Of a stretch of DNA of 64,000 bases, positions 1 through 64,000 are shown in pieces. The stretch comes from Pseudomonas guangdongensis (lineage in GTDB: Bacteria; Pseudomonadota; Gammaproteobacteria; Pseudomonadales; Pseudomonadaceae): contig NZ_LT629780.1 of NCBI RefSeq assembly GCF_900105885.1, forward strand, positions 682,001 through 746,000, written 5' to 3'. The notes beneath the pieces are model-generated. The model was not told the DNA's origin, did not search any database, and worked only from the letters and a program-made list of their open reading frames with translations. The stretch's first letter is position 1; the number at the start of each line of letters is the position of its first letter. The position numbers and the translations under genes are program-made.

Positions 1-164
1 CAGGTCACCCCCTCCACCTTGGGGTCGTCGAAGGCCTCGACGACGATCTTGTGGTCGGGGCCGAGCAGCTTGAATACCGTGGAGACCTCGCCGACGGTCT
101 CGGCCTGCACCGTGCCGGCAGCCAGGGCCAGCGCGACGACCAGACCGCGCAGGGCGGGCCTCAT
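1..164 (-). CDS. creA: CreA family periplasmic protein, 5' part only
   Basis: This gene runs off the left edge of the window, so only its first 54 codons are visible. They give a signal peptide (basic start MRPALRG, then an Ala/Leu-rich core ending near AGTVQA) followed by [14 protein letters not shown] and [11 protein letters not shown], which is the conserved N-terminal block of CreA proteins. CreA is an exported protein of unknown biochemical role. The ATG overlaps the proB stop codon by four bases (ATGA), so creA is probably translated from the proB message. The family assignment rests on the [11 protein letters not shown] motif. Confidence 0.8.
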
Positions 165-1279
165 ACCAGCACCAGATTGTCGCGGTGCACCAGCTCCGGC
201 TCGTCGATGTAGCCGAGCTCCTGCTCGATGGCTTCGGTGCTCAGGCCGATGATCCGCTGGGCGTCGGCGGCGCTGTAGTTGACCAGCCCGCGGGCCACCT
301 CGCGACCGTCCGGTCCGAGGCAGACCACCATCTCGCCGCGGCGGAAGTTGCCTTCCACCGCGGTGACGCCGACCGGCAACAGGCTCTTGCGCTGTTCGAG
401 CAGGGCGCGCACCGCGCCGGCGTCGAGGCTCAGGGTGCCGCGCATCTGCAGGTGGCCGGCCAGCCACTGCTTGCGCGCGGCGTAACGGCTGCGCTCGGGG
501 GTCAGCAGGGTGCCGAGGCGCTCGCTGCCCTTGAGGCGGTCGAGCACGCGCTCGATGCGCCCGCCGACGATGATGGTGTTGGCCCCGGAGCGGGCCGCCA
601 GGCGCGCGGCGCGCAGCTTGGTCTGCATGCCGCCGCGACCGAGGGCACCGCCGGTGCCGCCGGCCACCGCGTCGAGCGACGGATCGTCGGCACGGGCCTC
701 GAAGATCAGCTGGGCATCGGGGTTGTGCCGCGGATCGGCGTCGAACATGCCGTCGCGGTCGGTGAGGATCACCAGCAGGTCGGCCTCCACCAGGTTGGCG
801 ACCAGCGCGGCCAGGGTATCGTTGTCGCCGAAGCGGATCTCGTCGGTGACCACGGTGTCGTTCTCGTTGATCACCGGGATCACGCCGAGGTCGACCAGGG
901 TGCGCAGGGTGCTGCGCGCGTTGAGGTAGCGTTTGCGGTCGGAGAGGTCGTCGTGGGTCAGCAGCACCTGGGCGGTCTGCAGGCCGTGCTCGGCGAAGCT
1001 GGACTCCCAGGCCTGCACCAGACCCATCTGGCCGACCGCAGCTGCGGCCTGCAGCTCGTGGATGGTACCCGGACGCTCGCTCCAGCCCAGCCGGCTCATG
1101 CCGGCGGCCACCGCGCCGGAGGACACCAGCACCAGTTCGACGCCGGCGCGGCGCAGTGCCACCATCTGCTCCACCCACACGGCCATGGCGCCGCGGTCGA
1201 GCCCGCGGCCGTCGGCAGTCAGCAGCGCACTGCCGATCTTCACCACCCAGCGGCGGGCCTTGCTCACCTTCTCACGCAT
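161..1279 (-). CDS. proB: glutamate 5-kinase
   Basis: ProB phosphorylates glutamate to gamma-glutamyl phosphate, the first step of proline synthesis in the cytoplasm. The protein starts [20 protein letters not shown], typical of pseudomonad ProB, and is 372 residues long, the usual length for the form with a C-terminal PUA domain. The amino-acid kinase core carries [22 protein letters not shown] and [13 protein letters not shown]. The PUA part (about residues 280-372) holds the LLPVGV and ARGLVNYS blocks. An upstream in-frame ATG three codons earlier was not chosen, because homologues begin at MR(E/D)KV. The gene follows obgE and overlaps creA. The obgE-proB order is the standard one in Pseudomonas. 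Confidence 0.97.
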
Positions 1280-1401
1280 GTTCTGCAACCTTGCAATAGG
1301 GTTTGGGGCGCAGGGCGACCCTGCGCCGGTCGAACCTCACAACCTGTCCCGCTCCCGCCCGTGCGGCCATGCTGCATGGCCGCGCGAGCGTGCCGCCGGC
1401 C

Positions 1402-2670
<1,269 letters not shown>

Positions 2671-2679
2671 TTACAAACA

Positions 2680-2709
2680 AAAAAGCCCTGTCGGCAGACA
2701 GGGCTTTTT
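2680..2709 (-). terminator. rho-independent terminator after rpmA
   Basis: A 13-base perfect inverted repeat (AAAAAGCCCTGTC / GACAGGGCTTTTT) with a 4-base loop lies 15 bases beyond the rpmA stop. Each strand has a T run after the stem, so it could act in both directions. It should attenuate read-through from rplU-rpmA into obgE. Confidence 0.85.
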
Positions 2710-2723
2710 CGGCGAACGCGTGA

Positions 2724-2981
2724 TCAGTTGGCCACGACGCTCACGTATTTGCGACCGAAGGCACCCTTGGTCTCGAACTTGATCACACCGTTCACCTTGG
2801 CGAACAGGGTGTGGTCCTTGCCCATGCCGACGCCGACGCCGGCGTGGAACTTGGTGCCGCGCTGACGCACGAGGATGTTGCCAGCCACTGCAACCTGGCT
2901 GCCGTACATCTTCACGCCAAGGCGTTTACTTTCTGAGTCGCGGCCGTTACGGGTAGAACCGCCAGCTTTTTTGTGTGCCAT
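2724..2981 (-). CDS. rpmA: 50S ribosomal protein L27
   Basis: L27 is a large-subunit protein whose N-terminus reaches towards the peptidyl transferase centre. The 85-residue product begins [20 protein letters not shown] and contains the conserved GVKMYG and [13 protein letters not shown] blocks, matching family length. It follows rplU by 28 bases in the usual rplU-rpmA order. A terminator lies just downstream. Confidence 0.98.
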
Positions 2982-3009
2982 GAGTCAATACTCCGGAAAA
3001 AGAGGGGGA

Positions 3010-3321
3010 TCAGGCCTGAATGCCGGTGATCTTGATTTCGGTGAACCACTGACGGTGGCCCTGACGCTTCATGTGGTGCTTGCGGCGGCGGAACTTGATG
3101 ATGCGAATCTTGTCGTGACGGCCCTGGGCGATCACTTCGGCAGTCACCTTGGCGCCTTCGACGACCGGAGCACCGATCTTGATGTCGTCGCCGTTGCCGA
3201 CCAGCAGAACCTGCTCGAAAGCGATGCTTTCGCCGGTTGCCACGTCGAGCTTCTCGATCTTGAGGAATTCGCCTTCAGCGACTTTGTACTGCTTGCCGCC
3301 GGTAACAATTACTGCGTACAT
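3010..3321 (-). CDS. rplU: 50S ribosomal protein L21
   Basis: L21 binds 23S rRNA near the L20 site. The 103-residue protein starts [20 protein letters not shown] and carries the C-terminal [21 protein letters not shown] block, which is diagnostic for bacterial L21. It is the first gene of the rplU-rpmA unit. A good sigma70 promoter is centred about 150 bases upstream, leaving a leader of roughly 125 nucleotides that could hold an autoregulatory site; I did not identify one. Confidence 0.98.
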
Positions 3322-3454
3322 GGAATGTCTCCGTTAGACCTGCTCACCTGGCGCTTTGGAGGAGGAGTTATCGGCCAGCATGGCTGCATGGCGCCGGAAG
3401 GGTCGCCGATGCAATTGCGTAAGGCAGGGAATGCCAGGGAAGTTCGGGCCGGCG

Positions 3455-3483
3455 ATTGTACGAAACGCCGCCGGGCCTGACAA
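3455..3483 (-). promoter_or_regulatory. predicted sigma70 promoter of rplU-rpmA
   Basis: On the minus strand TTGTCA (3483-3478) and TACAAT (3460-3455) are separated by exactly 17 bases. Each hexamer differs from consensus by one base. It faces rplU and is divergent to the ispB promoter. Confidence 0.75.
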
Positions 3484-3501
3484 GAGCCGCCATGGCTTGC
3501 C

Positions 3502-3530
3502 TTGACACTGCCAGACCCGCCACCTAGCAT
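3502..3530 (+). promoter_or_regulatory. predicted sigma70 promoter of ispB
   Basis: A perfect -35 hexamer TTGACA (3502-3507) and TAGCAT (3525-3530) are separated by 17 bases, 32 bases before the ispB start codon. The site is divergent to the rplU promoter. Confidence 0.75.
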
Positions 3531-3562
3531 GCCGCGCAACCTTCGAGGAGCCTTGACAGCCG

Positions 3563-4531
3563 ATGCAACCCCAGGCCTTTTACCGCGTGGTGGCGGACGA
3601 CTTCACCGCCGTCGACGGCATCATCCGCCGCCAACTCGCCTCCCGCGTCCCCCTGGTGGAGAAGATCGGCGACTACATCACCTCCGCCGGCGGCAAGCGC
3701 CTGCGCCCGCTGCTGGTGCTGCTGGCCGGTAACGCCCTCGGCGCACGCGGCGAGCGTCTCGACCTGCTGGCCGCGACCATCGAGTTCCTGCACACAGCCA
3801 CCCTGCTGCACGACGACGTGGTCGACAAGTCCGGCCTGCGTCGCGGTCGCGCCACCGCCAATGCGCTGTGGGGCAACGCGCCCAGCGTGCTGGTCGGCGA
3901 CTTCCTTTATGCGCGCTCCTTCGAGATGCTGGTCGAGCTGGGCGAGCTGCCGGTGATGCAGGTGCTGGCCAACGCCACCCGGGTGATCGCCGAGGGCGAG
4001 GTGCTGCAGCTGTCCAAGGTGCGCGACGCCAGTACCACCGAAGAGATCTACATGGAGGTGATCCGCGGCAAGACCGCGATGCTGTTCGAGGCCTCCACCC
4101 ACAGCGCCGCACTGCTGGCCGGCGCCAGCGCCGCCCAGGCCGAGGCGCTGCGCAGCTTCGGCGACGCCCTGGGGGTCGCCTTCCAGCTGGTCGACGACCT
4201 GCTCGACTACCGCGGCGATGCCGCCACCCTGGGCAAGAACGTCGGCGACGACCTCGCCGAGGGCAAGCCGACCTTGCCGCTGATCTACGCCATGCGCGAG
4301 GGCACGCCCGAGCAGGCGCAACTGGTGCGCGATGCCATCCAGAAAGGCGGCATCGAGAACCTCGACGCCATCCTCGCCGCGGTGGAAGCCAGCGGCGCCC
4401 TCGACTACACCGCCAGCCAGGCCCGCGCCTTCGCCGCCCGCGCCATCGCCTGCCTGGACGCCCTGCCGCCCAGCGAGTATCGCGACGCACTGGTGGAACT
4501 CACCGAGTTCGCCGTCGCCCGCACCCACTGA
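3563..4531 (+). CDS. ispB: polyprenyl (octaprenyl/solanesyl) diphosphate synthase
   Basis: This trans-prenyltransferase makes the long isoprenoid side chain of ubiquinone. The 322-residue protein starts MQPQAFYRVVADDFTAVDG. It has the first aspartate-rich motif LLHDDVVDKSGLRRG and the second motif QLVDDLLDYRG, plus GGKRLRP near the substrate site; all are intact. A long-chain product fits the small residues before the first motif, but the exact chain length (C40 or C45) cannot be read from sequence. The gene is divergent from rplU, as in other gamma-proteobacteria, has its own promoter and ends at a strong hairpin. Confidence 0.95.
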   Translation: MQPQAFYRVVADDFTAVDGIIRRQLASRVPLVEKIGDYITSAGGKRLRPLLVLLAGNALGARGERLDLLAATIEFLHTATLLHDDVVDKSGLRRGRATANALWGNAPSVLVGDFLYARSFEMLVELGELPVMQVLANATRVIAEGEVLQLSKVRDASTTEEIYMEVIRGKTAMLFEASTHSAALLAGASAAQAEALRSFGDALGVAFQLVDDLLDYRGDAATLGKNVGDDLAEGKPTLPLIYAMREGTPEQAQLVRDAIQKGGIENLDAILAAVEASGALDYTASQARAFAARAIACLDALPPSEYRDALVELTEFAVARTH

Positions 4532-4551
4532 AGGCCTCGCGGCCATGCGAT

Positions 4552-4584
4552 AACGCCCGTCATGGCCTGGCCATGACGGGCGTT
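4552..4584 (+). terminator. terminator after ispB
   Basis: A 16-base perfect inverted repeat (AACGCCCGTCATGGCC and its complement, one-base loop) begins 20 bases after the ispB stop and is followed by GTGTTTTT. The length and symmetry also allow a long cruciform. Confidence 0.85.
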
Positions 4585-4634
4585 GTGTTTTTCGCGCCGG
4601 GAACGACGGATGGACTTGGCTACCGCTCCGATAG

Positions 4635-4655
4635 GAATTATTCTCAAGTGAGAAT
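4635..4655 (+). promoter_or_regulatory. candidate Fur box before a small ORF
   Basis: The palindrome ATTCTCA-AG-TGAGAAT (4640-4655) is preceded by GAATT. Its AT-rich, GAGAAT-type halves resemble the 7-1-7 Fur-binding pattern. It lies about 20 bases before the start of the next ORF, where a repressor would block transcription. The Fur assignment is inference from pattern. Confidence 0.5.
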
Positions 4656-4674
4656 CGACCTAAGGAGCTGCGCC

Positions 4675-4902
4675 ATGACCTATCTGATCGACGCCTGGCT
4701 GGATCGCCCGCAACCCTACTTGCGCATCCTGCACCGCGACAGCGGGCAGGTCTGCGTCCAGCTGGAGGCCCAGGCGCTGGCCGATCTGCAGGAGCAGGGC
4801 GACCTGGACCTGGCCAGCCTGACCAGCAACGAGCCGCAGAGCCTCAAGGAGCTGCTGCGCACCCTGTTCCTCTACGGCTACGCCCAGGCGCTGCGCCCCT
4901 GA
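4675..4902 (+). CDS. small conserved pseudomonad protein (PA4570-like)
   Basis: The product is a 75-residue soluble protein starting MTYLIDAWLDRPQPYLRI, with no signal peptide or membrane segment. A good ribosome binding site (AAGGAG, 4662-4667) precedes this ATG, although the reading frame is open far upstream. Its place between ispB and fklB matches the uncharacterised PA4570 of P. aeruginosa, which I recall as iron-responsive. The Fur-like palindrome directly upstream agrees with that. Function is unknown. Confidence 0.75.
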   Translation: MTYLIDAWLDRPQPYLRILHRDSGQVCVQLEAQALADLQEQGDLDLASLTSNEPQSLKELLRTLFLYGYAQALRP

Positions 4903-4915
4903 GGGCGCCCGCCGC

Positions 4916-5533
4916 TCAGAGGATATCGAGCAGTTCGACGTCGAACACCAGCACGCTGTGCGGCGGGATGCTGCCGACGGCCTGCCCGCCATAGGCCAGC
5001 TCGCTCGGCACATGCAGGCGCCACTTGCTGCCGGCGTTCATCAGCTGCAGGGCCTCGACCCAGCCGGCGATCACGCCGCCGACCGGGAATTCAGCAGGCT
5101 GGCCGCGCTCGTAGGAGCTGTCGAACACGGTGCCGTCGATCAGGGTGCCGTGGTAATGGGTGCGCACATGGTCCTCGGCGCTCGGCTTGGCGCCGTCGCC
5201 GCTCACCAGCACCTCGTACTGCAGGCCGGAGGCCAGCACGGTGACGCCTTTGCGCTGGGCGTTCTCGCTCAGGTAGTCGCGACCGGCCTGGGCAGCCTGC
5301 TCGGCCTTGGCCGCGGCTTCGGCCTGCATGCGCTCGCGGATCACCTGGAAGCTGGCGTTCAGCACCTCGGCGGGGACACGGTTCTCGGCGCCGTTGTAGG
5401 CGTCGGCCAGACCGGCCAGCACGGCCTCCAGGCTGGCGCCGGGCGGCGGGTTGTCGCGCAGCTGGCCGCCGAGCTGCAGGCCGATGCCGTAGCTGACGCG
5501 CGCTTCGTCGGTGGAAAGGTCGAGTTGGGACAT
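4916..5533 (-). CDS. fklB: FKBP-type peptidyl-prolyl cis-trans isomerase
   Basis: FklB catalyses proline isomerisation during protein folding. The 205-residue protein starts MSQLDLSTDEARVSYGIG with the FKBP N-terminal dimerisation region (residues about 1-95). The FKBP domain follows: VRTHYHGTLIDGTVFDSSYE, GVIAGWVEALQLM and LAYGGQ...IPPHSVLVFDVELL. No export signal is present, so it is probably cytoplasmic, although relatives such as FkpA are periplasmic. The ATG at MSQ matches the family start; a longer open frame upstream is non-coding. Confidence 0.93.
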   Translation of the reverse strand: MSQLDLSTDEARVSYGIGLQLGGQLRDNPPPGASLEAVLAGLADAYNGAENRVPAEVLNASFQVIRERMQAEAAAKAEQAAQAGRDYLSENAQRKGVTVLASGLQYEVLVSGDGAKPSAEDHVRTHYHGTLIDGTVFDSSYERGQPAEFPVGGVIAGWVEALQLMNAGSKWRLHVPSELAYGGQAVGSIPPHSVLVFDVELLDIL

Positions 5534-5571
5534 GGGAACTCCACGCAAGGACAGAAAAAAGGTCGGGCAGA

Positions 5572-5709
5572 CTAGCACAGGCGCCGCCCGCGCCGGCAGC
5601 GCTCCGAGCAGTAGCGCACCTCGTCCCAGCAGCGCGCCCACTTCTTGCGCCAGGCGAACGGCAGGCCGCACACCGCGCAGGTCTTCACCGGCAGCTCGCT
5701 CTTCTTCAC
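5572..5709 (-). CDS. DUF2256 zinc-binding small protein
   Basis: The 45-residue product has two Cys pairs ([18 protein letters not shown] and YCSERCRR), the DUF2256 pattern expected to bind zinc. The likely start is GTG, which overlaps the stop of the photolyase gene as GTGA, so the two are translationally coupled. DUF2256 genes often lie beside cryptochrome/photolyase genes, but the role is unknown. A role as a partner or assembly factor of the photolyase is inference. Confidence 0.8.
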
Positions 5710-7241
5710 AGCGCCTCCCCGGCGTCCAGCCGCGCCAGCAGTTGCTCGCCGCGCGCCCACAGCGCCTGCCGCTTGCCCTCCTCCATGCGCGCCAGGTTCT
5801 TGTAGACCATGGCCATGCGCGGGTTGCCCTGCAGCGGCTCGCGGTGGCGCATGAGGAAATGCCAGTAGAGCGCATTGAACGGGCAGGCGTTCTCGCCGGT
5901 ACTGTCCTCCACCTTGTAGACGCAACCGGCGCAGTAGTCGGACATGCGCTTGAGGTACTGGCCGCTGGCACAGTAGGGCTTGGAGCCCAGATAGCCGCCG
6001 TCGGCGTGCAGCACCATGCCCAGCACGTTGGGCAGCTCCACCCAGTCGAAGGCGTCCATGTACACCGCCAGATACCAGTCGCACAGCTGGCGCGGCTCGA
6101 CGCCGGCGAGCAGGGCGAAGTTGCCGGTGACCATCAGCCGCTGGATATGGTGGGCGTAGGCGTAGTCCAGGGTCTGGCCGATGGCCTGGCGCAGGCAGTT
6201 CATCCGCGTGTCGCCTGTCCAGTAGAACGCCGGCAGGTCGCGGGTGTTGGCGAAGGCGTTGCGCTGCGCGTAGTCCGGCATCTGCAGCCAGTAGATGCCG
6301 CGCACGTACTCGCGCCAGCCGATCAGTTGGCGGATGAAGCCCTCGGCGGCGTTCAGCGCCACCCGCCCCTGCCGGTAGGCCGCCTCCACGTCGGCGCACA
6401 GGCGGCGCAGGTCGAGCAGGCCGACGTTGAGCGCGGCGCTGATCCTGGCGTGGAACAGGTACGGCTCGCCCGCAGCCATGGCGTCCTGGTAGTCGCCGAA
6501 GGCGGCCAGGCCGAAGTCGAGGAAATGCGCCCAGAGCTGCTCGGCCTCGGCGTGGGTCACCGGGTAGTCGAAGCCGTCGAGGCGCCCGTAGTGGTGGGCG
6601 AAACGCGCAGCGACCAGCGCCAGCACCTCGGCGGTGATGGCGTCCGGCGCGAACTGCGCCGGCAGCGGCCCGCGCAGCCCCTTGGGCAGGCGCTTGCGGT
6701 TGTCGGCGTCGAAGTTCCACGCGCCGCCTTCCGGTGAGCCGTCCGGGTGCAGCAGCAGGCCGCTTTTCCTGCGCATCTCGCGGTAGAAGAACTCCATGCG
6801 CAGCTGCTTCTTGCCTTGCGCCCAGCGGGCGAACTCGGCGCGCGAGCAGAGAAAGCGGCTGTCGGCATGCCAGACCAGCGGCAGGCCGCTGGCCTTCAGC
6901 GCCTGCTCGACGCGCCAGTCGCCGGCCTCGGTGACGTAGATCTCGGCGGGCCGGTGCCGCGCGGCGCAACGCGCCAGCTCGCCGGCCAGACTGCCGCTGT
7001 TGGCCGGATCGTCGAGGGTCACGTAGTCCACCGTCACCCCGCGCTGGCGCAAGGCTTCGGCGAAATGGCGCATGGCGCTGAACAGGAAGGCGATCTTCTG
7101 CGGATGGTGCGGGACGTGGCCGGCCTCCTCGGCCACCTCGGCGAGCAGCACGCGGTCGCGGGCCGGATCGAGGTCGGCCAGCGAGGGCAGGTCGAAGGAC
7201 AGCTGGTCGCCGAGGACCAGACGCAGGGCTCGCACGCTCAT
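5706..7241 (-). CDS. phrB: FeS-type cryptochrome/(6-4) photolyase (PhrB-like)
   Basis: The 511-residue protein belongs to the bacterial FeS-BCP branch, whose members use light, FAD and a lumazine-type antenna to repair (6-4) photoproducts. The start [19 protein letters not shown] and the [10 protein letters not shown] region mark the antenna-binding N-terminal domain. The C-terminal half has [14 protein letters not shown] and [19 protein letters not shown] for FAD and DNA. The [4Fe-4S] cysteines are present: CAGC followed 13 residues later by another Cys (NACPF), the spacing known for PhrB, plus a Cys in the MNCLRQ region. It sits third in a four-gene unit after the exonuclease gene and overlaps the DUF2256 gene by four bases. 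Confidence 0.92.
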
Positions 7242-7278
7242 CGGGCGGAACTCCCGATGGGCTGCTCACGGAAGGCAC

Positions 7279-8676
7279 TCACAGTTCGACGATCTCCATC
7301 TCGGGGTGGCGGCGCAGGTGGCTGCGCAGGATGCGGTAGGTGTCGCGGGTGAAGGGCGCTTCAGGGTTGTCCAGCAGCGCGGCGATCCGCGCCGGATCGC
7401 GGACGCTGCCCAGGTGCCGCCAGCCGTCCAGCACGTGCCACTCGCACAGTTCGTTGGCCGCATCGCGCTCGACCAGCGCCACCGGGCCGCGCCACGGCCA
7501 GGCCGCCAGGCGCCGGCCGCCGAAGGCGGCGCGCAGGCGGGCGTCGTGCGCGCTGCGCGGCTCGCGACCGCAGCAGGCGCCACGGCACTGGTCGAGCTGG
7601 GCGGCGAAACAGGCGCCCTGCCCGCTTTCCAGACCGAGCAGGCGCAGGCACAGGCCATGCTCGCGGGCCTGGCCGCGCAGCCATTCCAGGGCATCGCGGC
7701 GGGCGCGAAACAGTCCGGCGTGCTCGACGCCCGGCGCTAGCCGCGCCAGCGCCTGCAGCTCGGGGCGCAGGCCGCCGCCGGCCAGCTGCAGGGTCCAGGA
7801 CAGCAGCTCGCGCTGGCGGCGCAGCTGGCGGTTGTACAAGGGTTGCAAGCGCGCCACCTCGGCGGCCTCCAGCAGCAGCGCGCCCAGCTCGCCGGCGGTC
7901 GGGGTGACGCGCACCTCGCACACCTGCTGGGCCATCTGCAGGCTGCGGCGGCTGGCGTGATCGTTCTGGAAGTGCGACTGCACCCGGCGGCGCAGGTTGC
8001 GGCTCTTGCCGACGTAGAGCAGCGCGCCGCCGGCGCCATGGAAGTAGTAGACCCCGGGACGCTCGGGCAGCTCGGCCAGGCGTGCGGCGCCGAGTCCCGG
8101 CGGCACCGCGCCCTTGCGCAACTGGCCGTTCAGGCTTTCGGCGCAGGCCGGATGGGCAGCCAGACGCTGCAGCAGTTGCCAGGTCGCCTCGGCATCGGCC
8201 GGCGCACGGTGGGCGATGAAGCGCGGGATGGCGAGCTGCGCGCACAGCGCGTCGAGGCCATGGGCCGGCAGTTCGGGATACAGCTGGCGGGCCAGGCGCA
8301 GGGTGCACAACTGGCGGGCGCGCAGCGCGAGGCCGGCAGCGCGCAGGCCGCGGCGCAGGAAGGCCAGATCGAAGCGCAGGTTGTGGCCGACCAGCAGCCG
8401 CCCCTGCAGGGCCGCCAGCAGCTCGCCGGCGATCGCGGCGAAGCGCGGCTGATCGCGCAGCTCGGCATCCAGCACCCCACTGAGCGCGGCTATCGCGCCC
8501 GGCAGCGGCTGGCCGGGGTCGAGCAGCCAGCTCAAGCGCCCGCTAACCCGCCCGGCATCGACCAGCAGCACGGCGATCTCCCAGATGCCGTCGCGCTGCG
8601 GGTGCAGGCCGGTGGTTTCCACATCCAGCACCGCCAGAGGACGCTGCAGCGCCGCCGGCAGTGCCGCGCCGCTCAC
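7279..8676 (-). CDS. DnaQ-type 3'-5' exonuclease fused to GIY-YIG (UvrC-N/Cho-like) nuclease
   Basis: About residues 20-190 form an RNase H-fold exonuclease with the DEDDh signature: LDVETTG (ExoI), HNLRFDLAFL (ExoII) and HRAPADAEAT (ExoIII). Residues from about 210 form a GIY-YIG domain (GVYYFHG, LLYVGKSRNLRRRV) like the N-terminus of UvrC or Cho, with further C-terminal Cys-containing sequence (CRGACCG). Such fusions are found in pseudomonads and probably act in DNA repair by incision and trimming. The chosen GTG start overlaps the upstream gene's stop by four bases. An ATG 21 codons further upstream, inside the upstream gene, is the alternative. Location in a photolyase operon supports a repair role. 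Confidence 0.85.
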   Translation of the reverse strand: MSGAALPAALQRPLAVLDVETTGLHPQRDGIWEIAVLLVDAGRVSGRLSWLLDPGQPLPGAIAALSGVLDAELRDQPRFAAIAGELLAALQGRLLVGHNLRFDLAFLRRGLRAAGLALRARQLCTLRLARQLYPELPAHGLDALCAQLAIPRFIAHRAPADAEATWQLLQRLAAHPACAESLNGQLRKGAVPPGLGAARLAELPERPGVYYFHGAGGALLYVGKSRNLRRRVQSHFQNDHASRRSLQMAQQVCEVRVTPTAGELGALLLEAAEVARLQPLYNRQLRRQRELLSWTLQLAGGGLRPELQALARLAPGVEHAGLFRARRDALEWLRGQAREHGLCLRLLGLESGQGACFAAQLDQCRGACCGREPRSAHDARLRAAFGGRRLAAWPWRGPVALVERDAANELCEWHVLDGWRHLGSVRDPARIAALLDNPEAPFTRDTYRILRSHLRRHPEMEIVEL

Positions 8677-8978
8677 CAGTGCGAGCGCATGCCGATCGGC
8701 ACGCGCAGCGGTTCGCGGCGTCCTTCGCTCAGGCCGCACATCTCGTCGTAGGGCGACTGGTGGACCAGGTGGAAGGGCAGCTCGGGCACTTCCTGCAGCA
8801 GGTCGCGGGCGTGCTCCACCGAACGCAGGTGCCAGACCTTGCCGCGTTCGTCGTGCAGGGCGTGGCAGCGGCCGTCCATGTGCGCTTCGAGCACATAGAT
8901 GCCGCCCTCCAGGGAAATCAGGTCGAGGGCTTCGATACGCCCGGCGAGGGCGTGGGTGGACAGGTCGTGGAGTTTCAT
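8673..8978 (-). CDS. DUF6482 family small protein
   Basis: The 101-residue soluble protein begins MKLHDLSTHALAGRIEALDL and contains LISLEGGIYVLEAHMDG and LVHQSPYDEMCGL, which I recognise as the pseudomonad DUF6482 pattern. An ATG 16 codons earlier is in frame but lies in the promoter-like region; the site GAGGTGACC precedes the chosen ATG. It is the first gene of the photolyase unit and overlaps the exonuclease gene by four bases. Function is unknown. Confidence 0.75.
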   Translation of the reverse strand: MKLHDLSTHALAGRIEALDLISLEGGIYVLEAHMDGRCHALHDERGKVWHLRSVEHARDLLQEVPELPFHLVHQSPYDEMCGLSEGRREPLRVPIGMRSHW

Positions 8979-8997
8979 GGCGGTCACCTCGGGCGAT

Positions 8998-9037
8998 AAT
9001 TTATACAAGCAGCACACAAGGTACAATATTTGTACAA
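8998..9037 (-). promoter_or_regulatory. candidate LitR/CarH-type light-responsive operator and promoter of the photolyase operon
   Basis: Read on the minus strand, TGTACA (from 9036) is followed 11 bases later by TGTACC (from 9025) and 18 bases later by TGTATAA (from 9007). Direct TnTACA repeats on an 11-base step are the known recognition pattern of the B12-dependent MerR-family photoregulators CarH/LitR. TGTACC, 12 bases, then TGTA also fits the light-promoter pattern described in Pseudomonas with one mismatch. TTGTAC (9026-9021) can serve as -35 with TAAATT 17 bases on as -10. No LitR gene lies in the window, so the regulator is inferred. Confidence 0.5.
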
Positions 9038-9092
9038 ATTATCGCGACCGCAAGACCGCCGATCCGAATCTGCCCGCGCACCCCGCAAACGA

Positions 9093-9126
9093 CACCGCCC
9101 GTCGGCCTCGGGGCTGACGGGCGGTG
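9093..9126 (-). terminator. hairpin after the yqhA 3' end
   Basis: An 11-base inverted repeat (CACCGCCCGTC / GACGGGCGGTG) lies 18 bases beyond the yqhA stop. No clear T run follows on the minus strand, so efficiency is uncertain. Confidence 0.5.
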
Positions 9127-9143
9127 CGGGAGGCGGGCGCGAC

Positions 9144-9408
9144 TCAGTGCTTGGTCAGCTTGTCCACGTAGGCCATGGCGAAGGCCGACACCACGAAGGT
9201 CATGTGGATGATCACGTACCAGAGCAGCTTGTCGTTATCGATCTTCTGCGCGTCCATGAACATGCGCAGCAGGTGGATCGAGGAGATCGCCACGATGGAG
9301 GACGCCACCTTGAGCTTCAGCGAGCCGGCATCCATCTTGCCCAGCCAGTCGAGCTTCTCCTTGCCCTCGTCGATATCCAGCTGGGAAACGAAGTTCTCGT
9401 AGCCGGAG
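9144..9408 (-). pseudogene. yqhA: yqhA (UPF0114), 3' part separated from its start by the island
   Basis: The last 85 codons of a UPF0114/YqhA inner-membrane protein are present, from [17 protein letters not shown] to the end AYVDKLTKH, including the last two membrane helices ([17 protein letters not shown] and [18 protein letters not shown]). The 5' part (77 codons) lies at 40529-40758. Joining the two across the shared CTCCGG gives a continuous 162-residue protein of family length with no lesion, so the disruption is due only to the insertion. An ATG inside the island could give a hybrid N-terminus ([10 protein letters not shown]) to this fragment, but the first helices would be missing. 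Confidence 0.95.
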
Positions 9409-9419
9409 CAGTCGAAATG
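9403..9419 (+). repeat. left attachment site of the island (core CCGGAG plus terminal repeat)
   Basis: CCGGAG (9403-9408) is the 6-base core also found at the right border. The next bases, CAGTCGAAATG, are the left terminal sequence and match the right terminal sequence read inwards (CAGTCCGAATG) in 9 of 11 positions. The interruption point in yqhA fixes the border. Confidence 0.85.
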
Positions 9420-9531
9420 GACAGACGCATGGACATCGCCTCTGGGCCTGAAAACACGCGGCTTTTGACACCCGCAATACAAGTCCATATGGACATGAGA
9501 TGTATGTGGACAGAAACGCGATCAATGTCCA
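9418..9531. repeat. cluster of TGGACA repeats at the island left end
   Basis: TGGACA occurs at 9418, 9430, 9490 and 9507, and inverted (TGTCCA) at 9526. The copy at 9490 is half of a 12-base palindrome GTCCATATGGAC (9483-9494). Five copies in about 115 bases next to the border suggest sub-terminal binding sites for a recombinase or accessory protein. This is inference from position. Confidence 0.5.
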
Positions 9532-9883
9532 TATCCTATGCGCCCCTGCTGTTCATCCTTAAGAGACTGTGGCAGGGCGGCCCGGTCCTGTTCCTCTGCG
9601 AGCTCGCGCTTCCAGTGGGCGACTAGGGCGTCGACTCGGTCGTGGATCTGCGGGGGCTTCGATAGAACCAGACCTAACCCCTAGCGGACCCAAGCCACGC
9701 GCGGCCAGTGGCGACTGGCAGATATCGGCCAGTAGCGGACGTTCATGGATATCTACAAAGACTGGGCGACTCAGTCAGCGGGCACCGATTTCGGGAAACT
9801 AGAACATCAAAGTTCTACCCTACTTTCGTTATTTTAGATAATTTGCTAAATCACCAAAATCAAACTTCAATTTAGGAACCTTG
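9532..9883. other. non-coding stretch before abiH
   Basis: I see no convincing gene in this roughly 350-base stretch. It contains two TAGCGGAC words about 50 bases apart and an 18-base inverted repeat TAGAAC-ATCAAA-GTTCTA (9800-9817) about 67 bases before abiH, where an operator would be expected. Composition shifts from GC-rich to AT-rich near 9815. Confidence 0.4.
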
Positions 9884-10786
9884 ATGGATACACAAATCCT
9901 CTACGTCATCGGCAACGGCTTCGATCTCCACCATGGTCTGCCTACCCAGTACAAAAATTTCAAAGCATTCCTGAATATGGTCGATCGGCAGGTATTTGAC
10001 TGGATAGATACTTATGTTCCCGCGGATGAGGATTGGTCTGATCTTGAGCTTGCCCTGGCCGATATGGACACCGAAAGCGTCGTCTCCGATCTGACTGGTT
10101 TCCTTGCGTCATACGCTGACGAGGATTGGAGCGACGCGGGGCATCATGATTTCCAGTACGAAGTTGATCGGGTCGCCACCGGTTTATCGAAAACGCTGCA
10201 ATCACGATTCGGTGATTGGATCAGATCCATCGTAGTTCCAGACTGCAGTCCAATCCATCAGCTACTGGGTACGTTGGATAGGAACGCCATATACCTGACC
10301 TTCAACTATACCAGCACGCTGAGCAAGCTGTATGACGTCCCAGCAGAGAATATCCTGTATATACATGGTGAAGGCGCTGAGCCTGGCTCTGAACTGATTC
10401 TGGGCCATGCATGGACTCCAGATGAGCGTACGTCGCTTCAGAAAGGCCTTGATGGAGAATCAGCAGACCATCGGGTAATGGAGGCGCTCGGCAGATTGGA
10501 TGACTACTTCGAGCAGACCTTTAAGCCAAGCGAGCAGATCATCAAGCTCAACGCGGACTTTTTTTCAAATCTGCGATCAGTCACTCACGTGACTGTGCTT
10601 GGCCACTCCCTTTCGTCGGTGGATAAAGCATATTTCCTCGCGATGGTCGAGGCGCTGGAGAGGCGACCTGTAATCTGGACAGTGGCGGTCAGATCGCATG
10701 ATGACGACACTCACAAAATTCAGTGCCTCAATGATTTCGGAGTTCCCAGAGAGCAGATCTACTGCAAACTCTGGTCGGAGCTATAG
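9884..10786 (+). CDS. AbiH-like abortive infection protein
   Basis: The 300-residue protein opens with YVIGNGFDLHHGLPTQYKNF, the hallmark N-terminus of the AbiH family, and near the end has the family motif VLGHSLSSVDKAYF. Between them lie LTFNYTSTL and YIHGEGAEPGSELILGHAW. AbiH-type proteins abort lactococcal phage infection by an unknown mechanism, so this is a probable anti-phage gene. ATG with an AGGAA box at 9874-9878 is taken as the start, although a TTG lies one codon earlier. It stands alone near the island left end and is more AT-rich than the host genes. Confidence 0.85.
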   Translation: MDTQILYVIGNGFDLHHGLPTQYKNFKAFLNMVDRQVFDWIDTYVPADEDWSDLELALADMDTESVVSDLTGFLASYADEDWSDAGHHDFQYEVDRVATGLSKTLQSRFGDWIRSIVVPDCSPIHQLLGTLDRNAIYLTFNYTSTLSKLYDVPAENILYIHGEGAEPGSELILGHAWTPDERTSLQKGLDGESADHRVMEALGRLDDYFEQTFKPSEQIIKLNADFFSNLRSVTHVTVLGHSLSSVDKAYFLAMVEALERRPVIWTVAVRSHDDDTHKIQCLNDFGVPREQIYCKLWSEL

Positions 10787-10847
10787 TGTGTGGTGAGGTG
10801 CCTGCCTGGCCACTTGCAGTGCTAAGCCAGGTCGTGCCACGCCCTAG

Positions 10848-11903
10848 TCAATCCTCGCGCATGAATTTCTCATAAGAATAAGCGTGATAGGAACACAGCC
10901 CACCATTGTCCTGATCGTCTTGCCCCAAGCTCTCCTCACAGATCTTGCATTCCGTGTATTCGAGCTCAGCGGAACACCACAGGCAGGACTGCTCATGGAT
11001 GAGGAACGCTCCCCGACCGCATTGATTGCAGTCCTCAAGGGTGGGCTCATCACCGTCGCGCGGGTCGTAACTATGGGCTTGCTGTAGCGCGTCGACCATG
11101 AGCGGGGCTATCAAGGCTGTGTATCCACAGGCGATACAGGTTGCCTTAAAACGGTCATCGTTGTGTTCAACGGTATCGCCTGCATCTAGGCTTTCTTGCG
11201 CAGGCGCTAACAAAGTGGAACCGCATTCCGGGCACTTTGATTCTTCCAGCCAGGGCTCCATTCCTTCTGGCACGCAAGCATCAGACCATGCATCTTCACA
11301 TCGTTTTGTGGTATCTACAAAGAAGTTGTGATGCAACAGCATGAGTTGCCAGGCATCCCCGAGGATTGCTGCTGGTGACTCTTCCAGCTCCGTCTGAATA
11401 AAATCCCGTAGCACTGGGAACAGCTCCGCCACGAAATCGGCGACCTCACCTAGCGTGTGAGCGGGATGCAGGTGCTCCAGATGGTTGCGGCACGCCTGTA
11501 GCTTTTCGATCACAGCCCAGTCGACATCGATCTCAAAAGCTTCGAAGCGCTTTTGGATCGTTACCACATCGATTGTGGTGGACTTGAACTTGCCCACCGG
11601 CACCCATTCGATACCTCCATCGCCATCTGAGTGAGGCAAAACCTCAGGTGGATTGAAGATTAGAGCGTCAGCATCAGCGGGGTCATCGACACACGTAGCG
11701 ATTTTGTACTTGAACAGGAGTAGTACTCCTGCGAAGAGATTCCGGATAGCCGAGAGCGCCCGCGCTGGATCGCCCCCTGGATGTCTGCAGCGCTCGAAGT
11801 CCTCAACGCCTAACCGAATAGAGGTAAGTGCGTTCTCGCGAAGCTTGGCGGCATCAAGCCTCGGCATCGGGCGTTGGGGAGCCATATGATGATTTTCCTT
11901 CAC
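10848..11903 (-). CDS. HEPN-like protein with C-terminal zinc ribbons
   Basis: I do not know a named family for this 351-residue protein. The N-terminal half is helical (SAIRNLFAGVLLLFKYKIA) and contains ACRNHLEH, which fits the R-x4-H catalytic motif of HEPN ribonucleases. The C-terminal part has several Cys pairs: CPECG...CIACG, CNQCG...CLWC and CKIC...CSYH, a string of zinc ribbons. A role as a nuclease effector in defence would fit its neighbour AbiH, but this is inference. An ATG six codons downstream (MAPQRP) is an alternative start. Confidence 0.65.
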   Translation of the reverse strand: MKENHHMAPQRPMPRLDAAKLRENALTSIRLGVEDFERCRHPGGDPARALSAIRNLFAGVLLLFKYKIATCVDDPADADALIFNPPEVLPHSDGDGGIEWVPVGKFKSTTIDVVTIQKRFEAFEIDVDWAVIEKLQACRNHLEHLHPAHTLGEVADFVAELFPVLRDFIQTELEESPAAILGDAWQLMLLHHNFFVDTTKRCEDAWSDACVPEGMEPWLEESKCPECGSTLLAPAQESLDAGDTVEHNDDRFKATCIACGYTALIAPLMVDALQQAHSYDPRDGDEPTLEDCNQCGRGAFLIHEQSCLWCSAELEYTECKICEESLGQDDQDNGGLCSYHAYSYEKFMRED

Positions 11904-12084
11904 GGCCTCAAAATAATTCGGCAGATATTAGCTGACGGGATCTGTGAATGGCACGCACTTCCCTAGAGCCCGGTTAGTCTCGTAGCGAGGCCCGCGAGAA
12001 GGGGCACGTTGCCAAAATCACCAACGTGTGCTCTTGGCCGATAGCAGTCTCTACTGACCCAAAGCATTCGACCTGACTGTGTGT

Positions 12085-12243
12085 TCAGGTCACGCGGCGC
12101 AACTCGCTCCAGCGGCTCACGTAGCTGGGCGATTTGAGCTCCTGACGCATTCTCCACCTAGCGCCGCCGGCACGCGGGCGAGCTGAATGGTGCCGCGGCC
12201 CATGCGCGCGTTGATGCGGTCGAGGGTGGCCATCAGCGCCTTT
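12085..12243 (-). pseudogene. relic of a umuC (DNA polymerase V subunit) 3' end
   Basis: On the minus strand one frame gives LKALMATLDRINARMGRGTI and then, after a frameshift, WRMRQELKSPSYVSRWSELR before a stop. These two blocks are the last part of UmuC-type Y-family polymerases (RxGRGT..., W.MRRE..SP.YTTRW.EL). Everything upstream is missing. It is a non-functional remnant, probably from an earlier plasmid or island. Confidence 0.7.
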
Positions 12244-12259
12244 AGTAGTTGGGATCAGC

Positions 12260-12508
12260 TCATTCATCTTGGGCGTCTAAATCGGTTGCCACCTTTCCGA
12301 AAGACTCCCAGTGGCCAACCAGCTCATCGACGCGATCGGGAATGCGCGGGGTTTTGCTGAGCACAAGGCAGCGTGTCGTGCCCACGTACTCTTCGATCAG
12401 GTACAGCGAGTCTCCGACGTCGACCCCCATTTCCTGCAGGGCTTCATCAGGAATGCGAATGCCACCATCGCCTTCCCACTCTTCGATCACGACCTGCCGG
12501 GTTTCCAT
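12260..12508 (-). CDS. AbrB/MazE-like protein
   Basis: The 82-residue protein has the pattern WEGDGGIRIPDEALQEMGVDVGDSLYLIEE, a swapped-hairpin AbrB/MazE DNA-binding domain at the N-terminus. Such proteins are usually antitoxins, but no toxin gene follows: downstream on the same strand lies only the umuC relic. It is either an orphan antitoxin or a stand-alone regulator. GGAGCCGCCC precedes the ATG. Confidence 0.75.
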   Translation of the reverse strand: METRQVVIEEWEGDGGIRIPDEALQEMGVDVGDSLYLIEEYVGTTRCLVLSKTPRIPDRVDELVGHWESFGKVATDLDAQDE

Positions 12509-12828
12509 GGGCGGCTCCTGGGTGAGTTAGATCAGGCGTCCGCGGGGGGAGGCGACGGCGAGCCGACGCTCACGGATCCCACGGCACAGGCGTTCAGGGT
12601 AGCGAGCCTGCCGCCGGCCGGAAAGTGAAGATAACGGATTTTATCGTCACTTTCCTGCCGAGGGAGGAAACCTTGGGCTATGTACTAAAAGTGCCTGTGC
12701 TCGGTGAGGTCGCGTTTAAAAGTGGTTCGGAATGCTCCATGACGGCCAGTACACTCCGAGCCATCGTCACTTTTCGCCTCGTGTGACCTTCGTTCAGCTG
12801 ACTTTTCGGACAGAACCCAGAGTCATGC
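12509..12828. other. intergenic stretch with a 36-base hairpin
   Basis: No gene is supported here. The clear structure is an inverted repeat at 12620-12655, GGAAAGTGA-A-GATAA and TTATC-G-TCACTTTCC around a six-base loop, 14 of 15 positions paired. It could be an operator or the end of an inserted piece. It lies about 110 bases upstream of the MazE-like gene. Confidence 0.45.
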
Positions 12829-13347
12829 TTACTGAGCGGGTTTAGCTAATGGCATTCCCATGTAGTGTTGGTGCCACATCATGTGATCCATCATCATCTG
12901 CTGCATCCCCATGTACCTGTCCATCATGTACTGGCGCTGTGCTCTCTGCTCCGGGGGCAGGTTCGAATAGTCCTGCCAGCCCATCATGTGGCCGCCACCC
13001 ATCATGCCGCCGCCCATCATGTGCCCACCCATCATGCCTCCACCCCACATGCCCATACCCATGCCGTGCATCATTCCCATCCCGCCTTGCATGGTATTCC
13101 AATGCTCCTGGAGGAGTTTCTGCCGCTCCTTCGGGTCTTGGGTTTGCCGGATTTTCTCCATCTGGGCCTGCATCTTCTGGAGGTTTTCCTGCGCCTGAGC
13201 CATCTGCTTGTCGAACTCGGCAATGCTCGGAGCTTGCTGCTGCGCCGGGGGGGTAGCGCTTTTGGCTGGGGTTGGGTCTGCCGCCAGCGCCCATGCGGAT
13301 GACAGTGATGCGGCAACGAGGAGTACCGCCAGTTTGATGTTTTTCAT
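12829..13347 (-). CDS. Met/His-rich exported protein, probable metal binder
   Basis: A signal peptide (MKNIKLAVLLVAASLSSAWALA) leads a 172-residue periplasmic protein. After a Gln-rich helical part (about residues 45-85) comes a long stretch of GMM, HMMGG and MMDHMMWHQ repeats (about 88-165). Methionine and histidine clusters of this kind bind Cu(I) or Ag(I) in proteins such as CopK and PcoE. The gene lies next to cadR-cadA in the metal section of the island, which supports a metal buffering role. No named family was recognised, and the metal is not certain. Confidence 0.7.
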   Translation of the reverse strand: MKNIKLAVLLVAASLSSAWALAADPTPAKSATPPAQQQAPSIAEFDKQMAQAQENLQKMQAQMEKIRQTQDPKERQKLLQEHWNTMQGGMGMMHGMGMGMWGGGMMGGHMMGGGMMGGGHMMGWQDYSNLPPEQRAQRQYMMDRYMGMQQMMMDHMMWHQHYMGMPLAKPAQ

Positions 13348-13500
13348 ATCGAGCTGCCTTTGTGGTGGTGAGCTGAACCAACATCCCTATGAGCGAGCGA
13401 TTGCGTTGACTCAACGGGTTTTGCCTAAAACTGTAGAGCCTCTTGGCTGGATTGCCTATTTGATTGCTCCCTTCACAAGCGGCACTCAGGCTGGCCCCGG

Positions 13501-13965
13501 CTACCGCTGATGGGAGATGCCTCCTGAGTGCGCGCAGCGCACGTGATTGCCCTCGCTCGTTTCGCCTTCGCATAACGGCTGCGACAATTCGTGGAGGATG
13601 CCGCAGTGGGCGGCGGCACTCGGCTCGTTGCAGCACTCACGCAAGCTCTTGAGCTGTTGCTCCAGCTGGCGGAGCTCCTCGATGCGTGCGGTGACATGGC
13701 CGATGTGCGCGTCCAGCAGGGCATTCACATCGGCGCAGTGCTCGCTGGGAGCATCCTTGAAGTGGAGCAGTCCCCGAATCTCGGCGTGTGTCATGTCCAG
13801 CATGCGGCAACGGCGAATGAAGGACAGCCTTTCGACATGCGCTTCGGTGTAGATGCGAAAGTTGCCGTCGCTGCGGGCGGGCGAGGCGAGTAGCCCCTCG
13901 CGCTCGTAGTAGCGGATGGTTTCGATCTGGGTGCCCGTGGTACTGGCTAGCTCACCGATTTTCAC
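13501..13965 (-). CDS. cadR: CadR/PbrR-type MerR regulator
   Basis: This 154-residue regulator senses Cd/Pb/Zn and activates the divergent cadA. The start is taken at GTG (VKIGELASTTGTQIETIRYY), the canonical MerR N-terminus; an upstream ATG would add 32 unmatched residues. The metal-binding cysteines are in place: EHCADV at the start of the long helix, then CCNEPSAAAHC, the CadR/PbrR spacing. The tail HVRCAHSGG is His-containing as in CadR. The shared intergenic region holds a MerR-type dyad. Confidence 0.9.
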   Translation of the reverse strand: MKIGELASTTGTQIETIRYYEREGLLASPARSDGNFRIYTEAHVERLSFIRRCRMLDMTHAEIRGLLHFKDAPSEHCADVNALLDAHIGHVTARIEELRQLEQQLKSLRECCNEPSAAAHCGILHELSQPLCEGETSEGNHVRCAHSGGISHQR

Positions 13966-14015
13966 GTTGGTCTCCGATAGCCGGGTCTGGTGACTCCTAT
14001 TTGCAGCATAGGCTC

Positions 14016-14045
14016 TTGACTCTGTAGTCGCTACAGGTTGTTTAC
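14016..14045 (+). promoter_or_regulatory. MerR-type operator/promoter of cadA
   Basis: TTGACT (14016-14021) is a -35 element. It is followed at once by the dyad CTGTAG-TCG-CTACAG (14022-14036), which fills the long (19-20 base) spacer expected of MerR-family promoters. CadR should bind here and untwist the spacer when metal is bound. Confidence 0.8.
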
Positions 14046-14073
14046 TCGTGTCCAACGTCATTGGGGGTACAGC

Positions 14074-16473
14074 ATGGGTGAGTGCAACGCTGTTGGGTGC
14101 GGTTGTTCCACTGCGTCGTCAGCGGAACCGAAGAGTCTTGCCACCGGAGCGGGCAAGACTGTGCAGTACCGCATCGACAACATGGACTGCCCCACCGAGG
14201 AACGGCTGATTCGCGACAAGCTGGAGCCGCTCGCCGGGGTGACAGGGTTGGAGTTCAACCTGATGCAGCGCACGCTGACGGTGAACCATCAGCTCGATTC
14301 GTTGGAACCGGTCGAAGCCGGATTGCGCGCCATCGGCATGCAGGCCCAGCGTCTTGCCCTTCCAGCCGAGCAGGTGTGCACGGTGTTGACCATCGCGAAG
14401 ATGTGTTGCCCCACCGAGGAACGGCTGATTCGCGACAAGCTGACCGGAATGCCCGGCGTCGAGTCCCTGGACTTCAATCTGCTGCAACGCCGTTTGACGG
14501 TCACGCACCGTCCCGAAAGCCTGAATGCCATCTTGGGCGCGCTGACATCCATCGGCCTCGAAGCCAAGGTCGAACCGAGCGTTGCCAACGACACCGCCGA
14601 GCCGTCTACCAGCCCCCGCCATTGGTGGCCACTGGCCGTGGCGGGCGTGAGCGCGACCCTGGCCGAGGTCGTGCACTGGTTGAACGGTGGCAATCACTGG
14701 CTGGTCGTGGCGCTTTCCGTGCTGGCGATTGCGGTAGGCGGACTCTCGACCTACAAGAAAGGCTGGATTGCCCTCAGGAACCGCAACCTGAACATCAATG
14801 CGCTGATGTCGATTGCCGTTACCGGGGCGATGCTCATTGGCGAGTGGCCGGAGGCGGCCATGGTGATGTTCCTGTTCGCCCTGGCCGAGGTGATCGAGGC
14901 CCGATCGCTCGACCGTGCGCGCAACGCGATTCGCGGCCTGATGGAACTCGCTCCGGAAACGGCCACCGTCCAGCAACCGGATGGCACGTGGCTGGGTGTA
15001 CCCGCCAGACAGGTGGCAGTGGGAGCCACGGTGCGTCTGCGCCCGGGCGAGCGAATCGCGCTGGATGGCGTGGTGACCCAGGGGCACTCGAGCGTGAACC
15101 AGGCTCCGATCACCGGCGAGAGTTTGCCGGTGGACAAGACCGTGGGTGACAGCGTGTTTGCCGGGACGATCAACGAGACGGGGTCGTTCGAATTTCGGGT
15201 GACGGCCGAAGCCAGTCACTCGACGCTATCCCGGATCATTCATGCCGTCGAATCCGCCCAAGGGAGTCGGGCGCCGACCCAGCGCTTCGTCGACCGCTTC
15301 GCGCAGATCTATACGCCGACAGTGTTCCTGATCGCCTTGCTGACCGCGGTGATGCCGCCGTTGTTCTTGTCCGGCGAGTGGATGGACTGGATCTACAAGG
15401 CGCTGGTGCTGCTGGTGATTGCCTGCCCCTGTGCACTGGTGATCTCCACGCCGGTATCCATCGTCAGCGGCCTGGCTGCGGCCGCACGCAAGGGCATTCT
15501 CATCAAGGGCGGTGTGTACCTTGAGGAGGGTCGCAAGCTGGCCACGCTGGCACTCGACAAGACCGGCACCATCACCCATGGCAAGCCGGTGCAGACCGAC
15601 TTTATTGCTTTGCGCGGAGACGAGGCCCGGGTTCACGCCCTGGCGGCCAGCCTCGCTGCGCGCTCGGATCATCCGGTATCCCACGCCATCGCCCTGGCGG
15701 CAAACGAAGCCGGCTTGGCGTTATACCCGGTGACCGATCTGGCTGCCATTCTGGGCCGTGGCGTGCGTGGCCGTATCGACGATCATCTGTACCAGCTGGG
15801 CAACCACCGGCTGATCGAGGAGCTGGGTCTTTGCTCGGAAGCCATCGAGGCGCAACTGTTTGCCCTGGAGCGCCAGGGCAAGTCGGTGGTGCTGCTGGTC
15901 AACCAGCACGAAGTCCTGGGCATTTTCGCGGTGGCCGACACGGTGCGAGAAACCAGTCGCGAAGCGATCAGCGAGCTGCACGCCCTCGGGGTGAAAACCC
16001 TGATGCTCAGCGGCGACAACATCCATACCGCCGAAACCATTGCCCGCTCGGTCGGCATCGACGAGGCTCGCGGTGGGCTGCTGCCGGAAGACAAACTCAA
16101 GACCATCGAAGGGCTGATGACGAGTGGCAAGGCCGGTGCGGTCGGCATGGTGGGGGACGGGATCAACGATGCGCCCGCGCTGGCCCGGTCGAGCATCGGC
16201 TTCGCGATGGGAGCGGCGGGGACGGATACCGCCATCGAGACGGCGGACGTTGCGCTGATGGACGACGACCTGCGCAAGATTCCCGCATTCGTCCGGCTTT
16301 CGCGGGCGACCACCACGGTGTTGCGGCAGAACATCGCTTTCGCCCTCGGGATCAAGGCGGTTTTCCTGCTGCTGACGTTCACCGGGCAGGGCACGCTGTG
16401 GATGGCGGTGTTTGCCGACGCGGGGGCCAGTTTGCTGGTGGTGGCCAACGGGCTGCGGTTGCTGCGCAAGTAA
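14074..16473 (+). CDS. cadA: P1B-type Cd/Zn/Pb-exporting ATPase with two HMA domains
   Basis: CadA pumps divalent metals out across the inner membrane. The 799-residue protein has a Cys-rich tip (CNAVGCGCST), two heavy-metal-associated domains (IDNMDCPTEE near residue 36 and IAKMCCPTEE near residue 110), then eight membrane segments. The transport motif is ACPCALVIS (about residue 450), with phosphorylation site DKTGT (about 495), the TGES loop and VGDGINDAPA (about 692). The CPC and HMA types fit the Zn/Cd/Pb subgroup. The ATG at MGECN is used; a TTG 12 codons upstream lies in the promoter. It is divergent from cadR. Confidence 0.93.
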   Translation: MGECNAVGCGCSTASSAEPKSLATGAGKTVQYRIDNMDCPTEERLIRDKLEPLAGVTGLEFNLMQRTLTVNHQLDSLEPVEAGLRAIGMQAQRLALPAEQVCTVLTIAKMCCPTEERLIRDKLTGMPGVESLDFNLLQRRLTVTHRPESLNAILGALTSIGLEAKVEPSVANDTAEPSTSPRHWWPLAVAGVSATLAEVVHWLNGGNHWLVVALSVLAIAVGGLSTYKKGWIALRNRNLNINALMSIAVTGAMLIGEWPEAAMVMFLFALAEVIEARSLDRARNAIRGLMELAPETATVQQPDGTWLGVPARQVAVGATVRLRPGERIALDGVVTQGHSSVNQAPITGESLPVDKTVGDSVFAGTINETGSFEFRVTAEASHSTLSRIIHAVESAQGSRAPTQRFVDRFAQIYTPTVFLIALLTAVMPPLFLSGEWMDWIYKALVLLVIACPCALVISTPVSIVSGLAAAARKGILIKGGVYLEEGRKLATLALDKTGTITHGKPVQTDFIALRGDEARVHALAASLAARSDHPVSHAIALAANEAGLALYPVTDLAAILGRGVRGRIDDHLYQLGNHRLIEELGLCSEAIEAQLFALERQGKSVVLLVNQHEVLGIFAVADTVRETSREAISELHALGVKTLMLSGDNIHTAETIARSVGIDEARGGLLPEDKLKTIEGLMTSGKAGAVGMVGDGINDAPALARSSIGFAMGAAGTDTAIETADVALMDDDLRKIPAFVRLSRATTTVLRQNIAFALGIKAVFLLLTFTGQGTLWMAVFADAGASLLVVANGLRLLRK
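14188..14442 (+). repeat. 36-base identical direct repeat inside cadA (HMA motif)
   Basis: The 36 bases at 14188-14223 and 14407-14442 are identical and encode CPTEERLIRDKL in both HMA domains, while the sequence around them has diverged. This points to recent gene conversion or selection on the metal site. Confidence 0.85.
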
Positions 16474-16676
16474 TGGGTTTGCGAGCTTCTGCGGTCCACG
16501 AGTGCTGATCCAGGGGGGCAAGCCAGGCTGGAAAGTGTGGGTGTCCGGAATATATGGTTGGGCGGCGTTCTCGTCGCTTGGCTTGGTTCAAATTTCCAGA
16601 TCTGATTGCCGGTACCGTCGTGGGTGTTGTTGTGCACAATGGCGCTAGGTGCATTCTGGCGCTTAAGGATTAAAAA

Positions 16677-17189
16677 ATGCTTGTTCTTGACAAGAAGCTC
16701 TCGTCGCATGCCATATTGTCTCTCTCCGGCTTGATAGCAGCGTCGGACCAAGGTGTAAAGTGGATAGTCCAGCAGTCAATGGGTTATGGCGAGTCTCTTC
16801 CAGTGACTCCGTTCCTTAACTGGGTACACGTTTGGAACACCGGTGCCGCATTTAGTCTTTTCGCTGATGGTGGAGGCTGGCAGCGCTACTTTTTTATAGG
16901 GATCGCGGTATTGGTCTCGATTGTGCTTATCAAATTTATCCGAGACAATCGTCATAAAGGGGAAGCCATCGCTTACTGCCTGATCCTCGGTGGTGCTACA
17001 GGTAATCTGATTGACCGGATATTCCGTGGCTATGTTGTGGACTACCTTGATTTCTATTGGCGATACTGGCATTGGCCGGCCTTCAACCTCGCCGACATTG
17101 CAATTGTCCTCGGTGCATTTCTTATCGCTTCCGTAAGCTTGTTACGTGGGAAATCAAATCTCAATGTCGAGCCAGATGGGGCTGCCTGA
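16677..17189 (+). CDS. lspA: signal peptidase II (LspA), island copy
   Basis: LspA cleaves prolipoproteins in the inner membrane. The 170-residue protein has four membrane segments and the catalytic aspartate motifs GGATGNLIDRI and FNLADIAIVLG, plus the conserved WNTGAAFSLF. AAGGA precedes the ATG. It is more AT-rich than the metal genes around it. LspA copies travel with ISL3-family elements such as ISPpu12, and an ISL3 transposase relic follows immediately, so this is an accessory copy rather than the housekeeping gene. Confidence 0.93.
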   Translation: MLVLDKKLSSHAILSLSGLIAASDQGVKWIVQQSMGYGESLPVTPFLNWVHVWNTGAAFSLFADGGGWQRYFFIGIAVLVSIVLIKFIRDNRHKGEAIAYCLILGGATGNLIDRIFRGYVVDYLDFYWRYWHWPAFNLADIAIVLGAFLIASVSLLRGKSNLNVEPDGAA

Positions 17190-17209
17190 AGCCTACACCT
17201 AATAAAGCC

Positions 17210-17625
17210 ATGACCGAAACTCCCGACGACATCCTGCACATGCCGGAATACGAGGTGCGGGCCTGCAAGACCACCTTCAGACTCCAGCTACCGGAGATGA
17301 TGGACGGCTTCCGCCTGACGCTACGGCTGCATGAGTACGTGGAGAAGGCCCTGCCCTAAGTGGTTGAACAGACCGGCCTGGACGAGAAGACGGTGTGGGA
17401 CATTTTCAACGCTTGTGCCGAGCTCATGAGCTACTGGCGCCGCCTCGAGACGCCCCGTATCTTGGCATCGATGAACTGTATCTGGATCGGCGTTATCGTT
17501 GCGTCCTCACCAACATCAAGGCGAAGGCCGTGGTTGATCTGCTGGCCAGCCACCGTCAGGATGTGGTGACCAGCCCTGATGAAGCTGAAAGACTGGCAGA
17601 AGGTCGAGATCGTCAGCGTGCCGTC
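17210..17625 (+). pseudogene. ISL3-family transposase relic (ISPpu12-like)
   Basis: Fragments of an ISL3 transposase appear in shifting frames: EYVEKALP then a stop, VEQTGLDEKTVWDIFNACAE, LGIDELYLDRRYRCVLTNIK and KLKDWQKVEIVS. At least two frameshifts and a stop interrupt it, and the catalytic C-terminal part is missing. With lspA upstream it is probably what remains of an ISPpu12-type element. Confidence 0.8.
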
Positions 17626-17700
17626 GGTCCCGTCAGGTTTTCTTACCAGACAGAAACTGTTAAGATTCCATATAACTAATCCATCTACTATCAAGTCCTT

Positions 17701-18060
17701 ATGCGCCGTTGGCTAACGATTTTTCTGCTGGTGATGATGCCGCTGCAGCTCGGTTGGGCTGCAGTGGGCAGCTATTGCCAGCACGAATCGGGTAACCAGA
17801 CGAAGCATTTCGGCCACCACGTTCATCAGCACCAAAGCCAGGCGGGAAGCGAGGACGACGACGGTCCCGATCCCCAAGGCGGCAAGAACCTGCATGGCGA
17901 TTGCAACGCCTGCGTTTCCGCTGGCGTCACGGCGATCTTTTCCGCGGCAACTCTGTTTGATGTGAACAGCTCCTCAGCTGGCGAGACTGGCTACCAAGCT
18001 CATCCGCTGTCCCGGCCATTCTCTCCGCCTGAGCGCCCTGCCTGGGCCCGCCTCGCCTGA
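17701..18060 (+). CDS. czcI: CzcI-like periplasmic protein
   Basis: The 119-residue protein has a signal peptide (MRRWLTIFLLVMMPLQLGWA), then YCQHESG, a His-rich run (HFGHHVHQHQSQ) and CNACVSAG. This is the layout of CzcI proteins, which precede czcCBA and modulate or buffer the metal supply. It is the first gene of a plus-strand run czcI-czcC-orf-czcB-czcA. Confidence 0.8.
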   Translation: MRRWLTIFLLVMMPLQLGWAAVGSYCQHESGNQTKHFGHHVHQHQSQAGSEDDDGPDPQGGKNLHGDCNACVSAGVTAIFSAATLFDVNSSSAGETGYQAHPLSRPFSPPERPAWARLA

Positions 18061-18193
18061 TCGGCGAGGCGACTCCTCTCTCCCGTACCCACTCAACGAC
18101 CATCGTCAGCGACGATGAGCGTTGGCGTGCTGCGAGCCAGCTGATGGCGTCTCGCCGATTCCCCGTGAGCTTTTTCATCACTGGAGAGTCGGG

Positions 18194-19483
18194 ATGTTCC
18201 CAAGCAAAACCAGAAAATGGCTGCCCTGTGCCTTGCTCGTGCTGGCCACCGGCAGTTCGTTGGCGCAGACAGCGCCAAGTGCTTCCAGCCTGCAGTCGGT
18301 CACTGCCGGTCCTTTATCGCTGAAGCAAGCCTTCGATACCGCTTGGGCGCGTCAGCCCGAAGCGGAGTCCTCGTCTGCGCGTCGTGAGGCGGCCACTGCC
18401 CGTCGCGCCGCCGCCGCCAGCTGGACCGCCGAGCCCATGGCCCTGGAGCTGTCGAGCAAAGGCGACCAGCTCAATGGCAACGATGGTAGCCGCGAGCACA
18501 ATGTCGGCCTCGCCATCCCCCTGTGGCTGCCCGGCGAGCGCTCGCGGACGGGCGCCGTGGCCGAGGCCGAGGCCCAGTCCACCGCCAGTCGCGCCTCGGC
18601 TGCGCAGCTGCGTACTGCTGCCGAGGTGCGCGAGGCGTACTGGCAGTGGCAACGCAGCCGGGTCGAAGCGAGCCTGGCCCGCGAGCGCGAGGGCAATGCC
18701 CGACAGCTCGCTGCCGATGTCGCCAAGCGGGTCAAGTCGGGTGAGCTGGCCCAGGCCGATCAGCACCAGGCCGAGGGGGCTGCGGCTTTGGCCGAGATCG
18801 AAGCGGCGCGAGCCACGAGTGCGCTGGCGACGGCTGCGCAGCAGTTGCGCAGCCTGATCGGCACCCTGCCGGGTGGTCGCGAAGAGGCTGCGTCTGGCGT
18901 AGTTGCCGGTGAGCCGGTACCCGCGCTGCCCGCCGACTTCGCTGTGCTGGATGCCCAGCATCCGGCGGTGGTCGCACTGCTGGATCAGGCCGAGGTCGCT
19001 CGCCGCTCGGCCGAGCTGGCTCGCGTGCAGACCCGAGCCAATCCCGAGTTGACCTTGTCTACCAGCCGCGAACGCGAGCCGGGGGAGTCCTATGACGAAA
19101 GCCTCACCTTGGGCATTCGCATCCCCTTCGGCTCGGGCAGCCGCAATCGCGCCAAGCAAGCCACGGCCGAGGCCGAAGCCATCGAAGCCGAGGTGCAGGC
19201 GCGTCTGGCGCGTGAGCGCCTGCTCGGCGAGCTGGAGGCCGCCCGGCTGGAGTTCGAATCCGCCCGCGCCCAAGTGACTGCTGCCGATAAGCGTGCCCGG
19301 CTCGCCCAGGAGTCGCGCGGTTTCTTCGAAAAATCCTTCCGCCTCGGCGAAACCGATCTGCCGACGCGCCTGCGTATCGAGCTCGAGGCAACCGACGCCA
19401 AGCGTCAGGCCGCTCTGGCCCGACTCGATCAGGAGGCGGCGACTTCCTCACTGCGCCAGGCACTGGGTCTGCTGCCCGAATAG
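18194..19483 (+). CDS. czcC: outer-membrane factor of the efflux system (CzcC)
   Basis: A TolC-family protein of 429 residues with a signal peptide (PCALLVLATGSSLAQ) and two long alpha-helical repeats with many Ala, Glu and Arg. It should form the outer-membrane channel for the CzcBA pump. The ATG at MFPSKTRKW is chosen because the signal peptide begins there; the frame is open upstream. It is followed by a His-rich membrane protein and then czcB. Confidence 0.9.
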   Translation: MFPSKTRKWLPCALLVLATGSSLAQTAPSASSLQSVTAGPLSLKQAFDTAWARQPEAESSSARREAATARRAAAASWTAEPMALELSSKGDQLNGNDGSREHNVGLAIPLWLPGERSRTGAVAEAEAQSTASRASAAQLRTAAEVREAYWQWQRSRVEASLAREREGNARQLAADVAKRVKSGELAQADQHQAEGAAALAEIEAARATSALATAAQQLRSLIGTLPGGREEAASGVVAGEPVPALPADFAVLDAQHPAVVALLDQAEVARRSAELARVQTRANPELTLSTSREREPGESYDESLTLGIRIPFGSGSRNRAKQATAEAEAIEAEVQARLARERLLGELEAARLEFESARAQVTAADKRARLAQESRGFFEKSFRLGETDLPTRLRIELEATDAKRQAALARLDQEAATSSLRQALGLLPE

Positions 19484-19512
19484 GGCCAGAACGAACCTAC
19501 AGGACTGCAAAG

Positions 19513-20055
19513 ATGACACTGTTTCCAAGGCTGACAGCCTTCACTGCGGCGATCTTGATCGCTGCCGCCCCCCTGGCCACTCAAGCCGGCGAGGGGCATG
19601 ACCATGGCGAAGCACCGGCCACTCCGACAGGGTCGGCCCTGCCGCGTTTCGCAGCGACTTCCGACACCTTCGAGCTGGTCGGCGTGCTCGATGGCCACGA
19701 CCTCACCCTGTGGCTCGACCATGCAGCCGATAACAGTCCGGTCGAGGGCGCGAGCCTCGAACTGGAGATTGGCGGCGTCAAGGTCGAGGCCGAGCAGCAC
19801 GAAGCCGGCGAGTTTGAGGCCGAGCTGGCGGCAGAGCCCGAGGAGGGCGAGATCGCCATCAAGGCCAAGGTCGTCGTCGGCCAGCGCACGGAGCTGCTGA
19901 GCGGTGATCTGGATATCCACGAAGAGCACGCCGAAGAGTCTGCATCTGGCGCCTCTTGGGGTACCTATGGTGCCTGGGGGGCCGGCGGGCTGGTTCTGCT
20001 CGCCTTGCTGGGTTGGGCTATGCGCCGCGCCCGTGTCGCTCCTCGTCATTCGTGA
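19513..20055 (+). CDS. exported HDHGE protein of the czc operon
   Basis: The 180-residue protein has a signal peptide, a GEGHDHGEAP motif directly after it, an acidic beta-rich domain, and a C-terminal membrane anchor (GAWGAGGLVLLALLGWAM) with a basic tail. The GEGHDHGE tag is also found at the start of the mature CzcB that follows, so the two may share a metal-capture role. I recall similar unnamed genes between czcC and czcB in other pseudomonads. Function is unknown. Confidence 0.7.
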   Translation: MTLFPRLTAFTAAILIAAAPLATQAGEGHDHGEAPATPTGSALPRFAATSDTFELVGVLDGHDLTLWLDHAADNSPVEGASLELEIGGVKVEAEQHEAGEFEAELAAEPEEGEIAIKAKVVVGQRTELLSGDLDIHEEHAEESASGASWGTYGAWGAGGLVLLALLGWAMRRARVAPRHS

Positions 20056-20064
20056 AGGTGTTCC

Positions 20065-21174
20065 ATGAAAGCTAATTTTCTGATTTCCGCGGTGTGCTTG
20101 GCTCTGCTGTCCCTGACCTCGCCAGCCTGGGCTGGCGAAGGGCATGACCATGGCGAAGAAGCGCCTGCAACCAACGGAAACGGCCCGCAGCGACTGCCCG
20201 ACGGCAGCGTATTCCTGCCCAAGCCGGCGCAACGCCAGATCGGGGTGCGTACCTTGCCGCTCGAGACGGCCGAGTTGCCGCGCTCGCTGGAGTTGGCCGG
20301 CAAGGTGGTGATGGACCCCAATGCCGGCGGCATGGTTCAGGCCGTGCTGGCTGGGCGCCTCGTGGCTGGACCGCGCGGCTTTCCCAGCGTCGGGCAGGTG
20401 GTGAAAAAAGGTGAGGTGCTGGCCTATGTCGTAGCGACCGGCGATGTCCTCGAACGGGCCAATCAGGCTGCGCAGCTGGCCCAACTGCGGGCGGCCAAGG
20501 GCCTTGCCGACCAGCGCCTGGCGCGCTTGCGCGAGCTGGCCGATACGGTGCCGCGCAAGGATATCGAGGCAGCGGCCAGCGAGGCCGCGAGTCTGGGGGC
20601 GCAAATCGCTGCGCTGAGTTCGGGCGTCAATGCGCGGGACGCACTGGTTGCGCCGGTTTCCGGGGTGATTGCCTCGACCAATGCCGTCGCCGGCCAGGTC
20701 GTCGACGCCCGCGAACTGGTGTTCGAGGTAGTCGATCCCTCCCGTCTGCGTATCGAAGCGCTGGCCTACGACCTGAACCAAGCGGCCGATGTGGCGGGAG
20801 CCACTCTGGCGGTGGGCAGCGAACGTGTGTCGCTGACCTTCATCGGCGCGGCCCGCAGCCTGCGCGATCAGGCCCTGCCGATGCTGTTCCAGGGCGAGGG
20901 CAGCGCCTTGTCCCGGCTTGCCGTGGGGCAGCCGGTGAAAGTCTTCGTGCAGACCGCCAGTCGTACCCAGGGCATCCGGGTTCCAGCAGCGTCGCTGATG
21001 AAGAATGCTGCCAACCAGAATGTCGTCTGGGTCAAGACCGCCCCGGAGCACTTCGTGCCGCGCCCGGTCACCTTTGCCGCGCTGGACGGGGTATCCGTGG
21101 TGGTGACCAGTGGGCTTGCCTCTGGGGATCGTGTCGTGACGCAGGCCGCCAGCCTGATCAACCAAATTCGCTGA
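20065..21174 (+). CDS. czcB: RND periplasmic adaptor (CzcB)
   Basis: A membrane-fusion protein of 369 residues linking CzcA to CzcC. It has a signal peptide ending SPAWAGEGHDHGEE, barrel-sandwich halves (FPSVGQVVKKGEVLAYV and ALVAPVSGVIASTNAVAGQV) around a helical hairpin, and a C-terminal beta domain (VVVTSGLASGDRVV). The His-rich tip of the mature protein fits metal export. It lies 9 bases after the preceding gene and 14 before czcA. Confidence 0.92.
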   Translation: MKANFLISAVCLALLSLTSPAWAGEGHDHGEEAPATNGNGPQRLPDGSVFLPKPAQRQIGVRTLPLETAELPRSLELAGKVVMDPNAGGMVQAVLAGRLVAGPRGFPSVGQVVKKGEVLAYVVATGDVLERANQAAQLAQLRAAKGLADQRLARLRELADTVPRKDIEAAASEAASLGAQIAALSSGVNARDALVAPVSGVIASTNAVAGQVVDARELVFEVVDPSRLRIEALAYDLNQAADVAGATLAVGSERVSLTFIGAARSLRDQALPMLFQGEGSALSRLAVGQPVKVFVQTASRTQGIRVPAASLMKNAANQNVVWVKTAPEHFVPRPVTFAALDGVSVVVTSGLASGDRVVTQAASLINQIR

Positions 21175-21188
21175 AGGGAGCCTGACCC

Positions 21189-24100
21189 ATGTTCAAGTGG
21201 CTCCTCGACAACAGCCTCGGCAACCGCCTGCTGGTGATCATCGCCAGCCTGGTGCTGATGGCCTACGGCGCATTCACCCTGTCACGCATGCCGGTGGATG
21301 TCTTTCCCGATCTGAACAAGCCCACGGTCACCATCATGACCGAGGCTGGCGGCATGGCCGCCGAAGAGGTCGAGCAACTGATCACCTTCCCGCTGGAGAC
21401 CACGATGAACGGTCTGCCCGGCGTGGAGAGCGTGCGCTCGGTCTCCAGCAGCGGGCTGTCGTTCATTTACGTCACCTTCGACTGGAGCACGGAGATTTTT
21501 CGGGCCCGGCAGATGGTGTCGGAGCGGCTCTCCGCGATGGAGGAGGGCTTGCCACCGGGCGTGATCCCGCGCATGGGGCCGATCAGCTCCATCATGGGCG
21601 AGATCATGCAGATCGCGATTCCCATCGACGCGGCACGGATCACCCCGATGCAGGTGCGCGAGTTCGCCGACTGGGTGCTGCGTCCGCGCCTGATGGCGAT
21701 CCCCGGTGTGGCCCAGGTGATCCCGATTGGCGGTGAGGTCCGCCAGTTCCAGGTCCAGCCCGACACGGCGCGCATGGCCGAGCTGGGCATCAGCCACACG
21801 CAGCTGGAGGAGGCGCTCAAGGGCTATTCGTCGAATACCTCCGGGGGCTTCCTCGAGCTCAATGGGCGCGAGTATCTGATTCGCAACCTGGGGCGGACGT
21901 CGAGTCTGGGGGATCTGTCGAACCTGGCCATCACGGCGCGTAACGGCCAGCCGATCCTCCTGCGGCAGATCGCCGAAGTGACCTTTGCCGCAGCCCTGAA
22001 GCGCGGCGATGCCGGCTTCGAAGGCAAGGCAGCAGTGATCCTCGGCATCCAGAAACAACCGACGGCCGATACCATCCAGCTGACCCGCTCCATCGAGGCG
22101 GCGCTGGGGGAAATGCGCAAGTCGCTGCCGACCGGAATGGAGGCCCCCCAGGTCACCTTCCGTCAGGCCAGTTTCATCGAGGCTTCGATCAGCACCCTGC
22201 AGGGCAAGCTGATCGGCGCCTCGGTGTTCGTCGCGGCGATCCTGTTCTTCTTCCTCGGCACGCTGCGGCCCACCATCATCGCGCTGACGGCCATTCCGGT
22301 GTCGATCTTCATCACCGGTCTGGTGTTCAAGTACTTCGGCCTGTCGATCAACACCATGACCCTCGGTGGCCTGGCCATCGCTATCGGTGGATTGGTCGAC
22401 GATGCTGTGGTGGGCGTGGAGAACGTGCTGCGCCGGCTGAAGGTGGAGCGGGCCAAGCACCCCGAGCACCGCCTGCACCCGCTGGAACTGGTGGGGCACG
22501 CGACCATGGAGGTGCGTTCGGCCATCCTCTACGCCACCATCATCATTGTGCTGGTGTTCCTGCCGCTGTTCGCCCTGCCGGGCATGGAAGGGCGGCTATT
22601 CGTACCGCTGGGGATCGCCTTCATCGTCTCGACCCTGGCCTCGCTGGTGGTTTCGGTGACCGTCACCCCAGTGCTGTCCTTCTATCTGCTGCCGCGGATG
22701 AAGTCGCTGGAGCATGGCGACACCAAACTGCTGGCTTGGCTGAAAAGCCGCTATCGCAGCAGCTTGCAAGCCGTCCTGCAGCGTCCGAAGGCAGCTGTAG
22801 TCGTAGCGGGCATTGCCGTGTTGGTCGCGGCAGCGAGCGTGCCGTTCTTCCCGAAGACCTTCCTGCCGCCGTTCAACGAGGGCACCTTGCTGATCGGCCT
22901 GCGTCTGAACCCCGGCGTGACTCTGGCGGAGTCCTCGGCGCTGGCCCAGCAGGCCGAGCAGTTGGTCATGCAGGTGCCGGAAGTGACCCACGTCGGCCGC
23001 CGCAGCGGTCGCGCGGAGCTGGATGAGCACGCCGAGGGTGTGCACGTCAGCGAGCTGGATGTCGGCCTCAAGCCGGCCTCGGAGCTGACCCGCTCGATGG
23101 ATGAGATCAGCGGTGACATCCGTTCGCGGCTGGTCAATCTGCCAGCGGCCATCGGCATCGGCCAGCCGATCTCGCACCGGATCGACCACATGCTGTCCGG
23201 CGTACGCTCACAGATCGCCATCAAGATCTTCGGCGAGGATCTGGACACCCTGCGCGGCCAGGCGGATACCCTGCGCGGCAGGCTGGCGGATATTCCTGGC
23301 ATCGCCGACCTTGAAATCGAGAAGCAGGTGCTGGCTCCGCAGATCAAGGTGCGCATCGACTACGCCGCCGCCGCCCAGTACGGCGTGCCCGCGCCGCAGA
23401 TCCTGGCGACGCTGGAGAGTCTGGTCGAGGGCGAGAAGGTCACCCAGATCGTCGAGGGTGGCCGGCGTTTCGCCCTGGTGGTACGTCTGCCCGAGACGGC
23501 GCGTTCGGCGGAGGGCTTGGGCAACATCCTGTTCGAGACCCCGACCGGTAGGGTGCCGCTGTCGCGGATCGCCAGCATCGAGGACGGCGACGGCCCGAAC
23601 CAGATCAGTCGCGACGACGGCAAGCGTCGCATCGTGCTATCGGCCAACGCCCAAGGGCGCCCGCTGTCGGAGATCGTCGAAGACATCCGCAAGGTGGTCG
23701 ACGAGAGCAAGCTGCCGGAAGGCTACTTCATCACCCTGGGCGGCCAGTTCCAGGCCCAGGAGGAAGCGTCGCGTCTGGTCGGCCTGCTGTCCATCGTCTC
23801 GCTGATCCTGATGTTCGTGGTGCTCTACAGCCGCTACAAGTCGGCGACCCTGTCGGCGCTGATCATGGTCAACATCCCGCTGGCCCTGGTCGGCGCGGTG
23901 CTCGGCCTGTGGTTGTCGGGGCAGCCGCTGTCGATTGCTGCGCTGATCGGCTTCATCACCCTGGCTGGCATCTCGGTGCGCAACGGCATCCTCAAGGTCA
24001 GCCACTACATCAACCTGATGCGCATCGAGGGCGAGAACTTCGACCACGCGATGATCCTGCGTGGCTCGCTGGAGCGCCTGAGCCCGGTGCTGATGACGGC

Positions 24101-24308
24101 GCTGGTCACCGCCTTTGCCCTGGCGCCCCTGCTGTTCGAGGCCGAGCGGCCGGGCACGGAAGTCCTCCACCCGGTGGCGGTGGTGATCTTCTCCGGCCTG
24201 ATCAGCTCGACCCTGCTCGATACCTACCTGACCCCGGTGATGTTCTGGCTGTTCGGCCGCAAGGACACCGAGCGCCTGATGGCTGATCGCGAAGCGGGGG
24301 CCTTCTGA
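21189..24308 (+). CDS. czcA: heavy-metal efflux RND pump (CzcA-like)
   Basis: The inner-membrane proton antiporter of the system, 1039 residues, with twelve membrane segments and two large periplasmic loops. It begins MFKWLLDNSLGNRLL. The HME signature in segment IV reads LVDDAVVGVENV (about residue 402) rather than the DFG..DGA..VEN of classical CzcA. Proton-relay acidic residues are thus present, but the substrate class is less certain; Zn/Cd/Co, Ni or another cation are possible. Gene context with czcI, czcC and cadA supports divalent metals. Confidence 0.9.
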   Translation: MFKWLLDNSLGNRLLVIIASLVLMAYGAFTLSRMPVDVFPDLNKPTVTIMTEAGGMAAEEVEQLITFPLETTMNGLPGVESVRSVSSSGLSFIYVTFDWSTEIFRARQMVSERLSAMEEGLPPGVIPRMGPISSIMGEIMQIAIPIDAARITPMQVREFADWVLRPRLMAIPGVAQVIPIGGEVRQFQVQPDTARMAELGISHTQLEEALKGYSSNTSGGFLELNGREYLIRNLGRTSSLGDLSNLAITARNGQPILLRQIAEVTFAAALKRGDAGFEGKAAVILGIQKQPTADTIQLTRSIEAALGEMRKSLPTGMEAPQVTFRQASFIEASISTLQGKLIGASVFVAAILFFFLGTLRPTIIALTAIPVSIFITGLVFKYFGLSINTMTLGGLAIAIGGLVDDAVVGVENVLRRLKVERAKHPEHRLHPLELVGHATMEVRSAILYATIIIVLVFLPLFALPGMEGRLFVPLGIAFIVSTLASLVVSVTVTPVLSFYLLPRMKSLEHGDTKLLAWLKSRYRSSLQAVLQRPKAAVVVAGIAVLVAAASVPFFPKTFLPPFNEGTLLIGLRLNPGVTLAESSALAQQAEQLVMQVPEVTHVGRRSGRAELDEHAEGVHVSELDVGLKPASELTRSMDEISGDIRSRLVNLPAAIGIGQPISHRIDHMLSGVRSQIAIKIFGEDLDTLRGQADTLRGRLADIPGIADLEIEKQVLAPQIKVRIDYAAAAQYGVPAPQILATLESLVEGEKVTQIVEGGRRFALVVRLPETARSAEGLGNILFETPTGRVPLSRIASIEDGDGPNQISRDDGKRRIVLSANAQGRPLSEIVEDIRKVVDESKLPEGYFITLGGQFQAQEEASRLVGLLSIVSLILMFVVLYSRYKSATLSALIMVNIPLALVGAVLGLWLSGQPLSIAALIGFITLAGISVRNGILKVSHYINLMRIEGENFDHAMILRGSLERLSPVLMTALVTAFALAPLLFEAERPGTEVLHPVAVVIFSGLISSTLLDTYLTPVMFWLFGRKDTERLMADREAGAF

Positions 24309-24454
24309 TGGTTTGCCTCATTTTTCATCGAAATCACAGCCCTCCGGGGCGGTATTGCGCACCACAACGTAACCGTGTTTGCCGGCAAATGATCCGGAAG
24401 CTGAAGTCACTGAAGCAGCACTCGGCAAATTACCGAAGTGATAGAGGAACTCAA

Positions 24455-24778
24455 ATGAAAACCCTGAAAGCAATCTTGGCCATCTCGATGTTTGCCGTCT
24501 CTTCCATCGCAATGTCGGCTGGTTTCGATAAAGATCCTGGCAGGCTCATCCAGGAGAACCAACGCGCCATGGAAGCGTATGCCGCAGAGCTCGGGAAACC
24601 CGCTCCGAAAGTCGAGAAGTATCGCTATGGCATGGAGCTCGATGTAGTCAAGGTGATCAGTGTGACACGCAAGGCCAAGGTCTGTGGCGTGGTGCCTGCG
24701 CGGATGACCTTCCTCGACTCAAAGGGTGAGCTCCAAACGGTCGAGTACCAAGCAGTCGGAGGATGCCGGCGCGGCTGA
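24455..24778 (+). CDS. DUF2790 exported protein
   Basis: A 107-residue protein with a signal peptide (MKTLKAILAISMFAVSSIAMSA), a helical block and KYRYGMELDVVKVISVTRKAKVCGVVPARMTFLDSKGE, the DUF2790 pattern common in Pseudomonas. AGAGGAAC precedes the ATG. Family members often lie near metal-resistance genes, but their role is unknown. It follows czcA after about 150 bases. Confidence 0.75.
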   Translation: MKTLKAILAISMFAVSSIAMSAGFDKDPGRLIQENQRAMEAYAAELGKPAPKVEKYRYGMELDVVKVISVTRKAKVCGVVPARMTFLDSKGELQTVEYQAVGGCRRG

Positions 24779-24989
24779 GCGGGGGCCGGCTGACCAATCG
24801 CCTAAAAATGGCCCCACCTAATGTAAGGAGCGGCTGACTGCAGCCGTGTGGTTGAAAGTGCTTTCGTCTGGGCCTTGCTCCTTTCCAGACACTCGGCGTC
24901 CCAGTGGCGCCGATTTTTTAGGGAATCTCCTATGGGATTTAGGATCCCGACGAGCCCTTCTGAAAACCGCCAATCTGGGAGGAATCGTC

Positions 24990-25055
24990 ATGTTTCAAGT
25001 CAATGGGATGGCTGTCCACTGCTGTCCTCGTTACATAACAAGGAGGGGCCAATGA
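24990..25055 (+). CDS. possible 21-residue leader peptide before dsbB
   Basis: A short ORF (MFQVNGMAVHCCPRYITRRG) has a strong ribosome site (GGGAGGA, 24977-24983) and its stop overlaps the dsbB ATG as ATGA. The overlap would couple dsbB translation to it. The adjacent Cys pair is notable before a disulfide gene. It may be chance, since no homologue is known to me. Confidence 0.35.
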   Translation: MFQVNGMAVHCCPRYITRRGQ

Positions 25056-25486
25056 GTACGTCATCATCTTCCGGACCCTGGCCACTGCTTCTACTCGCCT
25101 GGTTGGTGGCGCTGCTGTCGAGTCTCTCCGCACTATTCATCGGAGAGGTCATGGGGCAGGCTCCCTGCGTACTGTGCTGGTTCCAGCGCACCTTTATGTT
25201 CCCGCTGGCGGTGATCCTGGCCATCGCCTGCTACCGCTCGGACTTCGCCATCTGGCGTTACGCTCTGCCGCTGGCCGGCATCGGCGCGGCACTGGCCTTC
25301 GCTCACACGCTGCTCTACGCCGGGCTGATTCCTCAGCCGATCCAGCCCTGCACGGCTACCGGTCCGTCCTGCTCGGGCGCCGGCATGACCATCTTCGGCG
25401 GCGTGCCGCTGCCGATGCTGGCCCTGTTTGCTTTCGTCCTTATCGCCATCCTGCTCCTCGTCATTCGCCGGAGAACTGCTCCATGA
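25052..25486 (+). CDS. dsbB: disulfide bond formation protein DsbB/BdbC
   Basis: A 144-residue four-helix inner-membrane quinone oxidoreductase that reoxidises a DsbA partner. The first Cys pair is APCVLCWFQR and the second is CTATGPSC in the second periplasmic loop. AAGGAGGGG lies just before the ATG. The stop overlaps the following DsbA-like gene by four bases, so the pair is produced together. Confidence 0.9.
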   Translation: MSTSSSSGPWPLLLLAWLVALLSSLSALFIGEVMGQAPCVLCWFQRTFMFPLAVILAIACYRSDFAIWRYALPLAGIGAALAFAHTLLYAGLIPQPIQPCTATGPSCSGAGMTIFGGVPLPMLALFAFVLIAILLLVIRRRTAP

Positions 25487-26157
25487 ACCGCCGTACCCTG
25501 GTCATGATCATCAGCGTGGCGATCCTGGCCGTCTTCGCCGTGGCCGTATTCCTCTACTCGCAGACGACGCCGCCGCAACCGCCGCAGGTGGCCCAGGCGC
25601 CCGCCCAGATGCCGCCGGACGCGCCCAATGGCGGCAACCTGGTGCGCTTCCACTCGCCGGTGTTCGGCCCGGCACAGGCGCCGGTGACCATCGTCGAGTT
25701 CTTCGACCCCTCCTGCGAGGCGTGCCGTGCCTTCTACCCTCATGTGAAGAAGATCCTCGTCGAGAACCCCAGCGATGTGCGGCTGGTGCTGCGCTATGTA
25801 CTGTTCCACCAGGGCTCCGAGGAAGTGACGCGCATGCTGGAGGCCGCGCGCAAGCAGAACCTCTACCCGCAGGTATTGGAGGCCGTGCTCGCCGCCCAGC
25901 CAGGCTGGCACGACGACCCCAAGGTGGCAGCAGCCTGGGTCGCCGCCGAGGGCGCCGGCCTGGATGTGGAGAAGGCCCGCGCTGACATGCACACGCCCGG
26001 CGTCGACGCCGTACTGGAGACGGATATGCAGGACGTCAAGACGGTGGGTATCCGGGGCACCCCGACCTTCTTCGTCAATGGCCGCGCGCTGAGCGAGTTC
26101 GGTCCCGAGCCGCTGCGCGATCTGGTTCGCAGCGAAGTAGCCAAGGCCAGGAACTGA
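25483..26157 (+). CDS. DsbA-like thioredoxin-fold oxidoreductase
   Basis: The 224-residue protein has an N-terminal membrane anchor (VMIISVAILAVFAVAVFLY), a Pro/Gln linker, and a DsbA-type thioredoxin fold with active site PSCEACRAFY and cis-proline RGTPTFFVNGR. It should oxidise or fold periplasmic proteins with the coupled DsbB. In the metal cargo of the island it may protect or mature periplasmic thiol proteins under Cd stress; that is inference. Confidence 0.88.
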   Translation: MNRRTLVMIISVAILAVFAVAVFLYSQTTPPQPPQVAQAPAQMPPDAPNGGNLVRFHSPVFGPAQAPVTIVEFFDPSCEACRAFYPHVKKILVENPSDVRLVLRYVLFHQGSEEVTRMLEAARKQNLYPQVLEAVLAAQPGWHDDPKVAAAWVAAEGAGLDVEKARADMHTPGVDAVLETDMQDVKTVGIRGTPTFFVNGRALSEFGPEPLRDLVRSEVAKARN

Positions 26158-26300
26158 CACCAAGGGTGCGCTGATAGAGCTTACAGTCCACCTCCTGCCG
26201 GGCGTAGCGTAGGCACCCGGCGGGTGGTGCTGCCGGGATGGCACCGGCACTCGCTGAAGTGCTGTTTTCGCCCGCTACCAAACACAGACAGGTACAGGCT

Positions 26301-27266
26301 CTAGATACCCCTTACCAGCGCCGGGATGGCGCGCAGGTAGATCAGCTCACCGACCAGCTCCACCAGGGTCTGGGTTATCACCGCGGCCGCCGCCAGCCCA
26401 CTGATCGGCTCGGGCAGGGCCAGTGCCAGTGGCAGTACCACCAGCGAGTTGCGAGTGGAGGTACTGAAGGCCACCGCCCGCGCTGCCGGCGCCGCCAGGC
26501 GGAACAGCCTGGCGCTGAACGCCCCGAGCGCAGGGGCGAGCAACATGAACGCGGCGTAGACCGGTAGCAGGGGGGCCAGCACTTCCAATTGCTGGGCCAC
26601 CGCAGCGATCTGCGAACCGATCACGGTCACCAGTACCACTGCCATCGCCGGCACGGGCAGCCAGGCCCAGCCGGCGCTCCAGATGCGTACCGCCGCGGAG
26701 CGTCTCGCACTCAGCTCGGTGGCGACGGACAGCCCCAAGGGCGCGACGATCAGCAACAGGAAGGCCTCGGCGAAGGGACGGATAGCTATCACCGTGTCCA
26801 CCTGCGTGCCGAGCATGAGCTTCAGATAAACCGGCAGCATCAGCAGCTGGAGCAGCAGCAGGAGGGGCGTGGCGGCCAGTACCAGCCGCGAGTCGCCTTT
26901 GCCCAGGTGGGTGAATACCACCACGTAGTCGATGCAGGGCGTCAGCAGAACCAGCAGGGCTCCGACCAGCAGGGCCTTGTTGGTCGACAGCGGCAGGGTC
27001 AGAAGCCAGACCAGCAGCGGCACCAGCACGAAGTTGGCCAGCAGCAAGGCGCCGACGAAGCGTCGGTTGGCGAAGGCTTGCTGAAGTTCAAGGAATGGAA
27101 TCTGCATGAACATGGCATACATCAACACGGCAATCGCCGGCGTGATAGCCATTGCCGCCAGATCAGCCATATCTTCGGAGGTCAGACCTGCAGCAGCCGC
27201 GATGGCTACGGCGACGAAATACAAGCCTATCTGGTTATGCTCCAGCCAGTCTCGCAACATCCTCAA
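26301..27266 (-). CDS. ACR3/bile-acid-symporter-family exporter
   Basis: A 321-residue protein with ten membrane segments of the BART superfamily, starting MRMLRDWLEHNQIGLYF. The motif LTPCIDYVVVFTHLGKGD resembles the Cys-containing helix of ACR3 arsenite exporters, and a second conserved block is FSTSTRNSLVVLPLAL. Arsenite export is the best guess, but no arsR, arsC or arsH is nearby and other anions are possible. It is convergent with the DsbB/DsbA pair. Confidence 0.75.
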   Translation of the reverse strand: MRMLRDWLEHNQIGLYFVAVAIAAAAGLTSEDMADLAAMAITPAIAVLMYAMFMQIPFLELQQAFANRRFVGALLLANFVLVPLLVWLLTLPLSTNKALLVGALLVLLTPCIDYVVVFTHLGKGDSRLVLAATPLLLLLQLLMLPVYLKLMLGTQVDTVIAIRPFAEAFLLLIVAPLGLSVATELSARRSAAVRIWSAGWAWLPVPAMAVVLVTVIGSQIAAVAQQLEVLAPLLPVYAAFMLLAPALGAFSARLFRLAAPAARAVAFSTSTRNSLVVLPLALALPEPISGLAAAAVITQTLVELVGELIYLRAIPALVRGI

Positions 27267-27428
27267 TCCCCTCCTGTTTGTGGTGCAGGCATTCTCGCAC
27301 CTTGAAAGGCGTTATTTCTGGGCTGAGGTGTTTTCAAGCGGCAAGAGACAATTCAGATAAAGCAGAAGATAGGCGTGACAGAGTTTTTGATCGATTACGG
27401 CCGCCACTCATCTGTCCGGATGAGCCAT

Positions 27429-27477
27429 ACCCTATCCAGACACCCAGAAAGCCCGCCTCTAACCGTCTGGATAGGGT
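27429..27477 (+). repeat. 13-base inverted repeat upstream of the resolvase gene
   Basis: ACCCTATCCAGAC (27429-27441) and its perfect complement (27465-27477) flank a 23-base spacer and are followed by TCGTTTTTTG. It could be a terminator with a long loop, or part of a resolution site, since res sites lie just upstream of resolvase genes. A promoter-like TTGACA follows at 27493. Confidence 0.55.
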
Positions 27478-27551
27478 CGTTTTTTGAATTGTTTGACATA
27501 TGTATGTTAGCCTCTTAAGGTTCATCCATACACATTCCCCTAGGAGGTGGC

Positions 27552-28109
27552 ATGCAGGGGCAGCGGATCGGCTACATCAGGGTCAGTACCCTCGACCAGA
27601 ACCCGGATCGCCAGCTCGAGGGCGCCCAGGTGAGCAAGACGTTCACCGACAAGGCCTCCGGCAAGGACACACAGCGTCCCCAGCTCGATGCTCTGCTCGG
27701 CTATGTGCGCGAGGGCGATACCCTGGTGGTGCACAGCATGGATCGCTTGGCACGCAACCTGGACGACCTCCGCCGCCTGGTGCAGCAGCTCACCGGTCGC
27801 GGCGTGCGGATCGAGTTCATCAAGGAAGGACTGATCTTCACCGGTGACGATTCGCCAATGGCCAACCTGCTGCTGTCGGTGATGGGGGCCTTCGCCGAGT
27901 TCGAGCGAGAACTCATCCGCGAGCGGCAGCGCGAGGGGATCGCCCTAGCCAAGCAGCGCGGCGCCTACCGCGGCCGAAAGCCCGCCTTGAGCAACGCCCA
28001 GGCCGCCGAGCTGCGCCGTCGCGCCGAGGCGTGCGAGCCGAAAGCTGGCCTGGCTCGCGAGTTCGGGATCAGCCGGGCGACCCTCTATGAGTACCTGAGA
28101 GGCATCTAA
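27552..28109 (+). CDS. serine recombinase (Tn3-type resolvase/invertase)
   Basis: The 185-residue protein has the catalytic serine motif IGYIRVSTLDQNPDRQL, the conserved VVHSMDRLARNLDDL and FAEFERELIRERQREG, and a C-terminal helix-turn-helix (LAREFGISRATLYEYL). It should resolve or invert DNA at sites next to its gene. No Tn3 transposase accompanies it in the window, so it is an orphan or a relic of a transposon that brought in part of the cargo. AGGAGG precedes the ATG. Confidence 0.9.
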   Translation: MQGQRIGYIRVSTLDQNPDRQLEGAQVSKTFTDKASGKDTQRPQLDALLGYVREGDTLVVHSMDRLARNLDDLRRLVQQLTGRGVRIEFIKEGLIFTGDDSPMANLLLSVMGAFAEFERELIRERQREGIALAKQRGAYRGRKPALSNAQAAELRRRAEACEPKAGLAREFGISRATLYEYLRGI

Positions 28110-28116
28110 TCCGGCG

Positions 28117-28146
28117 CTTATTTATGGGTATTGGCCCATAAATAAG
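28117..28146. repeat. palindrome 1 of the TTTATGGG family
   Basis: CTTATTTATGGG and its perfect complement flank a six-base spacer (TATTGG). It lies between the convergent resolvase and small minus-strand gene. About 50 bases around it (28111-28162) resemble the region of palindrome 2. Confidence 0.8.
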
Positions 28147-28171
28147 TGCTTTAAATGGTCAGATGGACGGA

Positions 28172-28489
28172 TCAGGTCGCCCAAGCTTCGACTCGCTTGC
28201 CGGCGCGGATCTCGATGAGTGCTCGCCGCAGCCGGCTATAGCGATCGGCGGCAGCCACGACGGACTCGACCTCAGCCATAACCTCAGCAAAACGAGCACG
28301 ATCGGTATAGTGCAGGCTGTCCAACCCGCGGATCAGCGTGTCTGCGTGCATCCGCATCGCCGTCAGTTCATCAGAGGTCGGGATTTCGTCCTCAGTCATG
28401 TCGGCGATCTCGTCGATCAAGTCGGCCTCAAACCCGAGGCCGGTCAGACGTTCCAGGCCGTAAATTTCGCTGATTGTGCTCTCTTTCAT
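28172..28489 (-). CDS. unrecognised small acidic protein
   Basis: This 105-residue protein (MKESTISEIYGLERLTGLGF...) is helical and acidic, has no membrane segment, and ends GKRVEAWAT. I do not recognise a family. It is flanked on both sides by homologous repeats that contain the TTTATGGG palindrome, which suggests a cassette. The ATG at MKESTIS is preceded by GAGGGAAAC. Function is unknown. Confidence 0.55.
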   Translation of the reverse strand: MKESTISEIYGLERLTGLGFEADLIDEIADMTEDEIPTSDELTAMRMHADTLIRGLDSLHYTDRARFAEVMAEVESVVAAADRYSRLRRALIEIRAGKRVEAWAT

Positions 28490-28545
28490 GGCGTTTCCCT
28501 CGTGACTGCATGAGTTGCGGCGATTTCCGCTGCTTTCCGGCACTG

Positions 28546-28571
28546 ATTTATGGGTTATTAGCCCCATATTT
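28546..28571. repeat. palindrome 2 of the TTTATGGG family
   Basis: ATTTATGGG and CCCATATTT (one mismatch) around an eight-base spacer, about 57 bases upstream of the preceding minus-strand gene. The stretch 28537-28590 matches 28111-28162 over most of its length, ending in AATGGTCAG in both. Confidence 0.75.
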
Positions 28572-28752
28572 ACGCGCTTTCAATGGTCAGGTCTGCACTC
28601 GCCCAATCGATCGCATCCGTGCGGGTCTTGCGTGGCCGAGCCATGACCACATCGCAGCACGCAGGTGCTAGAGTCAGGCTGCCGGCACGGCAACGCAGGG
28701 TGCTGCCGTCCGCCCGGTACGCATGGATGCGCTGGCCGATGCCGGTCCTCAC
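28570..28752 (-). CDS. unrecognised 60-residue protein
   Basis: A short protein (MRTGIGQRIHAYRADGST...) with a Cys pair (APACCDVV) and a basic stretch. Its ATG overlaps the stop of the upstream gene by four bases (ATGA), which supports real translation. No family is recognised. Its last codons reach palindrome 2. Confidence 0.45.
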   Translation of the reverse strand: MRTGIGQRIHAYRADGSTLRCRAGSLTLAPACCDVVMARPRKTRTDAIDWASADLTIESA

Positions 28753-29246
28753 GCGGAGCTGATCGTGCCTGGGAGCTTGATGTTCCAGGCGACGATCTCC
28801 TCTTGGCTGTCGCGTGCGTACAGCGGCTCGCAGTTGGCGCCGTGGTCTTCCAGCCAGGCCTTGGCCGCCTCATCGAGCGCGCGCGCCACCAGCTTGAGCT
28901 TCTGCACGTAGGTCCACCCGGACTCCTGCCGGAGTGTCGCGCGCACGGTGTTGGTCGGCAGGAAGCTCGGCGGTGCGAGGCGTTCATGCCGCTCGAGGTC
29001 ATGCAGCCAGCGGCCTGCGGTCAAGCCGATCTGATCCCGGCGATGCTCGAGGGCCGCCCAAGCTTGGGCGGCCCGGGTCAGTTCGTCGGGCTCGACCAAG
29101 CGCACCGTGTCGATGCCTTCGGCCTGCCGATCAACGCCGTAGTTTTTACGGAGCTGCTGGATGAACGCCGTCGCCGCGGCATACCACTCGGCTGCTGCAC
29201 GGGCATCAATGTCGCGAGTGCTGTGGTGGATGCTTGATCTGGCCAT
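28749..29246 (-). CDS. unrecognised 165-residue protein
   Basis: A soluble, mainly helical protein starting MARSSIHHSTRDIDARAAAE and containing VDRQAEGIDTVRLVEPDE and LEDHGANCEPLYARDSQEEI. No signal peptide, membrane segment or known motif is seen. Palindrome 3 lies 10 bases before the ATG, where it could act as an operator. It is translationally coupled to the next small gene. Confidence 0.55.
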   Translation of the reverse strand: MARSSIHHSTRDIDARAAAEWYAAATAFIQQLRKNYGVDRQAEGIDTVRLVEPDELTRAAQAWAALEHRRDQIGLTAGRWLHDLERHERLAPPSFLPTNTVRATLRQESGWTYVQKLKLVARALDEAAKAWLEDHGANCEPLYARDSQEEIVAWNIKLPGTISSA

Positions 29247-29256
29247 GAGACCTGTA

Positions 29257-29279
29257 TTTATGGGTAAACAACCCATAAA
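29257..29279. repeat. palindrome 3 of the TTTATGGG family
   Basis: TTTATGGGT and its perfect complement ACCCATAAA flank AAACA. It lies immediately upstream of the 165-residue ORF and directly abuts the MITE. Confidence 0.75.
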
Positions 29280-29280
29280 C

Positions 29281-29420
29281 GGGGACCTCTAAAAACGTAG
29301 GCGAGGCAGTCAGCGCAAGGCGAAAACAGGCGAAAAAGCGCAGTTTATGTGTTGTAAATGAGCATTTTGAGCCTGTTTTCAACGCAGCGATGACAACGCA
29401 GGTGGTTTTTAGAGGTGCCC
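29281..29420. mobile_element. 140-bp MITE related to the IS5-family element
   Basis: The ends are 16-base inverted repeats (GGGGACCTCTAAAAAC and the complement of GGGCACCTCTAAAAAC, one mismatch), nearly identical to the ends of the IS at 32599-33805. The interior has no ORF but holds a second inverted repeat (AAAACAGGC / GCCTGTTTT). It should be mobilisable in trans by that IS. Confidence 0.8.
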
Positions 29421-29477
29421 AAATAATGCCTTGATAAGGCAATGTCCAGTCGGGTACGGCACGATAGGCACCGGCCC

Positions 29478-29522
29478 GCATTTCGAGATCAGCCGAGCCA
29501 CCCTCTATGAATATCTGTGCGC
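29478..29522 (+). pseudogene. relic of a resolvase C-terminus
   Basis: One frame reads FEISRATLYEYLCAG, nearly the same as the last residues of the intact resolvase (FGISRATLYEYLRG). Nothing else of that second copy remains. It marks a recombination or deletion junction. Confidence 0.65.
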
Positions 29523-29579
29523 TGGCGAGCAGCCTGCCGCGCTCAATTTGATTCTGTTACACAATCAATGGAGTACAGC

Positions 29580-29965
29580 ATGTCCAAAATGGCCGCATTT
29601 CGCCGCGCCGAGCGCGAGCTCAGGAGCAACTGGCCCTGCTGGAGAAGCTCTAGGCTGCAGCCGGCCTGCAGATCGAAATGGAGTTCGAAGACAAGCTGAA
29701 GGCACTGATGAGCGAGTACGGCATGGATCTGGCGAAGGTGGTCAGCATCCTCGATCCGCATCCGACCGAGCCTGAGCAGACCGCCCCTGCTGACGTCGCC
29801 AGGTGAGGGTCTACGTGCAGCCGGTCACAGGCAAGCGCATCGAGACCAAGGGGGCGAACCATCCACTGCTCAAAGCCTGGAAAACAGAGTTCGGGGCTGA
29901 TGTGGTGGAGGGGGGGGCGGCAAGCCTGAATGGTAATGCTGGGACTTCGAGTGGCCACGCTCCGC
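29580..29965 (+). pseudogene. broken MvaT/TurB-like (H-NS family) gene
   Basis: MvaT proteins silence AT-rich foreign DNA. The pieces are all here but in different frames: MSKMAAFRRAEREL at the start; then, after a one-base loss, QEQ-like sequence with an in-frame TAG; then MEFEDKLKALMSEYGMDL and VVSILDPHP; and after another shift RVYVQPVTGKRIETKGANHP with LLKAWKTEFGADVVEG, the DNA-binding part. At least three lesions make it non-functional as full-length. A downstream ORF could make only the DNA-binding part, which is unlikely to be stable. Confidence 0.85.
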
Positions 29966-29989
29966 CGGGTAGTGATGGCCGACAGGCTT

Positions 29990-31381
29990 TCAAAAACAAG
30001 CCAACAATAACTGCCGATAGTGTTGCGAAAAGCTGACCTGATAGCTCGGCTCGGCAGCAAAATCCCCCAGGGAGTAGCCGCCCGCCGCACTGGCCCCAGG
30101 AGGCTGCCCAGCTTCATCACCACTGCGACCATCGGCCTCGCTGCCAGCCCCCATCCCATCAGCCATCGAGCCAGCAGGAGCGGCGGGCATCTGCACCTGG
30201 CTCAATACCGCCAGGTCATCCGGCAGATCCTCCGCAATCCGCTCGGCAAAGCGCCGCAGGGTCGGCTCCGCAAGCATGAATAGCCACGCTTGGTCATCGG
30301 ACTCGCCGATGCGCCGCAGCACCCGTCCCAGCACCTGCCGGTAGTGCAGCTCAGTACGGATGCGGCTGAGGTAGCAGCACACCTGCAGGCGGGGGATGTC
30401 CGTACCTTCGCTGATCATCCCCACAGCAACGATCCAGCGGCACTCGCTGTGCCTGAACGCATTGATCACCTGCTGGGCATCCGGAGTCCGGTTGGTCACG
30501 ACCTGGCAACCTTCCCCCATGGCTTCCAGAGCCTGGGCAATCTGCTGGGCGTGCTCGATATCGGTGGCGACCACCAGGCCGGCCGCATCCGGCTTGATCT
30601 GGCGAAGCTCATCCAGCTTGTCGCATCCCAGACCGAGCAGTTGATCGATCACCTCGTCATGGCGCAGCAGTTCTTCGTAGGTGACGGGGGACTCCCCAAG
30701 CAGCTTGGCGATGCTGGGGAACAGCCTGACGGTGTTCTCGGTCTCCAGCTCCTCCGTGAGCTTCACCTTCTTGTTGTCGAGGAGGACGATGCGGGGCGAG
30801 CGACATACCCCATCAGCGATGGCTTCTTTCAGCCCGTAGCGGTAGTCGCAGATCAGGTGCCCCTCCGGCGATGAATAGCGGGCCAGGGCAATCGCTCGGT
30901 CGTCCGAGCGCCATGGCGTTCCGGACAGCGCCAAGGTGAAGGTGGCGCGATCCTGTATCCGTTGCAGGATCTGCTGCCCCCAGGCGTTGCTCAGCAATGG
31001 ATCATGGCCGGCGCAGTGGTGGATCTCATCGAAGACGACGAATACGCGGTAGTCGTCGAGGAGCCGCCAGAACCCCTCGTCCCGGTAATCCATGGCCTGA
31101 TAGGTGTACGCGGCCCCCACAGCGCCGAGCAGGCCGTCCAGACGCTTGCCGAGTACCGCCGCAAAGGTCGACCGGAAGCCCTCGACGACCTGGCACGATG
31201 GCGCGAAGCAGAGCACCAGATCGACCCTGTCTTGCTCCAGCAGGCGGCAGGCCAGCTCTGCCGCCATGCGCGTCTTTCCGGCGGCCGGCGTTGCCTGGCA
31301 GAAGAAATGCGGCGTGGAAAGGAAGTGTTCCAGCGCCGTGTCGATGCAGCAGCGCTGCCAGTCTCTCAGGGAGGAGGTCAT
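29990..31381 (-). CDS. SF2 DEAD/DEAH-type helicase
   Basis: The 463-residue protein has Walker A CQATPAAGKTRMA (about residue 28), DEIHH (motif II), LALSGTPWRSDD (III) and, in the second RecA domain, AVGMISEGTDIPRL (V) and RQVLGRVLRR (VI), so it should be an active ATPase. The C-terminal part is Gly/Ala-rich and ends YQVSFSQHYRQLLLACF. It overlaps the upstream winged-helix gene by four bases. Helicases of this kind often power restriction-like or defence systems; here no clear nuclease domain is fused. Function within the cluster is inferred. Confidence 0.85.
   Translation of the reverse strand: MTSSLRDWQRCCIDTALEHFLSTPHFFCQATPAAGKTRMAAELACRLLEQDRVDLVLCFAPSCQVVEGFRSTFAAVLGKRLDGLLGAVGAAYTYQAMDYRDEGFWRLLDDYRVFVVFDEIHHCAGHDPLLSNAWGQQILQRIQDRATFTLALSGTPWRSDDRAIALARYSSPEGHLICDYRYGLKEAIADGVCRSPRIVLLDNKKVKLTEELETENTVRLFPSIAKLLGESPVTYEELLRHDEVIDQLLGLGCDKLDELRQIKPDAAGLVVATDIEHAQQIAQALEAMGEGCQVVTNRTPDAQQVINAFRHSECRWIVAVGMISEGTDIPRLQVCCYLSRIRTELHYRQVLGRVLRRIGESDDQAWLFMLAEPTLRRFAERIAEDLPDDLAVLSQVQMPAAPAGSMADGMGAGSEADGRSGDEAGQPPGASAAGGYSLGDFAAEPSYQVSFSQHYRQLLLACF
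30011..30052. repeat. 42-base direct repeat, copy A (helicase 3' end)
   Basis: These 42 bases match 34456-34497 with two mismatches and encode the helicase C-terminus (EPSYQVSFSQHYRQ). The two copies lie in the same orientation and flank the 4.4-kb helicase-to-endonuclease cluster. Confidence 0.9.
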
Positions 31382-31968
31382 CGCGCCGAGGCAAGCGTCT
31401 TGAGCGTCTTCTCGACGGCACGGAGGTGGCCCAGCAGGCGCGAGCTGCGGTCTCTCGCCTCCAGGTACTCGTCTTCGACCTTGTCGCGGAGATGCGGCAT
31501 TTCGTCGAGGAGCTGCTTGAATCGTTCCGCCTCGCCCATCGCTGACAGGAAGTCCAGCCGGATCTCCTTGAGGAGCGTTTCCAGATGCTGCTCCGCATCG
31601 GAAGCAGGGTTGGGCGGCACGCTTCCTAGCTTGGGGGCTGACGGCTCTTGCTCTGGCTCACGCACGGTCTTGAGGCTGTTCTCGAACCCGCCGTCGACCA
31701 GCTCCAGTAGCAGATGCTCCGGGAACGGTTGCAGGTGGTAGACCTGCCCCCGAGAGCGGCGTTCTTCGTCAGGTACGAGCCAGCCTGCACGAAGCATGCG
31801 GCGAATCTGCTCATACACATACCGGCGTACATCGCCGAGACGAAAGGTCATGCGTTCCAGGCGCTTGGCATAGGCATCCCGCAGGTCACGGGTCGTGAAC
31901 TGCGTGTGCCCCTCTTCCTGAAGCAGCTCATACAGCCGCCTGTCGAAGATGAACGAGGCAGATTTCAT
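31378..31968 (-). CDS. winged-helix-like partner of the helicase
   Basis: A 196-residue protein starting MKSASFIFDRRLYELLQEEG. The first half looks like a winged-helix domain (FTTRDLRDAYAKRLERM, RRMLRAGWLVPDEERRSRGQ), the second is a coiled coil (about residues 125-196). Its stop overlaps the helicase start (ATGA), so the two are made together. No named family is recognised. Together they may form a two-gene defence unit, with this protein as DNA or target recogniser; that is inference. Confidence 0.6.
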   Translation of the reverse strand: MKSASFIFDRRLYELLQEEGHTQFTTRDLRDAYAKRLERMTFRLGDVRRYVYEQIRRMLRAGWLVPDEERRSRGQVYHLQPFPEHLLLELVDGGFENSLKTVREPEQEPSAPKLGSVPPNPASDAEQHLETLLKEIRLDFLSAMGEAERFKQLLDEMPHLRDKVEDEYLEARDRSSRLLGHLRAVEKTLKTLASAR

Positions 31969-32070
31969 GCAGGCACCCGAGAGGTCGTAGCGTAAAAATG
32001 CGGATTATAGTCCGTGGCCCGTGCGTCCGCAAACGCAGATAGTGCCGCCTCAATTGGAGTTGAGGCGGTC

Positions 32071-32301
32071 ATGGATCAGTTGGCGAAAGCGTTGGGGGCA
32101 CGCATCCGGACGCAGAGAAAAGCCTGTCGGCTTTCTCAGGATGCACTCGCGCTGGCCTGCAGCATCGACCGCAGCTACATGGGGCGCATCGAGCGTGGCG
32201 AGGTGAACATCACTGTCGAGAAGCTGTACCGCATCGCCAGCCTGCTGAGCTGCGATCCAGCCTCTCTCCTGCCTCCAGTGGCGGAGCTACAGCCCGGCTA
32301 G
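32071..32301 (+). CDS. XRE-family HTH regulator
   Basis: A 76-residue single-domain helix-turn-helix protein: RIRTQRKACRLSQDALALAC, SYMGRIERGEVNITVEKLYR and LLSCDPASLLPP. It is divergent from the winged-helix/helicase pair and so is probably their repressor, like control proteins of restriction-modification systems. The ATG at MDQLAKALG fits the family start. Confidence 0.85.
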   Translation: MDQLAKALGARIRTQRKACRLSQDALALACSIDRSYMGRIERGEVNITVEKLYRIASLLSCDPASLLPPVAELQPG

Positions 32302-32516
32302 TCGATGCTGGAGCTCAGGAATGGCTCAGAAAGGCTGTCCTCTCTCCGCTCCTCTACCTTTCCGGCCAGCAGCACCTCTCGCGCGGTTGGGTAATGACGC
32401 AACAGGCGACGAGCCTCAGTGCGCACGACCTCAGGCAGAGTCTTGTCACGGGACAAGTCGACCAGAAACTCGCGGGCTTGAATGATTGAGCGGGTGCGCT
32501 CAGTCGGCATCGTCAT
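32298..32516 (-). CDS. BPSL0761 family protein
   Basis: A 72-residue helical protein starting MTMPTERTRSIIQAREFLVD and containing VRTEARRLLRHYP, the BPSL0761-family pattern. The family is common on islands and its function is unknown. It converges with the XRE gene, the stop codons overlapping by about four bases. Confidence 0.75.
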   Translation of the reverse strand: MTMPTERTRSIIQAREFLVDLSRDKTLPEVVRTEARRLLRHYPTAREVLLAGKVEERREDSLSEPFLSSSID

Positions 32517-32598
32517 ACCGTTTCCTCACATTTCGGCACTACTAACTCCGCATCCTCGCGGCAGATGCGCTGGGCTCTGCAGGCAAGGGGCGACCTAT

Positions 32599-33805
32599 GG
32601 GCACCTCTAAAAACACACATCTGAGCTGAGCCAGACAGTGACGAGCACAACTCCTGGCATCCGAGTGCCGGGGGACGTGCTCGCAGAACATCCTTCGGCC
32701 GGTCGCGATACGCGACCGGTAGCCTGGCTCAGGCCAGTTCCAGCAGACTCGACATCCGCTTGAGGTTGTAGACCGCCGATTTGACCATCAGGCCAAACTC
32801 CGCACGGGCCAGGCCAATGCTCCGGATCATCTTGCCGCCCATCTGGGCGAGGCTGGCGAAGACATGCTCGACTCGAGCGCGGGGGCTGGCTATGCGCTTG
32901 TTCCGTGCCTTGCCCCGCTCACTGATGGGCTTGCCGGCCTGGCCCTTGCGCTGGATATGCGGCCGCCAGCCGATCATCTTGAGCCAGCGCTCCCGAGGCC
33001 CGTCGTGGTAGCCGCGATCTGCCCAGAAGTCCCGGCTGCTGTTATTCCGGTCGAGCACATCCACCAGATGCCGGGTGTCTGCCTCGCTGGCATCGCTCAC
33101 CCGCACGCAGCGGATCAGCTTGTGCCGACGATCCACGCTGACCGACAGCTTGTAGCCGAAATACGACTTGCCGTGCTTCTTCGTCCAGCGCGCATCGGCA
33201 TCCTTTTGCCGGCGCTTGGCCGGCGACCACTCGATCGGTACGGCCTTCTCCTTCACCACGGCCTGTTCGTCGGCCGTGTTGTGCTGGGTCGGTGCGCGAA
33301 CAATGCTGGCATCGATGATCTGTCCCTCGCGGGCTCGGAATCCGTACTCCTGCAACTGGCGCTGTACCTCGGCAAAGATCTGGTGCTCGACATTGGCTTG
33401 CACCAGACGCTCGCGAAAGACCCAGATCGTGTTGCGATCTGGAACCCGGCCGGAGTGTTTCAGTCCGGCAAAGCGCTGGAAGCTCATGCGGTCGAGCAGC
33501 TGGAACTCCATTTGCTCATCGGACAGGTTGAACAGCTGCTGGAGCACCAGCAGGCGAGTCATCAGCTCTGTCGGATACGGTGGCCGACCGCCCTTGGCCC
33601 GGCTGGGCCTGGGAGCCCAGCGATCGATTTCAGCAGCCAGGGCAGCAAAGCCCACATGCTTGTCGAGCAGGGCCAATGGATCGCCCAGGCTGTCCAGCTT
33701 GGCTTCACGTTCCTGGTCGGCAAACAGGCTCAACATCAGCAGACTCCGGGTGGTCAACGGGACGGCGATTTTACCCGGAGGTGAGCCTGGTTTTTAGAGG
33801 TGCCC
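32599..33805. mobile_element. IS5-family insertion sequence, 1207 bp
   Basis: GGGCACCTCTAAAAAC (32599-32614) and its perfect complement (33790-33805) bound a single transposase gene. The flanks read CTAT before and ATAG after, which is inverted rather than a direct target repeat, so the insertion was probably followed by a deletion or rearrangement. It truncates the endonuclease I gene on its right. Confidence 0.9.
32729..33757 (-). CDS. IS5-family DDE transposase
   Basis: The 342-residue protein has an N-terminal DUF772-type domain (LVLQQLFNLSDEQMEFQLLD, SFQRFAGL) and the DDE residues in IIDASIVRAP, FWADRGYHDG and RVEHVFASL. It appears intact, so the IS may be active and could also move the nearby MITE. 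Confidence 0.93.
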   Translation of the reverse strand: MTTRSLLMLSLFADQEREAKLDSLGDPLALLDKHVGFAALAAEIDRWAPRPSRAKGGRPPYPTELMTRLLVLQQLFNLSDEQMEFQLLDRMSFQRFAGLKHSGRVPDRNTIWVFRERLVQANVEHQIFAEVQRQLQEYGFRAREGQIIDASIVRAPTQHNTADEQAVVKEKAVPIEWSPAKRRQKDADARWTKKHGKSYFGYKLSVSVDRRHKLIRCVRVSDASEADTRHLVDVLDRNNSSRDFWADRGYHDGPRERWLKMIGWRPHIQRKGQAGKPISERGKARNKRIASPRARVEHVFASLAQMGGKMIRSIGLARAEFGLMVKSAVYNLKRMSSLLELA

Positions 33806-34364
33806 CATAGCGGTCGTGCATATAGAAGTAGATGCGGGCGACTTGACCCTTCACTTCGTTGCGCGGCTCGGTGATGCGCTGCTTGAAGTCGGTTTTGGTC
33901 GAGCAGGTGCCGTACTGCTTCGCGGTCGATGGCAGCATACCGAACTGGAAGTTGCTGCGATCACCATTGACCTCACCGATGCTCGGCGAAAGGTTGTGCA
34001 TGTCGGCTTCCATCGTGCGGAAGACAAGATCGGTGCTTTTGCAGTTCTCCCGCCCGCCGTTCTGCCAGCACTGACGCTGGTGGCCCAGCACCCAAGCAGG
34101 CACGACATGCTCCCACTCGATGCGTCGCGCTCTGTTCTGGTCGGCCCGCACCTCGTACCCGCACGCTGCCAGGTCTACTCGGCCACCAGAGCGCCCCATC
34201 CACCGCCAGTCACAGCCACAATACAGCTCACCGTCATCGTTACGGTCGAAGTAGACAGTCCTGCGCAGCTCGATCTTGGCTTTCTCGAATGACTGAGGGG
34301 CAGCGATGCTTGGGAGGTGGAAAAGCCCGGCGATGACGGCCAGACCAAAAAAGAGAACTTTCTT
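33806..34364 (-). pseudogene. endonuclease I (EndA/NucM-like), 3' end removed by the IS
   Basis: A secreted DNA/RNA nuclease: signal peptide VKKVLFFGLAVIAGLFHLPS, then LRRTVYFDRNDDGELYCGCD, the catalytic His motif ARRIEWEHVVPAW, and MHNLSPSIGEVNGDRSNF. The sequence ends at HDRYG against the IS, where family members continue for a few dozen residues, and the matching end is not found beyond the IS. The core active site is kept, so residual activity is possible. A GTG start is taken at the signal peptide; an ATG 16 codons earlier is the alternative. Confidence 0.85.
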
Positions 34365-34444
34365 CACGAAGAGCCTTATGAAATTGGTGATGTGTATGCC
34401 CTGCGGGCACATCTTACAATTGGCAGCTCAACCGTCAGAGGCAA

Positions 34445-34497
34445 GTTAACAACAGCTGCCGATAGTGCTGCGAAAAACTGACCTGATAGCTCGGCTC
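34445..34497 (-). pseudogene. relic of a second helicase 3' end; 42-base repeat copy B
   Basis: On the minus strand this reads TEPSYQVSFSQHYRQLLLTC and a stop, almost the same as the last 20 codons of the intact helicase gene 4.4 kb away. The 42 bases 34456-34497 match 30011-30052 with two mismatches. No more of a second helicase gene is visible upstream. Confidence 0.85.
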
Positions 34498-34594
34498 AGT
34501 AAGTTTCCACAGGAAATTTTTCGAGCATTTTTCGGACCACATAATCGCTGAGAGCCGCAATGATACTTTACTGTCCTCCTACGCCGGCCGCTGC

Positions 34595-35035
34595 TCAATG
34601 GAGGTTGCCCAACGGCACAACATTGCTGTGCTGTTTTTCGGCGGTGATTTCACTGATCTTTTGTTTGAGCGAGTCATTCTCATGCTGGAGAGAGTAATTC
34701 TCCTGCGCCAACGTCGCAATCTCTTGAAGGGCAAGCTCATATTCTGCCTTAAAAACGTTTAGCTGATCTTTTGCTGCTTGCTTGAGGGCTCTCTGCTTCT
34801 TCGCGTCTTCTGATGCAGACAGCCTGGAAGACTCTTGCTGCACCGCCGCTGCTGCCGCCTCGATTTCGGCAATCAACTCCGCGTGTTCAGCCCGACTCTT
34901 CTTGATCGAGCCACGCTTGCGGCCGGCCTCCAAGGCCACTGTGTCTTTATTGATCGCAGAGCCTTTCGGTACGCTTTTCGGCTTCCCTTCGATCAGTCGC
35001 CGTAGGGCTGCGCGATAATTATCAACTGCACTCAT
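34595..35035 (-). CDS. small coiled-coil protein of the recombinase operon (GmtX/TnpC-like)
   Basis: The 146-residue protein begins MSAVDNYRAALRRLIEGKPK, has a basic middle (AGRKRGSIKKSRAEH) and a long coiled coil (about residues 65-135). Its ATG overlaps the stop of the preceding recombinase gene (ATGA). A small helical last gene after a set of large tyrosine recombinases is the layout of Tn554 (TnpC) and of the gamma-mobile-trio module (GmtX). It may help in site choice or orientation. Assignment is from layout rather than from a matched motif. Confidence 0.65.
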   Translation of the reverse strand: MSAVDNYRAALRRLIEGKPKSVPKGSAINKDTVALEAGRKRGSIKKSRAEHAELIAEIEAAAAAVQQESSRLSASEDAKKQRALKQAAKDQLNVFKAEYELALQEIATLAQENYSLQHENDSLKQKISEITAEKQHSNVVPLGNLH

Positions 35036-37038
35036 GCCATCGCCTCCATTTTCTCCAGCAGACCGGTCTTCTCCAGCTTCTCGTAGATCGCTGAAATTTC
35101 GGATTCAAGTTGTTTGTACTGAGGATTCTCCACCGCGAACAGGGATTTCTCACGCTTCAGGTTATCCAGACCGCGCCGGATATTTTTCAGGCTGCGGTCG
35201 TCATCGAGAATGGAATTCTCGCAGTCCATGCACGCAAATATGCTGGTGAAGGAAATCTTGTCGCAGGGTTCGAGGTTGGTACAGCCACCAATCGGGCCGA
35301 TCTTGTAGACCATTTCGCCTTTGAGGAACTTCTTTTCAGTCATAGCTCGGTCGGTCGTAATGATGAGTGGCTGGCCTTTATCGCGTGCTACTTGAATGCG
35401 ATTGCCTTCCCCGCCCCAAAGCCGACTGGCGCTATTGATTACATTTGCTTCGTAGTTGATATATTGCGACTTGAGGCGTTCGCACTCCAGCTCCTCCATC
35501 CAGCCTTGTGCTTCGTCTGTTTGCAGAAAGTTCACGGCAAAGGCGCTGCCCTTCCGGTAGTACGAGGTCATAACTTCGGTCAGATGCTTGAATTGCAGAC
35601 CCAATGAACCGACTGAAACCATCCCTGAGCGCGCCGCATAGACGGCCAGCGAGCGCCGGCACTGGTGAGTCGCCAGCGGCCAGGGCTGACCGATTTGAAC
35701 GTCAGGGTCGTTTCGCCAATCCCGAAAGCCATCAAACTGCTCCAACTCACGAATATCTGCTTCCTGCACAATTATTTCAGGCCACCGTGAAAATAGTCGT
35801 TTTTTTCTTACCAACATAGCGCGCCCCCCCGCCACGGGAGAGCACTTAAATTCCCGGTAATCATTGGAAAATTTAAGCGAAGGAAAGAGTGGAGACTTAC
35901 TTAAGTCGGTGTAATCAAGATCGTTCCACAGCGCAGTGATCTCCCCGACACACCGAGCCGCGACAACAGCTTTCTCAGCAGCGGGCGTAGTTATCCAGAA
36001 TGTTTCCGTCTGATTTTGACCGGCGACCTTCGACGTATAACCGCGCAATATCGAAAAATCTGCGCCGGCCATTTCAATAGTTTGATAGGCGTCAGCTGGA
36101 AGACATCGGGCTTCATTATCACGCATACCCGAAAAAAAGTGAATCCAGTATTTTGCGGCGCATTGAATCTCACCAACATACTTACGCAGGTCGGCACCGT
36201 CCGCAATTGAATACTTCTCAAACAACGAACGCAACCCAAAAAGTGAAACCAAGTCCGACCAGACAACACCCTCTTTATAAAGGTACATTCTAGCTTCAGA
36301 CACGCCGAATCGCGGGTTTTCTTTCCGCTTCCGGCAAAACGCGACTAGCGCATCGCGATGCTCATTGAAGGCATCTAGCTCAGAATTGATTGCCGCAATA
36401 AAAGCAGCGTAGATTCTGGTCGGAATCAGCTTGGTTTGTTGCTGCTCACCATTACCCCACTTGGAACTCTTATCGTAGATCGCCTGCATGAGTTTAATAG
36501 GCTCATAACTGGCCGGTGCAATCGTAAAATCAGGGTGTTTTACCCGGAATTCAAATATCTCTTTGAGAAAAGTAAGCATGCGACCCATAGCATCTCGCTC
36601 TAGGAGCGCAAAGCTTGGCAGAAAAAATCGATTGATATTTTCGCTCTCAAATAGTTGAGTCAGTGACAGATTATTTCTGAACGACAGATACACCAGCTTT
36701 CTAAGGGTGCTCATTGTTAATGACACAGGCTTGCGCGGCATTGGAAATAAATACATTCGCGCAAATTGAATGCACTTCATTTCCTCGACAATGACCGTAG
36801 CCAGCGGATTTTCCGAACCATCGGCCCAACTAACGAAGTCATAGATGCAAACGCCTCTGGCGTCGTACATCTTCATATTCCACACATTATCTTGATAGCG
36901 CGAAACAACCTCGCCCGTCGCCGCGCGCGAGATTACAAAATCACCGCCAACGGCAAGGTGGTCCGATTCGTTGGCGTAGCTATCGGGCAACTGATGCTGT
37001 TGCCACTGGTTAAGCTGAAGATAGGCGATAATGCTCAC
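35032..37038 (-). CDS. large tyrosine recombinase/integrase with intact catalytic residues
   Basis: The 668-residue protein has tyrosine-recombinase boxes FFSGMRDNEARCLP (Arg I), THQCRRSLAVYAA (His-x-x-Arg) and FKHLTEVMTSYYRK (His and Tyr), so the catalytic set is complete. Downstream lies a probable zinc site (GGCTNLEPC...ACMDC) and a C-terminal coiled coil. The GTG start is used because it overlaps the upstream stop by four bases (GTGA); the frame is open 15 codons further. It is the third gene of the operon and AT-rich compared with the host. Confidence 0.85.
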   Translation of the reverse strand: MSIIAYLQLNQWQQHQLPDSYANESDHLAVGGDFVISRAATGEVVSRYQDNVWNMKMYDARGVCIYDFVSWADGSENPLATVIVEEMKCIQFARMYLFPMPRKPVSLTMSTLRKLVYLSFRNNLSLTQLFESENINRFFLPSFALLERDAMGRMLTFLKEIFEFRVKHPDFTIAPASYEPIKLMQAIYDKSSKWGNGEQQQTKLIPTRIYAAFIAAINSELDAFNEHRDALVAFCRKRKENPRFGVSEARMYLYKEGVVWSDLVSLFGLRSLFEKYSIADGADLRKYVGEIQCAAKYWIHFFSGMRDNEARCLPADAYQTIEMAGADFSILRGYTSKVAGQNQTETFWITTPAAEKAVVAARCVGEITALWNDLDYTDLSKSPLFPSLKFSNDYREFKCSPVAGGRAMLVRKKRLFSRWPEIIVQEADIRELEQFDGFRDWRNDPDVQIGQPWPLATHQCRRSLAVYAARSGMVSVGSLGLQFKHLTEVMTSYYRKGSAFAVNFLQTDEAQGWMEELECERLKSQYINYEANVINSASRLWGGEGNRIQVARDKGQPLIITTDRAMTEKKFLKGEMVYKIGPIGGCTNLEPCDKISFTSIFACMDCENSILDDDRSLKNIRRGLDNLKREKSLFAVENPQYKQLESEISAIYEKLEKTGLLEKMEAMA

Positions 37039-38990
37039 GACACGGCTCCTAGCGTAACCAGTGTATCGAAGTGGATAGCCCAAAACTCATCAAGATCACC
37101 GGATTCGACTTCTTCGCGTACCCGGTTGATCGTTGATTGACTGTCGCCATCAGCGTCTTGCATGGCTGACAGCACTTCGTCAATGCGATGAACAGTCGGG
37201 CCGAATTTGCTTTGCCAATGGTCAATGGGTTGTTTGTGTTTAATAGACTGGATCAAGTAACGCAACGACAGCAGGCGTCGCATATCCTCTTCGTCGGCGT
37301 GAACCGCATAGAACTCACAGAACAAACAGGTTTCAGGGTCGCGGCAAGTGGGCGTGGGTGCCAGCTCAGTAAAGCCCTGGGCGCGCTCTGGCTGCGTCTC
37401 AGGCGCTTTCTCACACGCCCCTGCTCCCGTCACGGCCTCGGGTCTCTTTTCGTCGAGGATACGCACTGGAATTCGCTCTACAGTGCGCGTGCGATCAACC
37501 GCCGCCTGGTGCATCGCCTCAAAGAAACTGGCCATTTCCCCGGCGAAGTCCTCTAGGGCGGGCCGGCTGTAGGCTTGGCGAACCATGTCTTCGGTATTGC
37601 TGAGTTTTTCGGCGGTCAGCGTCATATCGCCACCGCTCAACTTCACATATTGATAACTAACATTTTTCCGCCACTGTCTGGGCGTGACCCACATTGTTCG
37701 GGGTAGCGTTTTAGAAAAGAGCATCCTGAGCGCATCGATAGAGGAACCGCCGACCTGCGTAATTCCATGTTTAGCAGATAAATACGGAAACACCAGCGCA
37801 CTATCGCTACCGTTCAAAACCCACTCGCGCAATTTAAGATATTTCTGGAATACTGGCGCGAACCGCAGTCCGAACTCTGGCACAACGGTTTTTCCGCCGG
37901 CCCGCCCCTTGGTTCCTGAGAAACGCTTACCTTTCGTACTCGGCACAAATTCAAGCGTATCGACCTCAAGCGCTTGAGCAACACTCAGATTGCAACCTGT
38001 AGCGGCGATAAATGCCAGCATGCCCGCCACTACGGCATGATTACCAAATCTCTGCCTAAGAGCAGATCGAAAGTCCTTGTTGTTTTTTTCATACATCCTT
38101 CTTGATGACCTGTAAGCGCCTCTTGCGCTTTCTATAGCTTTTCTATCGTCGACCAGCCCAAAGTGCACTTTTACTTGGTCCAACGTAGGAAATACCGGGG
38201 ATTTGAGCAGCAGGTTCGCAATACTAAAGTCTGCGGTCTTAGTTCTCCCGCTATCAACCTCCACTGTATACAGATAGCAGGACTCGCCGCTGGGTGAGAC
38301 GAGATGCAGCGGCACCTCTCCATTTCCAACCAGGATGCGATGTGCTTCATCAATAAAACTGAGCAGGGTGGCGAATGTCTTTGCCTGCTCATCGGCACTC
38401 GGGAGTTTCAGGTTTACATGGCTCGCCTGATCGCGTCGCTTAGTAATTAAAGTGGTAATACCCTTGACCTCAGGCTCACTAAGGCCTGTTGCAAGCCTCA
38501 CCACTGTTAGCGCACCGGATTGATATTGCGATGCAGTCACTTGTTTAAGTGGTTGCCCACCGATACCCGAGCTATTCACTCGATGCAGCAAATTCCGCGT
38601 ATATTCGCAATAGGCGTTCTTCATAGACGCGACATTATCAAAATAATAGGGCTGCTCTTGAACGTCTAGCCAGTCAACAAAATATCTGCTCAATACGAAT
38701 TGGTGAATTGCTCTGGAACTACTTTGGGACAGTCTCAACTCCTCGATTAGCGCCCGCACGAAGGGGATTCGAGAATTGTCGAGCGACGAAATATCGACCG
38801 GAGTGCCGATCTGCTGATTGGTTGACCTATTCCGACGTCGGTAACAGAGAGCGCCCACATCAATGTATAGCGGGCCTGGGTCAACGGGATTGTCAGCCGC
38901 CAATACAGCAAGCTGCGGCTGGATGACCTCAATATTTACATCCTTGTAGTCGACGGTGATGACCTGGCGCTGAACAAACTCATTGCTCAT
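37035..38990 (-). CDS. large recombinase-like protein with degenerate active site
   Basis: This 651-residue protein is related to tyrosine recombinases but unusual. The Arg I box reads ATGCNLSVAQALE with no Arg. Box II reads TPRQWRKNVSYQYV with Pro in the His position but Arg kept. The last box reads LSNTEDMVRQAYS with a possible Tyr. A Cys-rich motif follows (CRDPETCLFC), then HADEEDMRRLLSLRYL. It may be a structural or site-binding partner rather than a catalyst. Both ends overlap neighbouring genes by four bases. Confidence 0.8.
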   Translation of the reverse strand: MSNEFVQRQVITVDYKDVNIEVIQPQLAVLAADNPVDPGPLYIDVGALCYRRRNRSTNQQIGTPVDISSLDNSRIPFVRALIEELRLSQSSSRAIHQFVLSRYFVDWLDVQEQPYYFDNVASMKNAYCEYTRNLLHRVNSSGIGGQPLKQVTASQYQSGALTVVRLATGLSEPEVKGITTLITKRRDQASHVNLKLPSADEQAKTFATLLSFIDEAHRILVGNGEVPLHLVSPSGESCYLYTVEVDSGRTKTADFSIANLLLKSPVFPTLDQVKVHFGLVDDRKAIESARGAYRSSRRMYEKNNKDFRSALRQRFGNHAVVAGMLAFIAATGCNLSVAQALEVDTLEFVPSTKGKRFSGTKGRAGGKTVVPEFGLRFAPVFQKYLKLREWVLNGSDSALVFPYLSAKHGITQVGGSSIDALRMLFSKTLPRTMWVTPRQWRKNVSYQYVKLSGGDMTLTAEKLSNTEDMVRQAYSRPALEDFAGEMASFFEAMHQAAVDRTRTVERIPVRILDEKRPEAVTGAGACEKAPETQPERAQGFTELAPTPTCRDPETCLFCEFYAVHADEEDMRRLLSLRYLIQSIKHKQPIDHWQSKFGPTVHRIDEVLSAMQDADGDSQSTINRVREEVESGDLDEFWAIHFDTLVTLGAVS

Positions 38991-40447
38991 ACAAGGCCGT
39001 CCGCGTTAGCCGCTGTGTTCACATGCTTGAATAACTGAGACTCAAATTCATGCTGGACGCTGTTTTTCCATTGCAGGCGAGACTTGTAATTCAAATACTG
39101 CATGGTTGTTTCTTTGCTAGAGTGCCCCATGCGCTGTTGAACGTACTCCAGCGCCGCAGTAATGCGCTGGTCGCCCATATGTTTCAGCTGACTTTCGAGC
39201 AGGTTCATACCGAAGCTTGCGCGCAGATCGTGGAACGTAAAGTCCTGAAAGCTCGGATTTTCGGAATAAATACGGGGCAGCAAAATTTCACGAATATGCT
39301 GTCGCAGTGACGCGCCATCCTGAATTGAAACATTCAGAGCCCGATCTGACATGCCGGCCTTCCGGCTCACACTGGCATCGCGCCTATCGTAGATCTCTTT
39401 TTTGCTCGTGTAGTAGGGGATGCCATTCCTGCTTAGAAAAACGTAATTGTCTTCCGTGTCACCGTAAAACGAGCGCTCTCGCCGCTTGATGGCTTCCGGG
39501 CTGCGGGAATAAATCAACATATCTTTGACCAGCCATTCAGGCACAAGCAGTTGCATCGGCTTTCCGCGCTTCGTGTCAATCTCCGTGCCGTGTCCTATGG
39601 GTAGCCTTAAATCTCCATCACCATCCATTTTTCCTTTGAGGTGCTTGACGCGCATGGTGCCTACAGTTTGGATTCGCGCCCCCGTAAATAGTGCAAAGTA
39701 AAACATCAACTGATATTCACGCGAGGAAGCCAGCAGCGCTTTAAGAACACTCTCCTGATCCTCGACCGTTAGGGGGCGCAACTCGCCACCGTCATTGATA
39801 TAGTCTGATTGCCGCTGCTTCTTCGGCGTCGAAATGGTGAGATTGTGCGACTTGATCTTTATGGAATTCTGGATGCCATACTGTGAGGTCACAGTGATGT
39901 GGCGCCCGACTTCCTCAAAGGGAGCATTCTGAATCAGACTTCTATCAACCAGATTCCAATTCATGATTTCACGATAGAAGTTCACTACGGCGTTAATGCG
40001 CGCCTTAGCATTGCTGGCGGACAACTCGCCATTCCTCAATTGTTCTTCGAGTCGCCGCTTGTAGCGAAACGTGACTTTGAGGCGATCATTCTTCGGTAAA
40101 CACAAATAATCCAATTGTTCATCTTCAAGGAAGCGAAGATAGTCCAGCAGATGATCGGCAATGCCTCGAAAGGTTCTCGACTCATACCCACTTTCATTTT
40201 TGAGCTTATTTGTGAGGTAGAGATTTCCGATTCTCCAAGGCCGGCCATCACCCTGAATTAGAATTGGGAAGTTTGGGTAATACCCGTCCTCATCGGCTGA
40301 GAACACATAATCAGGCACGCCATTGGGATTGCCATCATGATGCGTCGAAAGGAACTTTATTTTCTGGAAGCGGAACTCAGGAATCAGTACGCGCCGGGCG
40401 CGGGACTCGTAGCGACTTTTTCCGGTCTTTATCTGATTGCGTGACAT
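38987..40447 (-). CDS. tyrosine recombinase (first gene of the island operon)
   Basis: The 486-residue integrase has Arg I in ALFTGARIQTVGT, HDLRASFGM (His-x-x-Arg) and RMGHSSKETTMQYLNYK with the His and catalytic Tyr, all intact. An N-terminal core-binding region with many Arg/Lys residues precedes it. It is read leftwards from the right border of the island and leads a chain of four genes joined by 4-base overlaps. It should catalyse the strand exchange at the 6-base core. Confidence 0.9.
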   Translation of the reverse strand: MSRNQIKTGKSRYESRARRVLIPEFRFQKIKFLSTHHDGNPNGVPDYVFSADEDGYYPNFPILIQGDGRPWRIGNLYLTNKLKNESGYESRTFRGIADHLLDYLRFLEDEQLDYLCLPKNDRLKVTFRYKRRLEEQLRNGELSASNAKARINAVVNFYREIMNWNLVDRSLIQNAPFEEVGRHITVTSQYGIQNSIKIKSHNLTISTPKKQRQSDYINDGGELRPLTVEDQESVLKALLASSREYQLMFYFALFTGARIQTVGTMRVKHLKGKMDGDGDLRLPIGHGTEIDTKRGKPMQLLVPEWLVKDMLIYSRSPEAIKRRERSFYGDTEDNYVFLSRNGIPYYTSKKEIYDRRDASVSRKAGMSDRALNVSIQDGASLRQHIREILLPRIYSENPSFQDFTFHDLRASFGMNLLESQLKHMGDQRITAALEYVQQRMGHSSKETTMQYLNYKSRLQWKNSVQHEFESQLFKHVNTAANADGLV

Positions 40448-40480
40448 CGGACGACGTCCTCAGCAGCGTCATTTGTCCGC

Positions 40481-40509
40481 ATTGTAGATCCTGCTGACTG
40501 CGGTGCCTA
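40481..40509 (-). promoter_or_regulatory. predicted promoter of the recombinase operon
   Basis: On the minus strand TAGGCA (40509-40504) and TACAAT (40486-40481) lie 17 bases apart, about 34 bases before the ATG. The promoter is inside the island right end. A short palindrome GGACG-A-CGTCC (40449-40459) nearby could be an operator. Confidence 0.5.
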
Positions 40510-40517
40510 CACACCTA

Positions 40518-40534
40518 CATTCGGACTGCCGGAG
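40518..40534 (-). repeat. right attachment site of the island
   Basis: CCGGAG (40529-40534) repeats the core at 9403-9408. The inner bases, read inward, are CAGTCCGAATG, matching the left terminus in 9 of 11 positions. Confidence 0.85.
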
Positions 40535-40758
40535 ATCATCACCATCACCAGCAGGCCGCCGACCAGCGCCATGTCGACCAGCGACAGCAGCACCAGGATC
40601 AGCTGGATCTCGGCCAGCTCGAACACCCGGGGCAGGACGTGGAAGACTTCCTGGAAGAACTTCAGGACCAGCGCCAGCAGCGCCAGCGACAGACCGAAGT
40701 AGATCGGCGCCAGCAACCAGCGGGCCGCGTACATGGCATTTTCGATCAGGCGTTCCAT
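40529..40758 (-). pseudogene. yqhA: yqhA (UPF0114), 5' part
   Basis: The first 77 codons ([20 protein letters not shown] ... [11 protein letters not shown]) encode the first two helices of the YqhA membrane protein. Beyond the border the frame runs into island sequence and stops after SPNVGV. The missing 85 codons lie at 9144-9408. The truncated product is unlikely to work. Confidence 0.95.
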
Positions 40759-40837
40759 GGCGGGCAGTCATCCGGTCAGGGGGGAAGCGCCGGCCCGACG
40801 GCTCGCGCGCCGCGCCCGCCGCCGGCAACGGGGTCGT

Positions 40838-41179
40838 TCAGGGCTGCGGCTGCCGCAGCCAGCTGCCGCCCGGATGGCCGCGACCGGCGTTCTGCCGGCG
40901 CAGCTCGCCCTGCAGGTGCAGGGCCCAGATCGCCGGCCCGTCGACCAGCCGGTAGCCCTGACGCAGCAGGTTGGAGACGATCTCGCGCAGCACCGCATGG
41001 GCCTCGGCGGCGCCGTGGAACGGCCCCTGGGCCTTGAGCGTGGCGGGCTGGGCGGCGTCCAGCCCGGCGGCGCAGAGCAGGCTCCACAACCCCTGCCCGC
41101 CGGCCAGCGGACGCACGACGAACTCGATGCGGGTGACGACTCCCGGGCATTGCCGGGTCAGACAGAGGTGGCGCGACAT
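40838..41179 (-). CDS. conserved small protein next to the Lon-like protease
   Basis: A 113-residue protein starting MSRHLCLTRQCPGVVTRIEF, with PFHGAAEAHAVLREIVSNLL and LVDGPAIWALHLQGELRRQN. It has no signal peptide or membrane segment. The position between yqhA and the protease matches an uncharacterised P. aeruginosa gene (PA4575 as I recall). Function is unknown. Confidence 0.65.
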   Translation of the reverse strand: MSRHLCLTRQCPGVVTRIEFVVRPLAGGQGLWSLLCAAGLDAAQPATLKAQGPFHGAAEAHAVLREIVSNLLRQGYRLVDGPAIWALHLQGELRRQNAGRGHPGGSWLRQPQP

Positions 41180-41343
41180 GGCGACGGTCCTCGCGGGGGG
41201 CTTGTAGTGAGCCTAGTCCCGCCGCAGCGCCTTGCACAGCGCCGGTTATCCACCGTCGCTGTGGATAACCCCGTGGATGGCGCGGGGACAGATGCCGCCG
41301 GCCGCAGAACGCAGCCGGCGGGCGGGCGCTGGTCGAAAAACGC

Positions 41344-43794
41344 TCAGCCGGCCGAAGCCGGCGCCGCCTCGTCCGGGGCGTCGTCCTTGCCGGCCTTGTC
41401 GTCCTCTTCCTCCTCGGCGGCGATCTCCTCCTGCAGCTCGGCGATCTCGCGCAGGCGCTCGACCACCCGCGCGTTGACGCAGCCGGCCGGGAATACCCCG
41501 CAGGCATCGGCGCTGCCGGCGTGCTCGCCGACCAGCACGCCGAGGGCCTCGTCCACGGTGCGCACCGCGTAGACGTTGAACAGCCCGGCGCGCACCGCGT
41601 GGATCACCCGGGTATCGAGCATCAGGTTGCAGACGTTGGCCCAGGGGATGATCACCCCCTGCTCGCCGGTCAGCCCGCGCGCCTCGCAGAGGCGGAAGAA
41701 GCCCTCGATCTTCTCGTTGACCCCGCCGACCGCCTGCACCTCGCCGAACTGGTTGATCGAGCCGGTGATCGCGAAGCACTGCTTGAGCGGGGTGCGCGAC
41801 AGCGCCGAGATCAGCGTGCAGACCTCGCCGAGCGAAGCACTGTCGCCGTCGACGTAGCCGTAGGACTGCTCCAGGGCGATGCTCGCCGAGATCGCCAGGG
41901 GGAACTCCTGGGCGTAGCGGCTGCCCAGGTAGCCGGTGAGGATCATCACCCCCTTGGAGTGGATCGGCTGGCCGAGGCTGACCTCGCGCTCGACGTCGAC
42001 GATCCCCGAGCTGCCCGGGTAGACGGTGGCGGAAATCCGCGCCGGCACGCCGAACGCCGAGTCGCCGACCTCCAGCACGGTCAGCCCGTTGCACTTGCCG
42101 ACCGCCGAACCGTCGGTGTCGATGAGGATCACCCCGGCCAGCATGTCGTCGAGAATCCGTGCCGAGACGCGCCCGGTGCGGGTCGCCTTGGCCTTCAGGG
42201 CGCGCTCGATGTGGCCGATGTCGGTCAGCTCGTCGCCGGCCACCTGGCGGATGAAATCGGCCTCGCTGACCAGCTGGAACAGGTCACCGATGCGCGCCGA
42301 CAGGCGCCCCTGGTGCTCGGCCAGCCGCGCGCTGTAGGTGGCCAGGCGCGCCACCGCCTCGTTGGTCAGCGGCGCCATGCCCTCCTCCGAGGTGCGCGTC
42401 TTCAGCAACTGGGCGAACTGCTCCAGGCTGTCGTCGGCCAGCGGGATGTCCTCGTCGAAGTCGGCCAGTACGCGGAACAGCTCCTGGAAATCCGGGTCCA
42501 GCTCCTGCAGCGCGTAGTAGATCTGCCGCGAGCCGACGATCACCACCTTGACCTGCAGCGGGATCAGCTGCGGGGTCAGCGACACCGTGGCGATGCGCCC
42601 CAGCTCGGCCAGCGGCGACTCCATCTTCAGCTGGCGGCCGTGCAGGGCGCGCTTGAGGGCGTCCCAGACGAACGGCTCGCCGAGCAGCTTCTCCGCTTCG
42701 AGGATCAGGAAACCGCCGTTGGCGCGGTGCAGCGCGCCGGGGCGCAGCTGGCGGTAGCTGGTGTACAGCGCGCCCTGGTCGGAGCTGTACTCGATGCGCC
42801 CGAACAGGTTGTCGTAGGTCGGGTGCGACTCGAACACCACCGGCGCGCCGCCGTCGCGGGCATGGCCGACCATCAGGCTGGGGCCGTAGTACTCGACCAG
42901 CGCCTGCTTCTTCTGCGCATCGGCGCGGTTGTCCTCGACCAGCTGGTCGACCACCGTCTTCAGCAGGTCGACCTGCACCGCCTGCAGCCAGGCGCACACT
43001 CCGGCGTTCTCCGCGTACTGCGCCGACAGCGGCGAGAGCAGCGGTTCGAGCGCCAGGGTGATGGTTTCCTCGTTGAGCTGGCGCAGCCGGTTGCTCGACT
43101 CGCGCTTCCACTGCGGCAGGCTGGCCAGCTCCTCGTTGAGGCGCTCCTCCAGGTGGGCGATGTCGGCGTGGAAGCGCGCGCGCTCGGCCTCCGGCAGTTG
43201 GGCGAACTCGGCCTCGTCCAGCGCCTGGCCGTCCTTCATCGGGGTGAAGGCGATGTTGCTGCTGTCGCGGTACAGGGCGATGCCGCGCTCCAGCGCCAGC
43301 TTCTCGATCACGTCCAGGGCGCCGTCGTAGCGCTGGTTGAAGGCGCGGTCGATGGCGTTCTTCTTCTGCTGGTAGGTGGGCGTCTCGAACACCGCCGGGA
43401 AGGTCGCCAGCAGGTTGTCGATCAGCTGGTCGACATCGGCGATCAGCCGCTGCGCGGTGCCCGGCGGCAGGCGCAGCACGCGCGGCTCGCGCGGCTCGTC
43501 GAAGTTGTTGACGTAGACCCAGTCGCTGGGCGTGGCCTGGCGCTTGGCCTCGGCCTTGAGGTAGCGGCGCACGAAGGAGAAGCGCCCGGTGCCCGACTCG
43601 CCCATGACGAACACGTTGTAGCCCGGCCGCGGCATCGCCACGCCGAACTGCAGGGCGTCCACCGCGCGCTCCTGGCCGAGCACGCCGCGGAAGGGATCGA
43701 GTTCGTCGGTGTTGGCGAAACGCAGGCTGTCGGGATCGAACTGGCTGCTGAGCTGTTCGGGGGTGAGGCGCAGGGAATGAGCAAAATCGGCCAT
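41344..43794 (-). CDS. Lon-like ATP-dependent protease
   Basis: The 816-residue protein combines an AAA-type ATPase (GESGTGRFSFVRRYL as the Walker A region, GGFLILEAEKLL as Walker B-like) with a C-terminal Lon protease domain. The catalytic Ser is in GDSASLGEVC and the Lys in GVNEKIEGFF. The ATPase is split by a long insert, as in the LonB-like group annotated as probable ATP-dependent protease. An acidic tail (EEEEDDKAGKDD) ends the protein. The ATG at MADFAHSLRLT is preferred over one five codons upstream. Substrates are unknown. Confidence 0.9.
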   Translation of the reverse strand: MADFAHSLRLTPEQLSSQFDPDSLRFANTDELDPFRGVLGQERAVDALQFGVAMPRPGYNVFVMGESGTGRFSFVRRYLKAEAKRQATPSDWVYVNNFDEPREPRVLRLPPGTAQRLIADVDQLIDNLLATFPAVFETPTYQQKKNAIDRAFNQRYDGALDVIEKLALERGIALYRDSSNIAFTPMKDGQALDEAEFAQLPEAERARFHADIAHLEERLNEELASLPQWKRESSNRLRQLNEETITLALEPLLSPLSAQYAENAGVCAWLQAVQVDLLKTVVDQLVEDNRADAQKKQALVEYYGPSLMVGHARDGGAPVVFESHPTYDNLFGRIEYSSDQGALYTSYRQLRPGALHRANGGFLILEAEKLLGEPFVWDALKRALHGRQLKMESPLAELGRIATVSLTPQLIPLQVKVVIVGSRQIYYALQELDPDFQELFRVLADFDEDIPLADDSLEQFAQLLKTRTSEEGMAPLTNEAVARLATYSARLAEHQGRLSARIGDLFQLVSEADFIRQVAGDELTDIGHIERALKAKATRTGRVSARILDDMLAGVILIDTDGSAVGKCNGLTVLEVGDSAFGVPARISATVYPGSSGIVDVEREVSLGQPIHSKGVMILTGYLGSRYAQEFPLAISASIALEQSYGYVDGDSASLGEVCTLISALSRTPLKQCFAITGSINQFGEVQAVGGVNEKIEGFFRLCEARGLTGEQGVIIPWANVCNLMLDTRVIHAVRAGLFNVYAVRTVDEALGVLVGEHAGSADACGVFPAGCVNARVVERLREIAELQEEIAAEEEEDDKAGKDDAPDEAAPASAG

Positions 43795-44006
43795 CGGGGT
43801 ATTCCGCAAGGGTGGCAGGTACGCGGCGACCGCGCGCCGCGCGACCGGCGGCGCGGGCCAGCGGCCCCGGCGCGCCGGTCATTTTGCCGCCGATTGTTGA
43901 CCCATCACCCCCGCTTGGCAAGGAGCGCCGGCCGCCGCCCCGAAGCCGGCACACAGACCGGCAGGCTCGCCGGGCGGCGAGCACCCGGCGAACGCGGCGC
44001 CAGCTG

Positions 44007-44831
44007 CTACTGCGGCGTTTCCATGATTAGCTCGACCCGCCGGTTGGTCGCCTTGCCCTCGGCGCTGGCGTTGTCGGCTAGCGGCCGGGTATCGGCATAG
44101 CCCACCGCGCGCAGCCGGTTGCTGCTCACCCCGTTGGACTCCAGGTAACGCACCACGCTGCCGGCGCGGGCGCTGGACAGCTCCCAGTTGGAAGGGAAGC
44201 GGGCGCTGCGGATCGGCACCGCATCGGTATGCCCGACCACCGCGACCTGATGGTCGGTGCTGTTGAGCACCGGCACCAGCTGGCGCAGCACGCGCAGACC
44301 GTCGAGGCTCAGCTCGGCCTGGCCGGAGGGGAACAGGATCTCGCTGCTGATGCGGAAGCTCACCGTGCCCTCGCTGACCACCACGTCGATGTCCTTGCCC
44401 AGCTTGTCCAGCGGCAGGCCTTCCAGCGGGTCCTTCTTGTGCGCCTGCGACTGGGTCTGCGGGGTCGGCACCTCGTTGCCGGAGGTTTCCAGGATACCGG
44501 CGTTCTTCGGCAGCACCTGCTGCCCGGCCAGCCCCTCGGCGATGCCCTGCATGTTCTTCAGGCCGTCGCCCTTGCCGGCGAAGGCCAGCATCACCACCAG
44601 CATCACCAGCAGCAGGGTCATCACGTCCAGATAGGTCATCAGCCAGCTTTCTTCCTCGGCCTCGCCGACCGGCATCGACGCCGCGTCCGCCGCCTGGCGC
44701 TTGACCCGGCGCGTCGCCTGCTTGGCGCGCGCCAGAGCCTGTTCCAGCTCGCGCTGGCGCAGCAGCAGGGCCTGCCGGGAATTGGCCGGCGCGGCCTGGG
44801 GTGCGCCGGAACCGCCGTTCTGCTCGCTCAT
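44007..44831 (-). CDS. motB: MotB-type flagellar stator protein
   Basis: The 274-residue protein has a cytoplasmic basic N-terminus, one membrane helix with the proton-binding Asp (SWLMTYLDVMTLLLVML) and a C-terminal OmpA-like peptidoglycan-binding domain (VVGHTDAVPI, NWELSSARAGSVVRYLE, GYADTRPLADN). It anchors the stator to the cell wall. It follows the motA-like gene by 10 bases. Pseudomonads may have two stators, MotAB and MotCD; with the flagellin cluster next door, this set probably serves the same flagellum. Confidence 0.9.
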   Translation of the reverse strand: MSEQNGGSGAPQAAPANSRQALLLRQRELEQALARAKQATRRVKRQAADAASMPVGEAEEESWLMTYLDVMTLLLVMLVVMLAFAGKGDGLKNMQGIAEGLAGQQVLPKNAGILETSGNEVPTPQTQSQAHKKDPLEGLPLDKLGKDIDVVVSEGTVSFRISSEILFPSGQAELSLDGLRVLRQLVPVLNSTDHQVAVVGHTDAVPIRSARFPSNWELSSARAGSVVRYLESNGVSSNRLRAVGYADTRPLADNASAEGKATNRRVELIMETPQ

Positions 44832-44841
44832 CGCCGCCCCC

Positions 44842-45645
44842 TCAACCGCGCTCGTAGTCGCGTTCGCTGGAGCCGCTGTCGTTGATCTCGTCCTGGTACT
44901 GGGCCATGAACGAGTTCAGCGTCTCGCGCATCAGGCCCGGGCTGCGCTTGTTGCACATCATCGAGATGCCCTGCAGCACCATGTTCATCAGCACCACGCG
45001 CTGCTCGGTACGCCGCTCCAGCTTCACCGCCACCGGCTTGAACACCAGGTTGGCCAGCAGCACGCCATAAAAGGTGGTGATCAGCGCAATCGCCATCTGC
45101 CGGCCGATGGACGACATATCGCCGTCGCCGAGCAGGAACATCAGGTTGACCAGACCGATCAGCGTACCGACCATGCCGAACGCCGGCGCGAAGCTGGCCA
45201 TCACCCGGAACAGCTGCGCCTCGGCATGCTCGCGCGCGCGCAGCCGCGAAATGCGCCACTGCAGCAGCTCGATGATGTCCTCCTCCGGGGTGTTGTCCAC
45301 CACCAGCTGCACCCCGGTGCGCAGGAAGGGATTGCGCACCTGATCCAGCGCCTCCTCGACCTGACGCAGGTTGCCGCCCATCCACTTGCGCGAGATCTCG
45401 ACCAGTTCTTCCATGTCGTCCTGGGTATACAACTTCTCGTTGCGCATCACCGTGGCGAACAGCCCGAAGATGCGCAGCACCTCGCTCAGCGGGTAACTGA
45501 TGAAGGTCGCCGCCAGGGTGCCGACCAGCACGATGGCCAGGCTCGGCAGATCGAGGAACAGCATGGGATCTTCGGCGGAAAACACCATCACCACCGCCAG
45601 CAGAATGATGCTGGCGAGGATGCCGATAAAGGTTGAGGGGTTCAT
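44842..45645 (-). CDS. motA: MotA-type flagellar stator protein
   Basis: The 267-residue protein starts MNPSTFIGILASIILLAVVM and has four membrane helices. The conserved motifs are PSLAIVLVGTLAATFISYP in the second helix and MASFAPAFGMVGTLIGLVN in the third, with charged cytoplasmic residues (SRLRAREHAEAQLFR) that contact FliG. The length and PAFGMVGT motif fit the PomA/MotC type. It is co-transcribed with the motB-like gene. Confidence 0.92.
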   Translation of the reverse strand: MNPSTFIGILASIILLAVVMVFSAEDPMLFLDLPSLAIVLVGTLAATFISYPLSEVLRIFGLFATVMRNEKLYTQDDMEELVEISRKWMGGNLRQVEEALDQVRNPFLRTGVQLVVDNTPEEDIIELLQWRISRLRAREHAEAQLFRVMASFAPAFGMVGTLIGLVNLMFLLGDGDMSSIGRQMAIALITTFYGVLLANLVFKPVAVKLERRTEQRVVLMNMVLQGISMMCNKRSPGLMRETLNSFMAQYQDEINDSGSSERDYERG

Positions 45646-45936
45646 GGACGCTCCGTGAACAGGTGGGCAGACGCAGTCGTTATTCTTCGCTATGGCCAAA
45701 CAGCCATCATGGTGGCGGGCGAGGGTATGCCAAGGGTCACCCCGCTGCAATCGCGGATTCTCCAGCAGATCGCTGCCGGCGGCCTTGATCCGCGACAGGG
45801 ACGCGGGAAGAGCTTCTAACCGCATGCCCCTGCTCGCCGCAGCGAGGATGGGTGACCCACGTCACTCCCGGGCATCCTCTCTCGCGCCCCTGCAGCGCCA
45901 AATCTCCGCCGTCAGAAAAAAAAACCACTTTCCCCC

Positions 45937-45963
45937 TAAAGCTTGCCGTACAGCCGCCGATAG
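45937..45963 (+). promoter_or_regulatory. sigma28 (FliA) promoter of fliC
   Basis: TAAA (45937-45940), a 15-base spacer and GCCGATAG (45956-45963) match the FliA consensus in all but the last base. The site is about 100 bases before the flagellin ATG. The rest of the 417-base region to motA shows no gene. Confidence 0.9.
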
Positions 45964-46062
45964 CTGAAGTAACGGCCAAACGGCGCCGTTGCCGCCAGGC
46001 GCAGAGCCATCGCGCAGCGCAGCTCGCCACTGGCATACATTGAGCAAGCAAGGAGTCACTCC

Positions 46063-47253
46063 ATGTCCGTCATCAATACCAACTACCTGTCGCTGGTTTC
46101 CCAAAACAACCTGCAGAAGGCGCAGAGCTCTCTGGGCACCGCTATCGAGCGCCTGTCCTCGGGTCTGCGCATCAACAGCGCCAAGGACGACGCCGCCGGC
46201 CAGGCCATTGCCAACCGCATGACCTCCCAGGTCCGCGGCCTGACCCAGGCCCAGCGCAACGCCAACGACGGCATCTCCGTCGCCCAGACCGCCGAAGGCG
46301 CGCTGAACCAGGTCAACGACAACCTGCAGCGTATCCGCGAACTGGCCGTGCAATCGTCCAACGACACCAACTCCAAGGAAGACCGCGCCTCCATCCAGGC
46401 CGAGATCAAGCAGCGTCTGACCGAGATCGACCGTATCTCCGAACAGACCGACTTCAACGGCGTGAAGGTGCTGTCCAAGGACCAGAACCTGAACATCCAG
46501 GTTGGCGCCAACGACGGCGAGACCATCAGCGTCGGCCTGAAGAAGATCACTGCCGAGACCCTGAAACTGTCCGACTTCAACGTCAGCGGCCCGAAAGGCA
46601 CTATCGCTGATGCAGCTGCAGCAGACTTCCAAGCAGCCTATGGTTCGACCACTAAAGTTGCCGGCGCCACCGTCGCAGAAGACACAGCCGACAAGCTGGC
46701 TGAGCGCCTGGGCGTTGACGCAGCTAGCGTGAAACTGGAAGCAGCTAAAGTCTTTGTCGACGACGAAGGCAGTATGTTCGCCAAGGTCAATATCAAGGCT
46801 AACAGCGTCGCGGAGTCCAACTCCCTGAAGGCGCTGGGCTTTGAACTGGAAAATGGCGACGCTGCTGACTACTACATCGCCCTGGAGCCGAGCGAGGCCA
46901 ATGTCAGCACCCCGACCGTTGCTGCATTCAAAATCGACACCGAGAACCTGAGCCTGGCCTCGCTGAGCACCGGTGCCAGCTCCAACCCGATGGAGAAGCT
47001 CGACGCCGCACTGAAACAGGTCGACGAACTGCGCTCCGATCTGGGTGCCATCCAGAACCGTTTCGAGTCCGCCATCACCAACCTGCAGACCAACACAACC
47101 AACCTGCAGACCGCCCGTTCGCGTATCGAAGATGCCAACTACGCCGAGGAAGTTGCCAAGATGTCCCGCGCGCAGATCCTGCAGCAGGCCGGCACTTCCG
47201 TCCTGGCCCAGGCCAACCAGGTTCCGCAGGGCGTGCTGTCCCTGCTGCGCTAA
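46063..47253 (+). CDS. fliC: flagellin
   Basis: The filament protein, 396 residues. N-terminal D0/D1 (SVINTNYLSLVSQNNLQKAQ ... NANDGISVAQTAEGALNQ) and C-terminal D1/D0 (RSRIEDANYAEEVAKMSRAQ ... VLSLLR) are fully conserved. The central part (about residues 170-310) is variable and Ala/Val-rich. AGGAGTC precedes the ATG. Expression should depend on the sigma28 site upstream. The genes that follow look like flagellin-modifying enzymes. Confidence 0.97.
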   Translation: MSVINTNYLSLVSQNNLQKAQSSLGTAIERLSSGLRINSAKDDAAGQAIANRMTSQVRGLTQAQRNANDGISVAQTAEGALNQVNDNLQRIRELAVQSSNDTNSKEDRASIQAEIKQRLTEIDRISEQTDFNGVKVLSKDQNLNIQVGANDGETISVGLKKITAETLKLSDFNVSGPKGTIADAAAADFQAAYGSTTKVAGATVAEDTADKLAERLGVDAASVKLEAAKVFVDDEGSMFAKVNIKANSVAESNSLKALGFELENGDAADYYIALEPSEANVSTPTVAAFKIDTENLSLASLSTGASSNPMEKLDAALKQVDELRSDLGAIQNRFESAITNLQTNTTNLQTARSRIEDANYAEEVAKMSRAQILQQAGTSVLAQANQVPQGVLSLLR

Positions 47254-47299
47254 TAGCGCCGCCCGCCGGCAGGCTCGCCCTGCCGGCGCAGCACCACAG

Positions 47300-47356
47300 G
47301 GCACCCTTCGGGGTGCCTTGTCGTTTCCGCCCCCGGCCGGCCGGAAACGACAAGGC
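47300..47356 (+). terminator. two overlapping hairpins after fliC
   Basis: GGCACCC-TTCG-GGGTGCC (47300-47317) is a short stem with a UUCG-type tetraloop followed by TTGTCGTTT. Its right arm shares the bases GCC with a second, 15-base perfect inverted repeat (47315-47329 with 47342-47356). The two stems exclude each other. The first should terminate or stabilise the flagellin message. Confidence 0.75.
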
Positions 47357-47517
47357 ATCGCGCATGCTATAAAAGCCGCCGTACAAGCCGCGGGACCGTT
47401 GCAGGGTAAAAGGCGCGCGCCGCGCTTTCCTGTCGCCGGCCAGGCACGCAGCCCCGGCCCGCGCCGCAACTGCCAACCGCACACCCCGCCCAGACATTGC
47501 ACATCAAGGAGCCTCCC

Positions 47518-49758
47518 ATGGCGTCGTCCGACGACTTCAGCTGGCAACTGCATTCCCCCATCGTCGTGCTGGATAACGGCCCCTGGCTGGCACGTCAGCC
47601 ACGCTTTGCCGAATATCTGGATTGGGGCAGCTTCCATGTCATCAGCTTCGATCCGGGCATGAGCCTGCCGCGCGACAGCCTGCCGACCAGCGAGCGCTTC
47701 CAGCTGCTCCCCCTGGCTATGCTCGGCGACGGCAGCACCGAGCAGGTCAACGTCTGTATCGATCCCGCCTGGAACGCCAGCCTGAGCCCGCTCGACGAAG
47801 CCATTTTGCCCGAGGGCTGTCAGGGCGCGGCCCAGGTCATCGCCCAGTTGCCGGTCAGCCCGGTACAACTGGACGCCATCGAAGGGCTGCCATGCCTCGA
47901 TTGGCTGGTGCTGGGCGCCGGTCACGATGCACTGACAATCCTCGAACAAGGCAGCCGGGCACTGGCCGATACCCTGCTGCTACAGGTGGAACTGTGCTTC
48001 CAGCCAGTACATGCCGGACAGCCAGGCTTCGAGCAAGTCGCCGACTGGGCATGCCGTCACGGCTTCCGCTTCCACGGCTTCACCCAGGTGCACCACCTGC
48101 CGCTGCAACTGCCGGAGGACTACCAAGCCACCGAACAGGGAATGGCCTGGCTGAAGGCCAGCGCCCTGTTCGTTCCCAACAGGGCGCGCATGGCCCGCCT
48201 GGACGCCGAGCAACTGACCCGGCTGGCATTCCTCTTCGATACCGTCTTCGATGCACCGGCCACCAGTTTCGCCCTGCTGCAGCAAGCCGATACACAGCTG
48301 GCACGCCGCTACGGCCATGCCCGCCTGCCCCGCGCCGAGCGCTGCCTGCCCGATGCGCTGAGCGACTGGCACGGTGCCGAGGCAGTCTGCGAGCAGCCGT
48401 TGCCGGAGCGTATCCGCGAGCGGGCGCTGGCCTGCCTGGCACGGGGTAGCGTACAGGGTGCCATTCTCTGGAGCCGTAAATGGCTAGAACAGGAGCCCGA
48501 GCACCGTGAGGCGCTGCACTGCCTTGCCGAGGCGCAGTCATACGCTGGCCAGCACGCCGAGGCGCAGGCCCTGCTGCAACGTCTGCAGCGTCGCTACCCC
48601 GACGATGCAGCGCTGGCCGCCAGCCTGGCCTGGACCTACTGGCGCGCCGGGCAGCCCAAGGGGACCCGCAAGACCCTGGAAACGCTTCCCCAGGACACCG
48701 ATGCCAGCCTGACCTACTTGCAGGCCCGACTGCAGGCCGCCAGCGCCAAACCCCGCGAGCGCCGCGAAGCCTTGCAGCTGTGCAGCAGCGCCCTGGCGGC
48801 CAGCCCGCAGGCCGCTCACTGGCTGGCCCTGCAGGCCAGCCTGCTGGCCATGGCCGGCGCCCACGAACAGGCACAAGCTGCCAGCCGGGAGGCCATGGCG
48901 CAGCTCGACGACAGCGACATGGAGCTGCGCGGGCTGGCCCTGCTGGATCTGGCCGATACCTGGCAACACATCGGCGAGCCGGGCCACGCCCTGCAGACGC
49001 TGCAACAGCTCAGCGAGATGCGCCCCGCATCGCTGATCTCCGCTCAGGCCCAGGGGCGCCTGGTGGACGCATTGGCGCGCAGTCCGCAGGCGACGGAGCG
49101 GGCATTGGGCGACGCCTTGCGCCCGCTGTGGAGTGCCTGGCGACAGAGCGGGCGCGGCCGCTTCGGCCTGCCCGAGCAGTCGTTGCCGGCGCTGCGCCTG
49201 GCTGGCTGCCGCGATACCACGCAGCGTCTGGCGGCCTACGAACTGGCTCAGCTGCTGCCCGGCGCAGCCCGGGTTCTGGATATCCACAGCCAGAACGGTG
49301 CCCTGCTGATCGGCCTGGCCGCTCAGGTACCGCTGGCTGCCGGTATCGGGCTGAGCGAGCATCCGGCCGACCGGGTCCTGGCCCAGGCCTGCGCCGCACG
49401 CCTGGGGCTGGCAAACCTGAGTTTCGTCCCCGGCTCCCTCAACGACTACGCACACGACGCCCCCTTCGACCTGATCATCGCCAGCGAAGCGCTGCATCGC
49501 AGCGGCCTGCACTGGGAAGACTTCGGCGAGCGGCTGCTGGCGCTGTGCGCTCCCGGCAGCTGGGTGCTGCTGGAAAGCCAGGGCAACTTCGACCTGGAAG
49601 AGCCGGAACCGGGCTTTGCCGACATGGCCACCGCCATCGCCAGCGCCGGCTTCGAGAGCGTGCGCGAGATCCGCTTGTGCGACGACGGCAACAGCCTGCG
49701 CAGCGCCTATCTGCTGCGCGCCCCCATTACTACCACCCCGCGTCCCGCGCAGGACTGA
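47518..49758 (+). CDS. TPR protein with C-terminal SAM-methyltransferase-like domain, probable flagellin modification
   Basis: This 746-residue protein begins MASSDDFSWQLHSPIVVLDN. Residues about 100-230 resemble the late part of FkbM methyltransferases (LLLQVELCFQPVHAGQPGFE, GFRFHGFTQVHHLPL). About 300-530 are TPR-like helices. About 570-720 look like a class I methyltransferase (GAARVLDIHSQNGALLIGL and FDLIIASEALHRSG). It lies between two flagellin genes and is followed after 14 bases by a SET-domain gene, so flagellin or flagellin-glycan methylation is likely. Substrate and activity are inferred. Confidence 0.65.
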   Translation: MASSDDFSWQLHSPIVVLDNGPWLARQPRFAEYLDWGSFHVISFDPGMSLPRDSLPTSERFQLLPLAMLGDGSTEQVNVCIDPAWNASLSPLDEAILPEGCQGAAQVIAQLPVSPVQLDAIEGLPCLDWLVLGAGHDALTILEQGSRALADTLLLQVELCFQPVHAGQPGFEQVADWACRHGFRFHGFTQVHHLPLQLPEDYQATEQGMAWLKASALFVPNRARMARLDAEQLTRLAFLFDTVFDAPATSFALLQQADTQLARRYGHARLPRAERCLPDALSDWHGAEAVCEQPLPERIRERALACLARGSVQGAILWSRKWLEQEPEHREALHCLAEAQSYAGQHAEAQALLQRLQRRYPDDAALAASLAWTYWRAGQPKGTRKTLETLPQDTDASLTYLQARLQAASAKPRERREALQLCSSALAASPQAAHWLALQASLLAMAGAHEQAQAASREAMAQLDDSDMELRGLALLDLADTWQHIGEPGHALQTLQQLSEMRPASLISAQAQGRLVDALARSPQATERALGDALRPLWSAWRQSGRGRFGLPEQSLPALRLAGCRDTTQRLAAYELAQLLPGAARVLDIHSQNGALLIGLAAQVPLAAGIGLSEHPADRVLAQACAARLGLANLSFVPGSLNDYAHDAPFDLIIASEALHRSGLHWEDFGERLLALCAPGSWVLLESQGNFDLEEPEPGFADMATAIASAGFESVREIRLCDDGNSLRSAYLLRAPITTTPRPAQD

Positions 49759-49772
49759 TAGGAGCTTCCGCC

Positions 49773-50954
49773 ATGAACATGCCGATCTTTACCGGGGACG
49801 CCAGCGATATCGAGCCCCTGCATAACCTCTGCCGCCTGCTTCTGGACAACGGTGCCTGGCTGCACCGCGAACTGGTCATCCATGCCGAGGGCGGCGATCT
49901 GTCGCTGCGCGGCGCGCGACCGGATACGGAGCGCGCCAGCTATATGCGCGTGCCGGTACAACTGATGCCGGCGTTGCAGGACTTCACTCTGCTCACTGAT
50001 CGGGATCGTCAATTGTGTGCTGTGCCAGTGCGCAAGGACATCGACCCACTACAACAGCGTGTGATGCAGTTGATGCTGGAGTTGTATAACCGGACCGGCA
50101 AGCTAGCTCAGTGGGAGGCCAGCTATCCGGGCTTCGCCTGGTACGATCAGGATGCGCTGATGCAGCACCTGTCCAGCGCTCGCCCCACTAATGGGTGCAA
50201 ACAGATCTACGCTGCCGCACAGAATCCACAGAGCATCGAAGCCACCTTGCCCCACAGCTTCATGGGTTCGCGCAAGTTCTTTATGCGCAGTCAGTACAGC
50301 GGAAGAACGAGCCACACACATGTACTGATGCCGCTAGTGGACTGCCTCAACCACCACCCCTTGGCAGAGGGCTACAAGATTCACGAAACGCCGCAGCCTG
50401 CTGTGATGCGCGTCCTGACACGTCCACAAGGCGAGCAGAGCGAGCTTTTCGTCTCCTATAACCAGTTCGATGCCGTGGATACGCTGTTGAACTATGGCTT
50501 TGTCGACAGTCAGACACCGTTCTTCTTCTCGGTGCCCTGCAGCGTTCAGATCGGCCAACATTGTCTGGAAGTCCAGCAACAGCGCTACCTGGAGTCCGCC
50601 CATCGCCATCCGCGCCTGCGCGCCCTGGGCCGACAGGCGCCGGGAGTCGAGGTCACAGGTGCGCAGTCGCTGAGTATCTCCGGCTTGATTATTCCCGATG
50701 CGGAAAACATCGATCAGCTGCGTCTGGCCGCTGCCGCCATCGGAGAGATCAGCGGGCTGGTCAAGAGCCACAAGGACATGGAGATCTTCGTGCGCGGTTT
50801 CGAGGCCAAGGTGATCGAGTACAACAGCCAGTGGTGGCAGACCCTGCGCGAGCTGACCGGACATCTGGATACCCAGCACCCGGCAGCGCAACTGGCTGCC
50901 AGAGGCTGCGCGCATCTGGAGGCCTACGCCGCGGCGATTGCACGGCTACATTGA
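49773..50954 (+). CDS. SET-domain protein (SETD/RuBisCO-methyltransferase-like), candidate flagellin lysine methyltransferase
   Basis: The 393-residue protein begins MNMPIFTGDASDIEPLHNLC. Its middle carries the SET-domain pattern of the LSMT/SETD group: SRKFFMRSQYSG, LMPLVDCLNHHPLAEGYK (about residue 192, in place of the usual NHS), ELFVSYNQFDAVDTLLNYG (about 225-240) and FVDSQTPFFFSVP. A helical C-terminal domain follows, as in LSMT enzymes. SET proteins methylate lysine side chains. Its place directly between flagellin genes makes flagellin the likely substrate. GGAGCTTCCGCC precedes the ATG. Confidence 0.75.
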   Translation: MNMPIFTGDASDIEPLHNLCRLLLDNGAWLHRELVIHAEGGDLSLRGARPDTERASYMRVPVQLMPALQDFTLLTDRDRQLCAVPVRKDIDPLQQRVMQLMLELYNRTGKLAQWEASYPGFAWYDQDALMQHLSSARPTNGCKQIYAAAQNPQSIEATLPHSFMGSRKFFMRSQYSGRTSHTHVLMPLVDCLNHHPLAEGYKIHETPQPAVMRVLTRPQGEQSELFVSYNQFDAVDTLLNYGFVDSQTPFFFSVPCSVQIGQHCLEVQQQRYLESAHRHPRLRALGRQAPGVEVTGAQSLSISGLIIPDAENIDQLRLAAAAIGEISGLVKSHKDMEIFVRGFEAKVIEYNSQWWQTLRELTGHLDTQHPAAQLAARGCAHLEAYAAAIARLH

Positions 50955-51050
50955 AGCCCCTTTCACCCACTCTATGCGGCGGTATCGGGCGCTCAGCGCC
51001 GGCTGCGACGACCCCTGTCGCAGTGCAATACGTCATGGCTTAATTGCCTT

Positions 51051-51058
51051 TCCGATAG
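51051..51058 (+). promoter_or_regulatory. weak sigma28 -10 candidate before the second flagellin
   Basis: TCCGATAG lies about 124 bases before the ATG. The matching -35 would be TCAT with a 14-base spacer, one base short of the fliC and flaG sites. It is a possible but imperfect FliA promoter. Confidence 0.35.
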
Positions 51059-51181
51059 GTGGTAGTCTGCGCGCCATCGCAATGGATGCCATGCGCCCAG
51101 ACCGTCCACCGCGCCCCGCTCGTTCGAGATGGCGCGGCCCGAATGGCCGCGCACATCGACCAAGAGCAATGGTGCAGACTC

Positions 51182-52633
51182 ATGCTGAACATCAAGACCA
51201 ACATCCCTGGACTGCAGTCGCTGAACAACCTGAAGGCGGTGCAGAAGCGTATGAGCAGTGCGATGGAGGGACTGTCATCGGGGTTGCGGGTCAACTCCGC
51301 GGCCGACGATGCCGCCGGCCTGAGCATTGCGAACCGCATGACGGCCAACTTGCGCGCCAGCGACAAGCTGACGCAAGGCATCAACGATGGCATCAGTCTG
51401 ATGCAGGTGGCCGAGGGCGGCCTGAACAGCATCAACGAAATACTCCAGCGCTCGCGCGAGCTGGCCGTACAGGCTGCCAACGGCACACTGTCGGACGGTG
51501 ACCGGGCGAGCATCAATGCCGAATACAAGCAACTGAAGGCGGAGATCGACCGGATTTCCCGAGGCACCGAGGCCTTCGGCAAACACCCGCTGGCGCCGGG
51601 GCTACCCGAGCCGACAACCGCGATCCTGGGCAATACGCCGCCACTGGGGCAAAAGTTCCCGGTCAGCGGCTCGGGCGGCTCGTTCTCCTCGGGCATCGTT
51701 TCCACCGCCTATGTGCCGGCAGGTGCCAAGAATGTCACCCTGACCATCGATTCCCTCGGGGCCGATGACGATATCCAGCTGTTCGCCCGCGATGGCACCC
51801 ATCTGGTCGGTACGCCGCTGCTCGGCGCCGATGCCGACATCGTCTGGATGCAGCGGCAGGTCACCGATGGGGCTTCGGCCAAGAATCTGGTGCTGACCAC
51901 GGAAAACGGCTTCCTGCCTACGGCCAGCTATTCGGATGCCCAGCTGCTGCAAGGTCCGGCGACCTACGATGCAAGCGGTGGCGCCACAGGCACCTACAAC
52001 GGTATGACCTTCACCTACAGTGGCGACGGCGACCGCTATGAGGATGCCCTGACCGGCGGTTACAACAACGGCAGCAATGGCGCCAATCGGGTCGAGCGGC
52101 TGAATATCGACGAGGCGACGGAAGACCTCGTACTGCTGGTGGTCGGCCAGGGTGCCTTTACCGCCACCGTCACCTGGGACACGATGCCCTCCCCCACAGT
52201 GACGCCCCCGCCACCTCCGCCACCACTGAGCACGCCGACGGAGATTCTACTGAGCGCCTCCTATGGCAACCGCCCCGATTCGGTGACTATCGAGCCCACT
52301 CCCTCCGACAGCGCCTCGCTGGGGCTGGCGGATGTCGAGCTTGACCCTATAGAAAAGGCTCGCGAGGCACTGAGCAAGCTACAGCAGGCGATGAACAAGG
52401 TGGATCGCTATCGCGGCCAATATGGTGCTCTCAGCAACCGTTTCGAGGGGGCCATCGTGAATCTGGTACAGGAAAAGATCAGCACTGCGAGCGCACGTAG
52501 TCGCATCGTGGATGCCGACTACGCCAAGCTCAGTGCCGAACTGGTGCGCACCCAGATTCTCCAGCAGGCCGGCACCGCCATGCTGAGCCAGGCGGGGCAA
52601 TTGCCCCAGGCAGCGCTGACCCTGCTGCGTTGA
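51182..52633 (+). CDS. second flagellin with a beta-rich insert and polyproline linker
   Basis: The 483-residue protein has a flagellin N-terminus (MLNIKTNIPGLQSLNNLKAV ... SRELAVQAANGTLSDGDRAS) and C-terminus (ARSRIVDADYAKLSAELVRT ... ALTLLR). Between residues about 130 and 395 lies an unrelated domain: Gly/Ser-rich, beta-type, with VTLTIDSLGADDDIQLFARD, which resembles pre-peptidase C-terminal (PPC) domains. A polyproline run (PTVTPPPPPPPLSTPTE, about residue 340) precedes the return to D1. It differs from fliC throughout the core. It may be a minor or surface-displayed filament subunit. The start at MLNIK is fixed by homology. Confidence 0.85.
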   Translation: MLNIKTNIPGLQSLNNLKAVQKRMSSAMEGLSSGLRVNSAADDAAGLSIANRMTANLRASDKLTQGINDGISLMQVAEGGLNSINEILQRSRELAVQAANGTLSDGDRASINAEYKQLKAEIDRISRGTEAFGKHPLAPGLPEPTTAILGNTPPLGQKFPVSGSGGSFSSGIVSTAYVPAGAKNVTLTIDSLGADDDIQLFARDGTHLVGTPLLGADADIVWMQRQVTDGASAKNLVLTTENGFLPTASYSDAQLLQGPATYDASGGATGTYNGMTFTYSGDGDRYEDALTGGYNNGSNGANRVERLNIDEATEDLVLLVVGQGAFTATVTWDTMPSPTVTPPPPPPPLSTPTEILLSASYGNRPDSVTIEPTPSDSASLGLADVELDPIEKAREALSKLQQAMNKVDRYRGQYGALSNRFEGAIVNLVQEKISTASARSRIVDADYAKLSAELVRTQILQQAGTAMLSQAGQLPQAALTLLR

Positions 52634-52783
52634 ACAGCGCTAAAGTCTAAGGCTAGGCGGGCGACTGGACCGGGCGGCAAACGCCGCTTCTACAGAGCGT
52701 CATGGGCGCCTGGTTCGGCACAATCCTTGCCAGCACCGCGCAGCGGTTTATCATCGCGCTCCCCTCTCGCCGAACTCACGCCC

Positions 52784-53002
52784 ATGCCCAGCCTGGACAT
52801 CACCCTGGATCTCAGCCGCGAGCAGTGCATCGCCCACTACCAGGGCCAGGCGCAGCAGGTGTATGCGCGCAGCCTGGATGGCCGGCGCGTGGTGTTTCCG
52901 GCCAGCGCGCTGGTCCGGGTGATGACCCACGACGGCGTGCGCGGACGTTTTCGCCTCGACTTCAGCCCCTCCGGGCGACTGCTCGGGCTGGTGCGGGTCT
53001 AG
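52784..53002 (+). CDS. DUF2835 family protein
   Basis: A 72-residue protein: MPSLDITLDLSREQCIAHYQ, RSLDGRRVVFPASALVRVMT and RGRFRLDFSPSGRL, the DUF2835 pattern. It is a small beta-rich cytoplasmic protein of unknown function found across gamma-proteobacteria. The ATG at MPSL matches the family start. Confidence 0.8.
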   Translation: MPSLDITLDLSREQCIAHYQGQAQQVYARSLDGRRVVFPASALVRVMTHDGVRGRFRLDFSPSGRLLGLVRV

Positions 53003-53064
53003 AGAGTCCCGCCGCCCGGCATGCCCACTCCCCTCTCCCGATCCGCCCCACCACCGAGCCGCCG

Positions 53065-53382
53065 ATGAGTTCACCTCCGCAGTTCCAGATCCAGTTCCGC
53101 GAGCGCCTGGCCGGCAGCATCGCCAAGGCCGAGCGGGCGCTGAGCGCCGAGTACGCACCCAAGCTGGCGCTCTACCGGGAGCCGGAGCGGATCGTCGAGC
53201 GGCTCAACGGCATTCTCCAGCGCTGCACGCTGCTGCGCAGTCTGCTGCTGTTCCCCATGGGCGTCCGCGAGTTCAACGAGCTGCTGCGCAACGAGATCGA
53301 CTTCGTGCGCGGTGCCGAGCTGTTCCTCGACGAACTGGGGCTGTACCAACCGGCGGCACTCGGGGCCACCGCCGCGGTCTGA
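53065..53382 (+). CDS. unknown small protein, tandem paralogue 1
   Basis: A 105-residue helical protein. It shares with the next gene the blocks EPERIVERLNGILQRC and MGVREFNELLRNEIDFVRG, then AELFLDELG. I recognise no family. No membrane segment or signal is present. Location inside a flagellar region suggests a role there (for example a small chaperone-like factor), but that is inference only. Confidence 0.65.
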   Translation: MSSPPQFQIQFRERLAGSIAKAERALSAEYAPKLALYREPERIVERLNGILQRCTLLRSLLLFPMGVREFNELLRNEIDFVRGAELFLDELGLYQPAALGATAAV

Positions 53383-53535
53383 GGAAGGGTGCGCCGCTCG
53401 GCAAAGCGGAAAGCAGCGCACAAACGCTACTTTTCTGACGACAGAAAAATGTCTCTTCGCGTTACAGTAGGCGCCATCCGCAGGATGCGCCGCCGGCGCG
53501 GCCGCACCTTCCACTGACGACACCCGCAGATTCCC

Positions 53536-53838
53536 ATGAGCCAGACTCCTCTCCTTCAGGACCCGTTCCGCGCCCGCCTGGGCGGCATCATCCGCCAGGC
53601 CGAAACCGCCCTGAGCCCCGACTGGCAACCGCGCCTGCTGCAGTTCAAGGAGCCGGAGCGGATCGTCGAGCGCCTGCAGGCCATCATCAAACGCTGCGCG
53701 CTGCTCAACAGCCTGCTGCTCTTCGATATCGGCATGCGCGAGTTCAACGAGCTGCTGCGCAACGAGATCGACTTCGTGCGCGGCGCCGAGCTGTTCCTCG
53801 ACGAGTTGGGCATCGTACAGATGCAATCCACCGGCTGA
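53536..53838 (+). CDS. unknown small protein, tandem paralogue 2
   Basis: A 100-residue paralogue of the preceding gene, with EPERIVERLQAIIKRC, MREFNELLRNEIDFVRG and AELFLDELG kept almost unchanged while the N-terminus has diverged. The 27-base DNA block for FNELLRNEI is nearly identical between copies, which indicates recent duplication or strong constraint. It ends before a strong terminator. Confidence 0.65.
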   Translation: MSQTPLLQDPFRARLGGIIRQAETALSPDWQPRLLQFKEPERIVERLQAIIKRCALLNSLLLFDIGMREFNELLRNEIDFVRGAELFLDELGIVQMQSTG

Positions 53839-53863
53839 TCCGGCCACCGACTAGCGGAAACGA

Positions 53864-53889
53864 CAGACCCCGGCCGAGGCCGGGGTCTG
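53864..53889. terminator. bidirectional terminator hairpin
   Basis: CAGACCCCGGCC and its perfect complement lie around a two-base centre, between two convergent genes. No T run follows, so it may act with Rho or as a transcript stabiliser. Confidence 0.65.
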
Positions 53890-53909
53890 GGAGCGATGCG
53901 GGCGCTGGT

Positions 53910-54251
53910 TCAGTGCTTGAGCAGGCTGAACAGGTAGTCCGGCAGCGGGTCGATGACGATGGGCTGACCCTCGTAGCGGGCCTTGACCTCGGCCTGCGGG
54001 GCGACGCCGTTGGGCAGGCGCGCGGCATCGCCGAGCTGGCGATGGGCGTGGAAGTCGATGACGCAACCATCGGCCTCGACCCAGAAGTGCGGTGACAGAC
54101 TCTTACCATCCAGTTCCACTCGACCGAGCATCGCCTTGCAGGGAATGCGCTGCTCGGCCAGGCGGGTGATCACCAGGCGAGCCATGCCGTCGCATTCGAC
54201 GTGGGCGGGGTTCAGGTCATTGAGCAGGTTTTGTAACTGGGGGCCGTTCAT
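53910..54251 (-). CDS. small protein with a Cys-His-Asp (transglutaminase-like) pattern
   Basis: A 113-residue protein starting MNGPQLQNLLNDLNPAHVEC. The order Cys (VECDGMARLVITRL), His (SPHFWVEADG) and Asp (CVIDFHAHRQL) is that of papain/transglutaminase-type triads, including the helix after the Cys and the strand after the His. The domain is shorter than usual. It could be a minimal transglutaminase-like enzyme. No named family was recognised. A terminator-like hairpin lies downstream. Confidence 0.5.
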   Translation of the reverse strand: MNGPQLQNLLNDLNPAHVECDGMARLVITRLAEQRIPCKAMLGRVELDGKSLSPHFWVEADGCVIDFHAHRQLGDAARLPNGVAPQAEVKARYEGQPIVIDPLPDYLFSLLKH

Positions 54252-54369
54252 GGGTGGAATCCTTGGTGGTGTTCCGGCTGTTCAAGGTGGGCGTATTTTA
54301 GACTAAAGTCTAATGCCCGTGTATGCGCAGTTTTCCGGTTTCTTCCATCGCACATGAATTTCCGGCATA

Positions 54370-56487
54370 TCACGCCAGGCCGAGCGCCGCCGGTCGCGCC
54401 CGGCGCAGGTAGTCTTCCAGCTCGCTCAGGGGCATCGGCCGGGCGTAGTAGTAGCCCTGGAACACGTCGCACTGGCTGTCAAACAGCCGCGCCGCCTGGG
54501 CGGCGGTCTCCACGCCCTCGGCGACCACCTGCAGGTCGAGGTGGTGGGCCATGGAGATGATCCCGCGGGTCACGGCGGCATCGCGCGGGTCGTCGATCAG
54601 GTCGCGGATGAAGCTGCGGTCGATCTTGACCTTGTCGATCGGCAGGTCCTTGAGGTAGCTCAGGCTAGAGTAGCCGGTGCCGAAGTCATCCAGGGCCAGG
54701 CCGACGCCCAGCGCCTTGAGTTCGCGCAGCAGCGCGATGGCCCGCTCGGCGTTCTCCAGCAGCACGCTCTCGGTGATCTCCAGCTCCAGGCAGCGGGGCG
54801 GCAGGTCGCTGGCCCGCAGTGCCTCGCGCACGCTGTCGAGGAAGTTGTCGCGCAGGAAGTGCACCGCCGAGATGTTCACCGAGACGGCGCCGCCCTGCAG
54901 CCCGTCGAGCTGCAGGCGCCGGGCGTCGCGGCAGGCGCGGGCCAGCACCCAGAGGCTGATCGGGATGATCTGCCCGGTGTCCTCGGCGACCGGGATGAAG
55001 CGCGCCGGCGAGATCATCCCCTGCTCGGCGTGCGGCCAGCGCAGCAGCGCCTCGTAGCCGGTCACCGCGCCGCTGCGCGCATCGATCTGCGGCTGGTAGT
55101 GCAGCTCGAAACTCAGCGCCTCGATGGCCTTCTGCAGCTCGTTGCGCAGGGTCATGCTTTCGCTGACCTGGCGGTTGAGGTGCTCGGTGTACCACTGGTA
55201 GTTGTTGCGGCCGCGCTGCTTGGCCTGGTACATGGCCAGGTCGGCCTGCTGGATCAGCTGCATGGGCTGGGCGATGGCGCCGTCGCTGAGGGTGATGCCG
55301 ATGCTGGCGGTGACGTGCAGGTCCAGCTCGTTGAGCCGGTAGGGCCGCGCCACGCAGGCGATCAGCCGCTCGGCGACCGCCAGCACGTCCTCGCCGTGGG
55401 CCAGGTCGGGGAGGACGATGACGAACTCGTCGCCGCCCAGGCGCGCCAGGGTATCGCCGGGACGCAGCTCGGCGGCCAGGCGCTGCGCCACCTCGACCAG
55501 CATGCGGTCGCCGATGGCGTGGCCGAGGGTGTCGTTGATCGGCTTGAAGCCGTCGAGGTCCAGCAGCATCACTCCCAGCTGGCGCTGGTAGCGGCGGGCG
55601 ATCTGGCAGCCCTGCTCCAGCCGGTCTTCCATCAGCGCGCGGTTGGGCAGGCCGGTGAGCACGTCGTGGTTGGCGTTGTAGGCCAGCTGCGACTCGAAGT
55701 GCTTGCGCTCGGAGATGTCGTTCTGCACGCCGATGTAGTGGGTGATCACCCCGCGCTCGTCGGGCACCGGGGCGATGTACAGGTCGTTCCAGAAGGCGCT
55801 GCCGTCCTTGCGGAAGTTGCGCAGCACCACATGCACCTCGCGCTGCGCGGCCAGCGCCCGGCGGATCTCCTCGATGCCGCTCTGCCGCGTCTCACTCCCC
55901 TGCAGGAAGCGGCAGTTGCGGCCGAGCGCCTCCTCGGCGCTGTAGCCGGTGATCTGCTCGAAGGCCGGGTTGACGTAGATCACCGGGCGGCCGGGAGCCT
56001 GCGCGTCGACGATCAGCACGCCGTTGTGGCTGGCTTCCAGGCAGCGCTGCAGCAGCGCGGCGCGGGCGTTGCTCTGCAGCAGGCGCTCGCTGGCGGCGCT
56101 GCGCTCCAGGGCGTAGCGGATCGCGCGGCCGAGCTGGCGGGCGTCGAACTGGCCCTTGACCAGGTAGTCGGCGGCGCCCATGGCCAGTGCGCGGGCATCC
56201 AGCTCGGTGTCGTCCTGGCCGGTGAGCAGGATCATCGGCCGCAGCCGGCCGGCCTCGCCGGCGTATTCGAGCAGCTCCAGGCCGGAGTCGGCGCCGAGCC
56301 GGTAGTCGATCAGGTAGAGGTCGTGGGCATCGCGCGCCAGCGCGGCCTTGCCGGCGGCCAGGCCGCTGACCCAGTCGAGGTGGCAGGACAGGCCGGCGGC
56401 CTCGTCGAGCAGGTCGCGCAGGATCAGGTAGTCGTCCTCGTCGTCCTCGATCAGCAGCAGGCGCAGCGGTTGCGCGGTGGGGGTCAT
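54370..56487 (-). CDS. REC-LOV-GGDEF-EAL blue-light c-di-GMP enzyme
   Basis: The 705-residue protein has, in order, a receiver (LLIEDDEDDYLIL, YLIDYRLGADSG; about 1-125), a LOV domain (about 140-255) with the flavin-binding motif GRNCRFLQGSE (Cys about 189), NFRKDGSAFWNDLYI and YIGVQND, a GGDEF domain with RLGGDEFVIV and an upstream RxxD inhibitory site (RPGD), and an EAL domain (YEALLRW, ELEITESVL, DDFGTGYSSL, VAEGVET). All catalytic motifs are intact. Blue light and phosphorylation may therefore both tune c-di-GMP. Its ATG overlaps the upstream response regulator gene by four bases. Confidence 0.93.
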   Translation of the reverse strand: MTPTAQPLRLLLIEDDEDDYLILRDLLDEAAGLSCHLDWVSGLAAGKAALARDAHDLYLIDYRLGADSGLELLEYAGEAGRLRPMILLTGQDDTELDARALAMGAADYLVKGQFDARQLGRAIRYALERSAASERLLQSNARAALLQRCLEASHNGVLIVDAQAPGRPVIYVNPAFEQITGYSAEEALGRNCRFLQGSETRQSGIEEIRRALAAQREVHVVLRNFRKDGSAFWNDLYIAPVPDERGVITHYIGVQNDISERKHFESQLAYNANHDVLTGLPNRALMEDRLEQGCQIARRYQRQLGVMLLDLDGFKPINDTLGHAIGDRMLVEVAQRLAAELRPGDTLARLGGDEFVIVLPDLAHGEDVLAVAERLIACVARPYRLNELDLHVTASIGITLSDGAIAQPMQLIQQADLAMYQAKQRGRNNYQWYTEHLNRQVSESMTLRNELQKAIEALSFELHYQPQIDARSGAVTGYEALLRWPHAEQGMISPARFIPVAEDTGQIIPISLWVLARACRDARRLQLDGLQGGAVSVNISAVHFLRDNFLDSVREALRASDLPPRCLELEITESVLLENAERAIALLRELKALGVGLALDDFGTGYSSLSYLKDLPIDKVKIDRSFIRDLIDDPRDAAVTRGIISMAHHLDLQVVAEGVETAAQAARLFDSQCDVFQGYYYARPMPLSELEDYLRRARPAALGLA

Positions 56488-56936
56488 GTCGGTGGGTCCT
56501 GTTCCGGGGTGTCGCTGGCGCAGCGATAGTGGCCGAGACTGCCGATCAGGTCGAGCAGCCCCTGGTAGCTGGCGGGTTTGCTGAAGAAGGCGCGGGCGCC
56601 GGCCTGGCGGGTGGCGGCGATTTCCTCGGCGTCGCAGGAGGTGCTGAGGATCACCACCGGGATGTGCCGCAGGCGCGGCTCGCGCTGCAGCTCGCGCAGC
56701 GTCTCGCGGCCGTCCATGCGCGGCATGTTGAGGTCGAGGAGGATCAGTTGCGGGCAGCAGGCGCCGCGCAGGTCGTGGCGCAGGCAGCGCTGCAGGTAGG
56801 CCAGCGCCTCCTCGCCGTCGTGGGCGAAGGCCACCGGCCCCTCGACCCGGCACTCGCGCAGGGCCTCCTGCAGCAGTAGGCAGTCGTCGGGATCGTCGTC
56901 GACCACCAGGATCGGGCCGCACAGGTTCGGCTGCAT
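56484..56936 (-). CDS. single-domain response regulator
   Basis: A 150-residue CheY/Rcp1-like receiver: ILVVDDDPDDCLLLQEAL (acidic pocket), LILLDLNMPRMDGRETL (phospho-Asp), VVILSTSCDAEEI (Thr/Ser) and FFSKPASY (Lys). It has no output domain. It sits between the sensor kinase and the LOV c-di-GMP enzyme and overlaps the latter by four bases, so it should relay phosphate between them. Confidence 0.92.
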   Translation of the reverse strand: MQPNLCGPILVVDDDPDDCLLLQEALRECRVEGPVAFAHDGEEALAYLQRCLRHDLRGACCPQLILLDLNMPRMDGRETLRELQREPRLRHIPVVILSTSCDAEEIAATRQAGARAFFSKPASYQGLLDLIGSLGHYRCASDTPEQDPPT

Positions 56937-56938
56937 GC

Positions 56939-58768
56939 TCAGGCTCCTTGCTCGCGGACCGGGAAGCTCACGCAGAAGCGCGCGCCCTCGCCCGACCGGC
57001 TGCTGGCGGAGAGCGTCGCGCCATGGCGCTCGACGATCTTCTTGACGATGGCCAGGCCCATGCCGGTGCCGGGATAGTCCTGGCGGCCGTGCAGGCGCTG
57101 GAAGGGGTTGAAGATGCGGTCGAGGTACTTCTCGTCGAAGCCCACACCGCGGTCGCTGACGCACAGGGTATGGCGCCCGGCCTCGTCTGGCCAGGCGCGG
57201 ATGCTCACCTGTGGGGCCTGGCCCGGGGCGTGGAACTTGATGGCGTTGCCGAGCAGGTTCTGCAGCAACTGGCGGATCTGCAGCGGGTCGCCGTCGATGC
57301 ACGGCAACGGCTCGCGGACGATCTGCGCGCCCTCGGCCTCGATGGCGCCCTCCAGATCGTGCAGCACCTCGTCGAGCAGCGCGTCCAGCGACAGGCGCAC
57401 GAACGGCTGGGCGCGGGTGGCGACCCGCGAATAGGCCAGCAGGTCGCGGATCAGCCCCTGCATGCGCACCGCCGCGCCGCTCATCCGCTGCAGGTAGTCG
57501 AGGCACTGGTCGTCGAGCCCGCTGGCGCGGCTCTGCAGACGTTCGGCGAAGGCCTGGATCTTGCGCAGCGGCTCCTGCAGATCGTGGGAGGCAACGAAGG
57601 CGAACTCCTGCAGTTCGCGGTTGCTGCGCGCCAGTTCGTCGAGGGTCGCCTGCAGGGTGCGCTCGGCGGCCTTGCGCTGGTGGATGTCCTTGGCCACGCA
57701 GAACACCCCGACGATGCCGCTGTCGGTGACGATCGGCATCAGCGTGACCTCCAGCTCCAGCGGCTGGCCGGCGGCGTCGACGCCCTGCACCTCGAAGCCG
57801 CTCGGCTGGCCGACGGCGCTGCGCCGCAGGCGGGGCAGGATGCGCTGCGCCTCGGCGCCGGGCAGGTGGCGGCTGTAGTGGCTGCCGCACAGGCGCGTCT
57901 CGTCATGGCCGAACAGCGCGCAGGCGGCCGGGTTGGCCTGCTGGATGCGCCCGTCGAGGGCGAAGGCCAGCACCGGATCGGGGCTGCAGCTGAACAGCGA
58001 GCGAAAGCGCTGTTCGCTGTCCTGCAGGCGGGCATGGGCCTGCAGGTGCTCGATGGCCAGGCCGGCCAGATGGCTGGCGGTGGCCACCCGCTCCTCCAGC
58101 TCCGCCTCGACCCCGGCGGAATGCGACCGGTAGATGCCGAAGGTACCGAGCAGCTGGCCGTCGCCGGCCAGCAGCGGCGTCGACCAACAGCTGTTCAACG
58201 CATGCCGGGCCAGCAGCTCGTGCAGCCCGGTCCAGGCCGGGTCGCGGGCGGTATCGGCGCTGAGCACCGGCTGGCGGCGATGGGCGGCGGTGCCGCAGGA
58301 GCCGATGCCTTCGCGGATCGGCACGCTGGCGATGGCCTCGCTGTAGTCGGTCGGCAGGTTCGGCGCGGCGGCCAGTTGCAGGCGGCGGCCGTCGCCCGAG
58401 GCGGTCATGATCGAGCAGCGCAGGTCGCTGCCGCGCGACTCGACCAGCCGACAGATCTCGCCGAGGGTGCTCGCCAGCGGCTGGCGGGTGGAGATCATCC
58501 CGAGGATGCGCCGCTGCGCCTCCACATAGGCCTGCTTGTCGGCCTGCTGGTCGTCGAGGCGCTGCTGCCGACGAGCCGGCGCCGGCGCGCGCGGCACGAG
58601 CATCAGCAACAGGTTTAGGAGCAGACCGCAGGCCAGCACCGGCAGCAGCCACGCCGGCGGCGCCTGGCGCTGCAGCAGGGCGACCAGCAGGCTGGCCAGG
58701 CCGACCGCCTGCAGGGCGAAGGCCAGGGCACGAAGGTAGACCGGAAAGGACGCGGCGCGTAGGTACAT
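56939..58768 (-). CDS. membrane-bound GAF-PAS sensor histidine kinase
   Basis: About 609 residues: two membrane helices at the N-terminus (LRALAFALQAVGLASLLVAL, PVLACGLLLNLLLMLV), a GAF domain (about 100-250), a PAS domain (SLFSCSPDPVLAFALDG, about 260-375), a HisKA domain with FAFVASHDLQEPLRKIQAF (His), and an ATPase domain with LLQNLLGNAIKFHAP, DRGVGFDEKY and GTGMGLAIVKKIVE. It lies two bases before the response regulator gene. Several in-frame ATGs exist; MYLRAASFP is chosen because it directly precedes the first helix. Confidence 0.88.
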   Translation of the reverse strand: MYLRAASFPVYLRALAFALQAVGLASLLVALLQRQAPPAWLLPVLACGLLLNLLLMLVPRAPAPARRQQRLDDQQADKQAYVEAQRRILGMISTRQPLASTLGEICRLVESRGSDLRCSIMTASGDGRRLQLAAAPNLPTDYSEAIASVPIREGIGSCGTAAHRRQPVLSADTARDPAWTGLHELLARHALNSCWSTPLLAGDGQLLGTFGIYRSHSAGVEAELEERVATASHLAGLAIEHLQAHARLQDSEQRFRSLFSCSPDPVLAFALDGRIQQANPAACALFGHDETRLCGSHYSRHLPGAEAQRILPRLRRSAVGQPSGFEVQGVDAAGQPLELEVTLMPIVTDSGIVGVFCVAKDIHQRKAAERTLQATLDELARSNRELQEFAFVASHDLQEPLRKIQAFAERLQSRASGLDDQCLDYLQRMSGAAVRMQGLIRDLLAYSRVATRAQPFVRLSLDALLDEVLHDLEGAIEAEGAQIVREPLPCIDGDPLQIRQLLQNLLGNAIKFHAPGQAPQVSIRAWPDEAGRHTLCVSDRGVGFDEKYLDRIFNPFQRLHGRQDYPGTGMGLAIVKKIVERHGATLSASSRSGEGARFCVSFPVREQGA

Positions 58769-58924
58769 GTATGGGCTGCCCGGATATCCCGCGGCCCTCA
58801 TGGCCGGGGAACGCCACTGTAGCGGCAAATCGCCGGGCGATGCAGCGTCTTCCGGACTATCGTATAAGCCGCCGCGCACGGCTGCCGGCACGCCGCGGGC
58901 AGGCGCGAACCGACCGCCCGACGC

Positions 58925-58951
58925 TCAAGACTCGCGGCGGCCAGCCGATAT
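58925..58951 (+). promoter_or_regulatory. sigma28 promoter of flaG
   Basis: TCAA (58925-58928), 15 bases, then GCCGATAT (58944-58951) match the Pseudomonas FliA pattern, about 54 bases before the flaG ATG. Confidence 0.85.
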
Positions 58952-59004
58952 GCTTGTCGATGTGCCATGACAAAAAGTCATGCTTCGTATGGAGGGGAAC
59001 ACCC

Positions 59005-59379
59005 ATGAATTCACCGCTCTTGGATGCCAGCGCCGTCACACCCAACCCGGCCACCGTCAACCTCACGCCCCGGCAACGCCTCGAAGGCGCTCTCGCCCAG
59101 CTGCCCGCCGTCGCCGGCAGCGCCGCCGCGCAGAGCCAGAGCAGCCAGCCGGCACTGCTCGACCGCCAGGAACTGGTCGAGCCGGTACAGCGCATCAACG
59201 AGTCGCTGGCCGGCTTCGGCGTCGAGTTCCAGCTCAGCGAGCCGGGCAAGCATCTGGTCGCACAGATCGTCGACCGCGAGAGCGGCGAGCTGATCCGGCA
59301 GATTCCCAGCGAGGAAGTGCTGCGCGTGATCGACAATCTGGACAAGATGCGCGGCCGCCTGCTCGAAGAGACCGCCTGA
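59005..59379 (+). CDS. flaG: FlaG family flagellar protein
   Basis: A 124-residue protein with a disordered N-terminus and the FlaG core: VQRINESLAGFGVEFQLSEP, VAQIVDRESGELIRQIPSEE and VLRVIDNLDKMRG. FlaG influences filament length and lies next to fliC or fliD in polar flagellar clusters. GGAGGGGAAC precedes the ATG. A sigma28 promoter lies upstream, and no fliD is visible here. Confidence 0.88.
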   Translation: MNSPLLDASAVTPNPATVNLTPRQRLEGALAQLPAVAGSAAAQSQSSQPALLDRQELVEPVQRINESLAGFGVEFQLSEPGKHLVAQIVDRESGELIRQIPSEEVLRVIDNLDKMRGRLLEETA

Positions 59380-59413
59380 GTCGTCCGCCAGGCGGCGACC
59401 CGGATCGGCGCCA

Positions 59414-59441
59414 CGCCCCGACTCGTACACCGAGCGGGGCG
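59414..59441. terminator. hairpin between flaG and the PilZ/HD-GYP gene
   Basis: CGCCCCG and CGGGGCG, extended by CTCG/CGAG, enclose a short loop between two convergent genes. No T tract follows. Confidence 0.5.
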
Positions 59442-59461
59442 GGCATGCAGTACGTACCCGC

Positions 59462-61177
59462 TCAGGCCCAGCGGGCCTCCGGCACGATGATACCCTCGAC
59501 CTTGCCCAGCTTGCCCAGCTCGGTGCCGGTCAGCGGCTCGCTGAGGGTCGCACCCAGCAGGGTGGCCTGATCGGTGAGCTGCACCTGGGCGATGCGCCCC
59601 TGGGTGTCCAGACGCTGCACCCAGCCCAGCGCGCCCTCGGCGAAGCGCACCAGCGCGCCGATCGGGATGATCCCGAAGTGGCGGATGTAACGGCTGCACC
59701 ACTGGCTGTCAAGCTGCGCCTCGCGGCCGATCAGGTAGCGATAGATGCCGCTGACCGCCTGCCCCGGACGATCCGGACGGGCGCGGCTCATCGCGTCGAC
59801 CACGTCGACCACCGCGGCGACCCGGGCCAGTTCGCCCAGTTGCTCGCCCTTCAGCGCCAGCGGATAGCCGCTGCCATCCAGACGCTCGTTGATGCCCTCG
59901 ACGATACCGCGGATCACCGGCTCAGGAATCCACTTGCAGCTGCCCATGCGCGCGCGCAGCATGCCGACGTGGGTGGCGAACTCGCTGCGCTGTTCGGCGC
60001 TCATCCGCTCGACGCGCAGCAGCGCCGGCGGCAGCAGGGCCTTGCCCAGGTCGTGCACCAGAGCACAGGCGACCACTGCCTTGACCAGGTCGCGCGGCGC
60101 GTTGCGAGCGGCGATCAGGTCGGCCAGGCGGGTGGCCACGGCGATGCTGTGCTGCACCAGCGGCGAGTCGTCGACCAGGCAGTGGCTGGCGAACAGCATC
60201 GACTCGCGGTCCTCGTCGAGCAGGTTGAGGAGGAATTCGCTGTGCCGCGACAGCAGCACCGGATCGACCTCGCCGCCCTGCTGCAGCTGCAGCAGCTGGC
60301 CGTTGAGGTACACCGCGACCCGCGCCAGGCGGCGGGCCATCGGCGTGGCGTAGTCGAGGCCGTGGGGACGCGGGCCGCTGTCGACCGCCTTGCTCTGCTC
60401 GGGACGCACGAACAGCGCCGAGGGCGCCAGCGAGGCGTCGCCGCCCACCGCGGTGCGCGCCCCTTCGCGCTCGATCTCGCGCACATAGAACCACAGGCGC
60501 CGCTCCAGCTCGGCGCTCAGCTCGCCGAAGCCGCAGCCGAAGCGCACGCTCTGCCAGTCGCCGCTGATCTGTGCATGGCGCACCACGCCGTTCAGGTTGA
60601 CCTTCTGGCCGTTGGGGAACTGCAGCTCGATGCGCTCGAGCACATGCTCGGCCTGCAGCTCGGCGGCGCCGCCGGCGGCCTGCAGCTCCAGGCGGCAGCC
60701 CCCGAGCGACAGGTCGAGCAGGCGACCGCCGAACAGGCGGTCGCTGTTCTCGGCCTTCACCGTCACCAGCACTTCCATGCGCGCGTTCAGCTCGGCGCGG
60801 AAGGTACTGCGCCGGTGCAGCACTTCCAGCCACTGTGGCCAGTCGCAGGCGATCTGCACCCGGCCGGCCACTTCCAGACGCTGGCGCGGGCGCAGCGGCG
60901 CGGTCTGCAGCAGGGTGCCGCCGGCCCGGCCGGTCAGCACGAAGGACTCGGGCATCTTCTCCAGCATGTCGGCCACGCCGGGCGCCGAGGTCAGGTCGAG
61001 CACCAGCTCCTCGTCGGGACTGACCTCCATCAGCAGCACCGGCAGCGGCTGCTCCTCCTGGTAGATGCACAGCAGCTGCGCGTCGCCCTGGGCACACAGG
61101 GTTTCGAGCAGATCGCGGCAACGCCCCGGATGTTCGACGCGGGTGAAGATATCGCTGGCCTGTTGTTCCATTTCCAT
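59462..61177 (-). CDS. PilZ plus HD-GYP c-di-GMP protein
   Basis: The 571-residue protein has a YcgR-like N-terminal region, a PilZ domain (RRSTFR, then LLDLSLGGCRLEL; about 120-235) that should bind c-di-GMP, and an HD-GYP domain (ALVHDLGKALLP about residue 370; NERLDGSGYPLALKGEQ about 435) that should hydrolyse it. Key residues are kept. The fusion could act as a flagellar brake with its own off-switch. A sigma28 promoter upstream ties it to late flagellar expression. No membrane helix is present. Confidence 0.88.
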   Translation of the reverse strand: MEMEQQASDIFTRVEHPGRCRDLLETLCAQGDAQLLCIYQEEQPLPVLLMEVSPDEELVLDLTSAPGVADMLEKMPESFVLTGRAGGTLLQTAPLRPRQRLEVAGRVQIACDWPQWLEVLHRRSTFRAELNARMEVLVTVKAENSDRLFGGRLLDLSLGGCRLELQAAGGAAELQAEHVLERIELQFPNGQKVNLNGVVRHAQISGDWQSVRFGCGFGELSAELERRLWFYVREIEREGARTAVGGDASLAPSALFVRPEQSKAVDSGPRPHGLDYATPMARRLARVAVYLNGQLLQLQQGGEVDPVLLSRHSEFLLNLLDEDRESMLFASHCLVDDSPLVQHSIAVATRLADLIAARNAPRDLVKAVVACALVHDLGKALLPPALLRVERMSAEQRSEFATHVGMLRARMGSCKWIPEPVIRGIVEGINERLDGSGYPLALKGEQLGELARVAAVVDVVDAMSRARPDRPGQAVSGIYRYLIGREAQLDSQWCSRYIRHFGIIPIGALVRFAEGALGWVQRLDTQGRIAQVQLTDQATLLGATLSEPLTGTELGKLGKVEGIIVPEARWA

Positions 61178-61249
61178 CCCTTAGCTCGCCTGCGGCAGGA
61201 CGCCGGCCGGTCGCGGGCGGGTCATGCAAAAGGTCGTTATGATGCCAGC

Positions 61250-61276
61250 ATATCGGCTGTGCGGGGATCGACTTTA
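61250..61276 (-). promoter_or_regulatory. sigma28 promoter of the PilZ/HD-GYP gene
   Basis: On the minus strand TAAA (61276-61273), 15 bases, and GCCGATAT (61257-61250) fit the FliA consensus, about 73 bases before the ATG. It lies just downstream of fliA. Confidence 0.85.
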
Positions 61277-61286
61277 GCCGCCCGCC

Positions 61287-61985
61287 TCACTCCGACAGCC
61301 AGCTGCGCAGCCGCGCCACCGCCTGGCTGTGCAACTGACAGACGCGCGACTCGCTGACCCCGAGCACGGCGCCGATTTCCTTGAGATTGAGGTCTTCCTG
61401 GTAGTAGAGGGCGAGCAGCAACTTCTCGCGCTCGGGCAGGGCTTCGATGGCCTTGATCAGCCGCTCGCGGTCGCGCCCCTCGGCCAGCTCGGCGAACGGC
61501 GAGAGGGCCTGGCTGGTGGCGCTCACCGCATCGATCTCGTCCTCGCCCATCTCGTCGAGCGCCACCATCTGGCTGCCGTTGGCATCCAGCAGCAGCTGAC
61601 GGTATTCGGCTAGGTCGATGCCCAGCGCGGCGGCGATCTCGCGCTCCTCGGGCGCACGACCGAGGCGCTGTTCGAGCAGACGCAGAGTCTCGTCCAGGGC
61701 ACGGGCGTTGCGCCGCACCCGGCGCGGCACCCAGTCGCGACTGCGCAGCTCGTCGAGCATGGCGCCGCGGATGCGCTGGCTGGCGAAGGTGGCGAAGCTG
61801 GCGCCCTGATTGGCGTCGAAGCGCTTGAGGGCATCGAGCAGGCCGATGGTGCCGGCCTGGATCAGGTCGTCCAGCTCGACGCAGGCCGGCAGCTTGAGCT
61901 GCAGGCTGAGGGCCTGGCGCCGCACCAGCGGCAGATGCTGTTCGAGCAGATCGCGCTGTTTGAGTTTGCCCTGTGCCGTGTACAT
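61287..61985 (-). CDS. fliA: flagellar sigma factor 28 (FliA)
   Basis: The 232-residue protein contains sigma region 2 (LDDLIQAGTIGLLDALKRFD, FATFASQRIRGAMLDELRSR, DWVPRRVRR), region 3 and region 4 (LPEREKLLLALYYQEDLNLK, EIGAVLGVSESRVCQLHSQA). It directs late flagellar promoters such as those found before fliC, flaG and the PilZ/HD-GYP gene. It is shorter than and different from the polar P. aeruginosa FliA at the N-terminus and centre, so it may belong to a second flagellar system. It is last in a minus-strand run after flhE. Confidence 0.93.
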   Translation of the reverse strand: MYTAQGKLKQRDLLEQHLPLVRRQALSLQLKLPACVELDDLIQAGTIGLLDALKRFDANQGASFATFASQRIRGAMLDELRSRDWVPRRVRRNARALDETLRLLEQRLGRAPEEREIAAALGIDLAEYRQLLLDANGSQMVALDEMGEDEIDAVSATSQALSPFAELAEGRDRERLIKAIEALPEREKLLLALYYQEDLNLKEIGAVLGVSESRVCQLHSQAVARLRSWLSE

Positions 61986-62164
61986 CCGCTCGCCTGAACT
62001 GCCCTGAAGAGAAACCCGAGAAAGAGTGGTCGCCACGCGCATCGCGCCCGTACCTGGGCGGGGTGCCCGGCGGGCCGGTGCCTGCATTGTTACCGCGCCC
62101 CTGCGAGGGTCAAGCCCGGAACACTCGCCGCCAGTGCCGGCTATTCGGTGCTTTGTCGCCGTGC

Positions 62165-62575
62165 TCAGCGGTAATGCACGAATAGTTGCAGGTCGCGCAC
62201 CTCGACGGCTGGCATGCCCGGCGCCAGGTGGAAGCGAAAATGCAGCGGCTGTCCGGCGTCCAGCCCGGCCAGGCCACGGGTCAGCCCGCGCCCCACGCCC
62301 GAACGGCTGTCCAGCTCGACACAGCGCTGCGGGTGGCAGAGCCAGGCCTGTAGGTGCGTGGCCATCGGCAGCTGGAACTGCCAGCGCACCTGCTCCAGGC
62401 TGCGGCCCCGGGCCATCGCCGGCGGCGTCAGCAGCGCCGACGGGGTGTCGCGCCCGGCCACCGCGACGCGCAGGCTCGCAGCGCTGGCGTGCCAGCTGCT
62501 CACCGCGCCGGCCGCCAGCAGCGGCTCGGAGCACAGCGATAGCGCTGCCAGCAGGACGATCCCCAGACGCTTCAT
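62165..62575 (-). CDS. flhE: FlhE-like periplasmic flagellar protein
   Basis: A 136-residue exported protein: signal peptide MKRLGIVLLAALSLCSEPLL, then SSWHASAASLRVAVAG, LCHPQRCVELDSRSG and the C-terminal VEVRDLQLFVHYR, matching the FlhE pattern (RCVELDGQSG ... VNYR). FlhE gates proton leak at the flagellar export apparatus in enterobacteria. It is characteristic of peritrichous or lateral systems and unusual in polar pseudomonad clusters. Its start overlaps the upstream gene stop by four bases. Confidence 0.8.
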   Translation of the reverse strand: MKRLGIVLLAALSLCSEPLLAAGAVSSWHASAASLRVAVAGRDTPSALLTPPAMARGRSLEQVRWQFQLPMATHLQAWLCHPQRCVELDSRSGVGRGLTRGLAGLDAGQPLHFRFHLAPGMPAVEVRDLQLFVHYR

Positions 62576-63162
62576 TCGGCCACTCCCGGCTGCTCGGCGA
62601 GCAGCAGCAGTTCGATGCCGAGAAAGCCCGCCGCGGCCTGCTGCAGGTTGCCGAGCAGGCCGCGATGGGAAGCGATGCCCGGATGCAGCACCAGCAGGCG
62701 CTGCGGGCCGTCGGCCTCGGCCAGCCGGCGCAGGGTCAGGTAGGCGCGGCGGAAGCTGTCCAGGTCGCTGTCCACCCACAGCGCCCAGCGCGACTGCTGG
62801 GCCGCCAGCACGCCGAAGTGCGGACTGTCGACATCCAGCGCGACGATGCGCCATAGCTGCGGGTCGCCCAGCCAGCGGTGGCCGTTGGCGTGCCAGCGCT
62901 GCAGGGTCTGCCAGGCGCGCGCGCTCTGCTGCGCGCTGGCGTCGGGCAGACCGACCACCATCAGGGTCTGCCGCGGCTGCGCCGCGTGGCTGGGCGACGG
63001 CTCGACCGATGCCTCGACGACAACCTCGGGCGCTGCCGGCGGCGGCGTTTCGGCGGGCGACGCCAGCCCCTGCTGCTCGGCCCAGCGGCGCAGGCCGGCG
63101 GCCTGGTCGCTGGCGCCTAGGCCATTGTCCGGCTGGCTCGCGGCGGAGGAAAACTCGAACAT
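62572..63162 (-). CDS. unrecognised flagellar-region protein
   Basis: A 196-residue protein: Pro-rich N-terminal part (about 1-65), then an alpha/beta region (TLMVVGLPDASAQQSARAWQ, RIVALDVDSPHFGVLAAQQS, LLVLHPGIASHRGLLGNLQQ). It lacks a Walker motif, so it is not an intact FlhG-type ATPase. It is coupled to flhE by a 4-base overlap and to the gene before it by TGATG. Function is unknown but probably flagellar by context. Confidence 0.6.
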   Translation of the reverse strand: MFEFSSAASQPDNGLGASDQAAGLRRWAEQQGLASPAETPPPAAPEVVVEASVEPSPSHAAQPRQTLMVVGLPDASAQQSARAWQTLQRWHANGHRWLGDPQLWRIVALDVDSPHFGVLAAQQSRWALWVDSDLDSFRRAYLTLRRLAEADGPQRLLVLHPGIASHRGLLGNLQQAAAGFLGIELLLLAEQPGVAE

Positions 63163-64000
63163 CAGTACAGCCCGCCGCCCTGGGTGCCGATCTGCCGGAA
63201 GGCGTCGCGCGCGGCCAGCAGGTGCAGCAGCGCATCGAGCTGCTGGCCCGGTCCGCGCGGACGCCGGCTGCCGCTGAGCGCCGCCAGCTGGGCGCGCACG
63301 TCCATGGCCCAGGCGTCACTGGCCTGATCGAGACGGCTGGCCGCAGCCGCCAGTCCGGCGGCGAGGAACAGGCGCAGCTCCTGCTGCAGCGGCTCGCGGT
63401 CATCGCCGAGCGCCTGCCAGGCGCGCAGGGTCAGCGACGGCAGTTCGTCGCCGCTCAGCTGCCGGCGCAGGCTCTCGGCCTGCCGGGCCAGTCCCTGCTG
63501 GCCCAGTTCGGGGCTCCAGGCCAGCCAGTGGCGCTGGGCGAACGGCTGGGTGGCGTCGACCTCGAACAGCTGGCCGAACCAGGCCTGCACCGGCCAGCCC
63601 GGCACCGCGCCCTTGCCGCTGCGCAGTTGCACCGGCACCTGCTGCAGCGCCAGGCGCACCTGGCGGCCACGGTAACGCAGCTCCAGACCGGCATGGGGTT
63701 CGGCGACCTCGGCGAGCTGGGCCAGGCTGTAGCGCTCGCCCAGGTAGTCGACGCGGCTGCCGCCCTTGGCCAGGCAGACCCAGGCGCTGCGCTGCTCGGC
63801 CAGCTGCGCCAGCCCCTCGGCGTCCGGGCAGGCCGGCAGCAGGTGGGTGCTGGCGCCCAGGTTGGCGTGCGCCCAGTGCAGGCGGCGATCCTGGCCGGCC
63901 GGCAGCAGGTGGGCCAGCCACGGGCGCACCTGCAGACGCCCGGCCTCGTCCAGGGCCAGCAGCGGCATGCTCCAGCCGGCCCCGGCGACCGCCGTGGTGC
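63162..64000 (-). CDS. unrecognised protein, 5' end beyond the window
   Basis: The frame is open to the right edge; the first ATG inside is at MPLLALDEAGRLQVRPWLAH, but 10 more codons are readable upstream without a stop, so the gene may continue. The visible 268 residues are Leu/Ala/Gln-rich, with LELRYRGRQVRLALQQVPVQ and a helical C-terminus (LTLRAWQALGDDREPLQQEL). No family is recognised. It is translationally coupled (TGATG) to the next gene in the flhE-fliA run. Confidence 0.5.
   Translation of the reverse strand, partial: TTAVAGAGWSMPLLALDEAGRLQVRPWLAHLLPAGQDRRLHWAHANLGASTHLLPACPDAEGLAQLAEQRSAWVCLAKGGSRVDYLGERYSLAQLAEVAEPHAGLELRYRGRQVRLALQQVPVQLRSGKGAVPGWPVQAWFGQLFEVDATQPFAQRHWLAWSPELGQQGLARQAESLRRQLSGDELPSLTLRAWQALGDDREPLQQELRLFLAAGLAAAASRLDQASDAWAMDVRAQLAALSGSRRPRGPGQQLDALLHLLAARDAFRQIGTQGGGLY

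Follow-up and report, generated by a model that had tools for sequence, protein, structure and literature searches.

The closest described counterparts of the locus analysed here are the SEs, a transposon class of recent description. The published SE rule holds that the 6 bp at the IntA side are those of the target and the 6 bp at the far side are those carried by the element, and the terminal inverted repeats of SEs are reported to be imperfect and 13–19 bp long (PMC10214605). SEs are also described as forming strand-biased circles that leave no empty site behind, and as lacking mobilization genes. In the SE model, a single strand at the IntA-proximal end would be joined to the opposite end, a circle bearing the 6 bp of the left flank would be copied out, and upon insertion the 6 bp of the target would remain beside IntA, with the carried 6 bp left at the far end. 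The SE core genes of Pseudomonas are described as lying mostly in plastic regions, with ends that could not be located (PMC10214605). GInts are characterized by 6-nt staggered cuts, conserved gene targets and large cargo (PMC5385486), Tn554 has been reported from Staphylococcus and Enterococcus (PMC10214605), and the RIT archetype has three recombinases of 315–410 aa, all with the tyrosine (PMC10214605, Table 1). Judging from its machinery and its ends, both of which match those of SEs, the element interrupting the membrane-protein gene yqhA of Pseudomonas guangdongensis is itself an SE with a probability of roughly 0.85.

The split yqhA gene and the borders of the element

The borders of the element and the features of its ends are the following (a dot marks features given without a strand).

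9144..9408, minus strand: C-terminal half of yqhA, together with one of the two 6-bp copies
9403..9408, dot: attR, the 6 bp bordering the element on its IntA-distal side, at the footprint position; minus-strand reading CTCCGG
9409..40528, dot: the element, 31,120 bp, with CCGGAG on both flanks
9409..9419, plus strand: terminal motif C' (CAGTCGAAATG)
9418–9423, 9430–9435, 9490–9495, 9507–9512 and 9526–9531, dot: five TGGACA hexamers, within 9418..9531
40474..40479, minus strand: degenerate hexamer CGGACA at +49, from the comparison of ends with relatives
40490..40500, minus strand: second C-like copy (CAGTCAGCAGG), 28 nt inward of motif C, recognized by eye in the alignment of ends
40518..40528, minus strand: terminal motif C (CAGTCCGAATG), from the alignment of ends with relatives
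40529..40534, dot: attL, the 6 bp bordering the element on its IntA-proximal side and belonging to the target; minus-strand reading CTCCGG
40529..40758, minus strand: N-terminal half of yqhA, together with the second 6-bp copy

The sequence-only reading that preceded this analysis had proposed that a 31-kb island splits yqhA precisely, and that the target is thus a protein-coding gene rather than a tRNA gene. Both proposals hold. Joining the flanks of the island restores an unbroken frame of 162 residues, interrupted at codons 75–77, and the two halves match positions 1–69 and 64–117 of the Pfam family UPF0114 (PF03350). As it stands, the N-terminal half comprises 76 codons and then reads into the element for GSPNVGV and a stop. 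A comparison with relatives, which had been suggested as a check, found yqhA unbroken in all seven congeners, where a 489-nt junction query matches over 486–489 nt with 90–93% identity; the same query matches the genome of P. guangdongensis itself in two main pieces. Since the gene is unbroken in these congeners, the insertion is real. No further copy of UPF0114/yqhA was found in the genome of P. guangdongensis. At six of the seven congener loci (L032 was left out) the letters at the intact junction were read, and the 6 bp are CTCCGG in four and TTCCGG in two. The net insertion amounts to 31,126 bp, and the G+C content of the element is 59.4%, versus 68.5% in the remainder of the window, i.e. 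of the whole stretch of 64,000 nucleotides that was analysed.

A search for other elements at the same codon had likewise been proposed earlier. UPF0114 was matched in 133 of the 390 genomes of the order, and a split into two pieces is seen in P. guangdongensis only; none of the relatives whose ends were read is inserted in yqhA. A C-terminal UPF0114 fragment (profile positions 65–115) starting at the same codons does occur among unrelated genes in genome G477, and no element end was recognized by eye beside it.

The 6-base CCGGAG reported for both borders is indeed present at 9403–9408 and 40529–40534, and the claimed 11-base imperfect inverted termini are confirmed, with motifs C' and C matching at 9 of 11 positions. 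Considered as terminal inverted repeats, the ends match at 10 of 13 and 11 of 19 positions, an imperfect similarity at the weak edge of what is described for SEs. The second C-like copy is clearer in the sister elements discussed below. The TGGACA hexamers are candidate arm-type binding sites: five occur in the last 350 bp, compared with 0.17 in mononucleotide shuffles, and their offsets (−123/−122, −104, −87 and −27) recur partly in the sisters, which are related to the element and therefore not independent. At the +49 position, four relatives have TGGACA, inverted in one of them.

Sister elements and the 6-bp signature

Three sister elements, which as far as we have seen are unnamed in the literature, have IntB proteins 60–66% identical to that of the yqhA element; they reside in Stutzerimonas sp. 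S1 (L050), P. wadenswilerensis CCOS 864 (L047) and P. lurida 114A4 (L048). They share the ends and hexamer positions of the yqhA element, but are seated in a phoD-like gene and have different flanking 6-mers. Ungapped alignment of the IntA-side ends (the first 75 bp) is best at shift 0 with all five relatives compared, and that of the distal ends (the last 130 bp, slid by up to 60) with two of three sisters. A further distal end, from P. wadenswilerensis, matches at 111 of 123 positions, and its distal ~290 bp are 88% identical to those of the yqhA element. The condition named earlier as refuting, absence of the same borders from sister elements, divides into two parts: the sisters have the element ends in common with the island, but not the target gene. 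Preceding the 6 bp in the left flank, a motif (GATGNTCTT) was noticed by eye; with four targets only, these are too few for any claim.

The 6-mers of the sisters are clearly read on both sides and follow the SE asymmetry in all three: attL is CGATGA and attR CTTGCG in S1, CGACGA and CTTCTG in P. wadenswilerensis, and CGACGA and CCTTGG in P. lurida. All 19 unbroken phoD loci of Stutzerimonas (the genus in which such loci were read, the other two sisters having Pseudomonas hosts) have TTYGAYGAYCACGAC at the insertion point, with the 6-mer being CGAYGA in 18 of them and TGACGA in one. In a further sister, that of P. bharatica CSV86, the core genes are decayed; its distal end matches at 36 of 130 positions at shift 0 and at 51 at shift −13, its 6-mer TGATGG is tentative, and the N-terminal half of phoD was not found there.

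The yqhA element has CTCCGG on both sides, so its own 6-mers do not discriminate between mechanisms. Such an identical pair is what a classical integrase would give as well, and the element might accordingly be seen as an ordinary integrative element whose 6-bp core is identical on both sides and which inserts and excises by phage-type recombination. We regard this as very improbable, as the 6-mers are unequal in three sisters with homologous ends; because they differ there, an identical core is not needed by this machinery. Under the SE reading, the yqhA element would presumably have the strand bias and copy-out of its class, and the CTCCGG pair, though not discriminating, fits an earlier home that was also a yqhA gene, which may have been the last donor site.

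In genome G804, the near end of an element lies inside a DUF808 gene, the second half of which was not found in the 40 kb examined; near ends sought in G670, G996 and G770 could not be placed.

Core recombination genes and cargo

Four core genes lie in the order intA-tfp-intB-srap at one end of the element, as in SEs, and the host belongs to Gammaproteobacteria, as do SE hosts.

38987..40447, minus strand: IntA, a 486-aa tyrosine recombinase with a complete active-site motif (Pfam Phage_integrase, 1.1e-8; motif alignment)
37035..38990, minus strand: Tfp, 651 aa, tyrosine-recombinase fold with an altered active site
35032..37083, minus strand: IntB, a long tyrosine recombinase of 683 aa with a complete active-site motif (motif alignment)
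34595..35035, minus strand: Srap-like small protein of 146 aa, 46% identical over 59 aa to WP_023443007.1

IntA and IntB (the latter without a match in the Pfam scan) keep the full RHRY motif, and would cut and join the DNA around the 6-bp spacer, with Tfp and Srap possibly completing the recombination complex. Tfp has the tyrosine-recombinase fold expected of an SE, and from its motif both Arg I and the HxxR His have been lost. Searching the sequences of the PDB with a profile of Tfp returned no match. In an alignment of 46 Tfp sequences, every one has Asn in place of Arg I, none (0/46) has His at the HxxR His position, and 44 have Asn at His III; all 46 retain the hairpin Lys, Arg II and the Tyr. 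Tfp is said to be devoid of catalytic residues (PMC10214605); the invariance of the Tyr and Arg II in our alignment contrasts with that statement as worded there. Annotation terms such as 'site-specific integrase' fail to separate the catalytic from the non-catalytic genes.

These observations suggest a tentative view with two parts, which jointly we consider rather unlikely to be correct: that Tfp is an altered rather than a dead recombinase, and that it is the recombinases, rather than the ends, that determine the choice of target. The second part is suggested by the distal ends, which are near-identical across different targets. A Tfp protomer could bind, and perhaps be cleaved, yet not complete the exchange; if so, Tfp could explain the joining of one strand only, the strand bias of SEs and their copy-out cycle.

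The remainder of the element carries the following genes.

9881..10786, plus strand: AbiH abortive-infection protein (Pfam 7.7e-67; PADLOC AbiH)
10848..11903, minus strand: candidate defence protein PDC-S64 (PADLOC 1e-33)
13501..16473, mixed: MerR regulator (minus) and P-type ATPase with heavy-metal-associated domains (plus) (Pfam)
16677..17189, plus strand: signal peptidase II, LspA (Pfam 1.2e-41)
18122..24308, plus strand: outer-membrane efflux protein and RND pump (Pfam OEP, ACR_tran)
24848..27266, dot: DsbB, DsbA/thioredoxin-like protein and a transporter of the sodium bile acid symporter family (minus) (Pfam)
27552..28109, plus strand: serine resolvase (Pfam Resolvase, 2e-38)
29990..31381, minus strand: RadD-like helicase (Pfam ResIII and Helicase_C above cut-offs; NCBIfam RadD at 9.2e-13, below cut-off)
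32729..34412, minus strand: IS5-family transposase and endonuclease I gene, adjoining the core genes

By these predictions the cargo brings together genes for efflux and genes for defence against phages. The efflux genes at 18122..24308 are czcCBA-like, with a probable specificity for metals; further frames are present at 19513–21174 between the outer-membrane efflux protein and the RND pump. Those island proteins that were compared with Pfam include no relaxase, and the repeats of the island reveal no nested transposon with clear ends.

The IS5-family gene, together with a 63-nt duplication beside Srap, testifies to a past rearrangement, and core genes are broken in some relatives (IntB of L004 and Tfp of L047 are each in two frames, and L049 is decayed). 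The element could therefore be a remnant no longer able to move, a reading compatible with its being an SE. However, all four core frames are open in the yqhA element and both its ends match those of the sisters, so we hold this to be unlikely, and the element in yqhA may well be mobile at present.

Relationship to described classes of elements

All four core proteins match those of the SE operon of L005, an SE-PaeBT2436-type element on a Pseudomonas shirazica plasmid, with bit scores of 101 (IntA), 53 (Tfp), 77 (IntB) and 49 (Srap), the match of Tfp being weak; the blastp E-values of this comparison refer to a set of 48 proteins only. The link of Tfp to SEs is firmer because an intermediate, L068, matches both sides (89 bits to Tfp of the yqhA element and 310 bits to the SE Tfp). 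The Tfp and Srap of the L005 operon have the accessions WP_034039553.1 and WP_023443007.1, which are those named for the SE-PaeBT2436 type (PMC10214605). At 14 of 16 further Pseudomonadaceae places with an IntB match, judged on gene layout, IntB is followed by a Srap-sized frame; of the other two, L054 has no such frame listed after IntB yet does have a Srap match, and L066 is broken. Close relatives of IntB (at 1e-90) were found in one of the 390 genomes of the order, namely that of P. guangdongensis, in 5 of 398 genomes of the genus of G080 (including G704) and in one of 56 of the genus of G212, this being G212 itself. The nearest relatives at the protein level (Tfp: up to 80%) come mostly from short metagenome contigs, and a scan of viral_contigs yielded no relative.

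The outline of the element, with three recombinase-like genes and one small gene at one end, resembles GInts as well, to which 6-nt cuts, a conserved gene target and large cargo also apply (PMC5385486). In addition, 31 kb is nearer to the GInt median of 34.9 kb than to the SE median of 15.7 kb (PMC10214605), and a profile comparison of IntA with GinA gave 91.7%. The other eight of the nine profile pairs (Srap/GinD being outside the comparison) reach at most 16.3%, though, and the non-catalytic gene is second here but third in GInts (PMC5385486, PMC10214605). Nor was there any blastp match at 1e-3 between the four core proteins and those of L077, an element of Escherichia coli WCHEC005215 that lies at the 3' end of ssb and that we filed as a GInt by its location at ssb, the outline of its genes and its Avs4 cargo rather than by a published GInt sequence. 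L077 does resemble the yqhA element in having recombinase-like genes and a small gene together at one end, and a cargo of defence genes. A GInt was our first reading, dropped on account of the gene order and of the missing core-protein match to the E. coli element, and we now deem it improbable.

The sequence-only reading had favoured a Tn554-type transposon, and site-specific entry into a protein gene, a 6-bp signature, an ordinary and a long recombinase and a small protein do recall Tn554, which shares the signature and the kind of target (PMC10214605). The part of that proposal which stands is that the 6 bp behave more as in Tn554 than as with a phage integrase. Membership fails through the SE matches and through Tfp, a further core gene between IntA and IntB for which the published description of Tn554 (tnpABC), by which rather than by sequence it is set apart here, gives no counterpart (PMC10214605). 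We thus consider a Tn554-type element most improbable. The recombinases of 486, 651 and 683 aa also separate the element from the RIT archetype.

The yqhA element is most probably a new member of the recently described SE class. Neither PMC10214605 nor PMC9345347 names the gene yqhA in its main text, and the main text of the former does not name phoD; a literature search with yqhA gave no such element among the matches listed; either target may stand in the supplementary list of SE sites, which was outside the scope of this survey. Related elements with base-exact ends display the 6-bp signature of SEs in nature together with a difference in target between relatives. Since they do so, what determines the target choice of SEs, and why a single strand is exchanged, become testable. 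The reference SE L005 agrees with the yqhA element in the order of the four genes, the active-site pattern, homologous proteins and a TGGACA close to the IntA end, while differing in its cargo and having only ~23–24% identity in the three large proteins.

A 31-kb element inside yqhA

The yqhA gene, which encodes a UPF0114 protein, is split by an insert with the following layout in the window:

9403-9408, CCGGAG at the left border
9409-40528, the element, 31,120 bp, with the core genes IntA, Tfp, IntB and Srap at its right end
37035-38990, the Tfp gene, encoding a tyrosine-recombinase-like protein with an altered active site
40529-40534, CCGGAG again, at the right border

The two UPF0114 halves lie outside these borders (Pfam positions 1-69 to the right of the element and 64-117 to its left), and the flanks joined without the element form an open frame of 162 residues, bearing out the claim of the sequence-only reading that an island interrupts yqhA precisely. 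The comparison with relatives for which it had called gave an unbroken match of a 489-nt junction query in all seven congeners examined (90-93% identity); against its own genome the same query returned two main pieces. Within the order, a UPF0114 match was found in 133 of 390 genomes, the two-piece split occurring in this genome only. A Pfam profile search of this genome found no second UPF0114 copy, and the 64-kb window has no tRNA or tmRNA genes. The observation of an island in yqhA is sound. Another contig (L051, G477:C223, ~923-1075, minus strand) carries a C-terminal UPF0114 fragment among unrelated genes, beginning at the same codons (SSYENF) and possibly representing a scar of another event at the same site.

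The far end of the element encodes AbiH and a candidate defence protein indicated by PADLOC. These are followed by genes for a MerR regulator, a P-type ATPase with a heavy-metal domain, signal peptidase II and an efflux system, and then for Dsb proteins, a transporter, a resolvase, a helicase, an IS5 transposase and endonuclease I; the metal specificity of this cargo is predicted from family and gene order. The helicase gene's 3' end occurs again next to the Srap gene as a 63-nt direct repeat (29990-30052 and 34435-34497, 86% identical), which may record how cargo was gained.

Relatives, element ends and the 6-bp rule

One scan of genome contigs yielded four relatives, in Stutzerimonas sp. S1, Pseudomonas wadenswilerensis, P. 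lurida and P. bharatica CSV86, with IntB identities (best segment) of 66, 63, 60 and 45%, respectively. In each of the first three, a phoD-like gene is interrupted at the same codons and its halves flank the element; for CSV86 the C-terminal half of such a gene was found and the other half was not. In a further relative (G804), with ~40% identity in IntB, the near end lies inside a DUF808 gene, and in an element on a P. aeruginosa plasmid (L004, near side examined) it lies in yet another reading frame. The yqhA, phoD and DUF808 insertions all cut within the gene. Although the P. wadenswilerensis element sits inside phoD, ~290 bp of its distal end are 88% identical to the yqhA element.

The ends were compared by ungapped alignment to the yqhA element, slid by up to 60 positions. 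All five IntA-side ends (S1, P. wadenswilerensis, P. lurida, L004 and G804) had their optimum at shift 0, where 37-49 of 75 positions agreed; the mean over shifts up to 60 was ~19. At the far end, shift 0 was the peak for S1 and P. lurida (58 and 72 of 130), and P. wadenswilerensis shares 111 of 123 positions; CSV86 gave 36 at shift 0 against 51 at -13, a missing peak that fits the decay of its genes. The hexamer TGGACA recurs at these ends.

Positions of TGGACA relative to the element ends
Far end, yqhA element: -123, -104, -87, -27, -15
Far end, S1: -122, -104, -87
Far end, P. lurida: -104, -87, -27 (and -237)
Far end, P. wadenswilerensis: -123, -104, -87, -27
Far end, CSV86: -27 (and -76)
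Near end, +49: present in S1, P. lurida and P. wadenswilerensis; inverted in L004; one-letter variant in the yqhA element

The last 350 bp of the yqhA element hold five copies, against 0.17 in mononucleotide shuffles; since the sisters have common ancestry, their shared positions are not independent counts. We regard the hexamers as candidate arm-type sites; "arm-type", "arm site" and "binding site" do not occur in the main texts of the two SE papers, PMC10214605 and PMC9345347. TGGACA is also seen near the IntA end of distant relatives (just before 3930 in L005, the Pseudomonas shirazica plasmid SE, and near IntA of locus L084), so that it may be a class-wide feature.

In SE transposition, according to the main text of PMC10214605, the target's 6 bp are kept beside IntA and a foreign 6 bp stands at the other side. 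Both borders can be read clearly in three of the phoD insertions, those of S1, P. wadenswilerensis and P. lurida. Beside IntA they have CGATGA, CGACGA and CGACGA, which is phoD sequence, and at the far side CTTGCG, CTTCTG and CCTTGG, the pattern of the reported rule. The phoD query matched in 27 of 31 Stutzerimonas genomes; of the 20 loci listed, one is the S1 insertion itself, and the other 19 all have TTYGAYGAYCACGAC at the site (6-mer CGAYGA in 18, TGACGA in one). The yqhA element has CTCCGG at both borders, which, taken alone, is compatible with an SE and a phage-type integrase alike. If the far 6 bp are arbitrary, such agreement would arise by chance once in 4096, and the simplest reading is thus that the site which the element occupied before this one was yqhA-like too. 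The main use of the yqhA element is that its relatives fix its ends and reveal the 6-bp rule from sequence alone.

Other operons of related type

SE-like operons stand directly 3' of hrpB in five places (L058 and L061-L064; Pfam-checked in two), and in three others (L007, L010 and L065), where the surroundings are unrelated, the operon is preceded by no more of hrpB than its last ~15 codons, as though the hrpB tail belonged to the element end and mended the target upon insertion. In Betaproteobacteria, Tfp-, IntB- and Srap-like genes occur in that order on Cupriavidus necator pHG1 (L008) and Paraburkholderia plasmids; the main text of PMC10214605 reports no Tfp or Srap homologues from this group. 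A four-gene operon (L075, NZ_CP047312.1 311571-316593; 385, 536, 614 and 137 aa), whose three large proteins are weakly similar to the yqhA element and other SE-like operons, is perhaps a further branch.

Comparison with Tn554, SE and GInt elements

Tn554, to which the element had been likened, proved an apt model of its behaviour and the wrong class. As the SE reference we used the plasmid stretch (L005) carrying exactly the Tfp and Srap accessions given for one SE in PMC10214605. IntA, Tfp, IntB and Srap each match it (101, 53, 77 and 49 bits in a 48-protein set, to which the E-values refer); the direct Tfp match is weak and is bridged by an intermediate relative, L068 (89 bits to L068, 310 bits from L068 to the SE Tfp). 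yqhA was not found in print as an SE target, supplementary SE site lists aside.

Tfp is described as lacking catalytic residues in the main text of PMC10214605. In an alignment of 46 of 67 proteins from the protein database, Asn replaces the first Arg in all 46 and the second His in 44, none has the HxxR His, and every one retains the hairpin Lys. The second Arg and the Tyr are likewise invariant (46/46), in contrast to that description, and it would be surprising for them to be held so strictly in a protein without any catalytic duty.

For GInts, the 3' end of ssb is a reported insertion site in other species (PMC5385486), and an insertion was sought there in E. coli. One was found, with four such genes beside Avs4, which it carries (L077, strain WCHEC005215, 9264-18261; a putative GInt). 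Among 5,376 E. coli records that match an ssb-site query, 4,930 match it at one place over at least 80% of its length, and the 446 others may include occupied sites. The L077 element had no blastp match to the four core proteins at 1e-3, and among nine profile pairs IntA-GinA reached 91.7%, the next best 16.3%. The yqhA element is a new SE, with homologues of all four core proteins in the SE reference.
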